Source: Streptomyces sp. NBC_00289 (GTDB taxonomy: Bacteria; Actinomycetota; Actinomycetes; Streptomycetales; Streptomycetaceae). Taken from it: a stretch of DNA of 64,000 nt. The position numbers and the translations under genes were made by a program. Positions 1 to 64,000 of this stretch are shown here, in pieces. The DNA is taken from positions 8,494,001 to 8,558,000 of the forward strand of contig NZ_CP108046.1 of the NCBI RefSeq assembly GCF_041435115.1, given 5' to 3'. The notes beneath the pieces are model-generated. The model saw nothing but the letters and a program-made list of their open reading frames with translations. It was not told the origin of the DNA and did not search any database. How positions within the stretch are numbered: position 1 is the stretch's first letter; each line of letters opens with the position of its first letter.

Positions 1-928
1 GGTGGACCAGCGCGGGCGGCGGATGCCCGGCGCTGCTGTAGGTGATGGTGTGGCGCTCGAAGTCGACGAAGGTCGTGACCGCGGTGGCCGATTCCGCGCC
101 GTCCACGACGTTGGCGTACCGCCCCAGGACGTTGAGCGCCTGGGCGGGCCCCTCGGCGACCCGGGAGGCGGCGCTCAGCGCGCTGCGCAGCTGGCCCATC
201 ACGCCGGCCGCCGCCAGGCCGTGCCCGACCACGTCGCCGACGGAGACGCCGAGGCGCCGGCCGTCCACCAGGTCGACCAGGTCGTACCAGTCCCCGCAGA
301 CGTTCAGCGCGCCGACGGCCGGCCGGTAGCGGACGGCGGCCCGGTGGTCGCCCACCTGCCGCGGGGCGGGCAGCATCGCCTCCTGGAGGGCGAGGGCGAC
401 CTCACGCTCGCGGGCGTGGGCCTGGCGCAGCCGGTCGTTGAGGTCCTGGAGTTCGCGGGCCCGGGTGTACAACTCGGCCTCGAGCACCCGGCCCCGACTC
501 CCGCCGGAGCCGCCGCGGGCCCGGATCAGCTCGGTGACCTCCTCGACCCGGTGCACCAGCAGCACCACCTTGCCGCCGGGGCCGTGCACGGGGGCGTTGA
601 CCGGGCTCCAGTAGCGGGTCTCCCACACCCCGGGCTTGTCGGGGTCCTCCAGGTCGTAGCGCTGCAGGGCCATCGTGTCGCGCTCGCCGGTGGCCAGGAC
701 CCGCCGCAGCGAGGCCTCCAGGTTGCGCATGCCGCTCGCGTGGGGGTCGTCCGGGTTGTCGGGGAAGACGTCGAAGAGGAAGCGGCCGACCACGTCGAGG
801 CGCCTGCGCCCGGACACGCGCAGGAACTCCTCGTTGGCGTCCGCGTACACCAGGTCCGGCGTGAGCAGTGCCACCATGCCGGGCAGGGCCTGGAACGCCG
901 CCGCGTAGTTGATCGCCAAGGTTTTCAT
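1..928 (-). CDS. PAS domain / SpoIIE-type protein phosphatase, C-terminus cut by window edge
   Basis: 309 codons are visible from the ATG at 928 reading left; the C-terminus lies outside the window. Residues about 10-115 look like a PAS sensor fold (NYAAAFQALPGMVALL near the start). A helical linker rich in Arg, Glu and Leu follows. From about residue 170 there is a PP2C/SpoIIE-type Ser/Thr phosphatase with its metal-binding signatures CGDWYDL (about 209) and GVSVGDVVGHG (about 227), ending at the edge in SSAGHPPPALVH. Such proteins dephosphorylate anti-anti-sigma factors in partner-switching modules; the partner is not visible here. A further C-terminal kinase domain outside the window cannot be excluded. 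Confidence 0.85.
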   Translation of the reverse strand, partial: MKTLAINYAAAFQALPGMVALLTPDLVYADANEEFLRVSGRRRLDVVGRFLFDVFPDNPDDPHASGMRNLEASLRRVLATGERDTMALQRYDLEDPDKPGVWETRYWSPVNAPVHGPGGKVVLLVHRVEEVTELIRARGGSGGSRGRVLEAELYTRARELQDLNDRLRQAHAREREVALALQEAMLPAPRQVGDHRAAVRYRPAVGALNVCGDWYDLVDLVDGRRLGVSVGDVVGHGLAAAGVMGQLRSALSAASRVAEGPAQALNVLGRYANVVDGAESATAVTTFVDFERHTITYSSAGHPPPALVH

Positions 929-1029
929 GTCCCCGCCTTACCACCGGGATCACACCAGTTTCGCACGAAGCTCCCGATCAGGGCGGGGGAGCGGATCGTG
1001 TGGTAAACGGGGCGGCGGCCCTGTTGTGC

Positions 1030-1070
1030 CGCTCCGCCCTCACGCGGTCGTCCTGCGTGCGGGCGGAGCG
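1030..1070 (-). terminator. Strong hairpin terminator downstream of rocD
   Basis: CGCTCCGCCC (1030-1039) pairs perfectly with GGGCGGAGCG (1061-1070), and the stem continues inside with CACGC/GCGTG after one T.C mismatch, giving 15 of 16 pairs around a 9-base loop. It lies 51 bases beyond the rocD stop and before the phosphatase start. There is no U-tract, as is usual in streptomycetes. Confidence 0.65.
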
Positions 1071-1120
1071 CGGGGATCCGCCGGTGTCCTGCGGACCTCG
1101 GTCAGGTGGGCCGTCCGGTG

Positions 1121-2347
1121 TCAGCTCGCCCGCGTCAGCACCCTCTCCAGTGCGCCGAGCGCGCCCGCCAGCTCCTCGCCCGTGATCGTCAGCGGCGGCG
1201 CCAGGCGGATCGTCGACCCGTGGGTGTCCTTGACCAGGACGCCCTCCCGCATGAGGCGCGCGCTCACCTCGCGGCCGGTGCCGATGGCGGGGTCGACGTC
1301 GACGCCCGCCCACAGCCCGCGCGCCCGGAACCCGACGACGCCCTTGCCCACCAGGCCCGTGAGCCCGTCCCGCAGGAGGACGCCCAGCTCGGCCGCCCGG
1401 CGCTGGAACTCACCCGTCTCCAGCAGTTCCACCACCGCCGTGCCGACCGCGGCGGCGAGCGGGTTGCCGCCGAAGGTGGAGCCGTGCTCGCCCGGGCCGA
1501 GGACACCGAGCACGTCCCGGCGGCCCACCACCGCGGACACCGGGACGATGCCGCCGCCCAGTGCCTTGCCGAGCAGCACAAGGTCCGGGACGACCGACTC
1601 GTGCTCGACCGCGAGGGTACGGCCGGTGCGGCCGAGCCCGGACTGGATCTCGTCGGCGACGAACAGGCAGCCCTTGCGGTGGGTCAGCTCGCGGACGCCG
1701 GTCAGGTAGCCCTCGTCCGGGATGACGACGCCCGCCTCACCCTGAATGGGCTCCAGCAGCACGGCCGCCGTCGTCTCGTCGACCGCCGCCTCCAGCGCGG
1801 CCAGGTCGTTGTACGGGACGATGCGGAAGCCCGGCGTGAAGGGGCCGAAACCGGTCCGTGCCGTCTCGTCCGTCGAGAAGCTGACGATCGTCGTCGTACG
1901 GCCGTGGAAGTTGTCCGCCGCGACCACGATCGTCGCCCGGTCGGCCGGGACGCCCTTCACCTCGTAGGCCCACTTGCGGGCCACCTTGATGCCGCTCTCG
2001 ACCGCCTCGGCCCCGGTGTTCATGGGCAGCACCATGTCCTGGCCCGTCAACCCGGCGAGTCCTTCGGCGAACTCGGCGAGCCGGTCGTTGTGGAAGGCGC
2101 GGGAGGTGAGCGTCAGCCGGTCGAGCTGCCGGTGCGCGGCCTCGACCAGCGCCGGGTGGCGGTGGCCGAAGTTGAGGGCCGAGTACCCGGCCAGCATGTC
2201 GAGGTAGCGGCGGCCCTCGACGTCCTCCACCCAGGTGCCCTCGGCGCGGGCGACGACCACCGGCAGCGGGTGGTAGTTGTGCGCGAGGACCGGTTCCTCG
2301 GCGCGGATCAGATCGGCGGACGAACGCGTGCGGACGGGAGCGGTCAT
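1121..2347 (-). CDS. rocD: Ornithine aminotransferase
   Basis: This 408-residue class III pyridoxal-phosphate aminotransferase transfers the delta-amino group of ornithine to 2-oxoglutarate, giving glutamate semialdehyde for proline/glutamate metabolism. Visible family features are YSALNFGHRHP near residue 55, the MNTGAEAVE cofactor-phosphate region, the FVADEIQSGLGRTG segment with the cofactor-binding Asp, and LLGKALGGGIVPVSA with the Schiff-base Lys. Length matches bacterial RocD. The ATG at 2347 overlaps the stop of the upstream amidinohydrolase by 4 bases, so the two are translationally coupled and probably act in sequence in arginine catabolism. A general acetylornithine-type aminotransferase is the main alternative. 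Confidence 0.9.
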   Translation of the reverse strand: MTAPVRTRSSADLIRAEEPVLAHNYHPLPVVVARAEGTWVEDVEGRRYLDMLAGYSALNFGHRHPALVEAAHRQLDRLTLTSRAFHNDRLAEFAEGLAGLTGQDMVLPMNTGAEAVESGIKVARKWAYEVKGVPADRATIVVAADNFHGRTTTIVSFSTDETARTGFGPFTPGFRIVPYNDLAALEAAVDETTAAVLLEPIQGEAGVVIPDEGYLTGVRELTHRKGCLFVADEIQSGLGRTGRTLAVEHESVVPDLVLLGKALGGGIVPVSAVVGRRDVLGVLGPGEHGSTFGGNPLAAAVGTAVVELLETGEFQRRAAELGVLLRDGLTGLVGKGVVGFRARGLWAGVDVDPAIGTGREVSARLMREGVLVKDTHGSTIRLAPPLTITGEELAGALGALERVLTRAS

Positions 2348-3156
2348 GAGCGGATCTCCTGAGTGCAGCACTTGATGCCGCCGCCGGCCTTCTGGAACTC
2401 GGACAGGTCGACGGGAACGGGGACGTAGCCGTGGGCGTCCAGGCGGGCGGCGAGTGCCTCGGCCCGGGGGGCGATGAAGACGTGGCGGCCGTCGGAGACG
2501 GAGTTCAGACCGAACGTCATGGCGTCGTGCCGGGACGCGAGCACCGCGTCCGGGTACAGCCGAGCGAGCACCTCGCGGCTCCCGGGTGAGAACGCCTCCG
2601 GGTAGTACGCGATGTTGTCGTCGTCCAGGACGAACAGCGCGGTGTCCAGGTGGTAGAAGTACGGGTCGACCAGCGTCAGGCCGATCACCGGGTGGCCGAA
2701 GAACTCCTGCACCTCGCGGTGCGCCTCGCGGGTGGTCCGGAATCCGGTGCCGGCCAGCACGTACCGTCCCGTCCAGACCAGGTCGCCCTCGCCCTCGCAC
2801 ACGGCCTCGGGGCGGTACACGTCGTAGCCCGCCGTTTTGAACCAGGTGTCGTAGTGCGTGGACTCGGCACGGCGCTCGGGTGCGTGGAAGAGGGAGCCGA
2901 AGACGCGGCCGTCGACGACGACCGCCGAGTTCGCGGCGAAGACCATGTCCGGCAGGCCGGGGACCGGCTCCACCGTGTCGACGGCATGCCCGTGGGCGCG
3001 GTAGGCGCGGATCAGCGCCTGCCACTGCTCCTGGGCCAGGTCGACGTCGACGTGGGTGTCGGGATGCATCCAGGGGTTGATCGCGTACTGCACGGCGAAG
3101 TGTCTGGGTTCGCAGACGAGGAATCGTCGTCGGCGCGGCACACGGCTGTGGGTCAC
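2344..3156 (-). CDS. DDAH-like amidinohydrolase (dimethylarginine/arginine hydrolase family)
   Basis: A 270-residue guanidino-group-modifying enzyme. Family marks are the substrate-loop region GLPDMVFAANSAVV, GEGDLVW, the catalytic His in YFYHLDTALFVLDDD and the C-terminal nucleophile region GGGIKCCTQE (Cys263/264). Dimethylarginine dimethylaminohydrolases give citrulline plus dimethylamine; related enzymes hydrolyse arginine itself. Because the next gene, overlapping by 4 bases, is an ornithine aminotransferase, an arginine-to-ornithine role is a reasonable alternative; sequence alone does not decide this. The GTG at 3156 is chosen because GGAGGAA lies 7 bases upstream; an in-frame ATG at 3204 has no comparable site. 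The Lrp-type gene lies just upstream on the same strand. Confidence 0.82.
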   Translation of the reverse strand: MTHSRVPRRRRFLVCEPRHFAVQYAINPWMHPDTHVDVDLAQEQWQALIRAYRAHGHAVDTVEPVPGLPDMVFAANSAVVVDGRVFGSLFHAPERRAESTHYDTWFKTAGYDVYRPEAVCEGEGDLVWTGRYVLAGTGFRTTREAHREVQEFFGHPVIGLTLVDPYFYHLDTALFVLDDDNIAYYPEAFSPGSREVLARLYPDAVLASRHDAMTFGLNSVSDGRHVFIAPRAEALAARLDAHGYVPVPVDLSEFQKAGGGIKCCTQEIRS

Positions 3157-3242
3157 AGAGGGGTTCCTCCGCTTCCTGCGGTGTCGACTGAGGGTTGACA
3201 CCAAGGTAGGAACTGACCTGTACGCCCGACAAGGAACAGGAG

Positions 3243-3268
3243 CTGCGTGTTCGCGCAGGAATGCTGCG
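3243..3268. promoter_or_regulatory. Phased CTGCG/CGCAG half-site array upstream of the amidinohydrolase-rocD pair
   Basis: CTGCG (3243), CGCAG (3254) and CTGCG (3264) alternate in orientation at 10-11 base steps, so each neighbouring pair is a palindrome with a 5-6 base spacer (the second is CGCAG-GAATG-CTGCG). Helically phased, roughly 15-base palindromes are typical of Lrp/AsnC sites, and the array lies between the Lrp-type gene and the first gene it might control. It could also fold as RNA at the end of the regulator transcript. Confidence 0.4.
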
Positions 3269-3271
3269 TTG

Positions 3272-3784
3272 TCAGGCTTCTTGGCGCACGTCCGCTGCGT
3301 CGTCGGGTGCGGCGTAGCCGGCGCCCGCCTCCGGGCTCTCCGGAATGAGGTGGGAGAGCACCATGACGCTGATCGTCTTGCGGACGAAGGGCTCCGCCCG
3401 GATCCTTTCCAGCACCTCCTCGAAGTGCTCCACGTCGCGTGCCCGCACGTGCAGCAGCGCGTCCGCGCCCCCGGTCACCGTCATGGCCGCGGTGATCTCC
3501 GGATGGTTGCGGACCACCTCGGCGAGCCGCCGCGGAGGGGCCGCGCCCTCGCAGTAGACCTCGACGTACGCCTCGGTCCGCCAGCCCAGCGCGGACGGCT
3601 GCACCGTGGCGGTGAACCCGGCGATCACGCCCGTCTCCCTTAGTCGGTCCACGCGCCGCTTGACCGCCGTCGAGGACAGGCCGATCGCCGCCCCGATCTC
3701 GGCGAAACTGGTCCTGGCGTTCGCCATCAGAGCGGTGATGATCTTCCGGTCGAGCTCGTCGAACGGGGTGGTCCTGCTGTTCAT
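3272..3784 (-). CDS. Lrp/AsnC family transcriptional regulator
   Basis: A 170-residue protein with the classic two-part Lrp layout. An N-terminal winged helix-turn-helix (FDELDRKIITALMANARTSF, then GLSSTAVKRRVDRL, residues about 7-65) is followed by an alpha/beta effector-binding (RAM) domain (VTGGADALLHVRARD). The ATG at 3784 gives the usual length; longer in-frame starts add an unlikely leader. It lies 115 bases upstream of the amidinohydrolase-rocD pair on the same strand, with phased half-sites between, so it is probably their local amino-acid-responsive regulator, as with other Lrp proteins that control arginine and ornithine catabolism. The effector is unknown. Confidence 0.88.
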   Translation of the reverse strand: MNSRTTPFDELDRKIITALMANARTSFAEIGAAIGLSSTAVKRRVDRLRETGVIAGFTATVQPSALGWRTEAYVEVYCEGAAPPRRLAEVVRNHPEITAAMTVTGGADALLHVRARDVEHFEEVLERIRAEPFVRKTISVMVLSHLIPESPEAGAGYAAPDDAADVRQEA

Positions 3785-3847
3785 GTCGGCACTGTATCCA
3801 GCGAGGACGTCCGCACCCGGCACATGTCCAGACGTACGGATTGCTCC

Positions 3848-3853
3848 TACACT
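3848..3853 (+). promoter_or_regulatory. Probable -10 element for a leaderless LytTR regulator mRNA
   Basis: TACACT ends 8 bases before the ATG at 3862. That spacing puts the transcript start at or next to the start codon, as in the many leaderless streptomycete mRNAs. No Shine-Dalgarno sequence precedes this ATG, which agrees. Confidence 0.4.
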
Positions 3854-3861
3854 CCACGTTC

Positions 3862-4611
3862 ATGCTGCGCGCCCTCGCCGTCGACGACGAACGACCCTCG
3901 CTGGAGGAACTGCTCTACCTCCTGAACGCCGACCCCCGCATCGGCAGCGCGGAGGGCGCCGGCGACGCCACCGAGGCGCTGCGCCGGATCAACCGCGCCC
4001 TGGAGTCGGGACCGGGCGGGCCGGAGGCGATCGACGTCGTCTTCCTCGACATCCACATGCCCGGCCTCGACGGGCTCGACCTGGCCCGGCTGCTGACCGG
4101 GTTCGCCGTGCCGCCGCTGGTCGTGTTCGTCACCGCCCACGAGGACTTCGCCGTGCAGGCCTTCGACCTCAAGGCCGTCGACTACGTGCTCAAACCGGTA
4201 CGAAAGGAACGGCTCGCGGAGGCCGTCCGGCGGGCCGCCGAGCGCAGCGGCACCGCGCCCCGCATACCCGTGCACGAGCCCGACCCCGACCACATACCGG
4301 TCGAACTCGGCGGCGTGACCCGCTTCGTCGCCGTCGACGACATCACCCACGTCGAGGCCCGCGGCGACTACGCCCGGCTGCACACCGACAAGGGCAGCCA
4401 CCTCGTCCGCATCCCGCTGTCCGCCCTGGAGGAGCGCTGGCGCTCCCGCGGCTTCGTCCGCATCCACCGCCGCCACCTCGTCGCCCTGCGCCACATCGGC
4501 GAACTCCGCCTGGACGCCGGTACCGTGAGCGTCCTAGTGGGCGCGGAGGAGCTCCAGGTCAGCCGCCGGCACGCGCGGGAACTGCGGGACCTGCTGATGA
4601 GGAGGCCTTGA
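3862..4611 (+). CDS. LytTR-family response regulator
   Basis: A 249-residue two-domain regulator. The receiver domain (about 1-125) has the acidic pair Asp8/Asp9 (AVDDE), the phosphoacceptor Asp63 in VFLDIHMPG, the Thr switch in VFVTAHE and the conserved Lys in VLKPVRKERL. The C-terminal domain (about 145-249) is LytTR-type DNA binding (VEARGDYARLH, FVRIHRRHLVAL). It is the first gene of a unit with a small membrane protein, a solute symporter and a LytS-type kinase. In other bacteria LytS/LytTR pairs adjacent to transporters often induce that transporter, for example in pyruvate sensing. The ATG is used because a longer TTG start has no ribosome binding site. Confidence 0.92.
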   Translation: MLRALAVDDERPSLEELLYLLNADPRIGSAEGAGDATEALRRINRALESGPGGPEAIDVVFLDIHMPGLDGLDLARLLTGFAVPPLVVFVTAHEDFAVQAFDLKAVDYVLKPVRKERLAEAVRRAAERSGTAPRIPVHEPDPDHIPVELGGVTRFVAVDDITHVEARGDYARLHTDKGSHLVRIPLSALEERWRSRGFVRIHRRHLVALRHIGELRLDAGTVSVLVGAEELQVSRRHARELRDLLMRRP

Positions 4612-4612
4612 G

Positions 4613-4972
4613 GTGCCCCAGGACCCCACCGAACCCCGGGTCGTCGTCACCGGCCCGCCCCGGCGCACCCGACGCGCCTCCGGCTACTACCGTCCGCGCA
4701 CCGAGATCGACGAGCAGACAACCCTCGGCCACACCTACGTCCGCTCCCTGATGCGCACCCAACTGCGCGCAGCCCTCACGGTGTTCGCGGTCCTGGGCCT
4801 GCTCATCGGACCGCTGCCGCTGCTCTTCGCCGCGATGCCGGACGCCCGCCGACTGGAATGGGCGGTGCTCGGCTTCGGCCTCTACGCGCCGATGGTGCTG
4901 CTCGCCCGCTGGCACGTGCGCCGCGCGGAGCGCAACGAACGGGACTTCGTGCGACTGGTCGAGGACCGATGA
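4613..4972 (+). CDS. Small two-helix membrane protein of DUF485-like type, symporter partner
   Basis: A 119-residue protein. A basic cytoplasmic N-terminus (about 1-50) is followed by two hydrophobic helices (AALTVFAVLGLLIGPLPLLF, and LEWAVLGFGLYAPMVLLARW near 85-105), then a charged C-terminus. Size, topology and position directly before a sodium:solute symporter match the DUF485 proteins that accompany acetate-type symporters, although similarity to the family is only suggestive. The GTG at 4613 starts one base after the regulator stop, with GAGGAGG just upstream, so translation is coupled. Confidence 0.7.
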   Translation: MPQDPTEPRVVVTGPPRRTRRASGYYRPRTEIDEQTTLGHTYVRSLMRTQLRAALTVFAVLGLLIGPLPLLFAAMPDARRLEWAVLGFGLYAPMVLLARWHVRRAERNERDFVRLVEDR

Positions 4973-5009
4973 GCGGTCGGACCGCGGATACCGAGGACCG
5001 CCGAGCGCC

Positions 5010-6722
5010 GTGAACTCCACCTACGCCGTCCCCGCCGTCGCCCTGGTCGTCGTGGCGACCGTCCTCGTCGGCGCCTTCGGCCTGCGCATCTCCCGCACCA
5101 CCTCCGACTTCTACGTCGCCTCGCGCACCGTCGGCCCCCGCCTCAACGCGGCCGCCATCAGCGGGGAGTACCTCTCCGCCGCCTCCTTCCTCGGCATCGC
5201 GGGCCTGGTCCTGGTGCAGGGCCCGGACATGCTCTGGTATCCGGTCGGCTACACCGCCGGCTACCTGGTCCTCCTGCTGTTCGTCGCCGCCCCGCTGCGC
5301 CGCTCCGGCGCCTACACCCTGCCCGACTTCGCGGAGGCCCGGCTGGCCTCACAGGCGGTGCGGAGGCTGGCCGGGGCCTTCGTCGTCGGCGTCGGCTGGC
5401 TCTACCTGCTGCCCCAACTCCAGGGCGCCGGACTGACGTTGACCGTGCTGACCGGCGCGCCCGACTCGCTCGGCGGTGTGATCGTCGCGGTCGTCGTGGT
5501 CGCCACCGTCGCCGCCGGCGGTATGCGCAGCATCACCTTCGTACAGGCCTTCCAGTACTGGCTCAAGCTCACCGCCCTCCTCGTCCCCGCCCTCTTCCTG
5601 GTGCTGGCCTGGCAGGACGACGGGGCGCCCCGCCGTGCCTTCGAGGAGCCGGTCACCTTCCGCGAACAGCGGGTCGTCCGCGTCGACGACAGCCTCGACC
5701 TGACGCTCGACCGGCCCCTGACCGTCACGGTGAGCGGCACCGTCGACGACCGCCCGCACGACCACGAGCGGCTCCGCCTCCCCGCCGGCACCCACCGCAT
5801 CGAACGGGGCACCCGGCTGACCTTCGACCCGGGCGCCGCCGTCCCGGCCGCCGACCGCGCCACCACCGGCGGCATGTCGACCTCCCTGGCCGCGGGCCGG
5901 GAGGAACGCCCCCTGTACGCCACGTACGGACTGATCCTCGCCACCTTCCTCGGCACCATGGGCCTGCCGCACGTCGTCGTCCGCTTCTACACCAGCCCGC
6001 ACGGCGTCGCCGCCCGCCGCACCACGGTGGCCGTCCTCGGCCTGATCGGGGCCTTCTACCTGCTGCCGCCCGTGTACGGCGCGCTCGGCCGGCTCTACGC
6101 CCCCGAACTCGCCCTCACCGGCGACGCGGACGCCGCCGTCCTGCTGCTGCCCGGCCGCATGATCGGCGGCCTCGGCGGCGACCTGCTCGGCGCCCTGGTG
6201 GCGGGCGGCGCCTTCGCCGCGTTCCTGTCCACGGCCTCGGGGCTGACCATGGCCGTGGCGGGCGTGCTCACCCAGGACGTCCTGCCGACGCGCGGCGTAC
6301 GGCACTTCCGGCTCGGCACGGTGCTCGCGATGGCCGTACCGCTCGCGGCGAGCGCGCTGGTCGGCGGGCTGCCGGTCGCCGACGCCGTCGGGCTGGCCTT
6401 CGCCGTCTCCGCCTCCTCCTTCTGCCCGCTGCTCGTGCTCGGCATCTGGTGGCGTCGACTGACCCCGCCCGGCGCGGCCGCCGGGATGCTGGTGGGCGGC
6501 GGCTCCGCGTTCGTGGCCGTGGCCGCCACGATGGCGGGCTTCCCGGGCAAGGGCCCGCTGCACGCCCTGCTGGCCTGGCCGGCGCTGTGGTCGGTGCCCC
6601 TGGGCTTCCTCACCATGATCCTGGTGTCGCTGGCCACCGCGAGCCGGGTACCGGCGGGCACGGAAGCGATCCTGGCTCGGTTCCATCTGCCGGAAGAACT
6701 GCGGGCGGAGGTCAAGGCATGA
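5010..6722 (+). CDS. Sodium:solute symporter, acetate/monocarboxylate type
   Basis: A 570-residue integral membrane protein of the SSS family with about 13 predicted helices. Typical segments are SDFYVASRTVGPRLNAAAIS with SGEYLSAASFLGIAG, the helix-rich core, and AFAAFLSTASGLTMAVAGVL. It resembles ActP-type cation/acetate symporters. A non-membranous charged stretch of roughly 100 residues (about 210-300, with RVVRVDDSLDLTLDRPLTV) interrupts the core, as in actinobacterial members as I recall them. The GTG at 5010 lies 37 bases after the small membrane protein gene. Neighbouring kinase and regulator genes suggest substrate-induced expression. The exact carboxylate cannot be read from sequence. 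Confidence 0.88.
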   Translation: MNSTYAVPAVALVVVATVLVGAFGLRISRTTSDFYVASRTVGPRLNAAAISGEYLSAASFLGIAGLVLVQGPDMLWYPVGYTAGYLVLLLFVAAPLRRSGAYTLPDFAEARLASQAVRRLAGAFVVGVGWLYLLPQLQGAGLTLTVLTGAPDSLGGVIVAVVVVATVAAGGMRSITFVQAFQYWLKLTALLVPALFLVLAWQDDGAPRRAFEEPVTFREQRVVRVDDSLDLTLDRPLTVTVSGTVDDRPHDHERLRLPAGTHRIERGTRLTFDPGAAVPAADRATTGGMSTSLAAGREERPLYATYGLILATFLGTMGLPHVVVRFYTSPHGVAARRTTVAVLGLIGAFYLLPPVYGALGRLYAPELALTGDADAAVLLLPGRMIGGLGGDLLGALVAGGAFAAFLSTASGLTMAVAGVLTQDVLPTRGVRHFRLGTVLAMAVPLAASALVGGLPVADAVGLAFAVSASSFCPLLVLGIWWRRLTPPGAAAGMLVGGGSAFVAVAATMAGFPGKGPLHALLAWPALWSVPLGFLTMILVSLATASRVPAGTEAILARFHLPEELRAEVKA

Positions 6723-6801
6723 GGGGTCATCCCGCCGGGACGAAGGGACGCCGAGGCGGCCCGGGTGCCGTCCCCGACCCCGCCGGGCCGGAGGACATGG
6801 C

Positions 6802-8016
6802 ATGAGCGGATTCCTGGCCGGCCTGTGCGTGGCCGTCCTCCCCCTGCTGGCCGCCGGCTTCTGGCTGGGCCGGCGCACCGCGCGCCCCGAGAGTCTCGGC
6901 GGTCTCGGCACCCCCGTCGAACACGCCACCTTCGAGACCCTGCACACCGCCTCCCTCGCCGCGCCTCCACTGCGCGCCGGCCTCACCGAGGAGACGGCGC
7001 GGAAGTCGGCCCGCCGACTGCGCTCACTGCTCGGCACGGACGCCCTGTGCCTGACCGACCAGCAGGACGTCCTGGTCTGGGACGGCGTCGGCGCGCACCA
7101 CCGCACCGAGATCATGGAACGCCTCGCCGGGCCGCTGGAGACCGGCCGCGGCGAGGCCGTCCGGCTCACCTGCGACACCCCCGACTGCCCGGTGCGCTGG
7201 GCCGTCGTCGCGCCGCTCACCGTCGACGACCGCGTGTACGGGGCCCTCGTCGCCTGCGCGCCCCGCGAGTCCGCCGTCCTCGTACGGGCCGCCGGCGAGG
7301 TCGCCCGCTGGGTCTCCGTCCAGTTGGAACTGGCCGACCTCGACCGCTCCCGCACCCGCCTCATCGAGGCCGAGATCAAGGCTCTGCGCGCGCAGATATC
7401 CCCGCACTTCATCTTCAACTCGCTCGCGGTGATCGCCTCGTTCGTGCGCACCGACCCCGAGCGCGCCCGTGAACTCCTCCTGGAGTTCGCCGACTTCACC
7501 CGCTACTCGTTCCGCAGGCACGGCGAGTTCACCACCCTCGCCGACGAGCTCCACGCCATCGACCAGTACCTGGCACTGGTCAGGGCCCGGTTCGGCGACC
7601 GCCTCTCCGTCACCCTCCAGATCGCCCCCGAGGTGCTGCCGGTGACCCTGCCCTTCCTGTGCCTCCAGCCGCTCGTCGAGAACGCCGTCAAGCACGGTCT
7701 GGAGGGGAAGGCCGTGTCCGCCGGCAGGAGCCGCATCAGCATCACCGCGCAGGACACCGGCGCCGAGGCCCTCGTGGTCATCGAGGACGACGGCACCGGC
7801 ATGGACCCCGACGCGCTGCGCCGCATCCTCGCCGGCGAGGTCAGCCCGTCCGGTGGCATCGGGCTGTCCAACGTCGACGACCGGCTCCGGCAGGTCTACG
7901 GAGACGACTACGGCCTCGTCATCGAGACCGCCGTGGGAGCGGGAATGAAGATCACCGCCCGGCTGCCGAAATACCAGCCGGGAGTGCACTCGGCGGGACG
8001 GCTCACCGCGGGATGA
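6802..8016 (+). CDS. LytS-type sensor histidine kinase
   Basis: A 404-residue kinase. One N-terminal membrane helix (about 4-22) is followed by a GAF-like sensor (about 60-180) and a His_kinase domain with phosphoacceptor His202 in QISPHFIFNSL. A GHKL ATPase has an N-box (LVENAVKHGLEGK), a G1-like IEDDGTGMD and G2 GGIGLSNVDDRL. This architecture pairs with LytTR regulators such as the one at 3862, four genes upstream. The ATG is separated from the symporter by 79 bases that contain a short in-frame ORF overlapping both neighbours. A hairpin follows the stop. The ligand is presumably the symporter substrate. Confidence 0.9.
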   Translation: MSGFLAGLCVAVLPLLAAGFWLGRRTARPESLGGLGTPVEHATFETLHTASLAAPPLRAGLTEETARKSARRLRSLLGTDALCLTDQQDVLVWDGVGAHHRTEIMERLAGPLETGRGEAVRLTCDTPDCPVRWAVVAPLTVDDRVYGALVACAPRESAVLVRAAGEVARWVSVQLELADLDRSRTRLIEAEIKALRAQISPHFIFNSLAVIASFVRTDPERARELLLEFADFTRYSFRRHGEFTTLADELHAIDQYLALVRARFGDRLSVTLQIAPEVLPVTLPFLCLQPLVENAVKHGLEGKAVSAGRSRISITAQDTGAEALVVIEDDGTGMDPDALRRILAGEVSPSGGIGLSNVDDRLRQVYGDDYGLVIETAVGAGMKITARLPKYQPGVHSAGRLTAG

Positions 8017-8020
8017 GCAC

Positions 8021-8040
8021 GGACCCCGCATGCCGGGTCC
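8021..8040. terminator. Hairpin between convergent kinase and small membrane protein genes
   Basis: GGACCC (8021-8026) and GGGTCC (8035-8040) form a 6-base stem with an 8-base loop in the 46 bases separating two convergent genes, so it could act in both directions. Confidence 0.45.
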
Positions 8041-8062
8041 CGCGCCTGTCCGGCGGTGCGCG

Positions 8063-8233
8063 TCAGGTACTGCGCGTGGCGACCATTCCGAGGGTGATCA
8101 GGCCCAGCACGACCCAGCCGAACCACAGCCAGCCGTTGCTGCCGAGCGCCACCGTGTAGGCCGTCACCACGACGAGCCCGCCGACGGTGAGCACCCCCAT
8201 CGTCTTCGTGGAACCGTTCGTGGAACCGGGCAT
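8063..8233 (-). CDS. Small conserved-looking membrane protein, 56 aa
   Basis: This 57-codon frame starts at the ATG at 8233. The product begins MPGSTNGSTKTMG and consists mostly of two hydrophobic stretches (VLTVGGLVVVTAYTVALG and WLWFGWVVLGLITLGMVA) joined by a short SNG turn, giving a two-helix hairpin. Codon use is strongly G/C-ending, as in real genes here. A GAAGGGTG stretch precedes the start. Small membrane proteins of this kind are common in Streptomyces; no function can be assigned. Confidence 0.72.
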   Translation of the reverse strand: MPGSTNGSTKTMGVLTVGGLVVVTAYTVALGSNGWLWFGWVVLGLITLGMVATRST

Positions 8234-8458
8234 CGGGACACCCTTCTCTTGGTTCGTCCTCCTCCATGGTGCCCCGGTTCTGCCCGCGGACGGCGCGGAC
8301 GGCGAAATGTGTGCCCGACTTCTCGAGCCGCGCCCGAGCCGGTGGGGGGTCTTGGGCGCGCCCAGCCGTACGCCCGAACGGGTGAAGTCGCACCGGGGCG
8401 GGGCGGCCGAACCAGCCTGCCGCGCCTCGGGCGAACGGACGAGAGCGAGGTCTTCGGG

Positions 8459-9409
8459 TCAGTTCCCGCGCGCGTTGAGGGAGGCCAGATAGGCGTTGTA
8501 CGCCTCCAGCTCCTTGTCGCCGTCGCGGTCGGCGGCCCGGTCCTGGCGCTTGGCCTGCCGCTGCTCCGAGCCGTACCACTGGAACAGCAACGCGATCAGC
8601 ACCAGCACGGACGGGATCTCACTGAACGCCCACGCGATGCCGCCGGCCGCGTTCTGGTCCGTGAGCGCGTCGATGCCGAGCGAGGCGGGCGGGTTCTTGT
8701 ACGTCGCGACCAGCGGCTCCGACGCCATCATCAGGGCGATGCCGAAGAACGCGTGGAACGGCATGCCCGCGAACAGCTCCAGCATCCGCAGCAGGTAGCC
8801 GGGCCGGTTCGGACCCGGATCCACGCCCATGATCGGCCAGAAGAAGACCACTCCGACGGCGAGGAAGTGCACCATCATCGCGATGTGCCCCGTCTTCGAG
8901 CCCATCAGGAAGTCGAAGATCGGGGTGAAGTACAGCGCGTACAGGCTCGCGATGAACAGCGGGATGGTGAACGCCGGATGCGTGATGATCCGCATGTAGC
9001 GGCTGTGCAGGAACATCATCAGCAGCTCGCGCGGACCCTTGCGGCCCCGCGGCGCCGGCGGCAGCGCGCGCAGCGCCAGCGTGACCGGCGCCCCGAGCAG
9101 GATCAGGATCGGCGACAGCATGCTGATCACCATGTGCTGCACCATGTGGACGCTGAACATGACCATTCCGTAGTCGTTCAGCCGGGTGCACATCACGAGC
9201 GCCACGGTGAGCACCCCGACGACGTAGGCGATCGTCCGGCCGACCGGCCACGCGTCGCCGCGCCGCCGCAGCCGCAGCACACCCCAGCCGTACAGGCCCA
9301 GCCCCAGGAGGCAGGCGACGAGGAAGAACGGGTCCGCGGACCACGTGAGCCCCCGCCCCAGCGTGAACGGCGGCAGATCCATGGTCATGCCGTGCCCGCT
9401 GTGATCCAT
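8459..9409 (-). CDS. CtaG-type cytochrome c oxidase assembly protein
   Basis: A 316-residue polytopic membrane protein of the caa3_CtaG family, which helps deliver copper to cytochrome oxidase. It begins MDHSGHGMTM, a His/Met-rich metal-binding start, and has about seven helices. Conserved His residues lie in VHMVQHMVISM, GHIAMMVHFLAVG and GMPFHAFFGIALM. The C-terminal tail is charged and cytoplasmic. It stands alone here, with phosphofructokinase upstream on the same strand beyond a terminator; the only oxidase gene in the window is subunit I at 34003. Confidence 0.9.
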   Translation of the reverse strand: MDHSGHGMTMDLPPFTLGRGLTWSADPFFLVACLLGLGLYGWGVLRLRRRGDAWPVGRTIAYVVGVLTVALVMCTRLNDYGMVMFSVHMVQHMVISMLSPILILLGAPVTLALRALPPAPRGRKGPRELLMMFLHSRYMRIITHPAFTIPLFIASLYALYFTPIFDFLMGSKTGHIAMMVHFLAVGVVFFWPIMGVDPGPNRPGYLLRMLELFAGMPFHAFFGIALMMASEPLVATYKNPPASLGIDALTDQNAAGGIAWAFSEIPSVLVLIALLFQWYGSEQRQAKRQDRAADRDGDKELEAYNAYLASLNARGN

Positions 9410-9463
9410 CCAACGGCTCCTGGTTCGTACGCATTGTGCTGTCTGTCCGGACCCAGACTAGAA

Positions 9464-9495
9464 CCGCCCCCGACCGCACTCGCGACCGGGGGCGG
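9464..9495 (-). terminator. Terminator downstream of phosphofructokinase
   Basis: CCGCCCCCG (9464-9472) pairs perfectly with CGGGGGCGG (9487-9495), with a further CGC/GCG pairing inside the 14-base loop. It lies between the phosphofructokinase stop at 9573 and the ctaG-type start at 9409. Confidence 0.6.
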
Positions 9496-9572
9496 AACAA
9501 CGATTCCGTGGTGATGCGGCGGCGCCCCACGGGGGCGCGGCGAGCCGCGCTACCGGACCACGGGCGGAGCGC

Positions 9573-10598
9573 TCAGAGCACGCACTCCGCCTCCTCGTAC
9601 CGCTCGTCCGGCACCGTCTTCAGCGTCTCCACGGCCTCCGCCAGCGGCACCATCACGATGTCGGTTCCGCGCAGCGCGGTCATCTTGCCGAACTCACCCC
9701 GGTGCACCGCCTCCACCGCGTGCCACCCGAAGCGCGTCGCCAGCACCCGGTCGTACGCCGTGGGCGTCCCGCCCCGCTGCACGTGCCCCAGGATGACCGG
9801 CCTGGCCTCCTTGCCGAGGCGGTGCTCCAGCTCCAGCGAGAGCTGCCGCGCGATTCCGGCGAAGCGCTCGTGGCCGTAGATGTCCTTGGCGCCCTCGTCG
9901 AAGTCCATGCTGCCGACCGCCGGCTTGGCCCCCTCGGCGGCGACGACGATCGCGAACCGCTTGCCGGCCTCGAACCGCGCGCCCACCCGAGCCGCCAACT
10001 CCTCGATGTCGAAGGGTCGTTCCGGTACGACGATGGCGTGGGCGCCCGCCGCCATGCCGGAGTGCAGCGCGATCCAGCCGGTGTGGCGGCCCATGACCTC
10101 CACGACCAGGACCCGCTGGTGGGACTCGGCGGTGGTCTTCAGCCGGTCCAGGGCCTCCGTCGCGACGCCCACGGCCGTGTCGAAGCCGAAGGTGACGTCC
10201 GTGACCGCGATGTCGTTGTCGATGGTCTTGGGCACGCCGACGATGGGCAGGCCACTGTCCGCCATCAGCCGGGCCGCCTTGAGCGTGCCCTCACCGCCGA
10301 TGGGGATGACCGCGTCGAGACCGAGCTCCTCGACATGGCCCCGGGCCCGCTCCACGCCGTCCCGCAGGTGCGAGGGCTGGACCCGGGAGGAGCCGAGGAT
10401 CGTGCCGCCGCGGGCGAGGATGCCGCCCACCGCGTCGAGGTCGAGCTTGAGGTAGTCGCACTCCAGGAGGCCCTTCCAGCCGTCCCGGAAGCCGATGACC
10501 TCGTCGCCGTGGTCGACGACGGCACGGTGCACGACGGACCGGATGACGGCGTTCAGGCCGGGGCAGTCGCCGCCGGACGTGAGGACACCAATGCGCAT
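9573..10598 (-). CDS. pfkA: 6-phosphofructokinase, group III actinobacterial type
   Basis: A 341-residue enzyme phosphorylating fructose 6-phosphate at the committed step of glycolysis. It shows the nucleotide loop GVLTSGGDCPGLNAVIR at the start, GGEGT at 101-105, the catalytic segment PKTIDND at 123-129 (Asp127 as base), MGRHTGW and the sugar-binding HVQRGGTPTAYDR. Gly104 is the residue linked to ATP use, whereas pyrophosphate-dependent relatives carry Asp; Lys124 resembles the pyrophosphate group. That combination is known from Streptomyces ATP-dependent enzymes. The ATG at 10598 gives the standard MRIGVLTSGG start. S. coelicolor has three such paralogues, so this need not be the main glycolytic copy. 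Confidence 0.93.
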   Translation of the reverse strand: MRIGVLTSGGDCPGLNAVIRSVVHRAVVDHGDEVIGFRDGWKGLLECDYLKLDLDAVGGILARGGTILGSSRVQPSHLRDGVERARGHVEELGLDAVIPIGGEGTLKAARLMADSGLPIVGVPKTIDNDIAVTDVTFGFDTAVGVATEALDRLKTTAESHQRVLVVEVMGRHTGWIALHSGMAAGAHAIVVPERPFDIEELAARVGARFEAGKRFAIVVAAEGAKPAVGSMDFDEGAKDIYGHERFAGIARQLSLELEHRLGKEARPVILGHVQRGGTPTAYDRVLATRFGWHAVEAVHRGEFGKMTALRGTDIVMVPLAEAVETLKTVPDERYEEAECVL

Positions 10599-10697
10599 AG
10601 CCCGAAACAACCTTCTCAACGTGGGCCGGGGACCGGACCACGCTGTCCGGCCGGATTCCCGCCACCCTAGCGGCTGAGGGGGGCGGGACCGAAGCGT

Positions 10698-10716
10698 CCG
10701 TCCGCCTGCTGGACGG
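10698..10716 (-). terminator. Possible short terminator after gatD
   Basis: CCGTCC (10698-10703) and GGACGG (10711-10716) flank a 7-base loop, 84 bases beyond the gatD stop. The stem is only 6 bases, so this is tentative. Confidence 0.3.
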
Positions 10717-10799
10717 CCCCGCTCACCTGTGCGTACAGGCTGTCAGACGGGCTTGCCACACCTGCGGGGCATACGGGTGAACATCGCGGGGCGCGGCGG

Positions 10800-11528
10800 T
10801 CAGGCGGGCTGCTCCGCCGCCGCGATGCGCTCGCCGCGCAGCGACTCGTACCAGCGGTCGTCGGTCGGCGGCAGCGCGTTGACGTCCAGGGCCAGCTTCA
10901 GCAGCAGGTCGGCGAGCTGCGGGTTGCGCGCGAACACGGGGCCGTGCATGTACGTGCCGAACACCGTGTCGTTGTACGCGCCCTCCGTACCGTCGGACGT
11001 GCCGTTGCCGTTGCCGATGCGCACCTTGGCGAGCGGGCGGGCGGTGGGGCCGAGGTGGGTGACGCCCTGGTGGTTCTCGAAGCCGGTCAGCGGGGGCAGG
11101 CCCAGACGCGGGTCGATGTCCGCGAGCACGTCGCCGACGCACCGCTCGCCCTCGCCGCGCACCGAGACCACGTCGAGCAGGCCCAGGCCGGGCTCGCGCT
11201 GACCGAGGTCGTTGATGAACTCGTGGCCGAGGATCTGGTAGCCGGCGCACACCGAGAACACGATCGCGCCGTTCTCCACCGCCCGCTGGAGACCGCCGTC
11301 CCGGCGCAGCCGCTCGGCCGCGAGCCGCTGCGGCCGGTCCTCGCCGCCGCCGATCAGGTAGATGTCGGCGGAGGTGGGGATCGGCTGGTCGCTGCGCACG
11401 TCGAGGCGGGCCACGTCGAGGCCGCGCTGCCGGGCCCGGCGCTCCACCACGAGGACGTTGCCCTGGTCGCCGTAGGTGCTCAGCAGGTCCGGGTAGACCC
11501 AGACGACCCGCAGGCTGTTGTCGCTCAT
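10800..11528 (-). CDS. gatD: Lipid II isoglutaminyl synthase, glutaminase subunit GatD
   Basis: A 242-residue class I glutamine amidotransferase of the cobyric-acid-synthase-like type. GatD supplies ammonia to MurT for amidating the alpha-carboxyl of the D-Glu residue of lipid II. The nucleophile is Cys94 in FSVCAGYQILG, the same position as in characterised GatD, and the catalytic His is His195 in TYMHGPV. YLIGGGEDRPQ forms the oxyanion-side loop. The ATG at 11528 is 20 bases after the murT stop, an operon arrangement seen across Gram-positive bacteria. The product acts in the cytoplasm at the membrane face. Confidence 0.93.
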   Translation of the reverse strand: MSDNSLRVVWVYPDLLSTYGDQGNVLVVERRARQRGLDVARLDVRSDQPIPTSADIYLIGGGEDRPQRLAAERLRRDGGLQRAVENGAIVFSVCAGYQILGHEFINDLGQREPGLGLLDVVSVRGEGERCVGDVLADIDPRLGLPPLTGFENHQGVTHLGPTARPLAKVRIGNGNGTSDGTEGAYNDTVFGTYMHGPVFARNPQLADLLLKLALDVNALPPTDDRWYESLRGERIAAAEQPA

Positions 11529-11548
11529 GATGTCTTCGTCCTTGTCAC

Positions 11549-12787
11549 TCAGTTGCCGACGCGGCGGCGCAGGTCCTGGAACGCGGTGTAGTTGGCGATG
11601 ACCTCGATCCGGCCCGGCGGAGCCGCCTGGACCGCCTGGTCGAGGTTCTCGCAGACCTGGAAGTGCTGGTTCGCCACCTCGAGCCGCACCGCGAGGTCCA
11701 GCTTCCGGTCGCCCACGACGAAGATCGGGTGGCCGGTCAGACGCGTGTAGTCGACGTCCCACAGCCACGAGGTGTCGGTGCCGTCGGCGCCGCGCGCGTT
11801 TACGGACAGGATGACCGGGGTCGGCGGCGGGTCGATCAGGCTGAACGTCTCGAGCCAGCCGGCCGGGTTCTTGGCCAGCAGCAGCCGCAGGTCGCGCTGC
11901 ATGAACTGGACCACGTCGTAGCGCCCGGCCACCGCCTGCACCTGGTACATCCGCTCCAGGGCCACCTGGGGCGGCACGCCGAAGACGGCGGCTACGGCGG
12001 CGGAGGAGGCGGCGTTCGCCTTGTTGGCGCGGCCCGGCAGCTGGAGGTGGATCGGCCAGGCGGAGCCGTGCGGGTCGAGGACGTGGTCACCGGACAGCGC
12101 CCAGCTCGGCGTCGGACGGCGGAAACCGCACTCGCCGCAGAACCAGTCGTCGCCGGGGCGCTGCATCACGCCGCCACAGGAGGGGCACGACCAGGCGTCC
12201 TCCTGCCACATCTGGCCGGCCGCGACCCAGATCACGTTGGGGGAGGAGGAGGCGGCCCACACGACGAGCGGGTCGTCGGCGTTGGCGACGACGACGGCCT
12301 TGGAACCGGCGAGCCCCTCGCGCCAGTGTTCCGCGAGCATGCGGGTCTCGGCGGCGCGGTCGAGCTGGTCGCGCGAGAGGTTGAGCAGGGCGATGCACTT
12401 CGGGTCGGTGTCCCGGGCGACTCCCGCCAGGTACTTCTCGTCGACCTCGATGACCCCGTACCGCGCGTCCGAGCTGCCCGCCAGCGCCGAGGTGATGCCG
12501 GCGGGCATGTTGGCGCCGAGCGCGTTGGAGACGACCGGGCCGGCAGCGCGCAGGGCCTCGGCGATCAGCCGGGTGGTGGTGGTCTTGCCGTTGGTCGCCG
12601 AGACGAGCACGACGTCCAGGTTCTGGGCGAGCCGCGCGAGGAGGTCGGGGTCGAGCTTGAGCGCCACCCGGCCGCCGATCACCGAACCGCTGCCGCGCCC
12701 CGCGGCACGCGAAGCCGCCGCGACCGCCTTGCCCGCGGTCACGGCCAGCTTGGCCCGCGGCGTGAGCGGGTCCGAGTTGCCTGACAT
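11549..12787 (-). CDS. murT: Lipid II isoglutaminyl synthase, Mur-ligase-like subunit MurT
   Basis: A 412-residue Mur-ligase-fold protein. The P-loop is VSATNGKTTTTR (about 61-72), the Mur central domain contains VIEVDEKYL and NLSRDQLDR, and a four-cysteine zinc ribbon (CPSCGG ... CGECG, about 205-225) sits in the insertion typical of MurT. The C-terminal DUF1727 region follows. With GatD it converts D-iGlu of lipid II to D-iGln using ATP and glutamine-derived ammonia. It is the first gene of the pair and is divergent from peptide deformylase across 154 bases that must hold both promoters. The ATG at 12787 gives a length normal for the family. Confidence 0.93.
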   Translation of the reverse strand: MSGNSDPLTPRAKLAVTAGKAVAAASRAAGRGSGSVIGGRVALKLDPDLLARLAQNLDVVLVSATNGKTTTTRLIAEALRAAGPVVSNALGANMPAGITSALAGSSDARYGVIEVDEKYLAGVARDTDPKCIALLNLSRDQLDRAAETRMLAEHWREGLAGSKAVVVANADDPLVVWAASSSPNVIWVAAGQMWQEDAWSCPSCGGVMQRPGDDWFCGECGFRRPTPSWALSGDHVLDPHGSAWPIHLQLPGRANKANAASSAAVAAVFGVPPQVALERMYQVQAVAGRYDVVQFMQRDLRLLLAKNPAGWLETFSLIDPPPTPVILSVNARGADGTDTSWLWDVDYTRLTGHPIFVVGDRKLDLAVRLEVANQHFQVCENLDQAVQAAPPGRIEVIANYTAFQDLRRRVGN

Positions 12788-12941
12788 CAGTTCTCGATCC
12801 TCCTTGCGTACGCGCCGCGCCTCTGCCTGACGGCAACGTGGTGGTGGTCAGCCTATCGAGATCCATTCGCTCTCCCGAATCCCGGCCACCACCAATACCC
12901 GCGCGGCGGGCCCGGTCCGCGGCGGACCGTACCCTTGCCGC

Positions 12942-13481
12942 ATGCGAAACGGCCCTATTCCGGGCGCCCGCGGGCGCGTCCGGCCCCTCGTCCTGCTCGG
13001 CGACGCGACCCTGCGTGAGCCGTGCCGGGAGGTCACGGAGTTCGGTCCCGAACCGGCCCGCCTCGTCGAGGACTTGTTCGCGACCATGTATGCCGCCCAG
13101 GGGGTCGGCCTGGCCGCGAACCAGATCGGCGAGCCGTGGCGCGTGTTCGTGTACGACTGTCCCGACGACGAGGACGTGCGCCATCTGGGCCATGTGGTGA
13201 ACCCGCGCCTGGTGGTCGCCGACGGGCTGGTGCTGCGCGGGCCGGAGGGCTGTCTGTCGCTTCCTGGCCTGGAGGCGGGAACCGAGCGCTACGACCACGC
13301 CGTGGTCGAGGGTTTCACGGTGACCGGGGAGCCGGTCACCGTGCACGGCACGGGCTTCTTCGCGCGGTGCCTTCAGCACGAGTGCGACCACCTGGAGGGC
13401 CGGCTCTACGCGGACCGTCTGACGGGCCTGCGGCACCGCCGCCTCATGCGGCAGGTGCGGCGGGCTTCCTGGCACGCGTGA
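12942..13481 (+). CDS. def: Peptide deformylase
   Basis: A 179-residue metalloenzyme that removes the formyl group from nascent N-terminal methionine. All three motifs are present: GVGLAANQIG (motif I), EGCLSLPGLE (motif II, Cys metal ligand) and HECDHLEG (motif III, two His ligands and the catalytic Glu). Streptomyces carries several deformylases; this is a stand-alone copy, divergent from murT. A perfect hairpin follows and separates it from the convergent TetR gene. Confidence 0.93.
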   Translation: MRNGPIPGARGRVRPLVLLGDATLREPCREVTEFGPEPARLVEDLFATMYAAQGVGLAANQIGEPWRVFVYDCPDDEDVRHLGHVVNPRLVVADGLVLRGPEGCLSLPGLEAGTERYDHAVVEGFTVTGEPVTVHGTGFFARCLQHECDHLEGRLYADRLTGLRHRRLMRQVRRASWHA

Positions 13482-13516
13482 GCCGTCCGTCGTGAAGGGG
13501 CGCGGAGCTATTGCCC

Positions 13517-13538
13517 GGTGCGGCCGCACGGCCGCACC
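13517..13538. terminator. Perfect hairpin between convergent def and TetR genes
   Basis: GGTGCGGCCG (13517-13526) and CGGCCGCACC (13529-13538) are perfect 10-base arms separated by 2 bases. The dyad lies in the 87-base gap between the two stop codons and would work in either direction. Confidence 0.6.
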
Positions 13539-13568
13539 GCTTCGGCCCCGCGGCCGCCCGTACGACCG

Positions 13569-14210
13569 TCAAAACCCCGGTCCGCCGGCCTTGTCCCCCG
13601 CCGCGGCCAGCCGCCCCCACAGCAGGTCGGCCAGGCTCCGCACCAACTCCGCGCGGGTGCAGGGGCGTTCGCCGAGCCACCAGTCACCGGCGGCGTGCAT
13701 CATCCCGACGATGCCGTGGCCCCAGACCCGCGCGAGCTGCTGGGTGCCGGGTCCGACATCCAGCCGCTCCTCGATGACCTGGGCCAACTCCTCGCCCATC
13801 CGCCGCAGCAGGGGTGCCGAGTGCTTGCCCACGTCGAAGCCCTGGTCGCCGGGCGACCCGTCGGACGGATGCATCAGGAAGCGGTACACCTGGGGGCGCA
13901 GTTCGATCGCCGCGAGGTAGGTGTCGAGGGTGGCCTCGACCCGTTCGCGCCGCTCCGCCGGGGCGTCGAGGGCGGCCCGCAGCGAGGCGAGCAGCGCGTC
14001 GGTGTGCCGCGTGGCGAGAGCGGCGTAGAGTCCGCTCTTGTCCCCGAAGTGCCGGTACAGGATCGGCTTGGTGATACCGGCCTCGGCGGCGATGGCGTTC
14101 ATCGAGGCCTGCGGGCCGTCGCGCAGCACCACCCGGTCGGCGGCCTCCAGCAGTTCGCGCCGTCGGCGGTCGGCGGACCGTTGCTGCTCGGTCCGCTGTG
14201 TGGTGTCCAT
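13569..14210 (-). CDS. TetR-family transcriptional regulator
   Basis: A 213-residue repressor-type protein. The N-terminal TetR helix-turn-helix (about 15-65) shows AIAAEAGITKPILYRHFGDK, and the helical ligand/dimer domain includes QVYRFLMHPSDG. It is transcribed away from the acyl-CoA dehydrogenase at 14383, and the intergenic region contains a perfect 9-base-arm palindrome overlapping a TTGACA element. It is therefore likely an acyl-CoA-responsive repressor of the dehydrogenase and of itself, as for FadR/FadE-type pairs. The ATG at 14210 is standard for the family. Confidence 0.9.
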   Translation of the reverse strand: MDTTQRTEQQRSADRRRRELLEAADRVVLRDGPQASMNAIAAEAGITKPILYRHFGDKSGLYAALATRHTDALLASLRAALDAPAERRERVEATLDTYLAAIELRPQVYRFLMHPSDGSPGDQGFDVGKHSAPLLRRMGEELAQVIEERLDVGPGTQQLARVWGHGIVGMMHAAGDWWLGERPCTRAELVRSLADLLWGRLAAAGDKAGGPGF

Positions 14211-14306
14211 GTGCTCTCCCCACCCGTGCTGTTTCGGTGACGCCTGCGCAAACTAACACTCAACACCCTTCTGACATCGAACGGGCTACCGAGCGGTCAT
14301 CGGGAG

Positions 14307-14355
14307 TTGACATTTCCTACTGGTCGGTAACAGACTACTGTTACCGCAAGTAACA
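14307..14355 (+). promoter_or_regulatory. Promoter with overlapping TetR-type palindromes upstream of acyl-CoA dehydrogenase
   Basis: A TTGACA -35-like element occupies 14307-14312. CGGTAACAG-ACTA-CTGTTACCG (14325-14346) is a perfect dyad, and its right half is re-used in a second dyad, TGTTAC-CGCAA-GTAACA (14339-14355). These cover the expected -10 and start region, so binding would block the polymerase. The TetR gene reads away from here; no other regulator is nearby. Confidence 0.6.
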
Positions 14356-14382
14356 TGTACGTGCGCCACCGCTGGAGGGGAC

Positions 14383-15609
14383 ATGGCCGAGTTCACCATG
14401 GAGCTCAACGACGAACAGAAGGAGGTGCGGGACTGGCTGCACGGCTTCGCCGCCGACGTCATCCGCCCCGCCGCCGCCGAATGGGACGAGCGTGAGGAGA
14501 CTCCCTGGCCGGTCATCCAGGAGGCCGCGAAGGTCGGCATCTACTCCCTCGACTTCTACGCCCAGCAGTACTTCGACCCCACCGGCCTGGGCATTCCGAT
14601 GGCCATGGAGGAGCTCTTCTGGGGCGACGCGGGCATCGCCCTGTCGATCGTCGGCACCGGCCTCGCGGCCGTCGGCGTTCTCGCCAACGGTACCGAGGAA
14701 CAGGTCGGCACGTGGATCCCGCAGATGTACGGGGACGCGAACGACGTGAAGGTCGCCGCCTTCTGCTCCTCCGAGCCCGACGCCGGCTCCGACGTCGCGT
14801 CCATGCGCACGCGTGCCGTGTACGACGAGGCCAAGGACGAGTGGGTGATCAACGGCACGAAGACCTGGGCGACCAACGGCGGCATCGCCAACGTCCACGT
14901 CGTCGTCGCGGCCGTCGATCCGGAGCTCGGTTCCAAGGGGCACGCATCCTTCATCATCCCGCCGAACACGCCGGGGCTGTCCCAGGGCCAGAAGTTCAAG
15001 AAGCACGGCATCCGCGCCTCGCACACCGCCGAGGTCGTCCTGGACAACGTCCGTGTTCCCGGTTCCTGCCTGCTCGGCGGCAAGGAGAAGCTGGACGAGC
15101 GCCTCGCACGGGCCCGTGAGCGCGCGAAGTCGGGGGGCGAGCGGGTGAAGAACGCGGCGATGGCCACCTTCGAGGCCTCGCGCCCGGCCGTCGGCGCCAT
15201 GGCGGTGGGCACCGCCCGGGCCGCGTACGAGGTCGCCCTCGACTACGCGAAGACGCGTGAGCAGTTCGGCCGGCCGATCATCGACAACCAGGGAGTGGCC
15301 TTCCAGCTGGCGGACATGGCCACGTCCGTCGACGCGGCCCGGCTGCTGGTCTGGCGCGCCTCGTGGATGGCGATCAACGGCAGGCCGTTCAACGCGGCCG
15401 AGGGGTCGATGTCCAAGCTGTTCGCCAGCGAGACCGCGAAGAAGGTCACCGGCCAGGCGATCCAGATCCTCGGCGGCAACGGCTACACCCGGGAGTACCC
15501 GGTGGAGCGGATGCACCGGGACGCGGCCATCTACACGATCTTCGAGGGCACCAGCGAGATCCAGCGCCTGGTGATCGCCCGTACCCTCTCCGGCATGCCC
15601 ATCCGCTGA
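14383..15609 (+). CDS. Acyl-CoA dehydrogenase
   Basis: A 408-residue flavoprotein that introduces the alpha,beta double bond in acyl-CoA. Family signatures are [10 protein letters not shown] with the flavin/acyl-binding region, [18 protein letters not shown] and the C-terminal [13 protein letters not shown] followed by [11 protein letters not shown]. The catalytic base is Glu388 (IFEGT), so it is a complete homomeric-type enzyme. A GGAGGGG site precedes the ATG. It is divergent from a TetR gene with a palindromic operator, consistent with induction by fatty acyl-CoA, and is followed by a strong hairpin. Chain-length preference is not readable. Confidence 0.92.
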
Positions 15610-15635
15610 CGCACTTCCCGCTTCCACCACCTCCG

Positions 15636-15658
15636 GGGCGAGCCCGTCCGGCTCGCCC
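15636..15658. terminator. Bidirectional terminator after acyl-CoA dehydrogenase
   Basis: GGGCGAGCC (15636-15644) and GGCTCGCCC (15650-15658) form a perfect 9-base stem with a CGTCC loop. The right arm touches the stop codon of the convergent small gene. Confidence 0.7.
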
Positions 15659-15894
15659 TAGGGTGTGGTCCCGCTGCTGTGGGCGATGCACGCCACGTCG
15701 ATCCGGTCGGCGAGCTTCGCGAGCTCGATCGTCAGGGCCGCCACCGTGTCCTCGTCGAGCCCCTCCTGCCCGGCCTCCACGAGATGCAGCCACCGGCCAC
15801 CCACCGTGCGGAGCAATTTGCTCACGTCGGCCGCGGAGACCTGCAAGGTGCCGCGGTCGTCGACGATCAGAGGCAGAGTCACTTCGCGGTTCAC
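15658..15894 (-). CDS. Small conserved hypothetical protein, 78 aa
   Basis: A 78-residue acidic protein beginning VNREVTLPLIVDDRGTLQV. A beta-rich start is followed by helical VSAADVSKLLRTVGGRWL and DEDTVAALTIELAKLADRID. No transmembrane segment or known motif is seen. It lies 25 bases after the aldehyde dehydrogenase stop on the same strand, so the two are probably cotranscribed. The GTG at 15894 is the most reasonable start, because extension further upstream would overlap the dehydrogenase end. Function unknown. Confidence 0.62.
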   Translation of the reverse strand: MNREVTLPLIVDDRGTLQVSAADVSKLLRTVGGRWLHLVEAGQEGLDEDTVAALTIELAKLADRIDVACIAHSSGTTP

Positions 15895-15919
15895 AAAGGG
15901 GATCGTAGCCGCGGAAGGC

Positions 15920-17305
15920 TCACGCTCCGTGCCATACGGTGGTGATGTTGCAGAACTCGCGGATTCCGTGCCCGGACAGCTCACGGCCGTATCCGGACCG
16001 CTTCACCCCGCCGAACGGCAGCGCCGGATGGGACGCCGTCATCCCGTTGACGAACACACCGCCCGCCTCCAGATCCCGTACGAAGCGGTCGACCTCGGCC
16101 TCGTCCCGCGTCCACACGTTGGAACTCAGCCCGAACGGTGAGTCGTTGGCGATCAGTACGGCCTCGTCGAGGTCGCCCGCGCGGTAGAGGGTGGCCAGCG
16201 GGCCGAAGGCCTCCTCGCGGTGGACGCGCATCTCGCGGGTGATGCCGGCGAGGACGGTCGGCGGGTAGTACCAGCCGGGCCCGTCCGGGCGCTCACCGCC
16301 GCACAGGACGGCCGCGCCGCCGCGCTTGGCGTCGTCGACCAGTTCCTCCAGGTCGGCCCGGCCCTGTTCGCTGGCCAGCGGCCCGACGTCCGTCCCCTCG
16401 TCCAGCGGATCGCCGACCGTCAGCGCCCGCATGCCCCGTGTGAAGCGCTCGGCGAAGGCGTCGTAGACGTCCGTGTGCACGATGAACCGCTTCGCGGCGA
16501 TGCACGACTGCCCGTTGTTCTGCACACGCGCGGTGACCGCGACCTGCGCGGCCCGGTCGATGTCGGCGGACGGCATCACGACGAACGGGTCGCTGCCGCC
16601 CAGTTCCAGCACCGTCTTCTTGACCATGTTCCCGGCGGTGGAGGCGACCGCGCGGCCCGCGGGTTCGCTGCCGGTGAGGGTGGCCGCCTTGACGCGTTCG
16701 TCGCGCAGGATCTCGTCGACCGCCGCGGAGCCGATCAGCAGCGTCTGGAAGCAGCCCTCGGTGAAGCCCGCCCGGTGGAAGAGGTCCTCCAGGTACAGGG
16801 CGGTCTGCGGCACGTTCGAGGAGTGCTTGAGCAGGCCGACGTTGCCCGCCATCAGGGCGGGGGCCGCGAACCGGATCACCTGCCACAGCGGGAAGTTCCA
16901 CGGCATCACCGCGAGCACCGGGCCGAGCGGCCGGTAGCGGACCAGGGCGCGGGAGGCGCCGGAGTCCTTCACGTCGGACTCGGCGGGTTCCTCGTCGGCG
17001 AGCAGTTCCTCGGCGTGCTCGGCGTACCAGCGCATCGCCTTGGCGCACTTGGCGGCCTCCGCGCGGGCCTGCTTGACCGGCTTGCCCATCTCGGTGGTCA
17101 GCAGGCGGCCGATGTCCTGCTCGTCCTCGTCGAGGAGCTCGGCCGCCCGGACGAGGAGACGGGACCGCTCGGCGAACGTGGTCGTGCGGTACGTGCGGAA
17201 GGTGGCCTCCGCGAGCTGGAGCCGGCGTTCGATTTCCTCGTCGCCCATGGCCTCGTACGTCTTGAGCGTCTCGCCGTTCGCCGGGTTCACCGTCGCGATG
17301 GGCAT
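15920..17305 (-). CDS. NAD(P)-dependent aldehyde dehydrogenase, succinate-semialdehyde type
   Basis: A 461-residue aldehyde dehydrogenase. It has the cofactor-binding [13 protein letters not shown], the Rossmann-side [14 protein letters not shown], the general base Glu in [10 protein letters not shown] and the catalytic Cys in [11 protein letters not shown]. The C-terminal [19 protein letters not shown] is typical of the SSDH-like branch, which oxidises succinate semialdehyde to succinate. AGGAGGT lies 6 bases before the ATG at 17305. It may be cotranscribed with the small gene downstream. Other aliphatic aldehydes are possible substrates. Confidence 0.88.
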
Positions 17306-17393
17306 GACTGACCTCCTGAAAGCGGATGTGCTTCGACCTTCCCGCGCGGCGGTGGCGACCGCAACGCGGGTACGTCTGCGACGTGGACACGTC

Positions 17394-17861
17394 TCATGGG
17401 GGCGAGTGCTCCGCCAGACGGTCGAGAAACGCGGTCTGCGCCCCGACGATCACCTCGCGGGCCCGGTCGAGGCCGAACCACTCGACGCGGTCCAGCTCGG
17501 GGAACTCCCGGATCTGCCCGGATCTCGGCGGCCACTCCATCCGGAACGTGCCGGGGTCGATCGTCGCCGGGTCGAGGTCGGCCTCGACCGCCCAGGCCGT
17601 GACGGTCTTGCCGCCCGACTGGCGGACCTCGCCGAGCGGGAGGGCCGGGCCGTCGGGCGGCGTCAGCCCCAGTTCCTCGCGGAACTCCCGGCGGGCCGCG
17701 TCCCAGGCCGGCTCGTCGGGCTCGTACTCGCCCTTGGGCACCGTCCATGCCCCGGCGTCACGCCGGGCGAAGAACGGGCCGCCCATGTGGCCGAGCAACA
17801 CCTCCAGACCGCGTCCGGTGTGGCGGAAGAGCAGCAGGCCCGCACTCCGTCTCCCGGTCAC
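17394..17861 (-). CDS. NUDIX hydrolase
   Basis: A 155-residue protein with a complete Nudix box, G(EYEPD)E(PAWDAAR)REFREELG, in which the invariant Glu residues that bind magnesium are present. It begins VTGRRSAGLLLFRHTGRGLE and hydrolyses nucleoside diphosphates linked to another moiety. The GTG at 17861 overlaps the DNA ligase stop by 4 bases (GTGA), so translation is coupled. The pairing suggests a role in nucleotide sanitation or end-processing during repair; the substrate is unknown. Confidence 0.88.
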   Translation of the reverse strand: MTGRRSAGLLLFRHTGRGLEVLLGHMGGPFFARRDAGAWTVPKGEYEPDEPAWDAARREFREELGLTPPDGPALPLGEVRQSGGKTVTAWAVEADLDPATIDPGTFRMEWPPRSGQIREFPELDRVEWFGLDRAREVIVGAQTAFLDRLAEHSPP

Positions 17862-19396
17862 GGCCGCACCTGGGGGTGGGCGGCCAGCAGCGTCTCGACC
17901 GTGTCGGCGTCCTCGGGACGCTTGTCCTCGCGGTAGCGGATCACGCGTGCGAAGCGGAGGGTGACGCCGGCCGGGTAGCGGGTGGACCTCTGCAGGCCGT
18001 CGTAGGCGATCTCGACGACGAGTTCGGGGCGTACGGTCACCACGTAGCCGCTCTCGTCGACGGCCAGCTCCCGGAGCCGGGAGGTCTGCCAGGTCAGCAT
18101 CGCGTCGGTCATGCCCTTGAAGGTCTTGCCGAGCATGACGAAGGAGCCGTCCGCGGCGCGGGCGCCCAGGTGCAGGTTGGAGAGCTTTCCGGTGCGCCGG
18201 CCGTGGCCCCACTCGGCGGCGAGGACCACCAGGTCGAGGGTGTGGACGGGCTTGACCTTCAGCCAGGACGCGCCGCGCCGGCCCGCGCTGTAGGGGGCGT
18301 CCAGGGATTTCACGACGACGCCTTCGTGGCCGCGGTCGAGCGTCTCGGCGAGGAACTCCTCGGCGGTGGTCACGTCCTGCGGTCCGGAGACCGGTGTGCG
18401 GCGCACCCGCATCGGCTCGGGCACCAGCCGGGCCAGCTCCGTGTGCCGTTCCGCGAAGGGCAGGTCGAGCAGGTCACGGCCGTCCACGGACAGCGTGTCG
18501 AAGAACACGGGGGAGACCGGGACCGCCTCGGCGGCCGTGGCCACGTCCACGCGGGAGCCCACCCGCCCGGCGGTCTCCTGGAACGAACGCGGCCGCCCGT
18601 CCTCGCCGAACGCGATCACCTCGCCGTCAAGGATGAACCGCTCACCTCGCAACAGCCGTGCCGCCGCGGTGACTTCGGGGAGTCGGTCGGTGATGTCGTC
18701 GAGGGTGCGGGTGTAGACCCGTACGACGTCGCCGTCCCGGTGCACCTGCACGCGGATGCCGTCCAGCTTCTCCTCGACCACGCAGGCCCCGAGCTTGTCG
18801 ACCGCCTCGGCCACCGAGGAGGCGCTGTGCGCGAGCATCGGCAGGACCGGGCGGCCGACGGTGAGCCGGAAGCGGTCCAGGGCGGCCGGGCCGTCGGCGA
18901 GGAGGGCCTCCGCGACGGTCTGCAGCGAACCCGCCAGCATCACCGCACGCCGTACGTCCCCGGACGGCGCCCCGGTCGCCTCGGCCAGACCCTCGACCGC
19001 GACCGCGTCGAGCGCGCCCTGCCGGACCTCGCCGCTGAGCAGCCCGAGCAGGAACCGCTGCTCGTCGGCCGTGGCCGCGCCCATCAGCTCTCCGACCAGG
19101 CGCACCCGCTCGGCCTGCGAGCCGGCACCCGAGATCCCGCCCAGCTCGGTGAGCCGGGCGTCGACCTCGCGCACGGTCAGCGACGGCTCGGCGGCCGGGT
19201 CGACGGCGCGGCTCAGCACCTTCCAGCCGACGCCGAGCCGCCCCTGGGGCAGCCGTCCCGCCAGATACGGGATGACGATCGGCGCGTCCTCGGCCTCCGC
19301 GTCCCGGAACAGCTCGGCGAGCAGCGCGATCTTCCGCGACCGCGCGGAGGTGGCGGCCACCTCCTGGGACACACGGGCCAGCCGGGTCAGCAGCAT
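17858..19396 (-). CDS. lig: ATP-dependent DNA ligase
   Basis: A 512-residue ligase in addition to the NAD-dependent enzyme expected elsewhere. An N-terminal helical DNA-binding domain (about 1-190) is followed by the adenylation domain with nucleophile Lys210 in VEEKLDGIRVQVH (motif I, KxDG). Motif III-like and motif IV (FILDGEVIAF, HEGVVVKSL) and motif V (WLKVKPVHTLDLVV) follow, and the C-terminal OB-fold ends the protein. Members like this serve repair in actinobacteria. The ATG at 19396 gives the compact MLLTRLARVSQEVAATSARS start. It is coupled to the NUDIX gene. Confidence 0.92.
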   Translation of the reverse strand: MLLTRLARVSQEVAATSARSRKIALLAELFRDAEAEDAPIVIPYLAGRLPQGRLGVGWKVLSRAVDPAAEPSLTVREVDARLTELGGISGAGSQAERVRLVGELMGAATADEQRFLLGLLSGEVRQGALDAVAVEGLAEATGAPSGDVRRAVMLAGSLQTVAEALLADGPAALDRFRLTVGRPVLPMLAHSASSVAEAVDKLGACVVEEKLDGIRVQVHRDGDVVRVYTRTLDDITDRLPEVTAAARLLRGERFILDGEVIAFGEDGRPRSFQETAGRVGSRVDVATAAEAVPVSPVFFDTLSVDGRDLLDLPFAERHTELARLVPEPMRVRRTPVSGPQDVTTAEEFLAETLDRGHEGVVVKSLDAPYSAGRRGASWLKVKPVHTLDLVVLAAEWGHGRRTGKLSNLHLGARAADGSFVMLGKTFKGMTDAMLTWQTSRLRELAVDESGYVVTVRPELVVEIAYDGLQRSTRYPAGVTLRFARVIRYREDKRPEDADTVETLLAAHPQVRP

Positions 19397-19425
19397 GCAG
19401 TCATGGTGCACCGCGGACGGGGGGT

Positions 19426-20406
19426 CTACACCCGGACGGATCCGTCCCCCGCCCGTACGAGCGCGTCGAGGTCGGTCATCAGCAGTTCGCCGTTGATCGT
19501 GGCGCCCGCCCGGTATCCACGGCTGGCCGCGTTCACCACCTGCTCGGCGAAACCGCTCGCGTTGCCCGCCGCCCACAGTCCGGGCACGCTGGTCAGGCCC
19601 CGCTCGTCGATCACCGGGTAGCCGCCGAACGGGGTTTCCTCCATCTCGGCGCCCAGCTTCTCGAGGAGGCCGGTCCGCGGGACGGCGCGGGGCGCGACGA
19701 ACAGCACCCGGCGGTCGTGGACCGTGCCGTCGGCGAGCCGGACTCCGGTGAGCCGGTCGTCCTCGACCACCAGCTCCGTGACCTCGCCGGGCACCACGGC
19801 GACCCCGGCCGCGGCGAGCCTGCGCAGGTCCTCGTCGGACAACTGCTCCTCGGTGACCCGGTGCAGGAACAGCGTCACGTCCCTGGACCACTGGGAGACC
19901 ATCAGCGCCTGGTGCACGCTCATCGGGGTGGTCGCGAGCACTCCGAAGGCCTGGTCCCGCACCTCCCAGCCGTGGCAGTACGGGCAGTGCAGCACATCGC
20001 GCCCGAAGCGCTCGGCGAGGCCCGCGACCGGGGGCAGCTCGTCCTTCAGGCCGGTCGCGATGACCAGGCGCCGGGCGTGCACGGTCCGCCCGCCGGCGAG
20101 CGTCACGTCGAACTCGCCGTCCGTGTCGCGGGCCGCGTCCACCGCCCGGTCCCGGACGAGATCGACGCCGTAGCGCGCGATCTCCTCGCGGCCGATCGCG
20201 AGGAACTCGGCGGGTGCCATGCCGTCGCGGGTCAGGAAGCCCTGCATGTGGGCGGCGGGCGCGTTGCGCGGTTCGCCCGCGTCGACGACCAGCGTGCGGC
20301 GCCGGGCCCGGCCCAGGACCAGCGCGGCGGACAGGCCGGCCGCGCCGCCTCCGACGACGACCACCTCGTAGGTGTTCGCGGCCTTCGGGTGCTGTTTCTC
20401 GGTCAT
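19426..20406 (-). CDS. Thioredoxin-reductase-like FAD-dependent oxidoreductase
   Basis: A 326-residue flavoprotein with an N-terminal FAD dinucleotide fold (VVVVGGGAAGLSAALVLG), ARRLVIATG, and a CPYC redox pair in DVLHCPYCHGWEV at the position of the thioredoxin reductase active disulfide. The second nucleotide fold, however, lacks the usual GxGxxA/G (it reads VLATTPMSVHQALM). The C-terminal VPGLWAAGNASGF closes the FAD domain. The weak NADPH motif suggests an unusual electron donor, as in ferredoxin-like or oxidase members of the TrxB-like group. It is divergent from an XRE-cupin regulator across 76 bases, which probably controls it. Confidence 0.85.
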   Translation of the reverse strand: MTEKQHPKAANTYEVVVVGGGAAGLSAALVLGRARRRTLVVDAGEPRNAPAAHMQGFLTRDGMAPAEFLAIGREEIARYGVDLVRDRAVDAARDTDGEFDVTLAGGRTVHARRLVIATGLKDELPPVAGLAERFGRDVLHCPYCHGWEVRDQAFGVLATTPMSVHQALMVSQWSRDVTLFLHRVTEEQLSDEDLRRLAAAGVAVVPGEVTELVVEDDRLTGVRLADGTVHDRRVLFVAPRAVPRTGLLEKLGAEMEETPFGGYPVIDERGLTSVPGLWAAGNASGFAEQVVNAASRGYRAGATINGELLMTDLDALVRAGDGSVRV

Positions 20407-20482
20407 GGTGACCACCTCCACCGCCAAGGTCGCCCACTCCTGCCGTGTTGACAAACGTCTTTGCCGAAACTGCAATGGCGAC

Positions 20483-21073
20483 ATGAGTGACGACACGGAC
20501 GAGGTGCTCGCGGAGGTCGGCCCGCGGCTGCGGCGGATCCGCAAGGAGCGGGGGGCGACGCTGGCCGGGCTGTCCGAGGCGACCGGGATCTCGGTGAGCA
20601 CGCTCTCCCGGCTGGAGTCGGGCCTGCGCAGGCCCAGCCTGGAGTTGCTGCTGCCGATCGCGCGCGCCCACGAGGTGGCGCTGGACGAACTGGTGGGCGC
20701 CCCGCCGGTGCGCGATCCGCGGGTGCGCGGCGAGCCGATCGTGCGGTACGGGCGCACCCACTGGCCGCTCACCCGTCAGCCCGGCGGTCTCCAGGCGTTC
20801 AAGGTGCTGGAGCCGCAGCGGAACGAGAAACCGGAACCGCGGACCCACGAGGGCTACGAGTGGCTGTACGTGCTGTCCGGTCGGCTGCGGCTCGTGCTGG
20901 GCGAGCACGACGTGGTGCTGACGGCCGGGGAGGCGGCCGAGTTCGACACGCGGGTGCCGCACTGGTTCGGGTCGACGGGGGAGGGGCCGGCGGAGTTCCT
21001 GAGCCTGTTCGGGCCGCAGGGGGAGCGGATGCACGTACGGGCCCGGCACCGTCAACGTGGCGAAGACGACTGA
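20483..21073 (+). CDS. XRE-family regulator with C-terminal cupin domain
   Basis: A 196-residue two-domain regulator. An N-terminal helix-turn-helix (about 10-68; RLRRIRKERGATLAGLSEAT, then GISVSTLSRLESG) is joined to a small-molecule-binding cupin barrel (about 100-190; EGYEWLYVLSGRLRLVLG and FDTRVPHWFG). This design occurs in regulators of oxidative or detoxification genes. It is divergent from the TrxB-like flavoprotein. The short intergenic space has TTGACA (about 20446) and a weak TTGC-N7-GCAA dyad at 20461-20475, compatible with control of both genes. The ATG at 20483 gives the normal length. Confidence 0.88.
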   Translation: MSDDTDEVLAEVGPRLRRIRKERGATLAGLSEATGISVSTLSRLESGLRRPSLELLLPIARAHEVALDELVGAPPVRDPRVRGEPIVRYGRTHWPLTRQPGGLQAFKVLEPQRNEKPEPRTHEGYEWLYVLSGRLRLVLGEHDVVLTAGEAAEFDTRVPHWFGSTGEGPAEFLSLFGPQGERMHVRARHRQRGEDD

Positions 21074-21115
21074 CGTCGACCGACTCCGACGGGCTCCGGC
21101 TGTTCCCTGATGGGC

Positions 21116-21132
21116 AAGCGACCGCTTAGTAT
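21116..21132 (+). promoter_or_regulatory. Putative operator and -10 upstream of the quinone oxidoreductase-dehydrogenase operon
   Basis: AAGCG-AC-CGCTT (21116-21127) is an inverted repeat directly abutting TAGTAT (21127-21132), a good -10 hexamer. The short dyad resembles sites bound by TetR-type regulators of lipid catabolism genes. No regulator gene is adjacent. Confidence 0.4.
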
Positions 21133-21176
21133 GCGATCGAGCCCGGTCAGACGAAGCAGTCCCGTGGAGGCCCCCC

Positions 21177-22154
21177 ATGCAGGCATGGCAAGTGCACGAG
21201 AACGGCGAGCCGAGTGAGGTGATGCGCCTCGCGGACGTGGCACAGCCGGTGCCCGGCGACGGCCAGGTCCTGCTGCGGGTGCGGGCCGCGAACATCAACT
21301 TCCCCGACGTGCTGATGTGCCGGGGCCAGTACCAGGTCAGGCCCCCGCTGCCGTTCACGCCGGGCGTGGAGATCTGCGGCGAGACCCCGGACGGACGCCG
21401 GGTGATCGCCAACCCCGCGCTGCCCCACGGCGGTTTCGCCGAGTACGCCGTCGCGGACGCCGCCGCCCTGCTGCCCGCGCCCGACTCGCTGGACGACGCC
21501 GAGGCCGCCGCGCTGCACATCGGCTACCAGACCGGCTGGTTCGGCCTGCACCGGCGGGCCCGGCTGGAGGCCGGCGAGACCCTGCTCGTCCACGCCGCCG
21601 CCGGAGGGGTCGGCAGCGCGGCCGTGCAGCTCGGCAAGGCGGCGGGCGCCCGGGTCATCGGCGTGGTGGGCGGCGCCGACAAGGCCGCCGTCGCCCGCGA
21701 GCTGGGCTGTGACGTGGTGATCGACCGGCGGAGCGAGGACGTCGTCGCCGCCGTGCGGGAGGCCACCGGCGGCCGGGGCGCCGACGTGATCTACGACCCG
21801 GTCGGCGGCGACGCCTACACCCAGTCCGCCAAGGTCGTCGCCTTCGAGGGCCGCATCGTGGTCGTCGGCTTCGCGAGCGGCACGATCCCCAGCCCGGGCC
21901 TCAACCACGCCCTGGTGAAGAACTACGCGATCCTCGGCCTGCACTGGGGCCTGTATGCCTCGAAGAACCCGAAGCTGATCCAGCACTGCCACGAACAGCT
22001 CACCGAGCTGGCCGCCCGGGGCGCGATCAAACCGCTGGTGAGCGAACGCGTGCCGCTGAGCGGTGCCGCGGACGCCGTCCAGCGCGTCGGTGACGGCGTC
22101 ACCACCGGCCGCGTCACCGTGCTGCCCGCACTGGAGAACGGAGCCACCGCATGA
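21177..22154 (+). CDS. NADPH:quinone oxidoreductase-like MDR protein
   Basis: A 325-residue zinc-free medium-chain dehydrogenase/reductase. A GroES-like N-terminal domain (NINFPDVLMCRGQYQ, FTPGVEICG) precedes a Rossmann domain with VHAAAGGVGSAAVQLGKAAG (about 138-157), GADVIYDPVGGD and a closing substrate domain. It lacks the zinc-ligand Cys/His set. Quinone or acyl-CoA enoyl reduction is possible; the direct coupling (4-base ATGA overlap) to two acyl-CoA dehydrogenases favours a role in fatty-acid or steroid-side-chain breakdown. A GTGGAGG site precedes the ATG at 21177. Confidence 0.88.
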   Translation: MQAWQVHENGEPSEVMRLADVAQPVPGDGQVLLRVRAANINFPDVLMCRGQYQVRPPLPFTPGVEICGETPDGRRVIANPALPHGGFAEYAVADAAALLPAPDSLDDAEAAALHIGYQTGWFGLHRRARLEAGETLLVHAAAGGVGSAAVQLGKAAGARVIGVVGGADKAAVARELGCDVVIDRRSEDVVAAVREATGGRGADVIYDPVGGDAYTQSAKVVAFEGRIVVVGFASGTIPSPGLNHALVKNYAILGLHWGLYASKNPKLIQHCHEQLTELAARGAIKPLVSERVPLSGAADAVQRVGDGVTTGRVTVLPALENGATA

Positions 22155-23332
22155 CCGACGCCGACGAACAGCGCCGCCGCACAAGGGAGTTGCTGGCCGC
22201 GCACCCCCCTGCGGAAACCGCCGCGCCGGACTTCCTCGCGGCCCGCTTCGACGCCGGTCTGGCGTGGGTGCACTACCCCGAGGGCCTCGGCGGACTCGGT
22301 GCCCCGCGCTCCCTGCAGGCCGTCGTGGACGCCGAACTCGAGGCCGCGGGCGCCCCGGACAACGACCCCCGGCGGATCGGCATCGGTCTCGGCATGGCCG
22401 CGCCGACGATCCTCGAGTTCGGCACGGAGGAGCAGAAGCGGCGGTTCCTGCGGCCCCTGTGGCTGGGGGAGGAGGTCTGGTGCCAGCTCTTCAGCGAGCC
22501 GGGCGCCGGATCCGACCTGGCCGCGCTCGGCACGCGGGCCGTCCGCGAAGGCGACGACTGGGTCGTCAACGGGCAGAAGGTGTGGACGTCCAGCGCCCAT
22601 GTCGCGCGCTGGGCCATCCTCATCGCCCGTACCGACCCGGACGTGCCCAAGCACCAGGGCATCACGTACTTCGTCTGCGACATGACCGACCCCGGCGTCG
22701 AGGTGCGTCCGCTCCGGCAGATCACCGGCGAGGCCGAGTTCAACGAGGTCTTCCTGACCGACGTCCGGATCCCGGACTCGCGCCGCCTCGGAGCAGTCGG
22801 CAACGGCTGGCGGGTCGCCCAGACCACGCTCATGAATGAACGCGTCTCGATCGGCGGCATGCGTCTGCCGCGTGAGGGCGGCATGATCGGCCCGGTTTCC
22901 CGGACCTGGCGCGAACGCCCCGACCTGCGCACCCACGAGCTGCACCAGCGACTGCTCGGGCTCTGGGTCGAGGCCGAGGTCGCCCGCCTCACCGGGGAAC
23001 GGCTGCGCCAGCAGCTCGTCGCCGGCCAGCCCGGCTACGAGGGCTCCGGGATGAAGCTCGCGTTCGCCCGCCTCAACCAGGAGATCAGCGGCCTGGAGGT
23101 CGAACTCCTCGGCGAGGAGGGCCTGTTGTACGACGACTGGACCCTGCGCCGACCGGAGTTCGTGGACTTCACCGGCCGGGACGCCGGCTACCGCTACCTC
23201 CGCTCGAAGGGCAACAGCATCGAGGGCGGGACCAACGAGGTCCTGCTGAACATCGTCGCCGAACGCGTCCTGGGCCTGCCCGCCGAGCCGCGCACCGACA
23301 AGGACGTCGCCTGGAAGGACCTCGCCCGATGA
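22151..23332 (+). CDS. Acyl-CoA dehydrogenase, catalytic subunit of a probable heteromer
   Basis: A 393-residue acyl-CoA dehydrogenase with QLFSEPGAGSDLA, KVWTSSAHVARW and a C-terminal NSIEGGTNEVLLNIVAERVL. Glu358 in IEGGT is at the usual catalytic-base position. The long insertion and the C-terminal TDKDVAWKDLAR resemble the actinobacterial heteromeric enzymes used for branched or steroid side chains. It overlaps both neighbours by 4 bases, so three products are made in a coupled run. The partner encoded next lacks the Glu, supporting an alpha2beta2 assembly. Confidence 0.88.
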   Translation: MTDADEQRRRTRELLAAHPPAETAAPDFLAARFDAGLAWVHYPEGLGGLGAPRSLQAVVDAELEAAGAPDNDPRRIGIGLGMAAPTILEFGTEEQKRRFLRPLWLGEEVWCQLFSEPGAGSDLAALGTRAVREGDDWVVNGQKVWTSSAHVARWAILIARTDPDVPKHQGITYFVCDMTDPGVEVRPLRQITGEAEFNEVFLTDVRIPDSRRLGAVGNGWRVAQTTLMNERVSIGGMRLPREGGMIGPVSRTWRERPDLRTHELHQRLLGLWVEAEVARLTGERLRQQLVAGQPGYEGSGMKLAFARLNQEISGLEVELLGEEGLLYDDWTLRRPEFVDFTGRDAGYRYLRSKGNSIEGGTNEVLLNIVAERVLGLPAEPRTDKDVAWKDLAR

Positions 23333-24411
23333 GCACACAGCCCGACCTGCTCTACTCCGAGGAGGAAGAGGCCCTCCGCGCCGCCGTCCGCGACCTGCTC
23401 GGCGACCACTGCGACGCGGCCGGCGTGATCGCCCGCACCGAGTCGGACGCCCCGCACGACCTGTCGCTGTGGAAGGCGCTCGCCGAGGCCATGGGCCTGG
23501 CCGGCCTGCTGGTGCCCGAGGCGCTCGGCGGCCAGGGAGCCACCCACCGCGAAGCCGCCGTCGTCCTGGAGGAACTGGGCCGCGCCGTCGCCCCGGTGCC
23601 CTACCTGACGAGTGCCGTCGTGGCCACCGAGGCGCTGCTGGCGTGCGAGGCCGAGGACCTCCTCGCCGAGCTGGCGTCCGGCCGGAAGATCGGCGCCCTC
23701 GCCGTCGCCCTCAACGTCGCCCCGGGCGGCGCCTACCGGACCGTACGGCACGAAGACGGGCTCCTGCGCGGCAAGTTGTCCGGAATCGCCGACGCGGCCG
23801 CGGCCGACGTGCTGCTGGTGCCGGCCGAGGACGGCGGACTGTACGCGGTCGGCGCGGACGCCGTGACCGTCACCCCGCAGATCTCCCTGGACCTGACCCG
23901 GCCACTCGCGACCGTCACGTTCGACGGGGCGCGCGCCCGTCGGCTCGGCGATGCCGAACCCGCCGTACGACGGGCGTTGCGGGCCGGGGCCGGACTACTC
24001 GCCGCCGAGCAACTGGGCCTCGCCGACTGGACGTTGACGGAGACCGTCCGCTACCTGAAGGAACGCAAGCAGTTCAACCGGCCCGTGGGCGGTTTCCAGG
24101 CGCTCAAGCACCGGCTCGCGCAGCTGTGGCTCGAGGTCGTCAACCTGCGCGCGGCCGCCCGCAACGCCGCGGACGCGCTCACCAGGGGAGAGGACGCCGA
24201 CGTCGCGGTCGCCGTCGCCCAGGCGTACGCGGCGTCCGTCGCCGTCCACGCCGCCGAGGAGGCCGTCCAACTGCACGGCGGCATCGGCATGACCTGGGAG
24301 CACCCCGCCCACCTGTACCTGAAGCGGGCCAAGGCCGACTCGATCGCCTACGGCACGGCGGGCGCCCACCGTGCCGAACTGGCCGAGATGGTCGACCTCC
24401 AAGCCCCCTGA
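23329..24411 (+). CDS. Acyl-CoA dehydrogenase, non-canonical partner subunit
   Basis: A 360-residue acyl-CoA dehydrogenase-fold protein with the N-terminal helical domain, ALKHRLAQLWLEVVNLR and AVQLHGGIGMTWEHPAHLYL. Where ordinary enzymes have YEGT with the catalytic Glu, this protein has AYGTAGAHRA, so the base is missing. In heteromeric actinobacterial enzymes only one subunit supplies the base, which matches pairing with the preceding gene (ATGA overlap). A textbook terminator follows. Sequence cannot tell the acyl substrate. Confidence 0.87.
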   Translation: MSTQPDLLYSEEEEALRAAVRDLLGDHCDAAGVIARTESDAPHDLSLWKALAEAMGLAGLLVPEALGGQGATHREAAVVLEELGRAVAPVPYLTSAVVATEALLACEAEDLLAELASGRKIGALAVALNVAPGGAYRTVRHEDGLLRGKLSGIADAAAADVLLVPAEDGGLYAVGADAVTVTPQISLDLTRPLATVTFDGARARRLGDAEPAVRRALRAGAGLLAAEQLGLADWTLTETVRYLKERKQFNRPVGGFQALKHRLAQLWLEVVNLRAAARNAADALTRGEDADVAVAVAQAYAASVAVHAAEEAVQLHGGIGMTWEHPAHLYLKRAKADSIAYGTAGAHRAELAEMVDLQAP

Positions 24412-24438
24412 CGTACACCCGGGCAACGCCCGCGAGAA

Positions 24439-24465
24439 GCCCGCCCCATCTGGGGCGGGCCTTTT
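24439..24465 (+). terminator. Intrinsic terminator of the quinone oxidoreductase-dehydrogenase operon
   Basis: GCCCGCCCC (24439-24447) and GGGGCGGGC (24452-24460) form a perfect 9-base stem with an ATCT loop, followed by CTTTT, one of the few U-tracts in the window. Confidence 0.85.
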
Positions 24466-24596
24466 CGTGTGCCCCGCGCGGGCGAAGTGAACTCGTGGCG
24501 GCAGACCGGACAACTCCCCGCACAGCACTGCTTCCTGGGCCCTGGTGGATCGCATACTCGCTGAGGTTCCCCACGGCCCTACCAGGGAGGCAGAGC

Positions 24597-25454
24597 ATGG
24601 CCCTCACCACCCGCTGCAGAGCCCTCAGCACCCTCGGCGCAGCCATCGCGGGCACGGTCGCCCTGCCCGCCACGCGCGCGGTGGCAGGCGAACAGAAGCA
24701 CAGCGCACGGCCGTTGTGGCGCGCCCACGCCCACAACGACTACGAGCACCCGCGGCCCCTGTTCGACGCCCTCGACCACCGCTTCGGCAGCGTCGAGGCC
24801 GACATCCACCTCGTCGGCGACCAGCTCCTCGTCGCCCACGACCCGGTCGACCTCGACCCGGGCCGCACCCTCGAATCCCTCTACCTCGCCCCGCTCGCGG
24901 CCCGCGTCAAGGCCAACCACGGTGCCATCTACCGGGGTTACCGCAGACCCCTGCAACTGCTCATCGACATCAAGACCGAGGGCTCGTCGACGTACCTCGA
25001 ACTCGACCGCCACCTCACGCGCTACCGGCACCTGTTCACGACGTACGCCCACGGCCGGGTCCACCAGGGCCCGGTCACCGCCGTCATCTCCGGCGACCGG
25101 GCGGCCCGGATGCCGATGGAGGCCCAGACCGTGCGCCGGGCCTTCTACGACGGCCGTCTCAGCGACCTCGGCACCTCCGCCCCGGCCTCCTTCGTCCCGC
25201 TGATCTCCGACAACTGGACGCTCAACTTCACCTGGCGGGGCGAGGGCGCCTTCCCCGACGCCGAGCGGCGGAAGCTGCGCGACATCGTCCGGGCCGCGCA
25301 CCGGCGCGGGCAGCGCGTCCGGCTGTGGGCCACCCCCGAGGTTCCGGGCCCCGCCCGGGACGCGGTGTGGGCCGAACTGCTCGCCGCCGACGTCGACCAC
25401 ATCAACACCGACGACCTCGCCGGACTGGAGGCGTTCCTGGACGCCCACCGGTAA
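24597..25454 (+). CDS. Secreted PLC-like / glycerophosphodiester phosphodiesterase family protein
   Basis: A 285-residue protein. A Sec signal peptide (about 1-30, MALTTRCRALSTLGAAIAG, ending near AVAG) precedes a TIM-barrel phosphodiesterase fold. Active-site-like motifs are AHAHNDYEHPRPL (His pair), SVEADIHLVGDQLLVAHDP (acidic metal ligands and second His) and LLIDIKTEG. This combination matches the PLC-like phosphodiesterase group that includes AIM6-type proteins; glycerophosphodiester hydrolysis outside the cell is the likely chemistry. AGGGAGG lies before the ATG at 24597. It appears to be its own transcription unit after a terminator. Confidence 0.8.
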   Translation: MALTTRCRALSTLGAAIAGTVALPATRAVAGEQKHSARPLWRAHAHNDYEHPRPLFDALDHRFGSVEADIHLVGDQLLVAHDPVDLDPGRTLESLYLAPLAARVKANHGAIYRGYRRPLQLLIDIKTEGSSTYLELDRHLTRYRHLFTTYAHGRVHQGPVTAVISGDRAARMPMEAQTVRRAFYDGRLSDLGTSAPASFVPLISDNWTLNFTWRGEGAFPDAERRKLRDIVRAAHRRGQRVRLWATPEVPGPARDAVWAELLAADVDHINTDDLAGLEAFLDAHR

Positions 25455-25564
25455 CGCGCAGACACCACACGTTCGGAGGACAGGTCAGCAGCCCGGACGA
25501 ACCCTCCGCTACGTCACACTTGCGGCCGAACGCCGCGAAGCGGACGTGGCGGAGGAGGTTGACG

Positions 25565-25759
25565 ATGGCCATTTCCATCTCTGTGGTGCTGCTGCTCCTG
25601 ATCCTGGCGGTGATCTTCCTGCGCAGCGGCGGGCTGAAGGTCTCCCACGCCCTGGTGTGCGGGCTGCTCGGCTTCTACCTGGCCGGATCGAGCATCGCCC
25701 CGACGATCTACAGCGGCCTCACGGCGACGGCGGACATCGTCAGCGGCCTGAGACCGTGA
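25565..25759 (+). CDS. Small membrane protein, 64 aa
   Basis: A 64-residue protein. The first helix (ISISVVLLLLILAVIFL, about 3-19) and a second (HALVCGLLGFYLAGSSIAP, about 28-46) form a membrane hairpin, ending with GLTATADIVSGLRP. A strong GGAGGAGG lies just upstream of the ATG. Proteins of this type with near-invariant sequence occur widely in streptomycetes as I recall; no function is known. It converges on the next gene with only 12 bases between the stops. Confidence 0.75.
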   Translation: MAISISVVLLLLILAVIFLRSGGLKVSHALVCGLLGFYLAGSSIAPTIYSGLTATADIVSGLRP

Positions 25760-25771
25760 CCGCACGCGGTC

Positions 25772-27010
25772 TCAGGGTGTGGAGAAGACCCCGATGCCGT
25801 TCGGGACGGGACGTTCCGCGCCGCCGCTGGGATGGTTGCGCACCGAGACGGTGGTCGCGCCCGGCGCGCGGGCGACCAGCGTCGTCGAACCGCCGCCGTC
25901 CAGGCTGAATGCGTCGGTCGAACCCAACGTCCGCATGAAGTCCGCCACTTCGGCGATCGTCAGGCCGCTTCGGTGGGCGGGCGCCCCGTCCACCGCGAAC
26001 AGCAGCAGACGGCGCCCGCCGTCCGCGACGCCCACGGCGGTCCGCACGGCCGAGGTCGTGCCGTCCAGACCGGGCAGCGGATGTCCGTCCCTGAGCACCG
26101 GATAGCCGCCGAGCGCGAAGCGGTACGGCTTCCGGGACGCGGACGCCACGAGCCGGTGCCGCACCTTCACCGCCTGGCCGGTGAAGTACTTCCGCAGCCG
26201 TTGCGCTCCCGCCTCCCGGCCGACGAGCACCGTCGTGCCGGAGGCGATGGGACCACGGCCCGGTGTGCCGGCGGCGGACACGACCCGGCCGCCGCGGACC
26301 GTCACCTCGTACGTGTCCGTGCTGCAGGCGGCGGCCCGGTCCGTGTCCGTGCCGCAGGTGGCACGGACACGGGAGGCGGTGCCCCACCGCGAGGTGAACG
26401 CGCCGACCGACCCCACCGGCAGCGCGTACTGGTTGAGCCCGCCGAGCGGCAACCGCTCCCCGGCGGCGGTGACGGAGCCGACGAGGGCCAGACTGTCCGG
26501 ACGAGCCCTGCGGTCGGTGCCCACGCCGATCACGTTCCTGGTCGTGGTGCCGGGCGGCAGTTCGGGTCCGAAGCGCTGGCCGTCCGGCACCGCCGCCTTC
26601 AGCACGTGACCGCTCGCGATCGCCGGCCCCACGGAGGCTCCGGTGGCCTCGACGCCCGGGTGCTGGGTCTCGGTGATGTTGAAGAAGTCGCCGTTCACTC
26701 CGGCCACCGCGCCTCGCGCGTCCGCCAGCCGGGAGACGGTGGCCCGTGCGGCGACCGTCCCCGGGTACAGCAGATCGACGCTCACGCGCGGATCGCGCAG
26801 GTCGAGGCTCAGCACATGCGCGTGCGTCGGGCCCTTGGCCGCCGCGAGGTCGAACTGCCGGTAGGAGACACCCGGCGCGATCCCGACCGCGCCCTGTGCG
26901 GCGCCGGCCGGTGCCGCCCCGGCCAGGCCCACGCCGGCCAGCGTGCCGAAGGCCGCCAAGAAGGTCAGTACCGATCCGCCCACACCCGATCGAATCTGAC
27001 GACGCGTCAC
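25772..27010 (-). CDS. Secreted phosphodiester glycosidase family (NAGPA-type) protein
   Basis: A 412-residue exported protein. A Sec signal (about 1-38, ending APAGAAQG) is followed by a mature region with the NAGPA/DUF2233 hallmarks AVAGVNGDFFNITETQHP (about 105-122) and DAFSLDGGGSTTLVAR near the C-terminus. Such enzymes cleave alpha-N-acetylglucosamine phosphodiesters in lysosomal targeting; bacterial members probably act on cell-wall or exopolysaccharide phosphodiesters. The GTG at 27010 has AGGGGGAG 2 bases upstream. The adjacent secreted phosphodiesterase at 24597 may act on related substrates, which is inference only. Confidence 0.85.
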   Translation of the reverse strand: MTRRQIRSGVGGSVLTFLAAFGTLAGVGLAGAAPAGAAQGAVGIAPGVSYRQFDLAAAKGPTHAHVLSLDLRDPRVSVDLLYPGTVAARATVSRLADARGAVAGVNGDFFNITETQHPGVEATGASVGPAIASGHVLKAAVPDGQRFGPELPPGTTTRNVIGVGTDRRARPDSLALVGSVTAAGERLPLGGLNQYALPVGSVGAFTSRWGTASRVRATCGTDTDRAAACSTDTYEVTVRGGRVVSAAGTPGRGPIASGTTVLVGREAGAQRLRKYFTGQAVKVRHRLVASASRKPYRFALGGYPVLRDGHPLPGLDGTTSAVRTAVGVADGGRRLLLFAVDGAPAHRSGLTIAEVADFMRTLGSTDAFSLDGGGSTTLVARAPGATTVSVRNHPSGGAERPVPNGIGVFSTP

Positions 27011-27094
27011 GACTCCCCCTGATGTCTCGTCAACTGTCCCAGGAAACAGGGAACTCAGGGAGAGTGCAGCAGACGGCGGAGTCCGGCGGGACGG

Positions 27095-27502
27095 TCAGCC
27101 GCCAACGACCCGCGAACGGGTGAGGAAACGCACCCCCTCGGGTGCTTCGAGGGAGAAACCGCTGCCCCGGCCCTCGACCACGTCGACGATCAGCCGGGTG
27201 TGACTCCACACCTCGTACTGGCTCCTCGACATCCAGAACCCCACCGGCCTCGCCACCCCCTCGACGTCGAGTTCCGCGAGCAGCACGTCGGAGCCGCCGG
27301 TGCGGAACTCGCCCTCGGGGTAGCACATGGGCGCGCTGCCGTCGCAGCAGCCGCCGGACTGGTGGAACATCAGCGGACCGTGCGCCTCACTCAGCCGGCG
27401 GACCAGACGGGCGGCGCCGGGGGTGAACTCCACGCGGGGGACCTCGTCGACGTCGGTGAGCGGAGCGTCCGCCTGCTCGGGGCGCGCCGGTTCCTCGTGC
27501 AT
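27095..27502 (-). CDS. DUF779 family protein
   Basis: A 135-residue cytoplasmic protein with the family core MFHQSGGCCDGSAPMCYPEG (about 45-64; Cys-Cys and a further Cys that could bind metal) and VGFWMSRSQYEVWSHTRL. DUF779 genes usually sit next to aldehyde dehydrogenases and may be accessory to them; no such neighbour exists here, so this copy is an orphan. The ATG at 27502 with GGGGA upstream is preferred over a GTG 15 bases earlier. A very strong hairpin just beyond the start side shields it from upstream transcription. Confidence 0.82.
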   Translation of the reverse strand: MHEEPARPEQADAPLTDVDEVPRVEFTPGAARLVRRLSEAHGPLMFHQSGGCCDGSAPMCYPEGEFRTGGSDVLLAELDVEGVARPVGFWMSRSQYEVWSHTRLIVDVVEGRGSGFSLEAPEGVRFLTRSRVVGG

Positions 27503-27529
27503 GCCAACCGTCCCCACACGTCGTCGAAA

Positions 27530-27567
27530 ACCTGGTCACCGGCCCATCGGCGGGCCGGTGACCAGGT
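27530..27567 (-). terminator. 16-base-pair perfect hairpin with minus-strand T-tract
   Basis: ACCTGGTCACCGGCCC (27530-27545) and GGGCCGGTGACCAGGT (27552-27567) pair perfectly around a 6-base loop. Read on the minus strand the stem is followed by TTTTC, so it would stop transcripts heading left into the DUF779 gene. It is the strongest dyad in the first half of the window. Confidence 0.7.
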
Positions 27568-28112
27568 CATCAGACGGAACGTTGCGAGACGGTTGCGGGC
27601 AGGGTGCCGTACGGCGTGAGAGGGGCGGGGAGGGGCCGGCCTCCTCAACCACCGGGTGGCTGACGAGCACTCCTTCGGCGACGCTGCCCTCCGGGACGTG
27701 CACCAGACGGACCATGCCCGTCGCCGGAGCCACGCCGGTCCACCGGCGCGACGGCGCCGTGCAGCCCGCCGGGCAGCGTCACCCAGAGCTGGTGCCGCGT
27801 GCCGGTCGGCCGGGGATCGGGCGCCGGGCGAAGGGCCGGAGCGAGTCGGCGGACGGCGGCGGACCGGTCCCGCCCCTGTGAGGCCTCCGGGATACGGGGT
27901 AGTCGGCTTGCCCGCGACCGAAAGCGGGCCCCCCACCTCGGGCCACGCCGCTCCCGTGCGCTCATCGGAGATGCATCTGTTTCAAAAGAGCAAAATGATG
28001 CTTGAGGATCAATGCCCCGGGCACACGCAAACCGTCACAAGCTGCCGTGTCCGCCCCGGTGAGAGACCCTGGGACGGGGACAGGCGTTCTGGTCACACCT
28101 CGAGGAGCGACC
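27568..28112. other. 545 bases without a supported gene
   Basis: No reading frame here has a convincing start, ribosome site and family match. Two minus-strand frames (27645-27965 and 27536-27733) together look like one broken coding stretch: the first has RHQLWVTLPGGLHGAVAP and the second continues in another frame with MVRLVHVPEGSVAEGVLVSH. This may be a decayed gene whose terminator is the 27530-27567 hairpin. The right end (about 27960-28030) is A/T-richer and probably holds the promoter of the ligase at 28113. Confidence 0.4.
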
Positions 28113-29309
28113 GTGAGCATGCGTATCGGAGTGGAGGAGGAGTTCCACGTCCTGGAGGTGGAAAGCGGAGTGCTCGTGCCACGCGCAGGCCAGATCCTGC
28201 GAAGACTCTCTCCGCAGACCTTCACGGCCGAACTGCACCGGTCCACCGTGGAGGCCAACAGCGGGGTGCACAGCTCCCTGCACGACCTGTACACGGACCT
28301 GGCCAGGACGAGGCGGCTGCTGGACACGGCGGCCTCCTCACTCGGGCTCGCGGTGGTGGCCGCCGGTACGGCACCACTGGCACCCGCCGCCGCCGTGCCT
28401 CCCACCGCCGACGCCCGCTACCGGCACATGGTCGAGGAATACCGCAAGGTCGCCGACGAGCAGCTGATCTGCGGTGGCCAGATCCACGTGGACATACCCG
28501 ACCGCGACACGGCGGTACGCGTCATGTGCGCGGTCTCTCCCTGGCTGCCGGTCCTGCTCGCGCTGTCCGCCAGCTCACCGTTCTGGCAGGGCTCCGACAC
28601 CGGATACGCGAGCTGGCGCACCCTGCTGTGGCAGCGCTGGCCCACCGCCGGCCCGATCGGCTGCTTCGCCGACGCGGCCGAGTACGACACCGCTGTGCGG
28701 GACCTCGTCCGGGCCGGGATCATCAGCGACGCGGGAATGATCTACTACGACGTCCGCCCCTCCGCGCACCTGCAGACACTCGAACTGCGCATCTGCGACG
28801 CCTGCCCGCGAGCGGAGACCGTCGTGCTCGTCGCCGGACTCTTCCGCGCCCTGGTCAGCGATGCCTGCGAGCGGCTGCGGGCGCCCGGTGCCCCCGGCTG
28901 CGAGGGGCACCACGAGTGGTTGCGCGGGGCCTCCTGGCGGGCCGCCCGGTCCGGTCTCGAAGGCACCCTGGTGGATCCCGAGACCCGCCGCGAAGCAGCC
29001 GCGTCGCAGGTCGTGGCCAGGCTCCTCGCCCGGCTGCGCCCGGCCCTCGAAGCCCACGGCGACTGGCAGACCGTCCACGCGCTCACCGAGGCCGCCCTCG
29101 CCGACGGCAGCGCCGCCCGCCGCATGCGCCGTACGGCACACGACGAGGACCTGCTGGCCTGCGTCGACATGCTGATCGCCGAGACCCGGGGCGAACGCAG
29201 AAACCCCGGCCGGACCGCCGCCGTCCCCAGCGACCCGCGGTCTTCCCCCACGGGCGGGGCACGCCGCCCGCCCCTCGGCTCCGGATCACCGGAGGCCATC
29301 GGACGCTGA
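28113..29309 (+). CDS. YbdK-like carboxylate-amine ligase (GCS2 family)
   Basis: A 398-residue enzyme of the glutamate-cysteine ligase 2 family, which makes an amide from a carboxylate and an amine using ATP. It has the start MRIGVEEEFHVLEVESG (metal-binding Glu cluster), the ANSGVHSSLHDL region, LICGGQIHVDIPD and YYDVRPSAHLQTLELRICD. YbdK members have weak gamma-glutamyl ligase activity, and their natural products are mostly unknown. GAGGAG lies 5 bases before the GTG at 28113; the ATG two codons later is an alternative. It heads a group with an AsnB-type amidotransferase and an S9 peptidase. Confidence 0.87.
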   Translation: MSMRIGVEEEFHVLEVESGVLVPRAGQILRRLSPQTFTAELHRSTVEANSGVHSSLHDLYTDLARTRRLLDTAASSLGLAVVAAGTAPLAPAAAVPPTADARYRHMVEEYRKVADEQLICGGQIHVDIPDRDTAVRVMCAVSPWLPVLLALSASSPFWQGSDTGYASWRTLLWQRWPTAGPIGCFADAAEYDTAVRDLVRAGIISDAGMIYYDVRPSAHLQTLELRICDACPRAETVVLVAGLFRALVSDACERLRAPGAPGCEGHHEWLRGASWRAARSGLEGTLVDPETRREAAASQVVARLLARLRPALEAHGDWQTVHALTEAALADGSAARRMRRTAHDEDLLACVDMLIAETRGERRNPGRTAAVPSDPRSSPTGGARRPPLGSGSPEAIGR

Positions 29310-29517
29310 TCCGCCGGTGAACGTCATGGGACCAGCGCACCGCGCACGCGCCGCGAACATGCGGCGCCGGTTCGCGGCAGCCGGAGCGTGCGCCCACCGC
29401 GCGGCTCCGTGCGGCCCGGTGTCATCCCGATCCGCGGACGCCGCAGACCCGTCCGCCCCGTCCGCGGCACCCCCACGCCGTCCGTCCCCCACCTACGAGC
29501 TCAGGAGAGATCCCGTC

Positions 29518-29625
29518 ATGTCCAGCAGCATCCAGGCCGTAGCCGGCAGGCGCGACGCGGCACCCCCGTACCGGCGCGCCGACGACGGTGTACGGAAGGG
29601 AGGCGGCCCGTCATGTGCGGTCTGA
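29518..29625 (+). CDS. Possible 35-aa leader ORF overlapping the amidotransferase start
   Basis: This short frame starts at an ATG with CAGGAGA 10 bases upstream and ends 13 bases inside the amidotransferase gene. The product begins MSSSIQAVAGRRDAAPPYRR and ends GGGPSCAV. It could couple translation to the downstream gene. Codon bias gives little support and it may be only untranslated leader; the rest of 29310-29612 shows nothing else. Confidence 0.25.
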   Translation: MSSSIQAVAGRRDAAPPYRRADDGVRKGGGPSCAV

Positions 29626-31397
29626 GCGGGGAGATCCGCTTCGACGGCCGTCGCCCCGACCTCGGGGCCGTCGAGCGCATGGGGGACACGCTCGCCGCCC
29701 GTGGGCCCGACGGCCGGGGAATCTGGACGCGCGGCGCCGTGGCGCTGGGACATCGGCGACTGAAGATCATCGACCTGTCGGACCTCGGAGCACAGCCGAT
29801 GACCGACGCCGCGGGCGAGATCACCGGCGTCTTCAACGGCTGCGTGTACAACTACCGGGAACTGCGCGAGGAACTCGGCGCTCTCGGTCACCGCTTCGCG
29901 TCGACGTCCGACACCGAGGTCGTGTTGAAGGCCTACCAGCAGTGGGGAACCGCCTGCGTCGAGCATTTCCACGGCATGTTCGCCTTCGCTCTCGTCGAGC
30001 ACCGGACCGGCCGTGTGGTGCTGGCCCGTGACCGGCTCGGCATCAAACCGCTCTACCTGGCGGAGACTCCGGGCCGGCTCCGGTTCGCCTCCTCGCTGCC
30101 GGCCCTCCTCGCGGCCGGAGACGTGGACACCTCACTCGATCCGGTGGCGGTCCACCAGTACCTGAGCTGGCACGCCACGGTGGCACCGCCGCGGACCGTC
30201 CTCAACGGCGTACGCAAGCTTCCGCCCGCCACCGTGCGGGTCGTCGAGCCCGACGGCAGCCGGCACGACCACCGCTACTGGCAGCCTTCCTACACGCGCC
30301 GGGCCGAGTACGCCGACATGGGCGCGGACGAGTGGCGGGACGCGGTGCTCGAGGCGCTGCGCACGGCCGTACGCCGTCGGACGGTCTCCGACGTTCCGGT
30401 CGGAGTCCTGCTCTCAGGCGGCCTGGACTCCAGCCTGATCGTCGCCCTGCTGGCGGAGGAAGGCTCGCAGGACCTGATGACGTTCAGCGTGGGATTCGAG
30501 TCGGAGGGCGGCGAGGAGGGCGACGAGTTCCGGTACTCCGACCTGGTCGCCAGGCGGTTCGACACCGACCACCGCCGGCTGATGGTGCCCTCCGACCGGG
30601 TGTCCACGGCGCTGGACGGGGCCGTCGCGGCGATGAGCGAACCGATGATCAGCCACGACGTGGTCGCCTTCTACCTGCTGTCCGAGCAGGTGTCCAAGGA
30701 CGTGAAGGTCGTGCAGAGCGGGCAGGGCGCCGACGAGGTGTTCGCCGGCTACCACTGGTACCCGCGACTGGCCGAGGTCTCCCGCGAGGAGGAGCCGGAG
30801 CGGTACGCCGAGACGTACTTCGACCGGTCGCACACCGACCTCGCCCGGGTCCTGCAGCCCCACATGCTGCCCGAGCACGACGTCTCGGGCCGCTTCGTCC
30901 GGGAGCACATGGCGGCGCCCGGGGCGCAGACCGCGCTGGACGCGGCGTTGCGGCTGGACACGCACGTCATGCTCGTCGACGACCCCGTCAAGCGGGTGGA
31001 CAACATGACCATGGCGTGGGGCCTGGAGGGCCGGGTGCCGTTCCTCGACCACGAACTGGTGGAGCTGGCCGCCGCCTGCCCGCCGGAACTCAAACTGGCC
31101 GACGACGGCAAGGGCGTACTGAAGCAGGTGGGCCGCAAGATCCTGCCCCGTGAGGTCGTCGACCGTCCCAAGGGCTACTTCCCGGTGCCGGCCATCAAGC
31201 ACATGGCGGGTCCCGTCCTGCAACGCGTGCGCGAGGCGCTCACGGCCCCTGAGGCACAACAGCGCGGACTGTTCCGGGAGTCGTACGTGGCCGAGCTGCT
31301 CGCGGCGCCCGACGACCACCGGACCAGGCGCGGGGCCAACGCCCTGTGGCAGGTGGCGCTGCTGGAGATATGGCTGCAGACGCACGGAATCAAGTGA
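29613..31397 (+). CDS. AsnB-type glutamine amidotransferase, N-acetylglutaminylglutamine type
   Basis: A 594-residue class II amidotransferase. Cys2 (MCGLSGEIRF) is the N-terminal nucleophile of the glutaminase domain (about 1-215, with GARGPDGRG-type and FNGCVYNYRELR motifs). The synthetase domain has the PP-loop SGGLDSSLIVALL (about 270), QSGQGADEVFAGYHWYP, and the C-terminal PFLDHELVELAA and LKQVGRKILPREVVDRPKGY. Sequence features recall the amidotransferase of N-acetylglutaminylglutamine amide osmolyte synthesis more than biosynthetic asparagine synthase. The ATG must be at 29613 so that Cys2 is exposed; GGAAGGGAGG precedes it. The usual osmolyte synthetase gene is not here. Confidence 0.88.
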   Translation: MCGLSGEIRFDGRRPDLGAVERMGDTLAARGPDGRGIWTRGAVALGHRRLKIIDLSDLGAQPMTDAAGEITGVFNGCVYNYRELREELGALGHRFASTSDTEVVLKAYQQWGTACVEHFHGMFAFALVEHRTGRVVLARDRLGIKPLYLAETPGRLRFASSLPALLAAGDVDTSLDPVAVHQYLSWHATVAPPRTVLNGVRKLPPATVRVVEPDGSRHDHRYWQPSYTRRAEYADMGADEWRDAVLEALRTAVRRRTVSDVPVGVLLSGGLDSSLIVALLAEEGSQDLMTFSVGFESEGGEEGDEFRYSDLVARRFDTDHRRLMVPSDRVSTALDGAVAAMSEPMISHDVVAFYLLSEQVSKDVKVVQSGQGADEVFAGYHWYPRLAEVSREEEPERYAETYFDRSHTDLARVLQPHMLPEHDVSGRFVREHMAAPGAQTALDAALRLDTHVMLVDDPVKRVDNMTMAWGLEGRVPFLDHELVELAAACPPELKLADDGKGVLKQVGRKILPREVVDRPKGYFPVPAIKHMAGPVLQRVREALTAPEAQQRGLFRESYVAELLAAPDDHRTRRGANALWQVALLEIWLQTHGIK

Positions 31398-31402
31398 CCG
31401 GC

Positions 31403-31464
31403 GAGCCGACGGCGCGGGCCCCCCGCTCGAAGACGCCCCGGCGTGAGCCGACGGCGCGGGCCCC
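31403..31464 (+). repeat. 20-base direct repeat, 42-base period, at the peptidase 5' end
   Basis: GAGCCGACGGCGCGGGCCCC occurs at 31403-31422 and 31445-31464. The 42-base period is a whole number of codons, so if read in the peptidase frame from a GTG at 31394 it gives the repeated peptide EPTARAP twice. Confidence 0.75.
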
Positions 31465-31537
31465 GCACGGGGAGGCACCCGCCCAGCCGGCCGTCGTCGC
31501 GCACCCCGGGGCAGCCGGTCCCGCCCAGGAGACCCGG

Positions 31538-33787
31538 ATGGACGGGCGGCAGCCGGCTGCCCGGCCGGCGGACGTCAGCGACGCCACCTGTTCCGCCGCC
31601 CCGTCTCTGCTGCATCTGCCCGAGGCGGCGGGCGCGCGTGACGCCGTGACCAGGCTGCACGCGCACGGCTGCTGGTATCCCTCCGCCAACCCCGACGGCA
31701 CACAGGTGGCGTTCATCTGTGACCGCTCCGGAGTTCCCCAACTGTGGGCCGGACCCGTGGACGGTGACGAGGTCAGGCTGCTGGACTCCGCCCCGGACCC
31801 GGTCACCGAGGTGTCCTGGTCGCCGGACGGCCGCTGGATCGCCTACACCACCGCGCCGGGCGGCGGCGAGCACTCCCGCGTGCTGTGCGTGCGGCCCGAC
31901 GGCACCGGCCGCCGCGCCCTGGCCGGCGCCGACCCCGACAGCACCGCCTACCTGGGCTGCTGGGCGCACGACGGCTCCGCCGTCGCCGTCACCGTCGCCC
32001 CACCGGCCGCCCGCACCTCGCGAGTCGGGGCGGGACACGCCCCGGCGGACCCCGGCCCGGCCGGCGGCCACGGGTACGGCACTCGCCCGCCGGCCGACTG
32101 GGCCGACCGTGACGGTCACCCGACCCTCCTCGGCGAAGCACCGTACGACGCGCGTCTGCGCCCGGCACTGACGCGGACACAGACACAGGCGGAACTGCTG
32201 ACGGGAGCGTGGACACGGCCCTGGTCCGAACCGGAGCCGACTCCGGAGCAGGAGTCGTGGCGTCGGCCGGGAGTGACGCCGGCCGAGGCCACGGCGGCGC
32301 TCACCGCGGCGCAGGCCGGGTCCGACGGTGGTCTGTCGGCCTATCTGATCGACCCCGACGGCCTGGTGTCCCCCGCTCTGCTCGCCACCGAAACGCACGC
32401 CGCCACCCTCCGCGTCTGCGATCTGAGCCGCGACGGCGGGCTCGCGCTGCTGCGCCGGGGGCCGCGCGGCCGGCGGGAGGCGGTGGTCCGGCGCACGGCC
32501 GACTCGGCGACGACGTGCACCGTGCCCGTCGCCGACGGCGATCCGTGGATCGGCCGGTTCTCCTCCGACGCGCGGACGCTGTGGCTGCGCAGCAACGCCG
32601 ACCGGGAGTACGCCGCGCTGTTCGCCGTCGCTCTCGGCGCCGACGGCGGGCCGCACGGCGTGTCGGTCGTGAGCGAGCGCGAGGGCAGCGACCTCGAACT
32701 CCTGACGTTGGCGCAGGACGGTCGCACGGCCGCGCTGGCGTGGAACGCGCAGGGCGCGAGCGAACTCGAACTCGTCGAGACCTTTCCGAAAACCCGCCGG
32801 ACCCCGGACGACACCGGGCCGGCGCGGCCGGTTCCCCTGCCCCACGAGGTCGTGACGCGCGTCGTGGCGGCCGGCCCGGGACGCCTGCTGCTCGCGCTGT
32901 CGGGGTCGCAACGCCGGCCGGGCGTGTGGTGGGCCCACGAGGGCGTGTCGCTCCTCCGCACCCCGTGGTCCTCCCGGGACCAGGACGCCGTCCCGCCGGG
33001 CCGCCCACCCGTACGCCCCGTCCCCCTGCGTCTCGGCGCCCGGGACGGGCTGCCCCTGAGCGGTTGGTACTACAGGGCGCCGGGCCGCGCCGCCGACGAG
33101 CCGGCCCCCTGCGTGATCCACCTGCACGGTGGCCCCGAGGAGCAGGAACGCCCGGTGTTCAACCCGCTGTACCACGAGTTGCTCGGACGTGGACTGGACG
33201 TCTTCGCGCCCGATGTCCGCGGCTCCTCGGGGCACGGCAGGTCGTTCGTGGACGCCGACCTGGGCGCCGGCCGCTTCGCCGCGCTGGACGACGTGGCGGA
33301 CTGCGCGGCCCACGTGGTGGCGGCCGGCCTCGCGGACCCGACCCGGCTGGCGGTCATGGGCCGCTCCTACGGCGGCTATCTGGTGTTCGCCTCTCTCGTG
33401 TGGCACCCGGATCTGTTCCGCACCGGGGTCGCCGTGTGCGGGATGTCCGACTTCCTGACCTTCTTCGCCGGTACGGAGCCCTGGATCGCGGAGTCGGCCG
33501 CGCACAAGTACGGCCACCCCGAGCACGACCGCGAGCTGCTGCACGCCCTGTCACCGATGAGCCGGATCGACGCGCTGCGGGTTCCGCTGCTCGCCGTGCA
33601 CGGTGAGCACGACACCAACGTGCCGCCGGGGGAGTCCGAGCAGTTCGTACGGGCCGCGCGTGAGCGGGGTCTGCCAGCCGAGCTCCTGACCCTGCGCGAC
33701 GAGGGCCACGACTTCCTGCGCGCGGACAACCGGAGACGGTTCCGCCGGGCCGCCGCGGACTGGATGCAACGGCAACTCCGCCTCTGA
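31538..33787 (+). CDS. S9-family (prolyl oligopeptidase-like) peptidase
   Basis: A 749-residue protein with an N-terminal beta-propeller-type region built of WSPDGRWIAY-like repeats and a C-terminal alpha/beta-hydrolase. The catalytic triad is Ser610 in MGRSYGGYLVF, Asp in VHGEHDTNVPPGE and His in RDEGHDFLRADN; the oxyanion loop is IHLHGGPEEQ. There is no signal peptide, so it is cytoplasmic. AGGAG 6 bases before the ATG at 31538 decides the start; an in-frame GTG at 31394 overlapping the amidotransferase stop would add 48 low-complexity residues. It probably turns over the small peptide made by the two upstream enzymes. Confidence 0.88.
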   Translation: MDGRQPAARPADVSDATCSAAPSLLHLPEAAGARDAVTRLHAHGCWYPSANPDGTQVAFICDRSGVPQLWAGPVDGDEVRLLDSAPDPVTEVSWSPDGRWIAYTTAPGGGEHSRVLCVRPDGTGRRALAGADPDSTAYLGCWAHDGSAVAVTVAPPAARTSRVGAGHAPADPGPAGGHGYGTRPPADWADRDGHPTLLGEAPYDARLRPALTRTQTQAELLTGAWTRPWSEPEPTPEQESWRRPGVTPAEATAALTAAQAGSDGGLSAYLIDPDGLVSPALLATETHAATLRVCDLSRDGGLALLRRGPRGRREAVVRRTADSATTCTVPVADGDPWIGRFSSDARTLWLRSNADREYAALFAVALGADGGPHGVSVVSEREGSDLELLTLAQDGRTAALAWNAQGASELELVETFPKTRRTPDDTGPARPVPLPHEVVTRVVAAGPGRLLLALSGSQRRPGVWWAHEGVSLLRTPWSSRDQDAVPPGRPPVRPVPLRLGARDGLPLSGWYYRAPGRAADEPAPCVIHLHGGPEEQERPVFNPLYHELLGRGLDVFAPDVRGSSGHGRSFVDADLGAGRFAALDDVADCAAHVVAAGLADPTRLAVMGRSYGGYLVFASLVWHPDLFRTGVAVCGMSDFLTFFAGTEPWIAESAAHKYGHPEHDRELLHALSPMSRIDALRVPLLAVHGEHDTNVPPGESEQFVRAARERGLPAELLTLRDEGHDFLRADNRRRFRRAAADWMQRQLRL

Positions 33788-34002
33788 GCCGTCGGACATG
33801 CCCGGACGCCTGGCGGCGGCGGCCCTTCCGGTCCCGCCGCACGCGCTCGCCGCCGACCGCCAGGAGTAGGTCGGGACAGTCGGGGAACACAGCGCGCCAT
33901 GGGTCTCGGAAGGGGCGTGGCGAGCGGGCGTGACTCCGCTGATACGCCATCGTGAGCGGAAAGTACTCGAAGTCCCTTTTGTTCATCTGGTGAGGACATG
34001 CG

Positions 34003-35712
34003 ATGGCAGCAGTGACTGAACCGATTGCTCCCGTACCTGCGGCGCGGCGGACCAGGGGACAGGTGATCGTCTCCTGGGCCACGACGACGGACCACAAGAA
34101 GATCGGGCACCTCTACCTGATCACCTCGTTCGGGTTCTTCCTGATCGGCGGTGCGCTGGCGATGGTGATGCGGGCGGAACTCGCCCGCCCCGGGCTCCAG
34201 GTGGTCTCCAGCGAGCAGTACAACCAGGCGTTCACCATGCACGGCACGATCATGCTGCTGCTGTTCGCGACCCCGACCTTCGCCGGATTCACCAACGCGA
34301 TCATGCCCTTGCAGATCGGCTCGCCGGACGTGGCGTTCCCGAGGCTGAACATGCTGTCGTACTGGCTGTTCCTGTTCGGCGGGCTGATCGTGCTGGGCAG
34401 CTTCCTCACCCCGCAGGGCGCCGCCGACTTCGGCTGGACCGCGTACACCCCGCTGAGTGGTCCGATCCGGGCCGGTTACATCGGCGGCGACCTGTGGATC
34501 ATGGGGCTGGCGCTGGCCGGATTCGGCACCATCCTCGGCGCGGTCAACTTCATCACCACCATCATCTGCATGCGTGCCCCCGGCATGACCATGTTCCGGA
34601 TGCCGATCTTCACCTGGAACGTGCTGCTCACCTCGGTGCTGGTGCTGCTGGCGTTCCCCGTCCTGGCCGCCGCCCTGCTGGTGCTGGAGGCGGACCGCAA
34701 GTTCGGCGCGCACGTCTTCGACGCCCAGTACGGGGGCGCGCTCCTGTGGCAGCACCTGTTCTGGTTCTTCGGTCATCCGGAGGTCTACATCCTGGCGCTG
34801 CCGTTCTTCGGCGTGATCTCGGAGATCATCCCGGTCTTCGCCCGGAAGCCGATCTTCGGCTACGTGGGACTGGTGGGAGCGACGATCACCATCACCGGGC
34901 TGTCCGTCGTGGTGTGGGCCCACCACATGTTCGCCACCGGAGCGGTGCTGCTGCCCTTCTTCTCCTTCATGACCTATCTGATCGCGGTGCCGACCGGGGT
35001 GAAGTTCTTCAACTGGATCGGCACCATGTGGAGAGGCTCGCTGTCGTTCGAGCCACCGATGCTGTGGGCGGCCGGCTTCCTGGTGACGTTCCTCTTCGGC
35101 GGCCTGACCGGCGTCATCCTCGGCTCCCCGCCGCTGGACTGGCACGTGACCGACACCTACTTCGTGGTCGCGCACTTCCACTACGTGCTGTTCGGCACGA
35201 TCGTCTTCGCCATGTTCGGCGGATTCAGCTTCTGGTGGCCGAAGATGACCGGCACCATGCTCGACATGCGTCTGGAGAAGATCCACTTCTGGACCCTGTT
35301 CGTCGGCTTCCACACCACGTTCCTGGTGCAGCACTGGCTCGGCGCCGAGGGCATGCCCCGCCGCTACGCCGACTACCTCGCCGCCGACGGCTTCACCGCC
35401 CTCAACACCGTCTCCTCCATCGGCGCCTTCCTGCTGGGCCTGTCGACGCTGCCCTTCCTCTACAACGTGTGGAAGACCGCCAAGTACGGCGAGCGCGTCG
35501 AGGTCGACGACCCCTGGGGCTACGGCCGTTCCCTGGAGTGGGCCACCTCCTGTCCACCGCCCCGCCACAACTTCGTGGCGCTGCCCCGCATCCGCTCGGA
35601 ATCCCCCGCCTTCGAACTGCACCACCCCGAGATCCTGCAGCTGGACCAGAAGGAGGAGACCGGGCAACGCGACGCGTTCGATGCCTCCGGACACGAGAGT
35701 GACCGGTCATGA
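34003..35712 (+). CDS. ctaD: Cytochrome c oxidase subunit I, stand-alone paralogue
   Basis: A 569-residue heme-copper oxidase catalytic subunit with 12 membrane helices. The low-spin heme ligand lies in [11 protein letters not shown], CuB and the cross-linked Tyr in [14 protein letters not shown], CuB His pair in WAHHMFATG, and the high-spin and low-spin heme ligands in [11 protein letters not shown]. The cytoplasmic tail is typical of actinobacterial CtaD. No ctaC, ctaE or qcr genes are adjacent, so this is probably an extra subunit I that substitutes for the main copy under some condition. Its start is preceded by GGTGAGGA. A terminator follows. Confidence 0.93.
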
Positions 35713-35756
35713 CCACGGGCCTGCGGGTGCCGTAGCCGAAACGGCCCTTCGGGAAG

Positions 35757-35795
35757 GGGCGCCTGACCCGTTCGTCCACGGGGCAGGCGCCCTTT
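35757..35795 (+). terminator. Long hairpin terminator after ctaD
   Basis: GGGCGCCTG (35757-35765) pairs with CAGGCGCCC (35784-35792), and after one A.G mismatch the stem continues with CCCGT/ACGGG around a 6-base loop. TTTCC follows. Confidence 0.75.
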
Positions 35796-35851
35796 CCGTG
35801 TGCGTCTGAAAGCCGGGAGAGCGCCGGGAAGCTGACGTTTCCTGTACGCCG

Positions 35852-35880
35852 TTGCGCGAAATTGCTTGTTTCTTCATAAT
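35852..35880 (+). promoter_or_regulatory. DeoR gene promoter with operator dyad in the spacer
   Basis: TTGCGC (35852-35857) and CATAAT (35875-35880) are spaced by 17 bases. Within that spacer lies GAAA-TTGCTTG-TTTC (35858-35872), an inverted repeat that also carries the TGCTTG core found, as CAAGCA, in front of the transporter and first hydrolase genes. The setting suggests autoregulation. A second CATAAT is at 35887. Confidence 0.45.
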
Positions 35881-35968
35881 AAAATGCATAATGGGACGCC
35901 ACTTCACAGAGAACCTGGCACACCGACTCGTGGTTTCATGAGCGCGGACGACAACGAGGGGGCGGCCG

Positions 35969-36757
35969 ATGGCGGCACCGCAGGTCCGGTGGAGTGCGCT
36001 GCTGGAGATGCTGGCGCGCGAAGGACGGATCGAGGTGGAGGCCGCCGCGGCCGAGCTGGGGGTCTCCGCCGCCACCATCCGGCGCGACCTCGACGAGCTC
36101 GCACGCCAGCAGATGGTCACCCGCACGCACGGCGGCGCCATGGTCAACGCGATCGCCTACGACCTGCCCCTGCGGTACAAGGCCGCCCGCAACGCCCCGG
36201 AGAAGGAGCGCATCGCCCACGCCGCGGCGAGCCTGGTCAAGGCCGGAGCCGTGGTGGGCCTCAACGGCGGCACCACCACGACCGAGGTGGCCCGGGCCCT
36301 GGCCACCCGGGCCGACCTGGGATCGGGCGGCAGCGAGATCACGCTGACGATCGTCACCAACGCGCTGAACATCGCCAACGAGCTGGTCGTACGACGTCAT
36401 GTGAAGCTCGTCCTGACCGGAGGCGTGGCCCGCCCGGCCTCGTACGAACTGATCGGGCCGCTCGCCACCGAACTGCTCTCGCAGATCACCCTCGACCATG
36501 TCTTCATCGGCGTGGACGCCATCGACGTGACCCGCGGGGCGACCGCCCACCACGAGGGTGAGGCCAGCATCAACCGGGCTCTGGCGCGGCGCGCCCAGCA
36601 GGTCGTCGTCGTGGCCGACAGCTCCAAACTCGCCAGGCGCGCCTTCGCCCGGATCTGCCCGGTGGAGGACATCCAGGTGCTGGTGACGGACAAGAACGCG
36701 CCCGCCGCACTCACCGACCCGTTCGCCGCGGCCGGAGTGGAGATCATCCGGGCCTAG
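35969..36757 (+). CDS. DeoR-family transcriptional regulator of the glycan locus
   Basis: A 262-residue sugar-responsive regulator. The N-terminal DeoR winged helix (about 5-60) shows LGVSAATIRRDLDELARQQM, and the C-terminal ISOCOT-type sensor domain has VVGLNGGTTTTEVARAL (phosphosugar loop), VTNALNIANEL and DHVFIGVDAIDVTRGATAHH. Such proteins bind phosphorylated sugar intermediates and repress carbohydrate operons. It lies next to, and converges on, the sugar ABC permeases, and candidate operator motifs recur at three promoters in 35.8-40.2 kb. GAGGGGG precedes the ATG at 35969; an out-of-frame ATG at 35938 is ignored. Confidence 0.9.
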   Translation: MAAPQVRWSALLEMLAREGRIEVEAAAAELGVSAATIRRDLDELARQQMVTRTHGGAMVNAIAYDLPLRYKAARNAPEKERIAHAAASLVKAGAVVGLNGGTTTTEVARALATRADLGSGGSEITLTIVTNALNIANELVVRRHVKLVLTGGVARPASYELIGPLATELLSQITLDHVFIGVDAIDVTRGATAHHEGEASINRALARRAQQVVVVADSSKLARRAFARICPVEDIQVLVTDKNAPAALTDPFAAAGVEIIRA

Positions 36758-36818
36758 GTCCTGTCGACACCTTCCCGTCCGCCTCGCGGGCGACGACGGG
36801 AACGTGACGACAGGACCT
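36756..36818. terminator. Nested 63-base hairpin between convergent DeoR and permease genes
   Basis: Outer arms AGGTCCTGTCG (36756-36766) and CGACAGGACCT (36808-36818) are perfect over 11 bases. Inner arms TTCCCGTC (36772-36779) and GACGGGAA (36795-36802) are perfect over 8, enclosing a further small GC stem. The left arm overlaps the DeoR stop codon. It would act as a terminator for both strands. Confidence 0.7.
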
Positions 36819-36834
36819 GGTGGAGGCACGGCGT

Positions 36835-37689
36835 TCAGCCCTTGACCCCGCCGGCGGTCAGGCCGCTGACCAGGTGGCGCTCCACCAGGACGAACAGGAT
36901 CACCACCGGCACGATGGCGATCAGCGAGGTGGCGAAGAGGTACTGCCATCGCTCCTGGTACGCCGTGACGAAGCCGGGGATGGCCTTGGTCAGCGTCGTC
37001 CGGTCGGACGAGGAGGTGATGGTGAGCGCCACCACGTACTCGTTCCACGCCCCGATGAAGGTGTAGACCAGCGCGGTCACCACGCCGGGCAGCGCCAGCG
37101 GCAGGGTGACCCGGAACAGCGCGCCCAGCCGGCCGGCGCCGTCCATGTACGCCGCCTCCTCCAGTTCCTTGGGGATGCTCGTGAAGTAGGCGTTGAGGAT
37201 CCAGATGCAGAACGGCAGGTTGAAGGCGGCGTTGACGAGGATCAGCGCCTCGCCCGTGTCGGTCAGGTCGAGGCTGACCATCTCCCGGTAGATGCCGACC
37301 AGCAGCGCGGTCGGCGCGAACATCTGGGTGACCAGAACCAGCAGCAGGAAGCCGCCACGGCCCCGGAACCGGTGGCGGGCCGTGTAGTAGGCGGCGGGCA
37401 GCCCGACGGCCAACGCCAGCAGCGTCGACATCCCGGCGACGTACAGCGAGAACCCCAGGGCACCGGAGACCGGTGGGTCCTTCAGCGACCAGACGTCGGC
37501 GAAGTTCGACCACTCCCACCGCGACGGCAGGTACGACGGCGGCGACTTCATCAGCTCCGCCGTCGGCTTCAGCGCCGTCAACAGCATCTGCAGATAGGGC
37601 GCGAGGAACACCAGCGCCACGGTCCAGCCCACCGCGGTCAGCAGTACGACGCGCAGCCCCGGCAACCGCCGGGCAGTTGAGGCCGCCAT
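36835..37689 (-). CDS. Carbohydrate ABC transporter permease (MalG-like)
   Basis: A 284-residue inner-membrane subunit with six helices and the EAA loop EEAAYMDGAGRLGALFRVTLP, where the shared ATPase docks. It starts MAASTARRLPGLRVVLLTAVG and ends ERHLVSGLTAGGVKG, typical of the MalG-type partner. The ATG overlaps the preceding permease stop by one base (TGATG). No ATP-binding gene is present; in streptomycetes the multi-sugar ATPase MsiK usually powers such systems. It probably imports oligosaccharides or monosaccharides released by the neighbouring hydrolases. Confidence 0.92.
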   Translation of the reverse strand: MAASTARRLPGLRVVLLTAVGWTVALVFLAPYLQMLLTALKPTAELMKSPPSYLPSRWEWSNFADVWSLKDPPVSGALGFSLYVAGMSTLLALAVGLPAAYYTARHRFRGRGGFLLLVLVTQMFAPTALLVGIYREMVSLDLTDTGEALILVNAAFNLPFCIWILNAYFTSIPKELEEAAYMDGAGRLGALFRVTLPLALPGVVTALVYTFIGAWNEYVVALTITSSSDRTTLTKAIPGFVTAYQERWQYLFATSLIAIVPVVILFVLVERHLVSGLTAGGVKG

Positions 37690-38648
37690 CAGCGGACCTC
37701 CTCTCGCCAGCGGACGACCCGCAGATACACCAGAACCAGCAGGAGGATGAGCGCGAAGTTCACGACGGCCATGGCGGCCGACTCACCGACGGCCTGGTTG
37801 TCGAAGGCGAGTTTGTACATGAACGTGGTCGTCGTGTCGGTGGAGAAGCCGGGTCCGCCACGGGTCATCGCCCAGATGACGGGGAAGGAGTTGAAGACGT
37901 TGATGACGTTGATGATCGCGCCGACCAGCAACGCGGGACGCAGCAGCGGCAGGGTCATCGCGACGTAGCAGCGCAGCGGGCCCGCTCCGTCCATGCGGGC
38001 GGCCTCGTACACCTCCGTCGGGATGGTCTGGAGTCCGGCGAGCACGACGAACGTGGTGAACGGCACCGAGACGAAGACGGCCACGGCCATCATCGCCGCG
38101 AACGCCTGGGCCGGATGGGCCAGCCAGTTCACCGGCGCGTCCAGCAACCCCACGTCCATGAGCACGCGGTTGACCACGCCGTAGAAGTTGTTGAGCATCC
38201 AGCGCCAGATCAGGGCCGTCATCAACACAGAGGCGGCCCAGGGCACGATCAGCGCCCAGCGCACCAGCCGCCGCCCCGGGAAGCGGGAATTGAGCAGTTG
38301 CGCGAGGCCCAGCGAGACCACGACCGTGACGGCGACCACGCCGACGACCCACACGAGCGTGCGCAGCAGCACACCCGGCAGATCCGCCTCGGCGAACAGG
38401 TCGGTGTAGTTGCGGCCGCCCGCGAAACCGAGGCTCAGCCCGGTCGAGCTGACGTCGGTCAGTGACGTACGGATCATCTCGACGACGGGCCACACGACCA
38501 CGGCCAGGATCAGCACGAGCGCCGGACCGAGCCACAGCAGCGGCTCCAGCGCGCGCAGCACCCGGCGCGGGCGCGACGGACGCCGCGGTACCGCGGGGGT
38601 GCGGTCCCGGGTTCTGGCGGCGGGCACGGTGACTTCCTGCACGGCCAC
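37689..38648 (-). CDS. Carbohydrate ABC transporter permease (MalF-like)
   Basis: A 319-residue permease. A cytoplasmic basic N-terminus (RRPSRPRRVLRALEP) is followed by six helices and the EAA loop YEAARMDGAGPLRCYVAMTLP. It is the MalF-type partner of the next gene and lies 5 bases after the binding-protein gene. The GTG at 38648 is used, and a second GTG two codons later is possible. The three genes form one operon read away from the hydrolase run. Confidence 0.92.
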   Translation of the reverse strand: MAVQEVTVPAARTRDRTPAVPRRPSRPRRVLRALEPLLWLGPALVLILAVVVWPVVEMIRTSLTDVSSTGLSLGFAGGRNYTDLFAEADLPGVLLRTLVWVVGVVAVTVVVSLGLAQLLNSRFPGRRLVRWALIVPWAASVLMTALIWRWMLNNFYGVVNRVLMDVGLLDAPVNWLAHPAQAFAAMMAVAVFVSVPFTTFVVLAGLQTIPTEVYEAARMDGAGPLRCYVAMTLPLLRPALLVGAIINVINVFNSFPVIWAMTRGGPGFSTDTTTTFMYKLAFDNQAVGESAAMAVVNFALILLLVLVYLRVVRWREEVR

Positions 38649-38653
38649 CCCGG

Positions 38654-39919
38654 TCAGCCGTTCTTCTCTGCGGTCTTCTGGATCTCGGCCAGCACCTTCT
38701 CGGGATCGCCGCTCGAGACCGCCGTGCCGATCCGCTGCTTGACGGCACCGTCGACCGCCACCCAGCGCGGGTTGTCGGTGGGCGCGAACTCGGCGTTGTC
38801 CAGCGCGTCGACGAAGGGCTTGTAGTAGGCGGCGTCCGAACTCAGGGCCTCACCTGCCGACTTGGTGACCGACAGGAACCCCTCGGTGGAGAGGAACTTG
38901 GAGGCGTTGTCCTTCTGGTACACGAAGTCGAGGAACTTGTTGACGGAGGTGCGGTTCTTGCCGCCGTCCTTCTTGAAGGCCACCAGGTAGTCCTGCACGC
39001 CCAGCGTGTGGTGCGTGCCGCCGTCCTCGCTCGGCAGCGCCGCGACGCCGTAGTCCAGCTTCTTGGCGACGGGGTCGATGAAGCCCTTGCGCATGAAGAC
39101 GGCGCCGTTGATCATCCCGATCTTTCCCTGGGCGAACTGGTTGAAGACGTCCTTGCGGTTGGTCGTCTCGGGGTTCGGCTGGGTCAGACCCGCCCTGGTC
39201 AGCTTCCGCAGGTAGTCCAGCGTCCTGATGTTGGCGGGCTGGTCGATGGCCCAGTTCCCGGAGCCGTCCACCCAGCCGCCGCCGTTGTTCATCGCCCAGA
39301 TGGAGAACTCCGCCTGGGCCTCCTCCGGGCCGAGCGGCAGGCCCAGCGGGATGTACTTCGCTCCGCCGCCACCGACCTTCTTGATCTTCTTGGCGTCGGC
39401 CTCCACCTCGGCCCAGCTCGACGGCGGCTGGGAGATCCCGGCCTTGGCGAAGATGTCCTTGTTGTAGAAGAACAGCCGCGCGCTGGAGATGAACGGCAGG
39501 CCGTACTGGACGTCCTTGTACTTCGCGTTGTCGGCGAAGACCGGCAGGAAGTCTCCGAGGACCTGCGGGGAGACGGCCTCCCGCGCGCTGTACACCAGGC
39601 CGTCCCGCGCGAAGTCGGAGAACTTGTTGTAGTTGAGGACGTCGGGCTGCTGTTTGGTCTGGATGTATGTCTTGACCTTGGAGTCCATCTGCTCCCAGTC
39701 GACGACCTCCAGGTTCACCTTGTAGCCGGGGTTCCTGGCCTCGAAGTCCTTGATCAGGTCTTCCCAGTAGGGCTGGGTGCCGTCGTCGTACTTCGCCGCC
39801 ACGAACCTGATCGTCTTTCCGCTGGAGTCGTCGCCGCCGGCCGAACCCCCTTTGCCGCAGCCGGCGAGGACCAGGGTCAGGGTCAGAGCTGCGCAGATGC
39901 CGACAGGGTTCCGTCTCAC
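38654..39919 (-). CDS. Sugar ABC transporter substrate-binding lipoprotein
   Basis: A 421-residue extracellular solute-binding protein of family 1. The lipoprotein signal peptide ends in the lipobox LVLAGC (Cys about 21), followed by a Gly/Ser linker and a periplasmic-binding fold (SARLFFYNKDIFAKAGIS, PSSWAEVEADAKKIKK, FAQGKIGMINGAVF). AAGGTGG precedes the GTG at 39919. It is the first gene of the transporter operon and is divergent from the GH31-led hydrolase run; the 359-base gap carries a strong inverted repeat and a good promoter. The bound sugar is unknown. Confidence 0.92.
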   Translation of the reverse strand: MRRNPVGICAALTLTLVLAGCGKGGSAGGDDSSGKTIRFVAAKYDDGTQPYWEDLIKDFEARNPGYKVNLEVVDWEQMDSKVKTYIQTKQQPDVLNYNKFSDFARDGLVYSAREAVSPQVLGDFLPVFADNAKYKDVQYGLPFISSARLFFYNKDIFAKAGISQPPSSWAEVEADAKKIKKVGGGGAKYIPLGLPLGPEEAQAEFSIWAMNNGGGWVDGSGNWAIDQPANIRTLDYLRKLTRAGLTQPNPETTNRKDVFNQFAQGKIGMINGAVFMRKGFIDPVAKKLDYGVAALPSEDGGTHHTLGVQDYLVAFKKDGGKNRTSVNKFLDFVYQKDNASKFLSTEGFLSVTKSAGEALSSDAAYYKPFVDALDNAEFAPTDNPRWVAVDGAVKQRIGTAVSSGDPEKVLAEIQKTAEKNG

Positions 39920-39974
39920 GGGGTACCACCTTCTGTTCGTGCCACCAGCTGTCCGTGCGAGTGAATGTTCATTT

Positions 39975-40002
39975 GTGCTCGAAACCTGCTCTTTTCAAGC
40001 AC
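39975..40002. promoter_or_regulatory. Inverted repeat upstream of the transporter operon
   Basis: GTGCTCGAAA (39975-39984) and TTTCAAGCAC (39993-40002) match as inverted repeats at 9 of 10 positions with an 8-base spacer. It lies 56-83 bases upstream of the binding-protein GTG, where a promoter should be. Its CGAAA...TTTC core resembles the dyad in the DeoR promoter. It is most likely the operator of the locus regulator. Confidence 0.55.
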
Positions 40003-40168
40003 GAAAAACCATGATGCTCAACGGATCGTGGTGGCTGTCAAGAGGTGGCCGCGTGACGAGTCGGTTACATGGGCGGACATTTCCTGACGAGAGCCCCATG
40101 GTGTCCGCACCAACAACTCGAAGGGTCCCGGCGGACGCTGATCCTGAGTCAGGAATGAGCGAAGCATG

Positions 40169-40221
40169 TTGACAGGTGTCGTTTGGCGCTGGAATATGAG
40201 CGCAATCAAGCAAAATATTGC
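40169..40221 (+). promoter_or_regulatory. Promoter and operator-like dyad of the hydrolase operon
   Basis: TTGACA (40169-40174) and GAATAT (40192-40197) are separated by exactly 17 bases. Immediately downstream are CAAGCA (40207-40212) and the dyad GCAA-AATA-TTGC (40210-40221), covering the expected start region. CAAGCA is also within the 39975-40002 repeat and, as TGCTTG, in the DeoR promoter. The transcript would have a leader of about 75 bases before the GTG at 40279. Confidence 0.55.
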
Positions 40222-40278
40222 ATGAGATTTCATGTAGACGTCACGGCCCTGCCCGGTCCTGTCCGCAGGAGGACCCGA

Positions 40279-43200
40279 GTGCGCTCACATCCGTCCAGAC
40301 GCGCCGCACTACTTGCCGCAGCTCTGACTCTGACGCTCCTCTCACCCGTCACCGAACTCACCACGTCACCCGCCCTGGCGGACACGGCCGCCACCCCCGC
40401 GACGGCCGCCACGCCGAGAGTGACCCGAACCGCCGACGCGGTCACCGTGTCCGTACCGGCCACCCGGTCCGCGCCCGGCTACCGCGTCGAGGTGGCCACC
40501 GACGAACTGGCCCTCGACACCGAACGCACCGGCACCACCCTGCTCGCCACCGCCGGCGGTGACACCGGAGCCCTGAGGTTCCGCTCCGCCGGCGCCTGGC
40601 AGCACGCCACCCAGGTCACCGACTGGTCCTGGAAGAGCGGTGTCCTCACGCTCACCGCCGACACGACGCTCGACGGCGCCACCGTCACAGCCCGCCTCAC
40701 CCCCGAAGCGGACCGCTACCAGCTGGACTGGGACGTCGAGGGCGGCAGCCCCGACCGACTCGGCCTCGCCTACGACCTGTCGTCGGCCGGCCACTGGTAC
40801 GGCCACGGCGAGGCGGAGACCCCGCAGGGCGGTCCCGGCACCGACCAGCCCTGGCCGCTCGACGCCGGTGAGGTCGACCACGAGACCTTCGGCCCGGCGT
40901 CGTACCACATGATCGATCCGTTCTGGTACACCTCGAAGTCGACGGGGCTGCGCGTCGACACCGGGAACGTCCTGGACGTGGCGCTCAACAAGGGCAAGGA
41001 CGGTCTCGGCAGCTTCGTCGTCGAGTCGCCCGACACCTACAAGGCCACCGTGTTCGTCGAGTCGACCCCGCTGGAGGTCTACCGCGACTACATCGGCATC
41101 GTCGGCAAGCCCACCAAGTCCGACGCCCCGTACGAGCAGTACGCCAAGCCGTTGTGGAACTCCTGGGCGCAGTTCTACACCAAGGTCGACCAGGAGAAGC
41201 TGCTCGACTACGCCACCGACCTCCACGACAACGGCCTGGACGGGCACACCATCCAGCTCGACGACAAGTGGGAGTCGAACTACGGCAATCTGACCTGGGA
41301 TCCCAAGACCTTCCCCGATCCCAAGGGACTCTCCAAGAAGATCCACGACATGGGGTTCGACTTCGGCGTCTGGGTCACCCTGTGGATCAACCTGGACTCC
41401 GCCAACTACCAGTACGCGGTCGACCACGGCTATCTGCTCATGGACGCCGAGGACAAGACCAAGCCGTGCGACGTGACCTGGTGGAACGGCGAGGCGGGGA
41501 TCATCGACCTGGCCAACCCCGAGGCCAAGGCCTGGTACGAGGGCAACCTCAAGTCCCTGATGGACACGTACGACATCGACGGGCTGAAGTTCGACACCCG
41601 CTTCTTCGACGAGAGGTGCGCGCCGCGCGAGGGCTCGCAGGTCACGGACTACCAGAAGCTCGGAACGCAGCTCGCCGACGAGTTCGACCTCCAGGGTGCC
41701 GGTATCCGGGTGCACTGGAACAAGACGGCCCACGAGGCCGGCTTCGTCACCCGCCAGGTCGACAAGGGCACCGGCTGGGACTCCCTGCGCGCCTCCGCCT
41801 CCCAGAACCTGGCCATCTCCACCATCGGCTATCCGTTCGTCGAGTCCGACATGATCGGCGGCTCCGGCGGCCAGCCCGCGCCGTCGAAGAACGTGCTCGT
41901 GCGGTGGGCGCAGTCCGCCTCGCTGATGCCGCTGATGTACGCCTCGACCTCTCCCGTGGACACCAACGACACCACCACCGGGCAGAAGGTGGACTACGAC
42001 CAGGAGACGGTCGACCTCTACCGGCAGGCGATCAGGACGCACGAGAAGCTCGCCCCGTACATCTGGGACCAGGTGCAGAGCACCCTGAAGACCGGCGATC
42101 CGATCATGCGGCCGCTGTTCTTCGACTTCCCGAAGGACAAGCCGAGTTACACGGTCGCCGACGAGTGGATGCTCGGCCCGGCCGTGCTCGCCGCGCCGAA
42201 GCTGAGCACCGGCGCCACCCGCTCCGTCCATCTGCCGCCGGGCACCTGGTACGACGTGAACCAGGGCACGGTCATCCGCGGCCCGAAGACCCTCAAGGGG
42301 TACGCGGCACCGCTCGGCGTCACCCCGGCCTTCGTCAACCTCAAGGCCAAGGGCGCGGACAAGGCCATCAAGGCGCTCAAGCGTGACGACGCTCCGGCCG
42401 CCGCCGTCCTGATCACTCCGGACGCCCCGGCCACCGACGCCGGCAAGCCGTTCCAGGTGACCACCGACGTGACCAACTGGAGCACCGGGACCATCAAGAG
42501 CGTCAAGGCGGCCCTTGACCTGCCCGACGGCTGGAGCGCCAAGTCGGCCGGTCCGACCACCGCGAGTTCCCTCAAGAACGGCGCCACCCTCACCACCACC
42601 TGGACGGTGACCCCGGCCGAGGACGCCCGTTGGGGCAGCCATGACCTCACCGGCACCGCCACCTACACCGGGTCCAAGGGCTCGACGAAGGTGTCCGACA
42701 CCGTGCAGGCGCAGGTGAAGGCCGCGCCGGGCAGTGTGCAGGCGCCGTACCTGACGACCGACACCACCTCCGAAGACCCTCAATACGCCCAGGCCGGTGA
42801 CCAGTTCGCCATCTGGGCGGGCGGCCAGGACCTGTCCGGCTGGAAGGACGAGAAGGGCGTCATCTACCGCGACGACGCGGCCGGCGAGAAGTCGACCGTG
42901 CAGGCCCGGTTGGTCTCCCAGAACAGCGCCTCACCGGTCGGCAAGGCGGGCGTCGCCCTCGCCAACGACCTGACCGCACCCGAGAAGGGCGGTTACGCGG
43001 TGCTGGTCATGACCCAGAGCTACGGCCTGGAGTTCATGACCGACAGCGACGGCGACGGGAAGCTCGACACCTGGGCGGGCGGCAATGCCACCTATCACCC
43101 GGCGTACCTCAAGCTGACCAGGGACGGCGCCACCTACACGGCGTACGCCAGCAAGGACGGCCAGACCTGGTCGCAGGTCGGCACCGCCCAGGTGCCGTCG

Positions 43201-43305
43201 GCCGCCGGCACCGAGGACGCCGGGATGGTCGCCAGCGCGGCCAACGTCAACTACCCCGGCGAGAACATCGAAGCCGTCTTCAGCGGATTCACCGTCACCT
43301 CCTGA
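40279..43305 (+). CDS. Secreted GH31 glycosidase with NEW3-like and C-terminal lectin-like modules
   Basis: A 1008-residue exported enzyme. The signal peptide covers about 1-35 (AALLAAALTLTLLSP). A GH31 barrel with nucleophile Asp439 (DGLKFDTRFF) and acid/base Asp524 (FVESDMIGG) runs to about residue 700. A beta-sandwich of the alpha-galactosidase NEW3 type (PFQVTTDVTNWSTGTI) follows, then the shared lectin-like module (about 822-1008) containing DSDGDGKLDTW. The barrel resembles the MYORG/bacterial alpha-galactosidase branch rather than alpha-glucosidases; alpha-GalNAcase activity is another option. AGGAGG 6 bases before the GTG at 40279 decides the start. First gene of the hydrolase run. 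Confidence 0.9.
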   Translation: MRSHPSRRAALLAAALTLTLLSPVTELTTSPALADTAATPATAATPRVTRTADAVTVSVPATRSAPGYRVEVATDELALDTERTGTTLLATAGGDTGALRFRSAGAWQHATQVTDWSWKSGVLTLTADTTLDGATVTARLTPEADRYQLDWDVEGGSPDRLGLAYDLSSAGHWYGHGEAETPQGGPGTDQPWPLDAGEVDHETFGPASYHMIDPFWYTSKSTGLRVDTGNVLDVALNKGKDGLGSFVVESPDTYKATVFVESTPLEVYRDYIGIVGKPTKSDAPYEQYAKPLWNSWAQFYTKVDQEKLLDYATDLHDNGLDGHTIQLDDKWESNYGNLTWDPKTFPDPKGLSKKIHDMGFDFGVWVTLWINLDSANYQYAVDHGYLLMDAEDKTKPCDVTWWNGEAGIIDLANPEAKAWYEGNLKSLMDTYDIDGLKFDTRFFDERCAPREGSQVTDYQKLGTQLADEFDLQGAGIRVHWNKTAHEAGFVTRQVDKGTGWDSLRASASQNLAISTIGYPFVESDMIGGSGGQPAPSKNVLVRWAQSASLMPLMYASTSPVDTNDTTTGQKVDYDQETVDLYRQAIRTHEKLAPYIWDQVQSTLKTGDPIMRPLFFDFPKDKPSYTVADEWMLGPAVLAAPKLSTGATRSVHLPPGTWYDVNQGTVIRGPKTLKGYAAPLGVTPAFVNLKAKGADKAIKALKRDDAPAAAVLITPDAPATDAGKPFQVTTDVTNWSTGTIKSVKAALDLPDGWSAKSAGPTTASSLKNGATLTTTWTVTPAEDARWGSHDLTGTATYTGSKGSTKVSDTVQAQVKAAPGSVQAPYLTTDTTSEDPQYAQAGDQFAIWAGGQDLSGWKDEKGVIYRDDAAGEKSTVQARLVSQNSASPVGKAGVALANDLTAPEKGGYAVLVMTQSYGLEFMTDSDGDGKLDTWAGGNATYHPAYLKLTRDGATYTAYASKDGQTWSQVGTAQVPSAAGTEDAGMVASAANVNYPGENIEAVFSGFTVTS

Positions 43306-43332
43306 CACGCCGGTATCACCAGCCCCCCGGTT

Positions 43333-43371
43333 TCCCGGCAGGCCTCCCCTCCCCCTGGGGGCCTGCCGGGA
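43333..43371 (+). terminator. Strong hairpin inside the hydrolase run, after the first gene
   Basis: TCCCGGCAGGCC (43333-43344) and GGCCTGCCGGGA (43360-43371) are perfect 12-base arms with a C/T-rich loop that could pair further. It lies 28 bases after the first hydrolase stop and 90 bases before the next start. It may attenuate read-through or protect the upstream mRNA 3' end. No U-tract. Confidence 0.6.
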
Positions 43372-43460
43372 CCATCCCCGCGCCCCGGCATGCCTCCCTC
43401 CCCTGGAGGTTCCGCCCGGGACCACTCCCCGCACCTCCGTGAGAGAGGGAACCCAGCCCC

Positions 43461-45329
43461 ATGGCACGTACGTCCTCACTCGCCGCCGGCTTCGTCGCCG
43501 GCGTCGTCGTGGCCGCGAGCACCACCGCGATCGCCGTCACCGGTACGGCGACCTCCAGCACCGGCCTCAGTTCCAAGGCCACCACCACCTGGCTGACCGT
43601 CAAGGTCGCCGACGCCATGGGCACCAGGGACACCATCACCTGGGTCCCCACCGGCTCCTTCGCCGGCTCCGCGGAAGAACGGGTCCCGCGCTACCCGATG
43701 ACCCCCATCCAGGGCAAGGACACCAAGGAGCTGAAGCTCTCCGCCGTCCGCAACGAGCAGGTCTCGGCGCAGCTGGCGATCGCCTCCGGCAAGAACCTGG
43801 ACGACGTCAGCGCCGTGGTCGGCGACCTCACCGGGCCCGGTGGCGCGAAGCTGTCCGGTGCCGGCACCCAGGTCCGGTTCGTCAAGTACGTACCCGTGCA
43901 GCGTTCCAAGAGCGAGGTCGACTGGTCCGCCACCATCGACCAGGTCAGCTCCGGCAAGGAGGTGTCCGGCGACCGCAACCCCGATGTGGTCGGCGACCCG
44001 CTGGAGGAGGGGGCCTCGGTGGACGTACCCGCGTACGCCGCGCAGCCGCTGTGGTTCACCTTCCACATCCCCAAGGCGGCCAAGCCCGGCACCTACACCG
44101 GCACGGTGAAGGTCAAAGCCGACGGCCGCACCCAGAGCACGTACCCGCTGACCATCGAGGTCGCCGACGCGAGCGTGCCCGACCCGAAGGACTACCGCTT
44201 CTTCCTCGACGTGTGGGCGCAGCCGGAGACGATCGCCAAGAACCACGGCGTCAAGCTCTGGTCCGACGAGCACTGGAAGCTGATCGACACGTACGACCGC
44301 GACCTGGCCTCGCACGGCCAGAAGGTCATCAACACCACCATCGTCGACAACCCGTGGCACCACCAGTGGTCGCTCGGCACCCGGGAGTCGCAGACCGCCA
44401 CGCCGTACACCAGCATGGTGGGCTGGACCTGGAACGGAAAGACGTTCTCCTTCGACTTCAGCCGCTGGGACAAGTACGTCCAGGCCGCCAGACGCGCCGG
44501 TCTCGGGCCCGACATCGGCGCTTTCTCCATGCTGGCCTTCCAGGACCAGGAGCACCTCACCTACACCGACACCAGCACCGGCAAGACCATCTACGAGAAC
44601 GTCGATCTGGGCGGCGACCGCTGGCGTCAGGCGTGGGGAGCGTTCCTTCCGGCCTTCGAGAAGCACCTGAAGGCGAAGGGCTGGCTGAACAACACCTGGC
44701 TGTCCTTCGACGAGCGGCCCATCGACACCATGACGGTCGTCAAGAACTTCGTCCACGAGGTCGCGCCGGCCTTCGACGACCGCATCTCCGTGGCAGGTTC
44801 GATCAACACCGAAGGCGTCGCGTCCAACCTGTCCGTCGACTGGGGCGGCATCGACGCGATGACGAAGGAGAAGGTGGAGGAACGGCGCAAGGCCGGCCAG
44901 ATCACGACCTTCTACGTGTACGGCTCGCCCGCCCACCCCAACACGCTGTCCTACTCGCCCGCCGTCGAGTCGCGGATGCTGCCCTGGATCTCCGCCCAGC
45001 GGAATCTGGACGGTTTCCTGCGCTGGTCGTACAACAGCTGGACCAGTGATCCCTTCAAGCAGCCGGTGCACATCTTCACGCAGGGCGACGAGTACCTGGT
45101 CTATCCGGGCACGGACGGCCCGATGTCCAGCATCCGCTGGGAGCAGCTGAAGGAGGGCGTCGAGGACTACGAACTCATCGCCCAGCTGCGGAAGAAGGAC
45201 GGCGGCGCCGACAGCGGCGCCCTGACCGACGCTCTCACCACCGCGACCCGGAACCTCGACGGCCGGACGAAGGACGTCAACGACATCGAGACCGCGCGTG
45301 CGGCAGTCGTGAAGGGGCTGACGTCATGA
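43461..45329 (+). CDS. Secreted GH123-like (DUF4091) glycoside hydrolase
   Basis: A 622-residue exported protein. The signal peptide is about 1-30 (SLAAGFVAGVVVAASTTAIA). An N-terminal beta-sandwich (about 35-235; FTFHIPKAAKPGTYTGTVKV) precedes a TIM barrel of the DUF4091/GH123 type (RFFLDVWAQPETIA, then WLSFDERPID with the adjacent Asp417-Glu418 pair used in GH123 substrate-assisted catalysis, and LKEGVEDYELIAQL near the end). GH123 enzymes are beta-N-acetylgalactosaminidases, so this protein may remove beta-GalNAc. The ATG is preceded by GAGAGAGGG about 12 bases upstream. Its stop overlaps the GH35 start by 4 bases. Confidence 0.85.
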   Translation: MARTSSLAAGFVAGVVVAASTTAIAVTGTATSSTGLSSKATTTWLTVKVADAMGTRDTITWVPTGSFAGSAEERVPRYPMTPIQGKDTKELKLSAVRNEQVSAQLAIASGKNLDDVSAVVGDLTGPGGAKLSGAGTQVRFVKYVPVQRSKSEVDWSATIDQVSSGKEVSGDRNPDVVGDPLEEGASVDVPAYAAQPLWFTFHIPKAAKPGTYTGTVKVKADGRTQSTYPLTIEVADASVPDPKDYRFFLDVWAQPETIAKNHGVKLWSDEHWKLIDTYDRDLASHGQKVINTTIVDNPWHHQWSLGTRESQTATPYTSMVGWTWNGKTFSFDFSRWDKYVQAARRAGLGPDIGAFSMLAFQDQEHLTYTDTSTGKTIYENVDLGGDRWRQAWGAFLPAFEKHLKAKGWLNNTWLSFDERPIDTMTVVKNFVHEVAPAFDDRISVAGSINTEGVASNLSVDWGGIDAMTKEKVEERRKAGQITTFYVYGSPAHPNTLSYSPAVESRMLPWISAQRNLDGFLRWSYNSWTSDPFKQPVHIFTQGDEYLVYPGTDGPMSSIRWEQLKEGVEDYELIAQLRKKDGGADSGALTDALTTATRNLDGRTKDVNDIETARAAVVKGLTS

Positions 45330-48300
45330 AAGGCAGGTGGAGATCACTGCTGCTTGCCGGAGCGCTGACTGCCATGTCCCTGACCGGCGCGGGTGTCGTG
45401 ACACCGGCCCAGGCGGAGCAGCAGACCCCGGCGCGGCACACCGTCACCTACGACCAGTACTCCGTGCGGGTCGACGGCAAGCCCCTGTACATCTGGGGCG
45501 CCGAGCTCCACTACTTCCGACTGCCCAGCCCCGACGCGTGGCGCGACGTCCTGCAGAAGATCAAGGCGGGCGGGTTCAACGCGGTCTCGCTCTACTTCGA
45601 CTGGGGCTACCACACGGCCAAGCCGGGCTCGTACGACTTCACCGGCATCCGCGACGTGGAGCGGCTGCTCGACGAGGCCGAGCGCGCCGGCCTGTATGTG
45701 ATCGGCCGCCCGGGCCCGTACATCAACGCGGAGGTCTCCGGCGGCGGCATGCCCGCCTGGCGGTCGACCCAGGCCGGTGTGAACCGCACCTCCGAGCCGG
45801 AGTACATGAAGGCGGCCCGGGAGTGGATGAGCCGGATCAACCCGATCATCGCGCGTCACCAACTCACCCGTGGCACCGGTTCGGTGATCCTGTACCAGAT
45901 CGAGAACGAGTACCAGGGCGGTCGCCACGACGCCGACTACATGCAGACCCTCATCGACTGGGCGAAGGAGGACGGCATCGATGTGCCCACCTTCGTCAAC
46001 GACGGCGGCGCCAACCAGAACTGGGTCAGCGGCAAGGGCGCCCCGGACATCTACGGCTTCGACGCCTACCCGCAGGGCTTCGACTGCAAGGACCCCGACA
46101 CCTGGAAGAACCTCCCCGACTATTCGTACGTCAACGAGTGGAAGCCCGAGTCCCCGCTGATCATCCCGGAGGCACAGGGCGGCGCCTTCGACCCCTGGGG
46201 CGGCACCGGATACCAGGACTGCGCGAAGCTCACCGGCACCGACTTCACCCGGGTGTTCAGCAAGATGAACATCGCCGCCGGAGTGAGCGGCCAGTCCTTC
46301 TACATGACGTACGGCGGCACCAACTGGGGCTGGCTCGCCGACCCCAACGCGGTCTACACGTCGTACGACTACGGGGCCCCGATCAACGAGTCCCGCCAAC
46401 TGACGGACAAGTACCAGGAGTTCAAGCGCCTCGGGTACATGGTCAACTCCGTCACCTCGCTGGCGCGCACCGACAAGGCCGAGGCCCCCACCCCGACCGA
46501 CGACGCCCTGCGCATCGACCGTCGCGTCAACCCCGACGACGGCACCCAGTTCTTCACCGTGCGGCACGCCGACACCCGCGTGAAGGACAGGGACGAGACC
46601 ACCCTGTCGCTGAAGGGCGCGGACGGCGACTACCGGCGCGTACCCCAGCAGGGAACGATCACGGTCGACGGCCGGGACGCCAAACTCCTCGTCGCGGGCT
46701 ACGACCTGGGCGAGAAGCAGCGGCTCGTCTACTCCACCTCGGAGATCATGACGCACGCCCGGATCGGCGACCGGGACGTGGCGCTGCTGTACGGGCGTGC
46801 GGGCGAGGCCGGCGAGACCGTGCTGCGGTACGCCGAGCGCCCCGAGGTCAAGGTCTTCGACGGCGATGTCACCACCACCTGGGACGCCGAACGCGGCGAC
46901 CTGCGCCTGAACTACACCCACAAGGGCCTGGCCCGCGTACGGGTGAACGGCATGGAACTGCTGATCGCCGACACCGCGGAGACCGCCCACTGGTGGCGCC
47001 AGGACACCGCCGCGGGCCCGGTCCTCGTACGAGGACCGTCCCTGGTCCGTACGGCCGAACAGGCGGACGGCACCCTGAAACTGACCGGTGACTCCACCAA
47101 GGCCGCGAAGATCGAGGTCATCGCGGACGCCAAGAAGGTGACCTGGAACGGCCGCGAGGTCGCCGTCACCCGGGCGCCGCTCCCGGTCCAACTGCCCAAG
47201 CTGACGACGTGGAAGTACAAGGAGGAGGCCCCGGAGTCCGCTCCCGGCTTCGACGACTCCACCTGGACCACCGCCGACCACCTCACCGCCAACAACGCGG
47301 CGCTGGCCGGGTCGCTGCCGGTCCTCGCGATGGACGAGTACGGCTTCCACCACGGCAACGTCTGGTACCGCGGCCGGTTCAGGACCACCGGTGCCGCGAC
47401 CGCGCTCGCACTCGACGCCAAAACCGGTAACACCGGCCAGTACGCGGTCTGGCTCAACGGCCGCTACCTCGGCAGCTCCGGCGACGGTGCGCACACCTTG
47501 GACATCCCGGCGGGCACGCTGAAGGCCGGTGGCGACAACGTCCTCTCCGTCCTCGTGGAGAACGCGGGCCACAACGAGGAATGGGGCCACGACTACTCCA
47601 AGGAGCCACGCGGTCTGCTCAGTGCCGAGGTGATCGGCGGGGCCTCCACCCTCACCTGGAAGATCCAGGGCAACCGGGGCGGCGAGGACCCGGTGGACAC
47701 CGCACGGGGCCCTTACAACAACGGCGGGCTGTACGGGGAGCGGGCCGGCTGGTCGCTGCCGGGCTTCCCCGACGGCGGCTGGAAGAGCACCACCCTCTCC
47801 GGGCAGGCAGCCAAGACCGAGCCCGGCGTGCGCTGGTACCGCACCTCCGCCCGGCTCGACCTGCCGCAGGGCCAGGACAACGCGCTCGCGCTGGATCTCG
47901 CCGAACCCGCGGGCGGCAGCACCGGCTATCGCGCCGAGATCTTCGTCAACGGCTGGCTGATCGGCCGCTACCTGCCGGACACCGGACCACAGACACGGTT
48001 CGTCATTCCCAAGGGCCTCCTGCGTGAGCAGGGCAGCAACACCATCGCCCTGGCCGTGTGGTCCACCAAGGCCGGCGCGGGCCCGGGCTCGGCCAAGCTC
48101 GTCGACCTCGGCGCCTCGGCGGGCGGGATCAGGGTCGGTACGGTGGCCGCGCCCTCGTACGACGCCAAGACCTACGCCCTGCCGGCCGCGGGCGCCCGGG
48201 TCACCGTCGACGCCGAGCCGTTCCTGGCCACCGGCACCGCGACCAAGGTCCCCGTCACCCTCAGCGTGCCGAAGGACGCGCCGACCGCCCGGAACGTCGC

Positions 48301-48970
48301 CCTGGCGCTGAAGGTCCCGGACGGCTGGACCGCGACCACCGACGACACCACCCGTTTCGGCCAGGTCCGTCCCGGCGACACCGTGACCGCGGACTACACC
48401 GTCACCCCGCCGGGTGACCCGGTCCACTACGCCGTCCTGTCCGCGACCGCCAAGCTCACCCAGCCCGGTCGTCCGGGCACCGTCACCGGTGTACGCGCCG
48501 TACAGGTGCCACCGGCCGCGCTGTCCGCCGACGCCTATGTGAGCGACCTGACCCTGGTCAAGGCGGTCAACGGCTGGGGGCCGGTGGAGAAGGACTCCTC
48601 CAACGGGGAGGACGCGGCGGGTGACGGTCGTCCCCTGAGTATCGGCGGCACCACGTACACCAAGGGCCTCGGCGTGCACGCGAACAGCCAGGTCCGGGTC
48701 TATCTCGGCGGTGGCTGCACCCGCTTCACCGCGACCGCCGGGGTGGACGACGAGGTCGGCGACGGCGGCAGTGTCACCTTCCAGGTGATCGCCGACGGCC
48801 GCTCGCTCACCACAACCCCGGTCGTGCGCGGCTCCGACGGCGGCACCGACATCGACGTGGAAGTGACCGAGGCCCGTTGGCTGGACCTGCTCGTCGACGG
48901 TGCCGGCGATGTCTCCTCGGATCACGCCGACTGGGCCGACGCCAAGCTGACCTGCGGCGGCGGTGCCTGA
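45326..48970 (+). CDS. Secreted GH35 beta-galactosidase with C-terminal NPCBM domain
   Basis: A 1214-residue exported beta-galactosidase. The signal peptide is about 1-31 (LLLAGALTAMSLTGAG). The GH35 barrel has GKPLYIWGAELHYFRLP, the acid/base Glu195 in YQIENEYQGG and nucleophile Glu282 in IIPEAQGG. Jelly-roll domains typical of GH35 follow (WLNGRYLGSSGDG, FVNGWLIGRYLPDTGP). A NEW3-type sandwich precedes an NPCBM domain (about 1070-1214; YTKGLGVHANSQVRVYLGG). NPCBM domains bind galactose-containing glycans. It overlaps the GH123-like gene by 4 bases and shares one base with the second GH31. Confidence 0.93.
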   Translation: MKGRWRSLLLAGALTAMSLTGAGVVTPAQAEQQTPARHTVTYDQYSVRVDGKPLYIWGAELHYFRLPSPDAWRDVLQKIKAGGFNAVSLYFDWGYHTAKPGSYDFTGIRDVERLLDEAERAGLYVIGRPGPYINAEVSGGGMPAWRSTQAGVNRTSEPEYMKAAREWMSRINPIIARHQLTRGTGSVILYQIENEYQGGRHDADYMQTLIDWAKEDGIDVPTFVNDGGANQNWVSGKGAPDIYGFDAYPQGFDCKDPDTWKNLPDYSYVNEWKPESPLIIPEAQGGAFDPWGGTGYQDCAKLTGTDFTRVFSKMNIAAGVSGQSFYMTYGGTNWGWLADPNAVYTSYDYGAPINESRQLTDKYQEFKRLGYMVNSVTSLARTDKAEAPTPTDDALRIDRRVNPDDGTQFFTVRHADTRVKDRDETTLSLKGADGDYRRVPQQGTITVDGRDAKLLVAGYDLGEKQRLVYSTSEIMTHARIGDRDVALLYGRAGEAGETVLRYAERPEVKVFDGDVTTTWDAERGDLRLNYTHKGLARVRVNGMELLIADTAETAHWWRQDTAAGPVLVRGPSLVRTAEQADGTLKLTGDSTKAAKIEVIADAKKVTWNGREVAVTRAPLPVQLPKLTTWKYKEEAPESAPGFDDSTWTTADHLTANNAALAGSLPVLAMDEYGFHHGNVWYRGRFRTTGAATALALDAKTGNTGQYAVWLNGRYLGSSGDGAHTLDIPAGTLKAGGDNVLSVLVENAGHNEEWGHDYSKEPRGLLSAEVIGGASTLTWKIQGNRGGEDPVDTARGPYNNGGLYGERAGWSLPGFPDGGWKSTTLSGQAAKTEPGVRWYRTSARLDLPQGQDNALALDLAEPAGGSTGYRAEIFVNGWLIGRYLPDTGPQTRFVIPKGLLREQGSNTIALAVWSTKAGAGPGSAKLVDLGASAGGIRVGTVAAPSYDAKTYALPAAGARVTVDAEPFLATGTATKVPVTLSVPKDAPTARNVALALKVPDGWTATTDDTTRFGQVRPGDTVTADYTVTPPGDPVHYAVLSATAKLTQPGRPGTVTGVRAVQVPPAALSADAYVSDLTLVKAVNGWGPVEKDSSNGEDAAGDGRPLSIGGTTYTKGLGVHANSQVRVYLGGGCTRFTATAGVDDEVGDGGSVTFQVIADGRSLTTTPVVRGSDGGTDIDVEVTEARWLDLLVDGAGDVSSDHADWADAKLTCGGGA

Positions 48971-50976
48971 TGCCCGGTCTGAGACGAACCGTCCGTGGCG
49001 GCTCGGCGGCGCTGGTGCTGGCCGCCCCGCTGCTCGGCACGGCGCCGGCCGCCGCCGACTCCGGGGGGCCGGTCACCGTCACGACACCCGCCTACGAACT
49101 GCGCGTCGCCACGGACCGGTTGACCGTCACCACGGTGCGGGCGGGCCGGACCGTGCTGGCCACCGCGCCCGCGGCGTTCCGGTTCCGGATCGGCTCCGAC
49201 TGGCACATCGTCGGGGAGGTCACCGGCAGCACCCGTGACGGCAACACCCTGCGCGTCACCGCCGCCACCGACCTGCCGGGCGTCACCGTCGATCTGCGGA
49301 TCACCCTGCGCTCCGACCGGTACGACATGAACTGGTCCCTGTCGGGCGGACAGGCCGACGCGCTCAGCACGGCGTACGACCTGAGCAGCGCCGGGCACTG
49401 GTACGGGCACGGCGAGAACAGCGACCAGACGGTCCAGCCGTGGCCGCTGGACTCCGGGCAGGTGGTGGACACCGGGTTCGGTCCGGCGTCGTACCAGGTG
49501 GTGTCCCCCTTCTGGTACACCTCCAGCGCCACCGGACTGTGGGCGGACACGAACGACCCGATGGACGTGCGGATCAACTCCGGCGGCAACGGGCTCGGCG
49601 AGTTCACCGTCACCGGTGAACGCCCCTCCGCCTCCACGGTGTTCGTCGAGGACACCCCCGCCGAGGTGTACCGGGACCACATCGCGCTGGTCGGCAAACC
49701 CGAACGCTCCGACACCCCCTACGAGCAGTACGCCACCCCGCTCTGGAACTCCTGGGCGCAGCTCTACGGCGAACAGACCCAGGCGAACGTCCTCGCCTGG
49801 GCCCGTGCGCTGGCCGCCGCCGGGCTCGGCGGGCACGCGGTGCAGATCGAGGAGAGCGTGATCGCCTCCGACTTCGGCGAACGCTTCCCCGATCTGCCCG
49901 CCCTGTCCAGGCAGCTCGGCCGCCTCGGCTTCGACCTCGGCATGTGGACGGGCCTGTACATGCCCGAGACCGCCGCCAACTTCTCCGAAGCCGTCGACAA
50001 CGGGTATCTGCTGAAGGACCCGTCCGACCCGTCCAAGCCGTGCCTGTTCACCTGGTGGAACGGCCGCCAGACCGGGCTGGTCGACCTGGCGAACCCGGCA
50101 GCCCGGCAGTGGTACACCGACGATCTCAAGGCTCAGACGGGCGAGTTGGGGGTGGCCGGCTTCAAGTTCGACACCGCCTTCTTCGACGACCGGTGCGCCC
50201 CTTATCCGGGGGCCACCCGCGCCGACTACGTGAAGTACGGCACCGAACTGGCCGACGAGTTCGACCAGCAGGGGGCGGGGTTGCGGGTCGCGTGGAACGC
50301 CGCGCAGGCCAAGGGCTTCGCCACCCGCACGGCCGACAAACCGACCACCTTCGCGGGGCTGCGTGCCGCGGTCTCGGCCAACCTGGCGGTCTCCACGATC
50401 GGTTACCCGTTCGTGGAGACCGACATGATCGGCGGCTCGCTCGGCTACCCGCCACCCACCAAGCAGGTCCTGGCCCGCTGGGCACAGGCGGCGTCCCTGA
50501 TGCCGCTGATGTACGCCTCTACCTCACCCACCGGCGTACGGGACGCGACGACCGGCGAGTGGGTCGGTTACGACCGCGAGACGGTCGACCTCTACCGGCA
50601 GGCGATCAAGACGCACGAGAAGCTCGCTCCCTACATCTGGGACCAGGTGCAGAGCATCCTGAAGACCGGCGATCCGATCATGCGGCCGCTGTTCTTCGAC
50701 TTCCCGAAGGACGAGGCCAGTTACACGGTCGCCGACGAGTGGATGCTCGGCCCGGCCGTGCTGGCCGCGCCGAAACTCGACGAAGGCACCACCCGGGACG
50801 TCTTCCTGCCCACCGGAACGTGGCGTGACGTCATCAACCGCAAGGTCGTCCGCGGCCCCGTGACGCTCAAGGCGTACGCGGCGCCGCTCGGAGTGACGCC
50901 GGCGTTCGTGAACCTCAAGGCCGAGGGCGCCACCAAGGCGTACGAGGCGCTCGCGCGCACCGGCGCGGAACAGTAA
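48970..50976 (+). CDS. Secreted GH31 glycosidase, short paralogue
   Basis: A 668-residue exported GH31 enzyme. A signal peptide (about 1-34, ending TAPAAADS) is followed by the same MYORG-like barrel as the first GH31, with nucleophile Asp401 (AGFKFDTAFF) and acid/base Asp485 (FVETDMIGG). It stops at the end of the catalytic region and lacks the NEW3 and lectin-like modules of its paralogue. Part of it is nearly identical at DNA level to the first GH31 (50579-50775), unlike the rest. The ATG shares one base with the GH35 stop (TGATG). The two may differ in linkage or in substrate anchoring. Confidence 0.9.
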   Translation: MPGLRRTVRGGSAALVLAAPLLGTAPAAADSGGPVTVTTPAYELRVATDRLTVTTVRAGRTVLATAPAAFRFRIGSDWHIVGEVTGSTRDGNTLRVTAATDLPGVTVDLRITLRSDRYDMNWSLSGGQADALSTAYDLSSAGHWYGHGENSDQTVQPWPLDSGQVVDTGFGPASYQVVSPFWYTSSATGLWADTNDPMDVRINSGGNGLGEFTVTGERPSASTVFVEDTPAEVYRDHIALVGKPERSDTPYEQYATPLWNSWAQLYGEQTQANVLAWARALAAAGLGGHAVQIEESVIASDFGERFPDLPALSRQLGRLGFDLGMWTGLYMPETAANFSEAVDNGYLLKDPSDPSKPCLFTWWNGRQTGLVDLANPAARQWYTDDLKAQTGELGVAGFKFDTAFFDDRCAPYPGATRADYVKYGTELADEFDQQGAGLRVAWNAAQAKGFATRTADKPTTFAGLRAAVSANLAVSTIGYPFVETDMIGGSLGYPPPTKQVLARWAQAASLMPLMYASTSPTGVRDATTGEWVGYDRETVDLYRQAIKTHEKLAPYIWDQVQSILKTGDPIMRPLFFDFPKDEASYTVADEWMLGPAVLAAPKLDEGTTRDVFLPTGTWRDVINRKVVRGPVTLKAYAAPLGVTPAFVNLKAEGATKAYEALARTGAEQ

Positions 50977-50986
50977 GGGGCGTCAG

Positions 50987-52207
50987 ATGCATGGGATACG
51001 CGGCAGGCTCGCGGCGTTGCTCCTGGCGGTCTCGGCCGTCGTGGCCGGGACGGTGGCACCCGCCGAGGCCGGTCAGCAAGGCGACGGGCGCGGCTGGACC
51101 GGGACCTGGGCGACGGCGGCCAGCGAGCACTACGAGGTCTCGGGGATGTCCGAGGTGACGGTACGGATGCCGGTGCACACCAGCGTCGGCGGCTCGTCCG
51201 TACGCATCCGGCTGACCAACGCCTACGCCACCGACCCGGTGGCGATCGGACACGCGACCGTGGGCCTGCACGACGGGGGTTCCGCCGTGGCGCGCCCGTA
51301 CGACCTGCGATTCGGCGGGAAGCGCGCGGTCACCATCCCGGCGGGCGGCCAGGCGGTGAGCGATCCGGTCGGACTCGCCGTGCCGGCCCTGACCGACCTG
51401 GTCGTCAGTCTCCATCTGCCCGGCCAGGTCACACACATCACCGATCACTGGTGGGCGCAGCAGACCGTGTACTGGACGGACTACGGTGCGGGCGACCACG
51501 CCGCCGACACCTCCGGCGACGCCTACACCTGGACCACCACGAGCTGGCCGTTCCTCAGCGGCGTCGACGTGACCGCGCCGAGGACCGGGTCGGTGGTGGC
51601 GCTCGGCGACTCGATCACCGACGGGTCGTACTCGACGGCCGACACCAACCAGCGCTGGCCCGATCTGCTGTCGGCCCGGCTGAACGCCTGTCTGCCCGGC
51701 GCCGGAGTGCTCAACGCGGGCATCACCAGCAACCGGATCACCGCCGGGACCGCGACGAATCCCTCGGCGCTCGACCGGCTCGACCGGGATGTGCTCTCCC
51801 AGCCGGGCGCCAGGACCCTGATCCTCTTCGAGGGGATCAACGATCTCGGCGGGGCGAGTGCCGAGCAGATCATCGCCGGGATGACGGAGATCGCCGACCG
51901 GGCGCACCGGCGCGGCATGCGGGTCGTCGGCGCCACCATCACCCCGTACAAGGACTTCACCTGGGGTGGCTGGAGCGAGGAGACGGAGGGGCGGCGGCAG
52001 CAGGTCAACGCGTTCGTCCGGGCCTCCGGCAGGGTCTTCGACGACTACGCCGACTTCGACCGGGCGGTCCGGGACCCGGCGGATCCGCGGCGGCTGGGCG
52101 CGGCGTACGACTCCGGTGACCATCTGCATCCCAATGACGCCGGGATGAAGGCATTCGCCGACTCCATCGACCTGATGTCGCTCGGCCTCGGCCGCGGCTG
52201 TTCCTGA
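50987..52207 (+). CDS. Secreted SGNH/GDSL hydrolase, short form
   Basis: A 406-residue exported esterase. The signal peptide is about 1-28 (AALLLAVSAVVAG). A beta-rich N-terminal domain (TWATAASEHYE, SSVRIRLTNAY) precedes the SGNH domain with Ser209 in GDSITDG, the Gly/Asn blocks (FEGINDLGG) and the Asp-x-x-His dyad in SGDHLHPND. Members of this arrangement remove O-acetyl or other acyl groups from glycans, which would expose capped sugars to the neighbouring glycosidases. It lies 10 bases after the GH31 gene and 9 bases before a close paralogue. Confidence 0.9.
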   Translation: MHGIRGRLAALLLAVSAVVAGTVAPAEAGQQGDGRGWTGTWATAASEHYEVSGMSEVTVRMPVHTSVGGSSVRIRLTNAYATDPVAIGHATVGLHDGGSAVARPYDLRFGGKRAVTIPAGGQAVSDPVGLAVPALTDLVVSLHLPGQVTHITDHWWAQQTVYWTDYGAGDHAADTSGDAYTWTTTSWPFLSGVDVTAPRTGSVVALGDSITDGSYSTADTNQRWPDLLSARLNACLPGAGVLNAGITSNRITAGTATNPSALDRLDRDVLSQPGARTLILFEGINDLGGASAEQIIAGMTEIADRAHRRGMRVVGATITPYKDFTWGGWSEETEGRRQQVNAFVRASGRVFDDYADFDRAVRDPADPRRLGAAYDSGDHLHPNDAGMKAFADSIDLMSLGLGRGCS

Positions 52208-52216
52208 GGAGGAACC

Positions 52217-54364
52217 GTGTCCAGACGGCTTGAACACCTGCTGGGGCACCGACGATTCGCGGTCCTTGCCACGGCGTTGGCCGCCACGGTGGCAGCCCTG
52301 CTTCCGGTGGCGCCGGCCGCTGCCGAGACCGCGCAGCCGGGTTGGACGGGGACGTGGGCGACCGCCCAGCACGCCGCGTACGACCCGGGTACCTCGGAGG
52401 TGACGGTTCGGATACCGGTGCGGGTGAGCGCCGGCGGGTCGAGCGTGCGCATCCGCCTGACCAACGACTTCACCACCGAGCCGGTGACGATCGGACACGC
52501 GACCGTCGGACTTCGGGATGGTGGTTCCGCCGTCTCGAAGCCGCAGAAGCTGCGGTTCGGCGGGAAGAGCGGGGTGACGATCGCGGCCGGCGAGCAGAGG
52601 GCCAGCGATCAGGTCCGGCTCACCGTGCCCGCCCGCAGCGATGTGGTCATCAGCCTGTACTTCCCCGGCCGGCTCACCCACATCAGCCAGCACTGGATGG
52701 GCCTCCAGACGGTCTACTGGACGCCCGACGGCGGCGGCGACCACGCCGCGGACGCCGACGGCGACGCCTTCACGAAGACCGACTCCACCTTCCCGTTCCT
52801 GACCGGTGTCGACGTACGGGGCGGCAACGCGGCGGGCGCCGTGGTGGCGCTCGGCGACTCCATCACCGACGGCGCGGCCTCCACCTCGAACGCCAACCGG
52901 CGCTGGCCCGACTATCTCGCCGGGCGGCTGTCGGCCTGTTCGTCCGCCGCCGGAGTGCTGAACGAGGGCATCAGCGGCAACCGGATCACGGCCGGCGTGG
53001 ACGGCAACCCGTCGGCGCTGGACCGGCTGGAGCGCGATGTGCTGTCACAGCCGGGCGCCCGGACGGTGGTCCTGTTCGAGGGCGTCAACGACCTCAGCTG
53101 GGGCGGCGCCACCGGTGATCAGGTGATCGACGGCATGAAGGAGATCGTGCGCCGCGCCCACGAACGCGGGCTGCGTGTGATCGGCGCGACGGTCGTGCCG
53201 TATCGCGGCTGGGGCGACTGGTGGACCGAGGCCAAGGAGACCGACCGGCAGAAGGTCAACACGTTCGTCCGCGACGGCGGAGTCTTCGACGGCTACGCCG
53301 ACTTCGACAAGGCCGTACGGGACCCGGACGACCCCACCCGCTACGGCGCCGCGTTCGACTCCGGTGACCATCTGCACCCCAACGACGTCGGGATGAAGGC
53401 CTTCGCCGACGCCGTCGACCTCACCACCCTCGGGGCGGGCCGCGGCTGCCCGTCGGCCCGCGTCCGGATCACCCCGTACCGGCCGACCCTGCGGGCCGGC
53501 GGCGACGGCACGGAGATCACGTCGACCGTCACCAACACGGGCACCAGAGCGGTCACCGAGGTCAGCACGCGTCTCGATCTCCCCGACGGCTGGTCCGCCG
53601 AACCGGCCGGCAGCACGCGGGTACGCTCCCTCGCCCCGGGCGACAGCGCCAAGGTCACCTGGACGGTGACGCCGACGGCCGACGCGATCTGGGGCACCCA
53701 CGAGATCGGCGTACGCACCTCCTTCGTCCAGGACGGCCGGACACGGCACGACTCCGACAGCGTGGACGCCACGGTGACCCCCGCTCCGTCCGAGGTGCGG
53801 GCGCCGTGTCTGACGACCGCCACCACGACGGAGAAGGCCCAATATGCCCAGAACGGCGACCAGTTCGCCATTTGGGCGGGCGGCCAGGACCTGTCCGGCT
53901 GGAAGGACGAGAAGGCGGCGGTCTACCTCGCCGACGCCGCGCCGTCGTCCGGCTCCGTGACCGCCCGGGTCGTCGGTCAGACCGGCAGCGGCCCGTCCGC
54001 CAAGGCGGGGATCGCCGTGGCCAACGACCTCACCTCGCCTCAGGCGGGCGGCTACGCGGTGCTCACCATGTCCGCGCAGTACGGCCTGGAGTTCATGACC
54101 GACAGCGACGGTGACGGGAAGCTCGACACCTGGGCCGGGGGCGGCAGTTCGTACCACCCCGCCTGGCTGAAGATCGTCCGCGACGGCACCGCCTACACGG
54201 CGTACGCCAGTTCCGACGGCACCGCCTGGCAGCAGGTCGCCACCGCCACCGTTCCCTCCGCGAGCGGCACCGGGGACGCAGGTCTGGTCGCGAGCGCGGT
54301 CAACCTCAACTACCCCGGCCAGATCACGACCGCACTTTTCGACTCCTTCTCCACCCAAGAGTGA
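52217..54364 (+). CDS. Secreted SGNH/GDSL hydrolase with NEW3-like and lectin-like modules
   Basis: A 715-residue exported protein. Signal peptide about 1-36 (LATALAATVAALLPVAPAAA), then the same beta domain and SGNH hydrolase as the previous gene (Ser215 in GDSITDG; FEGVNDLSWGG; SGDHLHPNDVG) to about residue 412. A NEW3-type sandwich (about 415-525; LDLPDGWSAEPAGS) and the shared lectin-like module (about 527-715, with DSDGDGKLDTW) follow. The tandem pair evidently arose by duplication, with only this copy carrying the added modules, as for the two GH31 genes. TGAGGAGGA precedes the GTG at 52217. Confidence 0.9.
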   Translation: MSRRLEHLLGHRRFAVLATALAATVAALLPVAPAAAETAQPGWTGTWATAQHAAYDPGTSEVTVRIPVRVSAGGSSVRIRLTNDFTTEPVTIGHATVGLRDGGSAVSKPQKLRFGGKSGVTIAAGEQRASDQVRLTVPARSDVVISLYFPGRLTHISQHWMGLQTVYWTPDGGGDHAADADGDAFTKTDSTFPFLTGVDVRGGNAAGAVVALGDSITDGAASTSNANRRWPDYLAGRLSACSSAAGVLNEGISGNRITAGVDGNPSALDRLERDVLSQPGARTVVLFEGVNDLSWGGATGDQVIDGMKEIVRRAHERGLRVIGATVVPYRGWGDWWTEAKETDRQKVNTFVRDGGVFDGYADFDKAVRDPDDPTRYGAAFDSGDHLHPNDVGMKAFADAVDLTTLGAGRGCPSARVRITPYRPTLRAGGDGTEITSTVTNTGTRAVTEVSTRLDLPDGWSAEPAGSTRVRSLAPGDSAKVTWTVTPTADAIWGTHEIGVRTSFVQDGRTRHDSDSVDATVTPAPSEVRAPCLTTATTTEKAQYAQNGDQFAIWAGGQDLSGWKDEKAAVYLADAAPSSGSVTARVVGQTGSGPSAKAGIAVANDLTSPQAGGYAVLTMSAQYGLEFMTDSDGDGKLDTWAGGGSSYHPAWLKIVRDGTAYTAYASSDGTAWQQVATATVPSASGTGDAGLVASAVNLNYPGQITTALFDSFSTQE

Positions 54365-54375
54365 GAGGCATGTTG

Positions 54376-55824
54376 ATGCCCGTCGACCGCAGACACTTCA
54401 TGACCACCGCTGCCGCCCTCGGTGGCGCGGTGCTGCTCGCCCCGCCCGGCACCGCCCAGGCGCTCACCTCGGGTGCCACGTCCGGAGCCCCGGGCATTCC
54501 CGACTACCAGGCCACCAAGGCATCCCTCGACACCCACCCGGTGCCGCGCTGGTACAAGGACGCCAAGTTCGGCATCTTCGTCCACTGGGGCGTCTACTCG
54601 GTGATCGGCGGCGCGACGCCGAGAAGCGCCTCCGAGTGGTACCTGTGGTACCAGAGCACCAAGGACACCGCCGAGTGGAAGTACCACCGCGAGACCTACG
54701 GCGAGGACGTCACCTACGACGACCTCATCCCGCGGTTCAAGGCCGAGAAGTACGACCCCGACGCCTGGGTGCGGCTGTTCGAGCAGGCGGGCGCCGAGTA
54801 CTTCGCACTGACCAGCAAGCACCACGACGGATTCGCCCTGTTTCCCAGCAAGGTGACGGACCGCCACTCCGTCGCGTACGGCCCGAAGCGTGACCTCGTC
54901 GGCGAGCTGATGACGGCGGCGCGCAGACGCGGCACCGTGCGGCCCGGCCTTTACTACTCGCTCGGCGAGTACTTCAACCCGGCGATCGGCCGGCCGATGC
55001 GCAACTTCTACACCGACAAGGAGATCCCGATGACCGGCTACAAGCCGGTCAAGGACTACGTCGGTGACTACGAACTCCAGCAGCTGTACGAGATCATCGA
55101 CCGCTACGACCCGGAACTGCTGTGGGCGGACGGACAGTGGTTCCGGCCCACGGACAACCCTCCGTGGCGCAGTGAGGAACCCATGGCCCACTACTACAAC
55201 CGGGCCAAGAACCGTAAGCACCCCAAGGGTGTGGTGATCAACGACCGGTTCGACACCCACTTCGACTTCGCCACGTACGAGCAGCGCACCAACCCCACGA
55301 TGGACCCGCAGAAGTGGGAGTGCTGCATGACCATGGGCTACTCCTGGGGCTACAACAAGCACGAGCCGGACGAGGACTACAAGACCTCGGAGTTCCTGAT
55401 CCACCTGCTCGCCGACGTGGTCAGCAAGAACGGCAACCTGCTGCTCAACATCGGCCCCAGGCCGGACGGCACGATCCCCGCCATCATGCAGGAGCGGCTG
55501 CGGGACATCGGCGCCTGGCTGAAGGTCAACGGCCCGGCGATCTACGGTTCGACGCCCTGGGTGCGGGCCGAGGAGGAGGGCAGCCCGCTCGGCATCCGGT
55601 ACACCGTCTCCCCGGGCACGTTCAACATCATCGTGCTGGGCAGACCCGACGGAACCCTCTCGGTGCCCGGCGACATCCCCGTCGGCGCCACCTCACGCAT
55701 ACGACTGCTCGGCACCGGCGGCAACCTGCGGTGGACCCGCCGTGACGGAAGGATCGACATCACCGTGCCGTCCACCCTGCCGAGCGACATCGCCAACGTC
55801 TTCACCGTCGAATGGGCCAGGTGA
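54376..55824 (+). CDS. Secreted GH29 alpha-L-fucosidase
   Basis: A 482-residue exported fucosidase. A Tat-like signal (PVDRRHFMTTAAALGGAVLL) is followed by the GH29 barrel with DAKFGIFVHWGVYSVIGG, TSKHHDGFALFPSK and the nucleophile Asp252 in ELLWADGQWF. NLLLNIGPRPDGTIP and a small C-terminal sandwich complete it. It releases alpha-linked fucose, common on animal glycans. GAGAGG lies 7 bases before the ATG at 54376; in-frame starts at 54361 (GTG, overlapping the previous stop) and 54370 are possible. The next gene overlaps or abuts the stop and looks like a detached tail of this enzyme. Confidence 0.92.
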   Translation: MPVDRRHFMTTAAALGGAVLLAPPGTAQALTSGATSGAPGIPDYQATKASLDTHPVPRWYKDAKFGIFVHWGVYSVIGGATPRSASEWYLWYQSTKDTAEWKYHRETYGEDVTYDDLIPRFKAEKYDPDAWVRLFEQAGAEYFALTSKHHDGFALFPSKVTDRHSVAYGPKRDLVGELMTAARRRGTVRPGLYYSLGEYFNPAIGRPMRNFYTDKEIPMTGYKPVKDYVGDYELQQLYEIIDRYDPELLWADGQWFRPTDNPPWRSEEPMAHYYNRAKNRKHPKGVVINDRFDTHFDFATYEQRTNPTMDPQKWECCMTMGYSWGYNKHEPDEDYKTSEFLIHLLADVVSKNGNLLLNIGPRPDGTIPAIMQERLRDIGAWLKVNGPAIYGSTPWVRAEEEGSPLGIRYTVSPGTFNIIVLGRPDGTLSVPGDIPVGATSRIRLLGTGGNLRWTRRDGRIDITVPSTLPSDIANVFTVEWAR

Positions 55825-55829
55825 TCCGC

Positions 55830-56771
55830 ATGGGAATCCGCAACGACACCAGGTTCGACACCCTCGGACCCACGCTCACCGTCACCACGGAGCCGGCCGA
55901 GCCCGCCGCCGGCGACACGGTGACCGCCACCGCGGTCCTCACCAACGACTGCCCCTTCCCGCTCCGCAACACCGTGCTCCACCTGATCGACCCCGGCGCC
56001 GTCACGGCGGCGAAGACCATCCCGCTGGGCGACCTGCGGCGTGGCGCGAAAATCACCCGGCGCTGGCGGACGGCGGTCCCCGCAGACGTGGCCGGGAACG
56101 TGGCGTTCACCGCGCACGCACTGTTCGACGTCGACGGACACAGCGCCGACTGCGTCCGGTCCGCCAGGACGTTCACCCTCCCCTACGAGGCCAACGGCGT
56201 GCGCGCCCCGTACACGACGTACGCCACCACCGACGACGCCGAGTACGGCCAGTACGGCACCCAGTTGGTGATCTGGGCGGGCGGCCGTGACCTGTCGGGC
56301 GGCACCGACGAGAAGGGCGTCATCCGCCTCCCGGGCACCGTCTCCGACGCCGGCGTGGTGCAGGCCAAGGCCGTCAGCCTGACCGGCAGCGACAACCCCA
56401 CCGCCAAATCGGGGATCGCCATCGCCAACGACCTGACGGCGCCCGAGAAGGGCGGCTACGCGGTGCTGACCATGTCGGCGCGGTACGGCCTGGAGTTCAT
56501 GGCCGACAGCGACGGCGACGGACACCTCGACACCTGGGCCGGCGGCGGCGTCTCCTACCACCCCGTCTGGCTGCGGCTGGTCCGTTCCGGCACCACCTGC
56601 ACCGCGTACGCCACCGGCAACGGGCTCACGTGGGACGAGATCGGCAGCGCGACCGTGCCCTCGGCGAGCGGCACCGGGGACGCCGGTCTCATCGCGAGCG
56701 CCGTCAACCTCAACTATCCCGGTACGACGGTCCAGGCGGTCTTCGACCACTTCACGGTCGAGGCGACATGA
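55830..56771 (+). CDS. NEW3-like plus lectin-like module protein without catalytic domain or signal peptide
   Basis: A 313-residue protein made only of accessory parts: a beta-sandwich (about 1-122; LTVTTEPAEPAAGDTVTATA) and the shared lectin-like module (about 126-313) with DSDGDGHLDTW. No signal peptide is seen (MGIRNDTRFDTLGPTLTV). It begins 5 bases after the fucosidase stop in another frame, and longer starts (GTG 55821, ATG 55812) overlap that stop. In two neighbours the same two modules are the tail of a hydrolase, so it looks like a fucosidase tail split off by a frameshift, or a subunit made by coupled translation. AGGTGA lies 5 bases before the ATG used. Confidence 0.75.
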   Translation: MGIRNDTRFDTLGPTLTVTTEPAEPAAGDTVTATAVLTNDCPFPLRNTVLHLIDPGAVTAAKTIPLGDLRRGAKITRRWRTAVPADVAGNVAFTAHALFDVDGHSADCVRSARTFTLPYEANGVRAPYTTYATTDDAEYGQYGTQLVIWAGGRDLSGGTDEKGVIRLPGTVSDAGVVQAKAVSLTGSDNPTAKSGIAIANDLTAPEKGGYAVLTMSARYGLEFMADSDGDGHLDTWAGGGVSYHPVWLRLVRSGTTCTAYATGNGLTWDEIGSATVPSASGTGDAGLIASAVNLNYPGTTVQAVFDHFTVEAT

Positions 56772-56881
56772 GCGGTGACCGGGCAACGAGCCCGTACCCG
56801 CCCGAGCCGACGTACCCGAGCCGGACCCGGCCCCGCGCGGCGTCGCGATGACGGTCGCCCGACACCTGTGAAAGGACGTAC

Positions 56882-59800
56882 ATGCACGACAACCACCACC
56901 TCACCCGCAGACGTGTGCTGACCGGTATGGCCGCTCTCGGCGGCGCGGTGCTCCCGGCCTGGCCGCAGAGCGCCCTGGCCGCCACCGCCGGGTCGCGCGA
57001 CACCTCACCGGCCGCCGCCGCGCTGCGCCGGATCGTGCCCGCCCACCACCGGCAGGTCACGCTGCGCGCGATCGCCGGCAACGGAGGCGACCGCTTCCGG
57101 GTCACCGGCAGCACCGGCGACATCAGGATCGAGGGCACCAGCCCCGCCGTCCTGCTCACCGGCTTCAACACCTACCTCGCCCGGGTCGCCAAGGCCGACG
57201 TCTCCTGGAACGGGGAGCAGTTGAACCTGCCCCGGCTGCTGCCCGCCCCGGCCGGGGAGATCACCGGAACCGCGAACGTCCCGCACCGGTTCGGCTTCAA
57301 CGACACCAACGAGGGGTACACCGGCGCGTACCGGGACTGGGCGGCCTGGGAACGCGAACTCGACGTGCTGGCCCTGCACGGCATCAACGAGGTGCTCGTC
57401 TACATCGGCGCCGACGCCGTCTACTACGACACCTTCCGGGACTTCGGCTACACCGACGCGGAGCTGCGGTCCTGGATCCCCGCCCCCTCCCACCAGCCCT
57501 GGTGGCTGCTGCAGAACATGTCGGGGTTCGGCGGCCCGGTGTCCCGGCAGCTCATCGAGCGGCGCGCCGGCCTCGCCAGGAAGATCGTCGACCGGGTGCG
57601 GGAACTTGGCATGACACCGGTGCTGCCCGGCTACTTCGGCACCGTGCCGGACGGCTTCGCGGCCAGGAACCCCGGCGCGGCGCTGGTTCCCCAGGGCACC
57701 TGGGGCGCCTTCCGACGGCCGGACTGGCTCGACCCGCGCAGCCGTCTCTTCACCCAGGTCGCCGCCGCCTTCTACCGGCACCAGCGCACCCGCCTCGGCG
57801 ACAGCACCATGTACAAGATGGACCTGCTGCACGAGGGCGGCAACGCCGGGGACGTGCCGGTCGGCGAGGCGGCCAAGGCCGTCGAGGCAGCGCTGCGCAA
57901 GGCCCACCCCGGAGCGGTCTGGGCGATCCTCGGCTGGCAGGACAACCCGCGGCGGGAGATCCTCGACGCCGTCGACCGGAGCAGGATGCTCATCGTCGAC
58001 GGGCTGTCGGACCGGTACACCACGGTCACCGACCGGGAGAGCGACTGGGACGACACCCCGTACGCCTTCGGCAGCATCTGGAACTTCGGCGGCCACACCC
58101 CGATCGGCGCCAACACCCCCGACTGGGTGGACCTGTACCCGAAGTGGCGGGACAAGGACGGCAGCGCGCTCGCCGGGATCGCGATGATGCCCGAGGGCGC
58201 CGACAACAACCCCGCCGCGATGGCACTCCTCACCGACCTCGCCTGGACGCCCGGCACCATCGACCTGGACGACTGGTTCGCCTCCTACGCGACCTCCCGC
58301 TACGGCGCCAGGGACCCGCACGCCGTCGCGGCCTGGAAGGTCATCCGCGACACCGCGTACAACATGACCCGCGCGGACGGGTGGAGCGAGGCACCCGACG
58401 GGCTGTTCGGCGCCCGGCCCAGCCTCGGCGCCGACAAGGCCGCCGCCTGGGGTCCCGCGGCCGAGCGCTACGACACCACGGCGTTCGACGCGGCGCTCAC
58501 CGAACTGCTCCAGGTCGCACCACGGTTCCGTGACAGCTCGGCCTACCGCTACGACCTGGCCGACGTCACCCGGCAGGTGCTCTCCAACCGCAGCCGGCTG
58601 CTGCTGCCGCAGATCAAGGCCGCCTACGAAGCCCGCGACAAGAAGCGCTTCGCCGACCTCACCAGGACCTGGCTGAGCTGGATGAAGCTGCTCGACAAGG
58701 TGCTCGCCACCAGCCCCCAGCACCTGCTCGGTCCCTGGCTGGCCGACGCCCGCTCCTGGGGCGCCACCACCGCCGAGCGGAACAAGCTCGAGTACGACGC
58801 TCGCTCGCTCATCACCACCTGGGCTGGCCGGGAAAGCAGCGAGGAAGGACTGCACGACTACGCCAACCGGGAGTGGTCCGGCCTGGTCGGCGGCCTCTAC
58901 CTCACCCGTTGGAAGACGTACTTCGGCGAGCTGTCCGCCGCCCTCGCCACGGACCGGCAGCCCGCGGACATCGACTGGTTCGCCCTCGAGGACGACTGGG
59001 CGCACCGGCACGACACCTATCCCGTCGAGGCCACCGGCGACATCCACCGGCTGGCCCGTCAGGTGCGCGCCACCCTCGCGGCCGACCCGCACCAGGCCGC
59101 GCTGACCGCGTCCGCCGACAAGGCGTCGGTGACACCGGGGCAACCGGTCACGCTCACCGTGTCGTTCACCAACCGCAACGGGTTCGCACCGGCCACGGGC
59201 GTGACCCTGTCCGTCGAAGCACCGGACGGGATGACCGCCCGCCCGGTCGGCGCGACGACCAACGCCTCGGTCGCCCCGGGCGAGACGTTCACGGCGACGT
59301 TCGCACTCACCCTCACCCAGGCCGGAGACACGCTGGTCACCAGGGTGCCGGCCAGCGCGTCCTTCACCTCCGGCGGCGCACGCGGCTCGGCCTCGGCGTC
59401 GGTGCGCGTGATGGCCGGCAGCGGGGTGCGGGACCCCTACCTGACCGCCTCCTTCAACGACGCGGTCTTCGGCCAGTCCGGCGACACCCTCGCCATCGAG
59501 GCCGCCGGCGCCGACCTGTGGGGCGGCACCAACGAGTTCGGCACGATCTACCGCGCCGGTGCCTACCAGGACACCTCCGTGGCCACGGTGAAGGTCGTGT
59601 CGCAGGACACCACCGGAGGCTGGGCCCGCGCCGGGCTGATCGTCCGCAACGACCTGTCCGCCAACGGGAGCGCCGGATACGTCAATCTGGCGGTGACCCC
59701 GTCCAACGGCTGCGCGCTGTCCTGGGACGCGAACGGCGACGGGACGTTCGACTCGATCGCCATGAGCGGCTCACTCGGCGCTCCCGCCCATCTGCGGCTG

Positions 59801-59986
59801 ACCCGGGCGGGCGGCACCTACACCGGGGAGTGCAGCTCCGACGGCATCACCTGGACCACCGTCGGCACGGCCACCCCCGGCTCCGCCGCCGCCACCCAGG
59901 ACGTCGGCGTCTTCATGACAGCGGCCAACGGCTGGACCGGCACCCGGGGAATCGCCGAGTTCCAGGACTTCACCGTCCGCACCTGA
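56882..59986 (+). CDS. Secreted GH89 alpha-N-acetylglucosaminidase with lectin-like module
   Basis: A 1034-residue exported NAGLU-type enzyme. A Tat signal (LTRRRVLTGMAALGGAVLPA) is followed by the N-terminal alpha/beta domain, the barrel with PHRFGFNDTNEGYTGAYRDW, acid/base Glu318 (MDLLHEGGN) and nucleophile Glu438 (MMPEGADNNP). The helical C-terminal domain is followed by a NEW3 sandwich (about 745-848) and a divergent copy of the shared module (about 850-1034; DANGDGTFDSI). GH89 removes alpha-linked GlcNAc as found on gastric mucin and heparan sulfate. GAAAGGA precedes the ATG. Last gene of the run, followed by two hairpins. Confidence 0.92.
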   Translation: MHDNHHLTRRRVLTGMAALGGAVLPAWPQSALAATAGSRDTSPAAAALRRIVPAHHRQVTLRAIAGNGGDRFRVTGSTGDIRIEGTSPAVLLTGFNTYLARVAKADVSWNGEQLNLPRLLPAPAGEITGTANVPHRFGFNDTNEGYTGAYRDWAAWERELDVLALHGINEVLVYIGADAVYYDTFRDFGYTDAELRSWIPAPSHQPWWLLQNMSGFGGPVSRQLIERRAGLARKIVDRVRELGMTPVLPGYFGTVPDGFAARNPGAALVPQGTWGAFRRPDWLDPRSRLFTQVAAAFYRHQRTRLGDSTMYKMDLLHEGGNAGDVPVGEAAKAVEAALRKAHPGAVWAILGWQDNPRREILDAVDRSRMLIVDGLSDRYTTVTDRESDWDDTPYAFGSIWNFGGHTPIGANTPDWVDLYPKWRDKDGSALAGIAMMPEGADNNPAAMALLTDLAWTPGTIDLDDWFASYATSRYGARDPHAVAAWKVIRDTAYNMTRADGWSEAPDGLFGARPSLGADKAAAWGPAAERYDTTAFDAALTELLQVAPRFRDSSAYRYDLADVTRQVLSNRSRLLLPQIKAAYEARDKKRFADLTRTWLSWMKLLDKVLATSPQHLLGPWLADARSWGATTAERNKLEYDARSLITTWAGRESSEEGLHDYANREWSGLVGGLYLTRWKTYFGELSAALATDRQPADIDWFALEDDWAHRHDTYPVEATGDIHRLARQVRATLAADPHQAALTASADKASVTPGQPVTLTVSFTNRNGFAPATGVTLSVEAPDGMTARPVGATTNASVAPGETFTATFALTLTQAGDTLVTRVPASASFTSGGARGSASASVRVMAGSGVRDPYLTASFNDAVFGQSGDTLAIEAAGADLWGGTNEFGTIYRAGAYQDTSVATVKVVSQDTTGGWARAGLIVRNDLSANGSAGYVNLAVTPSNGCALSWDANGDGTFDSIAMSGSLGAPAHLRLTRAGGTYTGECSSDGITWTTVGTATPGSAAATQDVGVFMTAANGWTGTRGIAEFQDFTVRT

Positions 59987-59992
59987 CGCGCC

Positions 59993-60023
59993 CTTGCCGG
60001 GCCCCGGAGGCGGGGCCGGCAAG
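59993..60023 (+). terminator. First terminator after the hydrolase run
   Basis: CTTGCCGG plus GCCCC (59993-60005) pairs with GGGGCCGGCAAG (60012-60023), giving 12 pairs with one bulged G, 7 bases beyond the GH89 stop. Confidence 0.7.
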
Positions 60024-60040
60024 CTTCGGCTGCCGGCCCC

Positions 60041-60060
60041 GGTCCGGACTCGCCCGGACC
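60041..60060 (+). terminator. Second terminator after the hydrolase run
   Basis: GGTCCGG (60041-60047) and CCGGACC (60054-60060) form a perfect 7-base stem with a 6-base loop, 17 bases beyond the first hairpin. Tandem hairpins suit a long operon end. Confidence 0.6.
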
Positions 60061-60061
60061 G

Positions 60062-60250
60062 CCGACCGCACCCCATCCCCAGAACACGGACGAACTGCAC
60101 CAGGCACTCCAGGAGAACGACCGGCGCCCCTACGGCCGTACCCGCACCGTCACCGCCGAGGAACTCGTCGACGCCGCCGAGCAGTTCGCGGACACCGAGG
60201 AGACCGAGCCGCTGATCTCCTTGGGGGCCCGGCTGCGCGACGAGGAGTGA
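60062..60250 (+). pseudogene. Remnant of a gene, N-terminal fragment without a start codon
   Basis: A 62-codon open stretch ends at TGA 60248-60250 with strong coding character, including NTDELHQALQENDRRPYGR, TVTAEELVDAAEQF and LISLGARLRDEE. No ATG or GTG lies in frame after the GH89 stop, which is in the same frame. The fragment recalls the N-terminal part of a Streptomyces family of small TPR-like proteins as I remember it, cut short at its C-terminus. It is probably a decayed insertion or leftover beside the glycan locus. Confidence 0.4.
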
Positions 60251-60474
60251 CGCGGTGACCCGGTGCCGTCCTCCCCGGGCCATCGGGCCGCCAGTCAGCG
60301 CAACCGCAGGGCGGAGGACGACGCCGGCGCGGAGCTTGGGCGACCGACGACCAAGCCGCAGGGACCCGTGCCGGACCCCAGACCGTGAGGGGATCCGCCG
60401 GACAGGCCTCGCCACGTCCCCTAGCCTCGTGCGGGGAGACGTCAGATGCCCTGTGGATCCACTTGTGGGAGGCG

Positions 60475-61320
60475 ATGGTGCTCGGCAGGGGCACGCGGTT
60501 GCTGGCGGCCGCCATGACGGTGGCCTGGGCGGTGCTCGTCGGCCCGAGCGCACCAAGTGGTGCCCTCTCCGCCAGGCCACTGCCCGTCGGAGCCGTCGGG
60601 GACATCGTGCCGAACCGGGTCATGACGTGGAACATCTGCAACCCCTGTGACGCGGGCAACGTCGACCGGGCAGCGGAGATCGCCACGTTCGCGCCCCAGG
60701 TCATCGGCCTGCAAGAAGCGTGCGTGCGGGACGTCGAGAGGATCCGGGACCACCTGGAGAGCCTTTACGGGCTCGTCTACCACGTCGAGTACGGGACGGT
60801 TCTCCGGAATTGGGGCCGCTGCGGGGGAGCACCGTGGAATCCCGGGGCCTTCGGCCAGGCGGTCCTCTCGGCGGCACCGATGACAGACCTCGCCAACGTG
60901 GAATACCCCGACGGCGGATCCGAGGACCGGGGGTACATGGCAGTCACCACCACGGTGGGCGGCCGGCCCGTCCGGGTCTTCAACACACATCTCGCCCAAC
61001 GACGACAAGAGGCGGTCCGAGCGGACCAGATCCGTGTACTCGCCGCCGACGTCGCCCGGCACGACCGCGCGATCGTCATCGGCGACTTCAACGCCGTGCC
61101 GGACGCCCCCGAACTCACCGGGATGTGGGCACTGGCCGCGGACACGGACCCCCAGTGCCATCCCTCGCCCACGGGCACCTGCAAGCCGACCACCGACTGG
61201 CAGAGCAAGTTCGACTACATCTTCCTGCGAGGCATCGTCCCGCTGGAGCACCATGTGCATCCGACCCCGTACTCGGACCACCACCTGCTGCACACCGACG
61301 TGGACCCCACCTGGATCTAG
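60475..61320 (+). CDS. Secreted endonuclease/exonuclease/phosphatase-family protein
   Basis: A 281-residue exported protein. The signal peptide is about 1-27 (RLLAAAMTVAWAVLVGPSAP). The EEP fold has RVMTWNICNPC (Asn metal ligand), VIGLQEAC (catalytic Glu), VRVFNTHLAQ (His), IVIGDFNAVPDAPEL (Asp/Asn pair) and YSDHHLLHTDV (terminal Asp-His). It could be a nuclease, a phosphodiesterase or a sphingomyelinase-like enzyme. GGGAGG is only 2 bases before the ATG at 60475 but 5 before the GTG at 60478, so the second codon may be the true start. The stop overlaps the stop of the convergent pseudogene. Confidence 0.85.
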   Translation: MVLGRGTRLLAAAMTVAWAVLVGPSAPSGALSARPLPVGAVGDIVPNRVMTWNICNPCDAGNVDRAAEIATFAPQVIGLQEACVRDVERIRDHLESLYGLVYHVEYGTVLRNWGRCGGAPWNPGAFGQAVLSAAPMTDLANVEYPDGGSEDRGYMAVTTTVGGRPVRVFNTHLAQRRQEAVRADQIRVLAADVARHDRAIVIGDFNAVPDAPELTGMWALAADTDPQCHPSPTGTCKPTTDWQSKFDYIFLRGIVPLEHHVHPTPYSDHHLLHTDVDPTWI

Positions 61321-61674
61321 AAGAAGCCCAGCTTCTTCGGCGAGTACGACACCAGGAGGTTCTTCGTCTGCTGGTGGTACAGCAGTTGCACCCAAGCTGA
61401 CCAGGGGAAATAGTAGCTGGTGCGGCTCTGGCGGGGTGCGGCGCGGACCTCCTCCGGTTGCCGAGCACGGCCGGCGGGTTCAGACGTCCGGGCGGCGGCG
61501 CCGGGTAGGCCGTTGAGGAAGTCGGTCGCCTCGTGGCCTTCGGCGGTCGACGAGTCGCAGCGGAACCGTTCGGACGCTGCGGAGGCGGAAGACAGGAGCG
61601 ACAGCGAGGAGCACGGCGGTGCCCACCCCGGCGGACGACGCAGCGCGCCGCAGGGGAGGAGCGGCCAGGGTCAC
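61317..61674 (-). pseudogene. Frameshifted small secreted protein gene, coupled to FKBP
   Basis: Reading left from a GTG at 61674, the frame encodes a signal peptide (VTLAAPPLRRAASSAGVGTA, then VLLAVAPVF). Around 61590-61600 the coding character moves to another frame, which continues SASAASERFRCDSSTAEG, TDFLNGLPG, TSYYFPWSAWVQLLYHQQ and ends VSYSPKKLGFF-stop at 61317. The two parts differ by one base, so a single insertion or a 2-base loss broke the gene, unless it is a sequencing error. The GTG shares one base with the FKBP stop (TAGTG), with GGAG upstream. I do not recognise the family. Confidence 0.55.
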
Positions 61675-62078
61675 TAGGCGTTGCTCCACCCGGTTGTGCT
61701 GGAATACGAGTCCAGCAGGTCCACCACGAAGACCAGGGTCGAGCCCGCCGGGATCAACGGCGAAGGCGACTGATTGCCGTAGCCGAGACGCGGGGGAACG
61801 ATGATCTCGCGCCGACCGCCGACCTTCATCCCCCTCACCCCCCGGTCCCAGCCCTTGATGACCTTGCCACTGCCCAGGGCGAACTTGAACGGCTGACCGC
61901 GGTCCCAGGAGGCGTCGAACTCCTTCCCGGACTCGAAGGTCACCCCGACATAGTGGACCCTGACCACCATGCCCGGCTTCACCTCAGCCCCGTCCCCGAC
62001 GACCAGGTCCCGGATGGTCAGCTCGGTAGGAGCGTCAACCTCCGGAACGTCGACCTCGGGCTTCGTCAGTTCACTCAT
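61674..62078 (-). CDS. FKBP-type peptidyl-prolyl cis-trans isomerase
   Basis: A 134-residue cytoplasmic FKBP. It begins MSELTKPEVDVPEVDAPTEL and has a single FKBP domain with VVRVHYVGVTFESGKEFDAS, VIKGWDRGVRGMKVGGRREI and YGNQSPSPLIPAGSTLVFVV, carrying most FK506-site aromatic and Ile residues. It speeds proline isomerisation during protein folding. GAGG lies 6 bases before the ATG at 62078. A divided secreted-protein gene is translationally coupled at its end. Confidence 0.92.
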   Translation of the reverse strand: MSELTKPEVDVPEVDAPTELTIRDLVVGDGAEVKPGMVVRVHYVGVTFESGKEFDASWDRGQPFKFALGSGKVIKGWDRGVRGMKVGGRREIIVPPRLGYGNQSPSPLIPAGSTLVFVVDLLDSYSSTTGWSNA

Positions 62079-62451
62079 TGCAGCCTCATCACTATCAGCC
62101 GGAAGCCGTCGCACGGACCAGTCGGACACATGGACACTCCGTGCAGCAGATGGTCACGCTACCGAGAACGCCCGTCCCCGGAGCACACCAGATCCAGTGG
62201 CCACACGTGATGATCTTTCGCACGACCGATGAACGCGACCGGCATGCACAGGTCACACGGTGATCGCCAGAACGGGGCGACGGCCGAAACGGCGAACCTG
62301 AACACCCACTAACCCGTCCTGACCGGGTGATCAGTCACCCCCGCGTGGCGCTGGAACCTGTCAAGGGGCCCGTGCCTCGCTGGGTGCGCTCTCAGCCGTA
62401 AGCGGCAGCTTGAGCAGGCGGCGGCCGTGACCATCCGCTGTCGAGGCGGCT
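62079..62451. other. 373-base intergenic region
   Basis: No reading frame here is convincing. It must hold the FKBP promoter on the minus strand. The only notable structure is GGGTGA-TCAG-TCACCC (62325-62340), a perfect 6-base-arm dyad that could terminate the minus-strand gene ending at 62452 or bind a regulator. Confidence 0.5.
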
Positions 62452-62793
62452 TCAGGCAGCGCAGGGGTGGTGCGCGATCAGCGCCCGCGCGAGATGGCCA
62501 GCGACTTCCTCGGCTCCGGCCTGCAGTGCCGCCAGGTTGACGGACTCATCGGGCTCGGTACGCAGGGCGAAGGACCTGCCGAGGCCGGCGAGACTGGCTG
62601 CGCGCCGTGACCGATGAGGGTCGAAGGTGTCGATGCTGGTCATGGCGGGGTCCGACACGCCGGCAGCCACCACGATGCGGTCCTGCCGCTCGACCCCCAG
62701 GGCCATGTGCCCCTGGATCCGCTCGGGATCGTAGGGCACCGCACACACCGTCACCGGAACTGCCCGGCTGCCCGGCTGCCCGCGGTGCGTCAC
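62452..62793 (-). CDS. Hypothetical protein coupled to a phosphotransferase-like gene
   Basis: A 113-residue product of unknown family. The GTG at 62793 overlaps the preceding stop by 4 bases (GTGA). The N-terminal part reads VCAVPYDPERIQGHMALG; the middle has DRIVVAAGVSDPAMTSIDTF; the C-terminus is helical (LAALQAGAEEVAGHLARALI) and ends HHPCAA. A shorter product from the ATG at 62706 (84 residues) is equally possible. No signal peptide or membrane segment. Position suggests a joint function with the kinase-like protein. Confidence 0.5.
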   Translation of the reverse strand: MTHRGQPGSRAVPVTVCAVPYDPERIQGHMALGVERQDRIVVAAGVSDPAMTSIDTFDPHRSRRAASLAGLGRSFALRTEPDESVNLAALQAGAEEVAGHLARALIAHHPCAA

Positions 62794-63737
62794 CGGTGCA
62801 GGGACTCGGCGACGGCCGGGTCCTCGAGCACGGTGACGCACCAGGCGAAGTGCTCGTCACCGCCGCCCGGCGCGAAGGCGTCGCTCGTGGCCATCGCATA
62901 GGCGGCCCGGTACAGCAGGAGGTCGTCGACCGCGTAGCCGAACTCGTCGGCGAACCGCGTGGTGAGCTGCCGGGTGATCTCCGGGGCGTGCTCGGTGCCC
63001 GCCGGGAAGATGGCCGCGGCCACGGCAGCGTCGAACCGGGGATCCCCGCCCGTGGACAGGAAGCCGTAGTCCACGAGGGCGAGCGGCCGCAGGTCGTCGT
63101 CCACCAGCACGGTCTCCGGGAAGACGTCACCGTGGACGACCGCCTCGTCGGTTCGGGGCAGCGAGCGCAGCTTCCGAAGCAGCCGGGCGCGCGTGTCGTC
63201 GAAGTCGCGGACATGCGTGGAGAGCCGGTCCGCGCACCGGCTGACCCGCCGGTCCACCAGGTCCGCCAGGGCGGATCCGAAAGTGGTGTGGCCTTCCCAC
63301 AGCGGGCGTTCCTCGTCCAGCACAGAAAGGTGCTTGACCTCGTCGACGTCATGGGCGTCCGCGAGGGCGCGCAGCACGCCGACCAGGCAGTCGACCGCTT
63401 CGGGCAGCACCTCGTCCGGGTCGTCGGTGCGGATCCTGCCCGCCAAGGGCTCGCCGGTCAGCTCCCGCTCCACGGTCATCGGGACACCGTCGATGTCCTC
63501 GACGGCGAGGATCTCCGGGGCGCCGAACGGCAGGTGCGCCGCGGCATCGGCGTAGAAACGCTGCATCCGCCGCAGTTCGGATCCCCGTCGGCGCTCCCAC
63601 ACCTTGGCCACCGTTCCGTCCCCGAGTCGGTAGACGGCTCCCTCCACCGCCGCCTCGACGGGCCCGGCGTCGGGATATCCGGCGTCGACGAAATGTCGTA
63701 CGCGCCGGGCCGTGGTGTCCCGTATCGCATCGGACAT
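62790..63737 (-). CDS. Aminoglycoside phosphotransferase (APH)-like kinase-fold protein
   Basis: A 315-residue protein of the APH/choline-kinase fold. The N-lobe has VYRLGDGTVAKVWERR with the ATP-binding Lys, and the C-lobe has the Brenner-type VVHGDVFPETVLVDD and the DFG-like ALVDYGFLSTGGDPRFD. The usual metal-binding Asn of HGDxxxxN is Thr here, which could weaken or change catalysis. Substrates in this fold are diverse (antibiotics, sugars, amino alcohols), so no drug-resistance role should be assumed. AAGGAGG lies 6 bases before the ATG at 63737. The following small gene overlaps its stop. Confidence 0.82.
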   Translation of the reverse strand: MSDAIRDTTARRVRHFVDAGYPDAGPVEAAVEGAVYRLGDGTVAKVWERRRGSELRRMQRFYADAAAHLPFGAPEILAVEDIDGVPMTVERELTGEPLAGRIRTDDPDEVLPEAVDCLVGVLRALADAHDVDEVKHLSVLDEERPLWEGHTTFGSALADLVDRRVSRCADRLSTHVRDFDDTRARLLRKLRSLPRTDEAVVHGDVFPETVLVDDDLRPLALVDYGFLSTGGDPRFDAAVAAAIFPAGTEHAPEITRQLTTRFADEFGYAVDDLLLYRAAYAMATSDAFAPGGGDEHFAWCVTVLEDPAVAESLHR

Positions 63738-64000
63738 CTCGTGCCTCCTTCCGCCCCCGGCGTGAACGACCGGCCGGTCGGCGGGGCCGACGCCGGGACC
63801 ATCTCCCACGGTAGGCCCCTCGCCCGCGCGACACCCGGTGACGGAGCGCTGCCGGGCGCCGTGCGGTCCGCCACGCGTATACGGCGGAACAGTGCCGGCG
63901 GATCCTGCGGCCCCGCCGCCGCAGTCGCTGCCCACCTGACCCCCGCCGACCTTGGCAGCGACCTCGCCGGGTCACTGAGGCTTCCAGCTCACTACTGCGG

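Follow-up and report, generated by a model that had tools for sequence, protein, structure and literature searches.

The window, that is, the whole 64 kb stretch of DNA that was analysed, carries nine co-directional genes on the + strand between 40279 and 59986, encoding GH31a, GH123, GH35, GH31b, two SGNH proteins, GH29, MOD1, and GH89 (Table 1). The coordinates and Pfam domains bear out the layout and enzyme families of the original prediction, as they do the spacing at the junctions, which is 155 nt, -4, -1 (TGATG), 10, 9, -4, 5 (with MOD1 started at 55830), and 110 nt. Pfam matches are at 7.8e-90 for GH123, 1.8e-89 for GH35, 1.5e-108 for GH29, 1.4e-103 for GH89, and 4.5e-25 and 8.9e-27 for the SGNH proteins, with GH31 domains in both GH31a and GH31b. 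Every protein except MOD1 has an N-terminal hydrophobic segment, as had been claimed; judged by hydropathy rather than by SignalP, the best 12-residue mean is 1.78–2.85 in the eight enzymes and 1.12 in MOD1. Directly upstream are a DeoR-family regulator gene and a divergent ABC importer, both overlooked in the original prediction.

Table 1. Genes and candidate operator sites of the locus, by position in the window.
Feature	Position	Strand	Basis or remark
Candidate AgaR-type operator upstream of DeoR gene	35863..35880	+	Rank 5 (first half-site PWM) and 2 (two-half PWM) in the 64-kb window
AgaR1, DeoR-family regulator	35969..36757	+	Pfam DeoRC + HTH_DeoR; best NCBIfam model AgaR, 207 bits
ABC sugar permease 2	36835..37689	-	Pfam BPD_transp_1
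ABC sugar permease 1	37689..38648	-	Pfam BPD_transp_1
ABC sugar-binding protein (SBP)	38654..39919	-	Pfam SBP_bac_1 9.5e-37
Candidate operator, SBP/GH31a intergenic	39966..39983	+	SIS-trained PWM; 2 mismatches
Candidate operator, SBP/GH31a intergenic	39994..40011	-	Two-half PWM top match; 3 mismatches
Candidate operator upstream of GH31a	40195..40212	-	SIS-trained PWM; 2 mismatches
Candidate operator upstream of GH31a, overlapping the 40195..40212 repeat	40205..40222	-	SIS-trained PWM
GH31a, predicted MYORG-like alpha-galactosidase + NEW3 + DUF1349-like module	40279..43305	+	Pfam, alignment
GH123, predicted beta-N-acetylgalactosaminidase	43461..45329	+	Pfam, alignment
GH35, predicted beta-galactosidase (resembles fungal multi-domain enzymes) + NEW3 + NPCBM	45326..48970	+	
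GH31b	48970..50976	+	Start set at 48970, not TTG 48877
SGNH1, predicted esterase	50987..52207	+	Pfam
SGNH2, predicted esterase + NEW3 + DUF1349-like module	52217..54364	+	Pfam, alignment
GH29, predicted alpha-L-fucosidase, RR (Tat-like) signal	54361..55824	+	Pfam, motif
MOD1, signal-less NEW3 + concanavalin-like module protein	55830..56771	+	Longest ORF from 55812
GH89, predicted alpha-N-acetylglucosaminidase + NEW3 + DUF1349-like module, RR signal	56882..59986	+	Pfam

The operon is real and conserved. The GH123 marker is present in 7 of 246 Streptomyces genomes, and the synteny is above chance, with GH31a in 26 of 28 GH123 loci and GH35 in 24. A DeoR regulator is found at 21 or more of these 28 loci and an ABC importer at 15 or more, both being lower bounds since the sequence reach around the loci is limited. 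The smallest versions, in Wenjunlia (L025, L036), still hold GH31a-GH123-GH89, while GH31b, SGNH1, a second GH35, and MOD2 vary between species. Scab species are among the named carriers, and the hosts that are named live in soil or in association with plants. In Rhodococcus rhodnii, a gut symbiont of blood-feeding bugs, GH29, GH123, and GH89 are found together with ABC genes, and the regulator is of the LacI type. A PfkB kinase adjoining the Wenjunlia cluster was set aside, having just 36–41% matches in five genomes.

Predicted enzyme specificities

In an alignment read by hand, GH31a retains W321, D353, D354, W426, K461, D463, R504, R517, and D520 of MYORG, while the +1 residue D213 is replaced by Glu (residue numbers and roles from PMC9491548). 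In MYORG, R504 and R507 fill the space needed by an N-acetyl group (PMC9491548), and the R504 equivalent is retained in both GH31a and GH31b, which tells against a GH31_18-type alpha-N-acetylgalactosaminidase in either case. Of the alpha-Gal or alpha-GalNAc activity first proposed for MYORG-like GH31 enzymes, the former suits the alpha-galactosidase site of GH31a; the latter is disfavoured there because this site is kept, including R504. In GH31b the equivalents of D353 and D354 are Glu/Glu and the remaining residues are kept, the catalytic Asp equivalents among them, so that the full MYORG set is not present. This Glu/Glu variant occurs in at least 9 of 35 sequences scanned by regular expression, two of which are the same contig and with some GH31b copies escaping the expression.

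The GH123 protein keeps the DE catalytic pair (motif from PMC11087588), with DERP aligned to 5l7v. GH89 has three Pfam domains above cut-off (NAGLU N, TIM-barrel, and C), and GH29 and GH35 each have their family domain above cut-off, the family being assigned from domains in all three cases. The closest structure to GH89 is 2vc9 (412 bits), presumably Clostridium perfringens CpGH89.

All five sugars are found in bacterial polysaccharides and scab species are among the carriers, which would favour a fungal, bacterial or plant heteroglycan (e.g. galactosaminogalactan, O-antigen, or capsule) over an animal one; to our knowledge, GH89 activity on such polymers has no precedent, and a target of this kind appears rather unlikely. 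The structure nearest to SGNH2, 7tog (213 bits), is an acetyl-xylan esterase, which would also favour a non-animal target, but the GNSI motif and Arg193 that define the FjoAcXE-like type (PMC9105624) are replaced by GDSI and Ala in SGNH2 and by GDSI and Ser in SGNH1. With acetyl-xylan esterases as their nearest solved relatives, albeit lacking this signature, the SGNH proteins do not support the mucin deacetylation first attributed to them.

A shared operator and the SIS/aldolase operon

A SIS-isomerase/class II aldolase operon sits 184 kb from the glycosidase operon. A PWM made from its operators alone has its top five matches in the window at the promoters of the glycosidase, ABC, and DeoR genes, and in the whole 11 Mb genome there are three sites with two or fewer mismatches, one at the SIS promoter and two at the glycosidase operon. 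The operator has an EM score of 316.6, against 85.0–97.2 in 6 shuffles, and is present upstream of SIS in all 30 loci examined, drawn from 229 genomes with SIS. An SBP-trained motif transfers to the DeoR upstream regions (4.80, against -2.44, sd 0.78, in 40 shuffles); its transfer to GH31a involves regions that include common intergenic DNA. Motifs trained on DeoR or GH31a upstream regions alone show no clear transfer, locus L020 has no good operator in the upstream region scanned, and Wenjunlia L025 has only a weak one. A sigma-70 scan of 35700–40400 gave no match; TTGACA-17-GAATAT can be read by eye at 40169–40197.

As in an AgaR-type regulon, one operator sequence is common to the regulator, the transporter, and catabolic genes presumed, from the inferred SIS substrate, to be for amino sugars. 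AgaR is the top NCBIfam family for both DeoR proteins, AgaR1 and AgaR2 (207.3 and 188.8 bits), although both fall short of the equivalog cut-off of 260 bits. The AgaR2 gene next to SIS is absent from three genomes (G140, G141, G182), where a search at E 1e-40 finds a single AgaR-like protein, the one encoded with the operon; G140 and G141 are closely related, so these are approximately two losses. Two AgaR-like proteins are kept in 4 of 7 operon carriers. Lack of AgaR2 extends beyond the carriers, since an AgaR2-like protein is found in 200 of 246 genomes (E 1e-75, AgaR1 matches included) as against 229 with SIS (1e-30).

The operator shared with SIS and aldolase, together with the AgaR-like regulators, is an independent pointer to amino sugars and favours a GalNAc-bearing heteroglycan. 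GlcN instead of GalN might be the sugar concerned, because the SIS protein is closer to GlmD/GlmS (82–87 bits) than to AgaS (23.5 bits), AgaR is below cut-off, and the aldolase may be fructose- or tagatose-specific. NagA of S. coelicolor acts on GalNAc-6P (PMC12680351).

Target glycan and known systems

Probably, then, to judge from these sequences, one AgaR-like regulon ties together extracellular exo-glycosidases, an importer, and the catabolism of amino-sugar phosphates. In the best explanation, given a probability of about 0.6, an AgaR-like (DeoR-family) regulon for amino sugars has this operon as its extracellular arm, along with import and distant SIS/aldolase catabolism, and the glycan attacked is most likely animal-type. 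The secreted exo-enzymes would trim beta-GalNAc, alpha-Gal, beta-Gal, alpha-Fuc, alpha-GlcNAc, and ester groups from a branched heteroglycan, most likely a glycoconjugate of invertebrate or vertebrate origin present in soil. Uptake of the released products would fall to the divergent ABC system, the distant SIS isomerase/deaminase and class II ketose-bisphosphate aldolase would consume the amino-sugar phosphates, and one repressor type, freed by a sugar phosphate, would open three promoters. The families, secretion, and operon organisation of the original prediction stand, and the regulon supports its view of a dedicated system.

The families concerned are mostly exo-acting, and GH31b, SGNH1, the second GH35, and MOD2 are not constant among species, as might be expected of a general kit scavenging the stubs of many glycoconjugates and no single glycan. 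This is quite improbable, given that the GH31a-GH123 pair is kept in nearly all loci and shares its operator with a single catabolic operon.

The glycan could plausibly come from animals and be mucin-like; the idea of a mucin or invertebrate target is drawn entirely from what is generally held of the families. That the operon is dedicated to mucin O-glycans, stripping the caps and arms of blood-group and gastric-mucin glycans, is doubtful. GH29, GH35, GH123, and NPCBM are consistent with it, as is the similarity of GH89 to 2vc9, which acts on GlcNAc-alpha-1,4-Gal of class III mucin (PMC3313936), and the mucin degrader Hoskinsella uses GH89 and GH31 enzymes (PMC13096917). However, the Hoskinsella GH31 is of GH31_18 (PMC13096917) while GH31a is MYORG-like, Pfam finds no endo-enzyme, sulfatase or sialidase among the nine genes, the single BNR_2 sialidase match in the genome is 1.7 Mb away, and the hosts, where named, are associated with soil and plants. 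A search for GH101 gave zero matches, as did its control.

Streptomyces are known for the use of plant polymers and chitin, and no publication on a system like this in Streptomyces was found among the matches listed in the open-access literature. Through the proposed amino-sugar regulon they would reach complex glycans bearing GalNAc by a defined and testable route, for which the operators and the class of inducer are predicted and which includes a distant catabolic operon. The Streptomyces regulons CebR, DasR, and BxlR likewise bring together a repressor, an ABC importer, and secreted hydrolases, but for cellulose, chitin, and xylan instead of a heteroglycan, and they have neither an AgaR-like repressor nor a remote catabolic operon joined to them. 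Gut mucin-glycan systems share the GH89, GH123, GH29, GH35, and GH31 families, whereas here these are in Streptomyces with Sec/Tat-type secretion, a MYORG-type GH31, and a locus without sialidase or endo-enzyme. The E. coli aga (GalNAc/GalN) regulon, with AgaR, AgaS, and AgaY (PMC4694137), is similar in that the nearest relative of the DeoR-family repressor is AgaR and that a SIS enzyme and class II aldolase share the operator; it differs in lacking a nine-gene secreted enzyme operon, in having a PTS where there is an ABC importer here, and in its SIS protein, ours not being AgaS-like by score.

MOD1, MOD2, and the adjoining fucosidase

MOD1 has no Pfam match at E 0.01, and is recognised as NEW3 plus a DUF1349-like module by homology to modules of neighbouring operon proteins. 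Its sister MOD2 is absent from the window and present in relatives. Both are conserved signal-less proteins adjoining a fucosidase with a Tat-type signal (by motif and hydropathy), the gene context of a Tat hitchhiker, which makes them candidates for such a complex with GH29. That MOD1 is debris is rejected, with dN/dS of 0.32–0.41 in 5 comparisons and full-length entries in the database that number 63, counting that of the window.

MOD1 is in frame +2 relative to GH29 in 13 loci, that of the window among them. In 12 of the 13, the distance from the GH29 stop to an ATG or GTG is exactly 5 nt; the exception (L023) has GTG at 14 nt. This start and the lack of a slippery heptamer, as seen by eye, argue against a GH29-MOD1 fusion by frameshift or read-through and make reinitiation the simpler explanation.

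Tentatively, GH29 may be multi-subunit and bear the sole Tat signal, with MOD1, and MOD2 in relatives, as sugar-binding subunits made by coupled translation, folded on GH29 in the cytoplasm, and co-exported by Tat. In E. coli PaoABC, a Tat hitchhiker complex (PMC4273604), the genes of signal-less partners similarly adjoin that of a protein whose signal is of Tat type; unlike those, the partners here resemble sugar-binding modules, and their co-export is putative. If true, carbohydrate-binding modules would be exported in trans as hitchhikers and not fused to the enzyme, and MOD1 and MOD2 offer a test of whether this can occur. Proof of partnership from a cis GH29-MOD1 fusion was not obtained, with a MOD1 match in 0 of 120 GH29 homologues (E 1e-3) among the matches listed. 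Some of the GH29 homologues listed bear NEW3 and F5/8C in cis.

The operon, its neighbours and its distribution

Nine genes, all in the same direction, occupy 40279-59986 of the window (C1:8494001-8558000 of the 11.0 Mb genome), in the Pfam order GH31, GH123, GH35, GH31, SGNH, SGNH, GH29, none, GH89. Those close relatives that bear a name belong to Streptomyces. The analysis confirms the operon observed in the original prediction as a real, conserved system. A block of NEW3 and DUF1349-like modules is common to the first GH31 (GH31a), the second SGNH protein (SGNH2), GH89 and the module protein lacking a Pfam enzyme family (MOD1), with 34-60% identity by pairwise BLAST, and GH35 carries NEW3 and NPCBM modules by Pfam. 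The best solved relatives are the bacterial GH31 alpha-galactosidase 8j53 and MYORG for GH31a, 5l7v/5l7r for GH123, 1hl8 for GH29, 2vc9 (412 bits) and 4xwh (270 bits) for GH89, 7tog for SGNH2, and, for GH35, the fungal beta-galactosidases 1tg7 and 5ifp.

Regulator and importer genes beside the operon
Feature	Coordinates	Position	Original prediction
DeoR-family regulator (AgaR1)	35969-36757	upstream of operon	absent
ABC permease	36835-37689	divergent from operon	absent
ABC permease	37689-38648	divergent from operon	absent
Sugar-binding protein (SBP)	38654-39919	divergent from operon	absent

The best NCBIfam model for the regulator is AgaR, at 207.3 bits, which is below the cut-off of 260. Just upstream of it are S9 prolyl oligopeptidase-like and COX1 genes (31346-35712), for which no link to the operon was seen.

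Close relatives of the GH123 protein occur in 7 of 246 Streptomyces genomes, a count that includes the genome of the window, and a relative in 10 of 394 class-level genomes, seven of these being outside the genus with only 33-45% identity. Scanning by pattern turned up 28 named loci (25 in Streptomyces, 2 in Wenjunlia, 1 in Rhodococcus rhodnii). As far as each locus sequence extends, GH31a is present in 26, GH35 in 24, the DeoR regulator in 21 and SBP in 15; the second GH31 (GH31b), SGNH1 and an additional GH35 copy are variable. GH31a, GH123, SGNH2, GH29, MOD1 and GH89 are present in all six genomes read over the whole cluster, two of which (G177 and G182) were taken as identical to loci L012 and L027. 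The second GH35, ~49% identical to the first and placed after it, occurs in many relatives (L009, L010, L012, L016, L017, L035 and others) and is absent from the window. The most reduced form, DeoR-GH31a-GH123-GH89, occurs in Wenjunlia vitaminophila (L036), where a PfkB-family sugar kinase follows GH89 (L036:15648-16868). R. rhodnii has a separate cluster of LacI, ABC genes, GH29-PA14, GH123 and GH89 (L032:3020-14802).

A candidate operator shared with a distant locus

The firmest new result is the regulatory link: there is strong sequence support for the operon, the importer and a distant SIS-aldolase operon being one predicted regulon. An EM search of 45 non-redundant upstream regions, out of 83, returned a DeoR-like direct repeat, near TGCwyGwTTnTGCTyGwTT, scoring 316.6 against 85.0-97.2 for six dinucleotide shuffles. 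With up to one mismatch the degenerate motif occurs at 13 places genome-wide (5 for the reversed-pattern control), and its only perfect match falls 184 kb beyond the window. This match is flanked by the gene of a second AgaR-like regulator (AgaR2, sharing 61% identity with AgaR1) and by a SIS-domain gene, after which comes a class II ketose-bisphosphate aldolase.

The 30 best SIS loci (L053-L082) were examined for site, aldolase and AgaR2. All 30 have the aldolase and a candidate operator with at most one mismatch, where even two mismatches were reached by only 0.002 of mononucleotide shuffles; AgaR2 is present at 27, a stray match at L067 (35%) being excluded. The SIS-aldolase operon occurs across Streptomyces, and the candidate operator upstream of it is conserved (L051:8491-8627 and these 30 loci).

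As an independent test, a PWM trained solely on the SIS sites was run over the 64 kb window. Its five best matches (40195, 39966, 39994, 40205, 35863) each fall either between SBP and GH31a or in the DeoR promoter; the score drops from 7.9 for the fifth to 3.3 for the next. With both half-sites in training the same five are on top, and the sixth (9.9 at 3244) is unrelated. A stricter pattern, composed after the SIS sites were seen, has only three genome matches at up to two mismatches, the SIS site and two of the five window sites; at three mismatches it is at background genome-wide (30 matches in all, 31 for the reversed control). Where relatives have the ABC genes, their best SBP site usually scores 20-32, similar to SIS sites. 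Of the 136 top-four matches in 34 other sequences, 96 are upstream of DeoR, SBP or GH31a, many of them low-scoring, and L020 has no match worth naming.

Of the seven operon carriers, three (G140, G141, G182) have no AgaR2 beside SIS; in these the candidate operator is still there and the operon's own regulator is the only AgaR-like protein at E 1e-40. Among the 30 SIS loci AgaR2 is absent from 3 of 5 operon carriers versus 0 of 25 others. This pattern is weakened by G140 and G141 being near relatives, and by the remaining four carriers retaining two AgaR-like proteins. It is weakened further by the count over the 246 genomes, where an AgaR2-like match at 1e-75 is found in 200, fewer than the 229 with SIS at 1e-30.

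Predicted specificities and the sugar served

The original prediction gave the GH31 enzymes alpha-Gal or alpha-GalNAc. All nine MYORG residues checked are kept in GH31a, which favours alpha-Gal as its predicted specificity. According to PMC9491548, R504 and R507 of MYORG fill room needed by an N-acetyl group; the R504 equivalent is kept in GH31a, which argues against alpha-GalNAc. GH31b (48970-50976) and its orthologues keep the catalytic pair and have Glu/Glu for D353/D354, the MYORG sugar-binding aspartates, so that its sugar may differ or the enzyme may be impaired. The SGNH enzymes have CBM-SGNH relatives and lack both GNSI and Arg193, the motif given in PMC9105624, which allows no assignment to xylan esters or to mucin esters.

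In E. coli, AgaS deaminates/isomerises GalN-6P and AgaY cleaves tagatose bisphosphate, as outlined in PMC4694137, and GalNAc-6P is accepted by S. coelicolor NagA according to PMC12680351. The SIS protein is closer to GlmD/GlmS (82-87 bits) than to AgaS (23.5), which suggests that the pathway may serve GlcN-6P. Since the core is marked by GH123 and both regulators have AgaR as their best match, a galactosamine role is nonetheless likely. The predicted animal-glycan target is plausible.

MOD1, MOD2 and a possible export route

The strangest part of the system is MOD1 and its sister MOD2. MOD1 has no signal peptide, either in the window or in any of 63 full-length entries from databases, whose leader means reach at most 1.19; hydropathy over the first 50 residues reaches 2.17 in one entry, at a position inside the domain. 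The spacing from the GH29 stop to the MOD1 start is 5 nt in 12 of 13 sequences. GH29 and MOD1 co-occur: with R. rhodnii, whose GH29 is distant, set aside, both genes are present in 12/12 loci with sequence beyond GH29 and in 6/6 full clusters, and both are absent from L025, L028 and L036; the Actinoallomurus acanthiterrae entries P0019 and P0191 have neighbouring locus tags. An RR motif is present in 12 of 15 GH29 proteins (at least 64% identity, or the window's own), the other three starting inside the leader or domain. It is also found in 23/35 short and 22/67 long other GH29 homologues, and is therefore not special to MOD1 carriers.

In all six full clusters MOD2 is situated between MOD1 and GH89, as an ORF in five and as a tblastn match only in G096; it is missing from the 110 nt between these genes in the window (56772-56881). 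It has NEW3/CARDB-like and AziU2-like domains (for example L040:3943-4848), and no hydrophobic leader in any of 105 full-length entries (highest 1.35). Although it is annotated as beta-glucosidase in many database entries, the one scanned showed no catalytic domain. One possible reading is that MOD1 and MOD2 are exported by Tat alongside GH29, a three-part precedent for Tat co-export being PaoABC (PMC4273604). Alternatively, these leaderless proteins may have a role in the cytoplasm or use a different export route.

MOD1 gives a good structural model (pLDDT 89.6, pTM 0.83) with two beta-sandwiches, the C-terminal one resembling yeast 3o12, which ranks 12 by E-value and has the best TM-score by target among the matches listed (0.74). 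The MOD2 model is likewise good (pLDDT 91.1, pTM 0.79) and best matches Streptomyces AziU3/U2 chains, with TM 0.75-0.78 by target.
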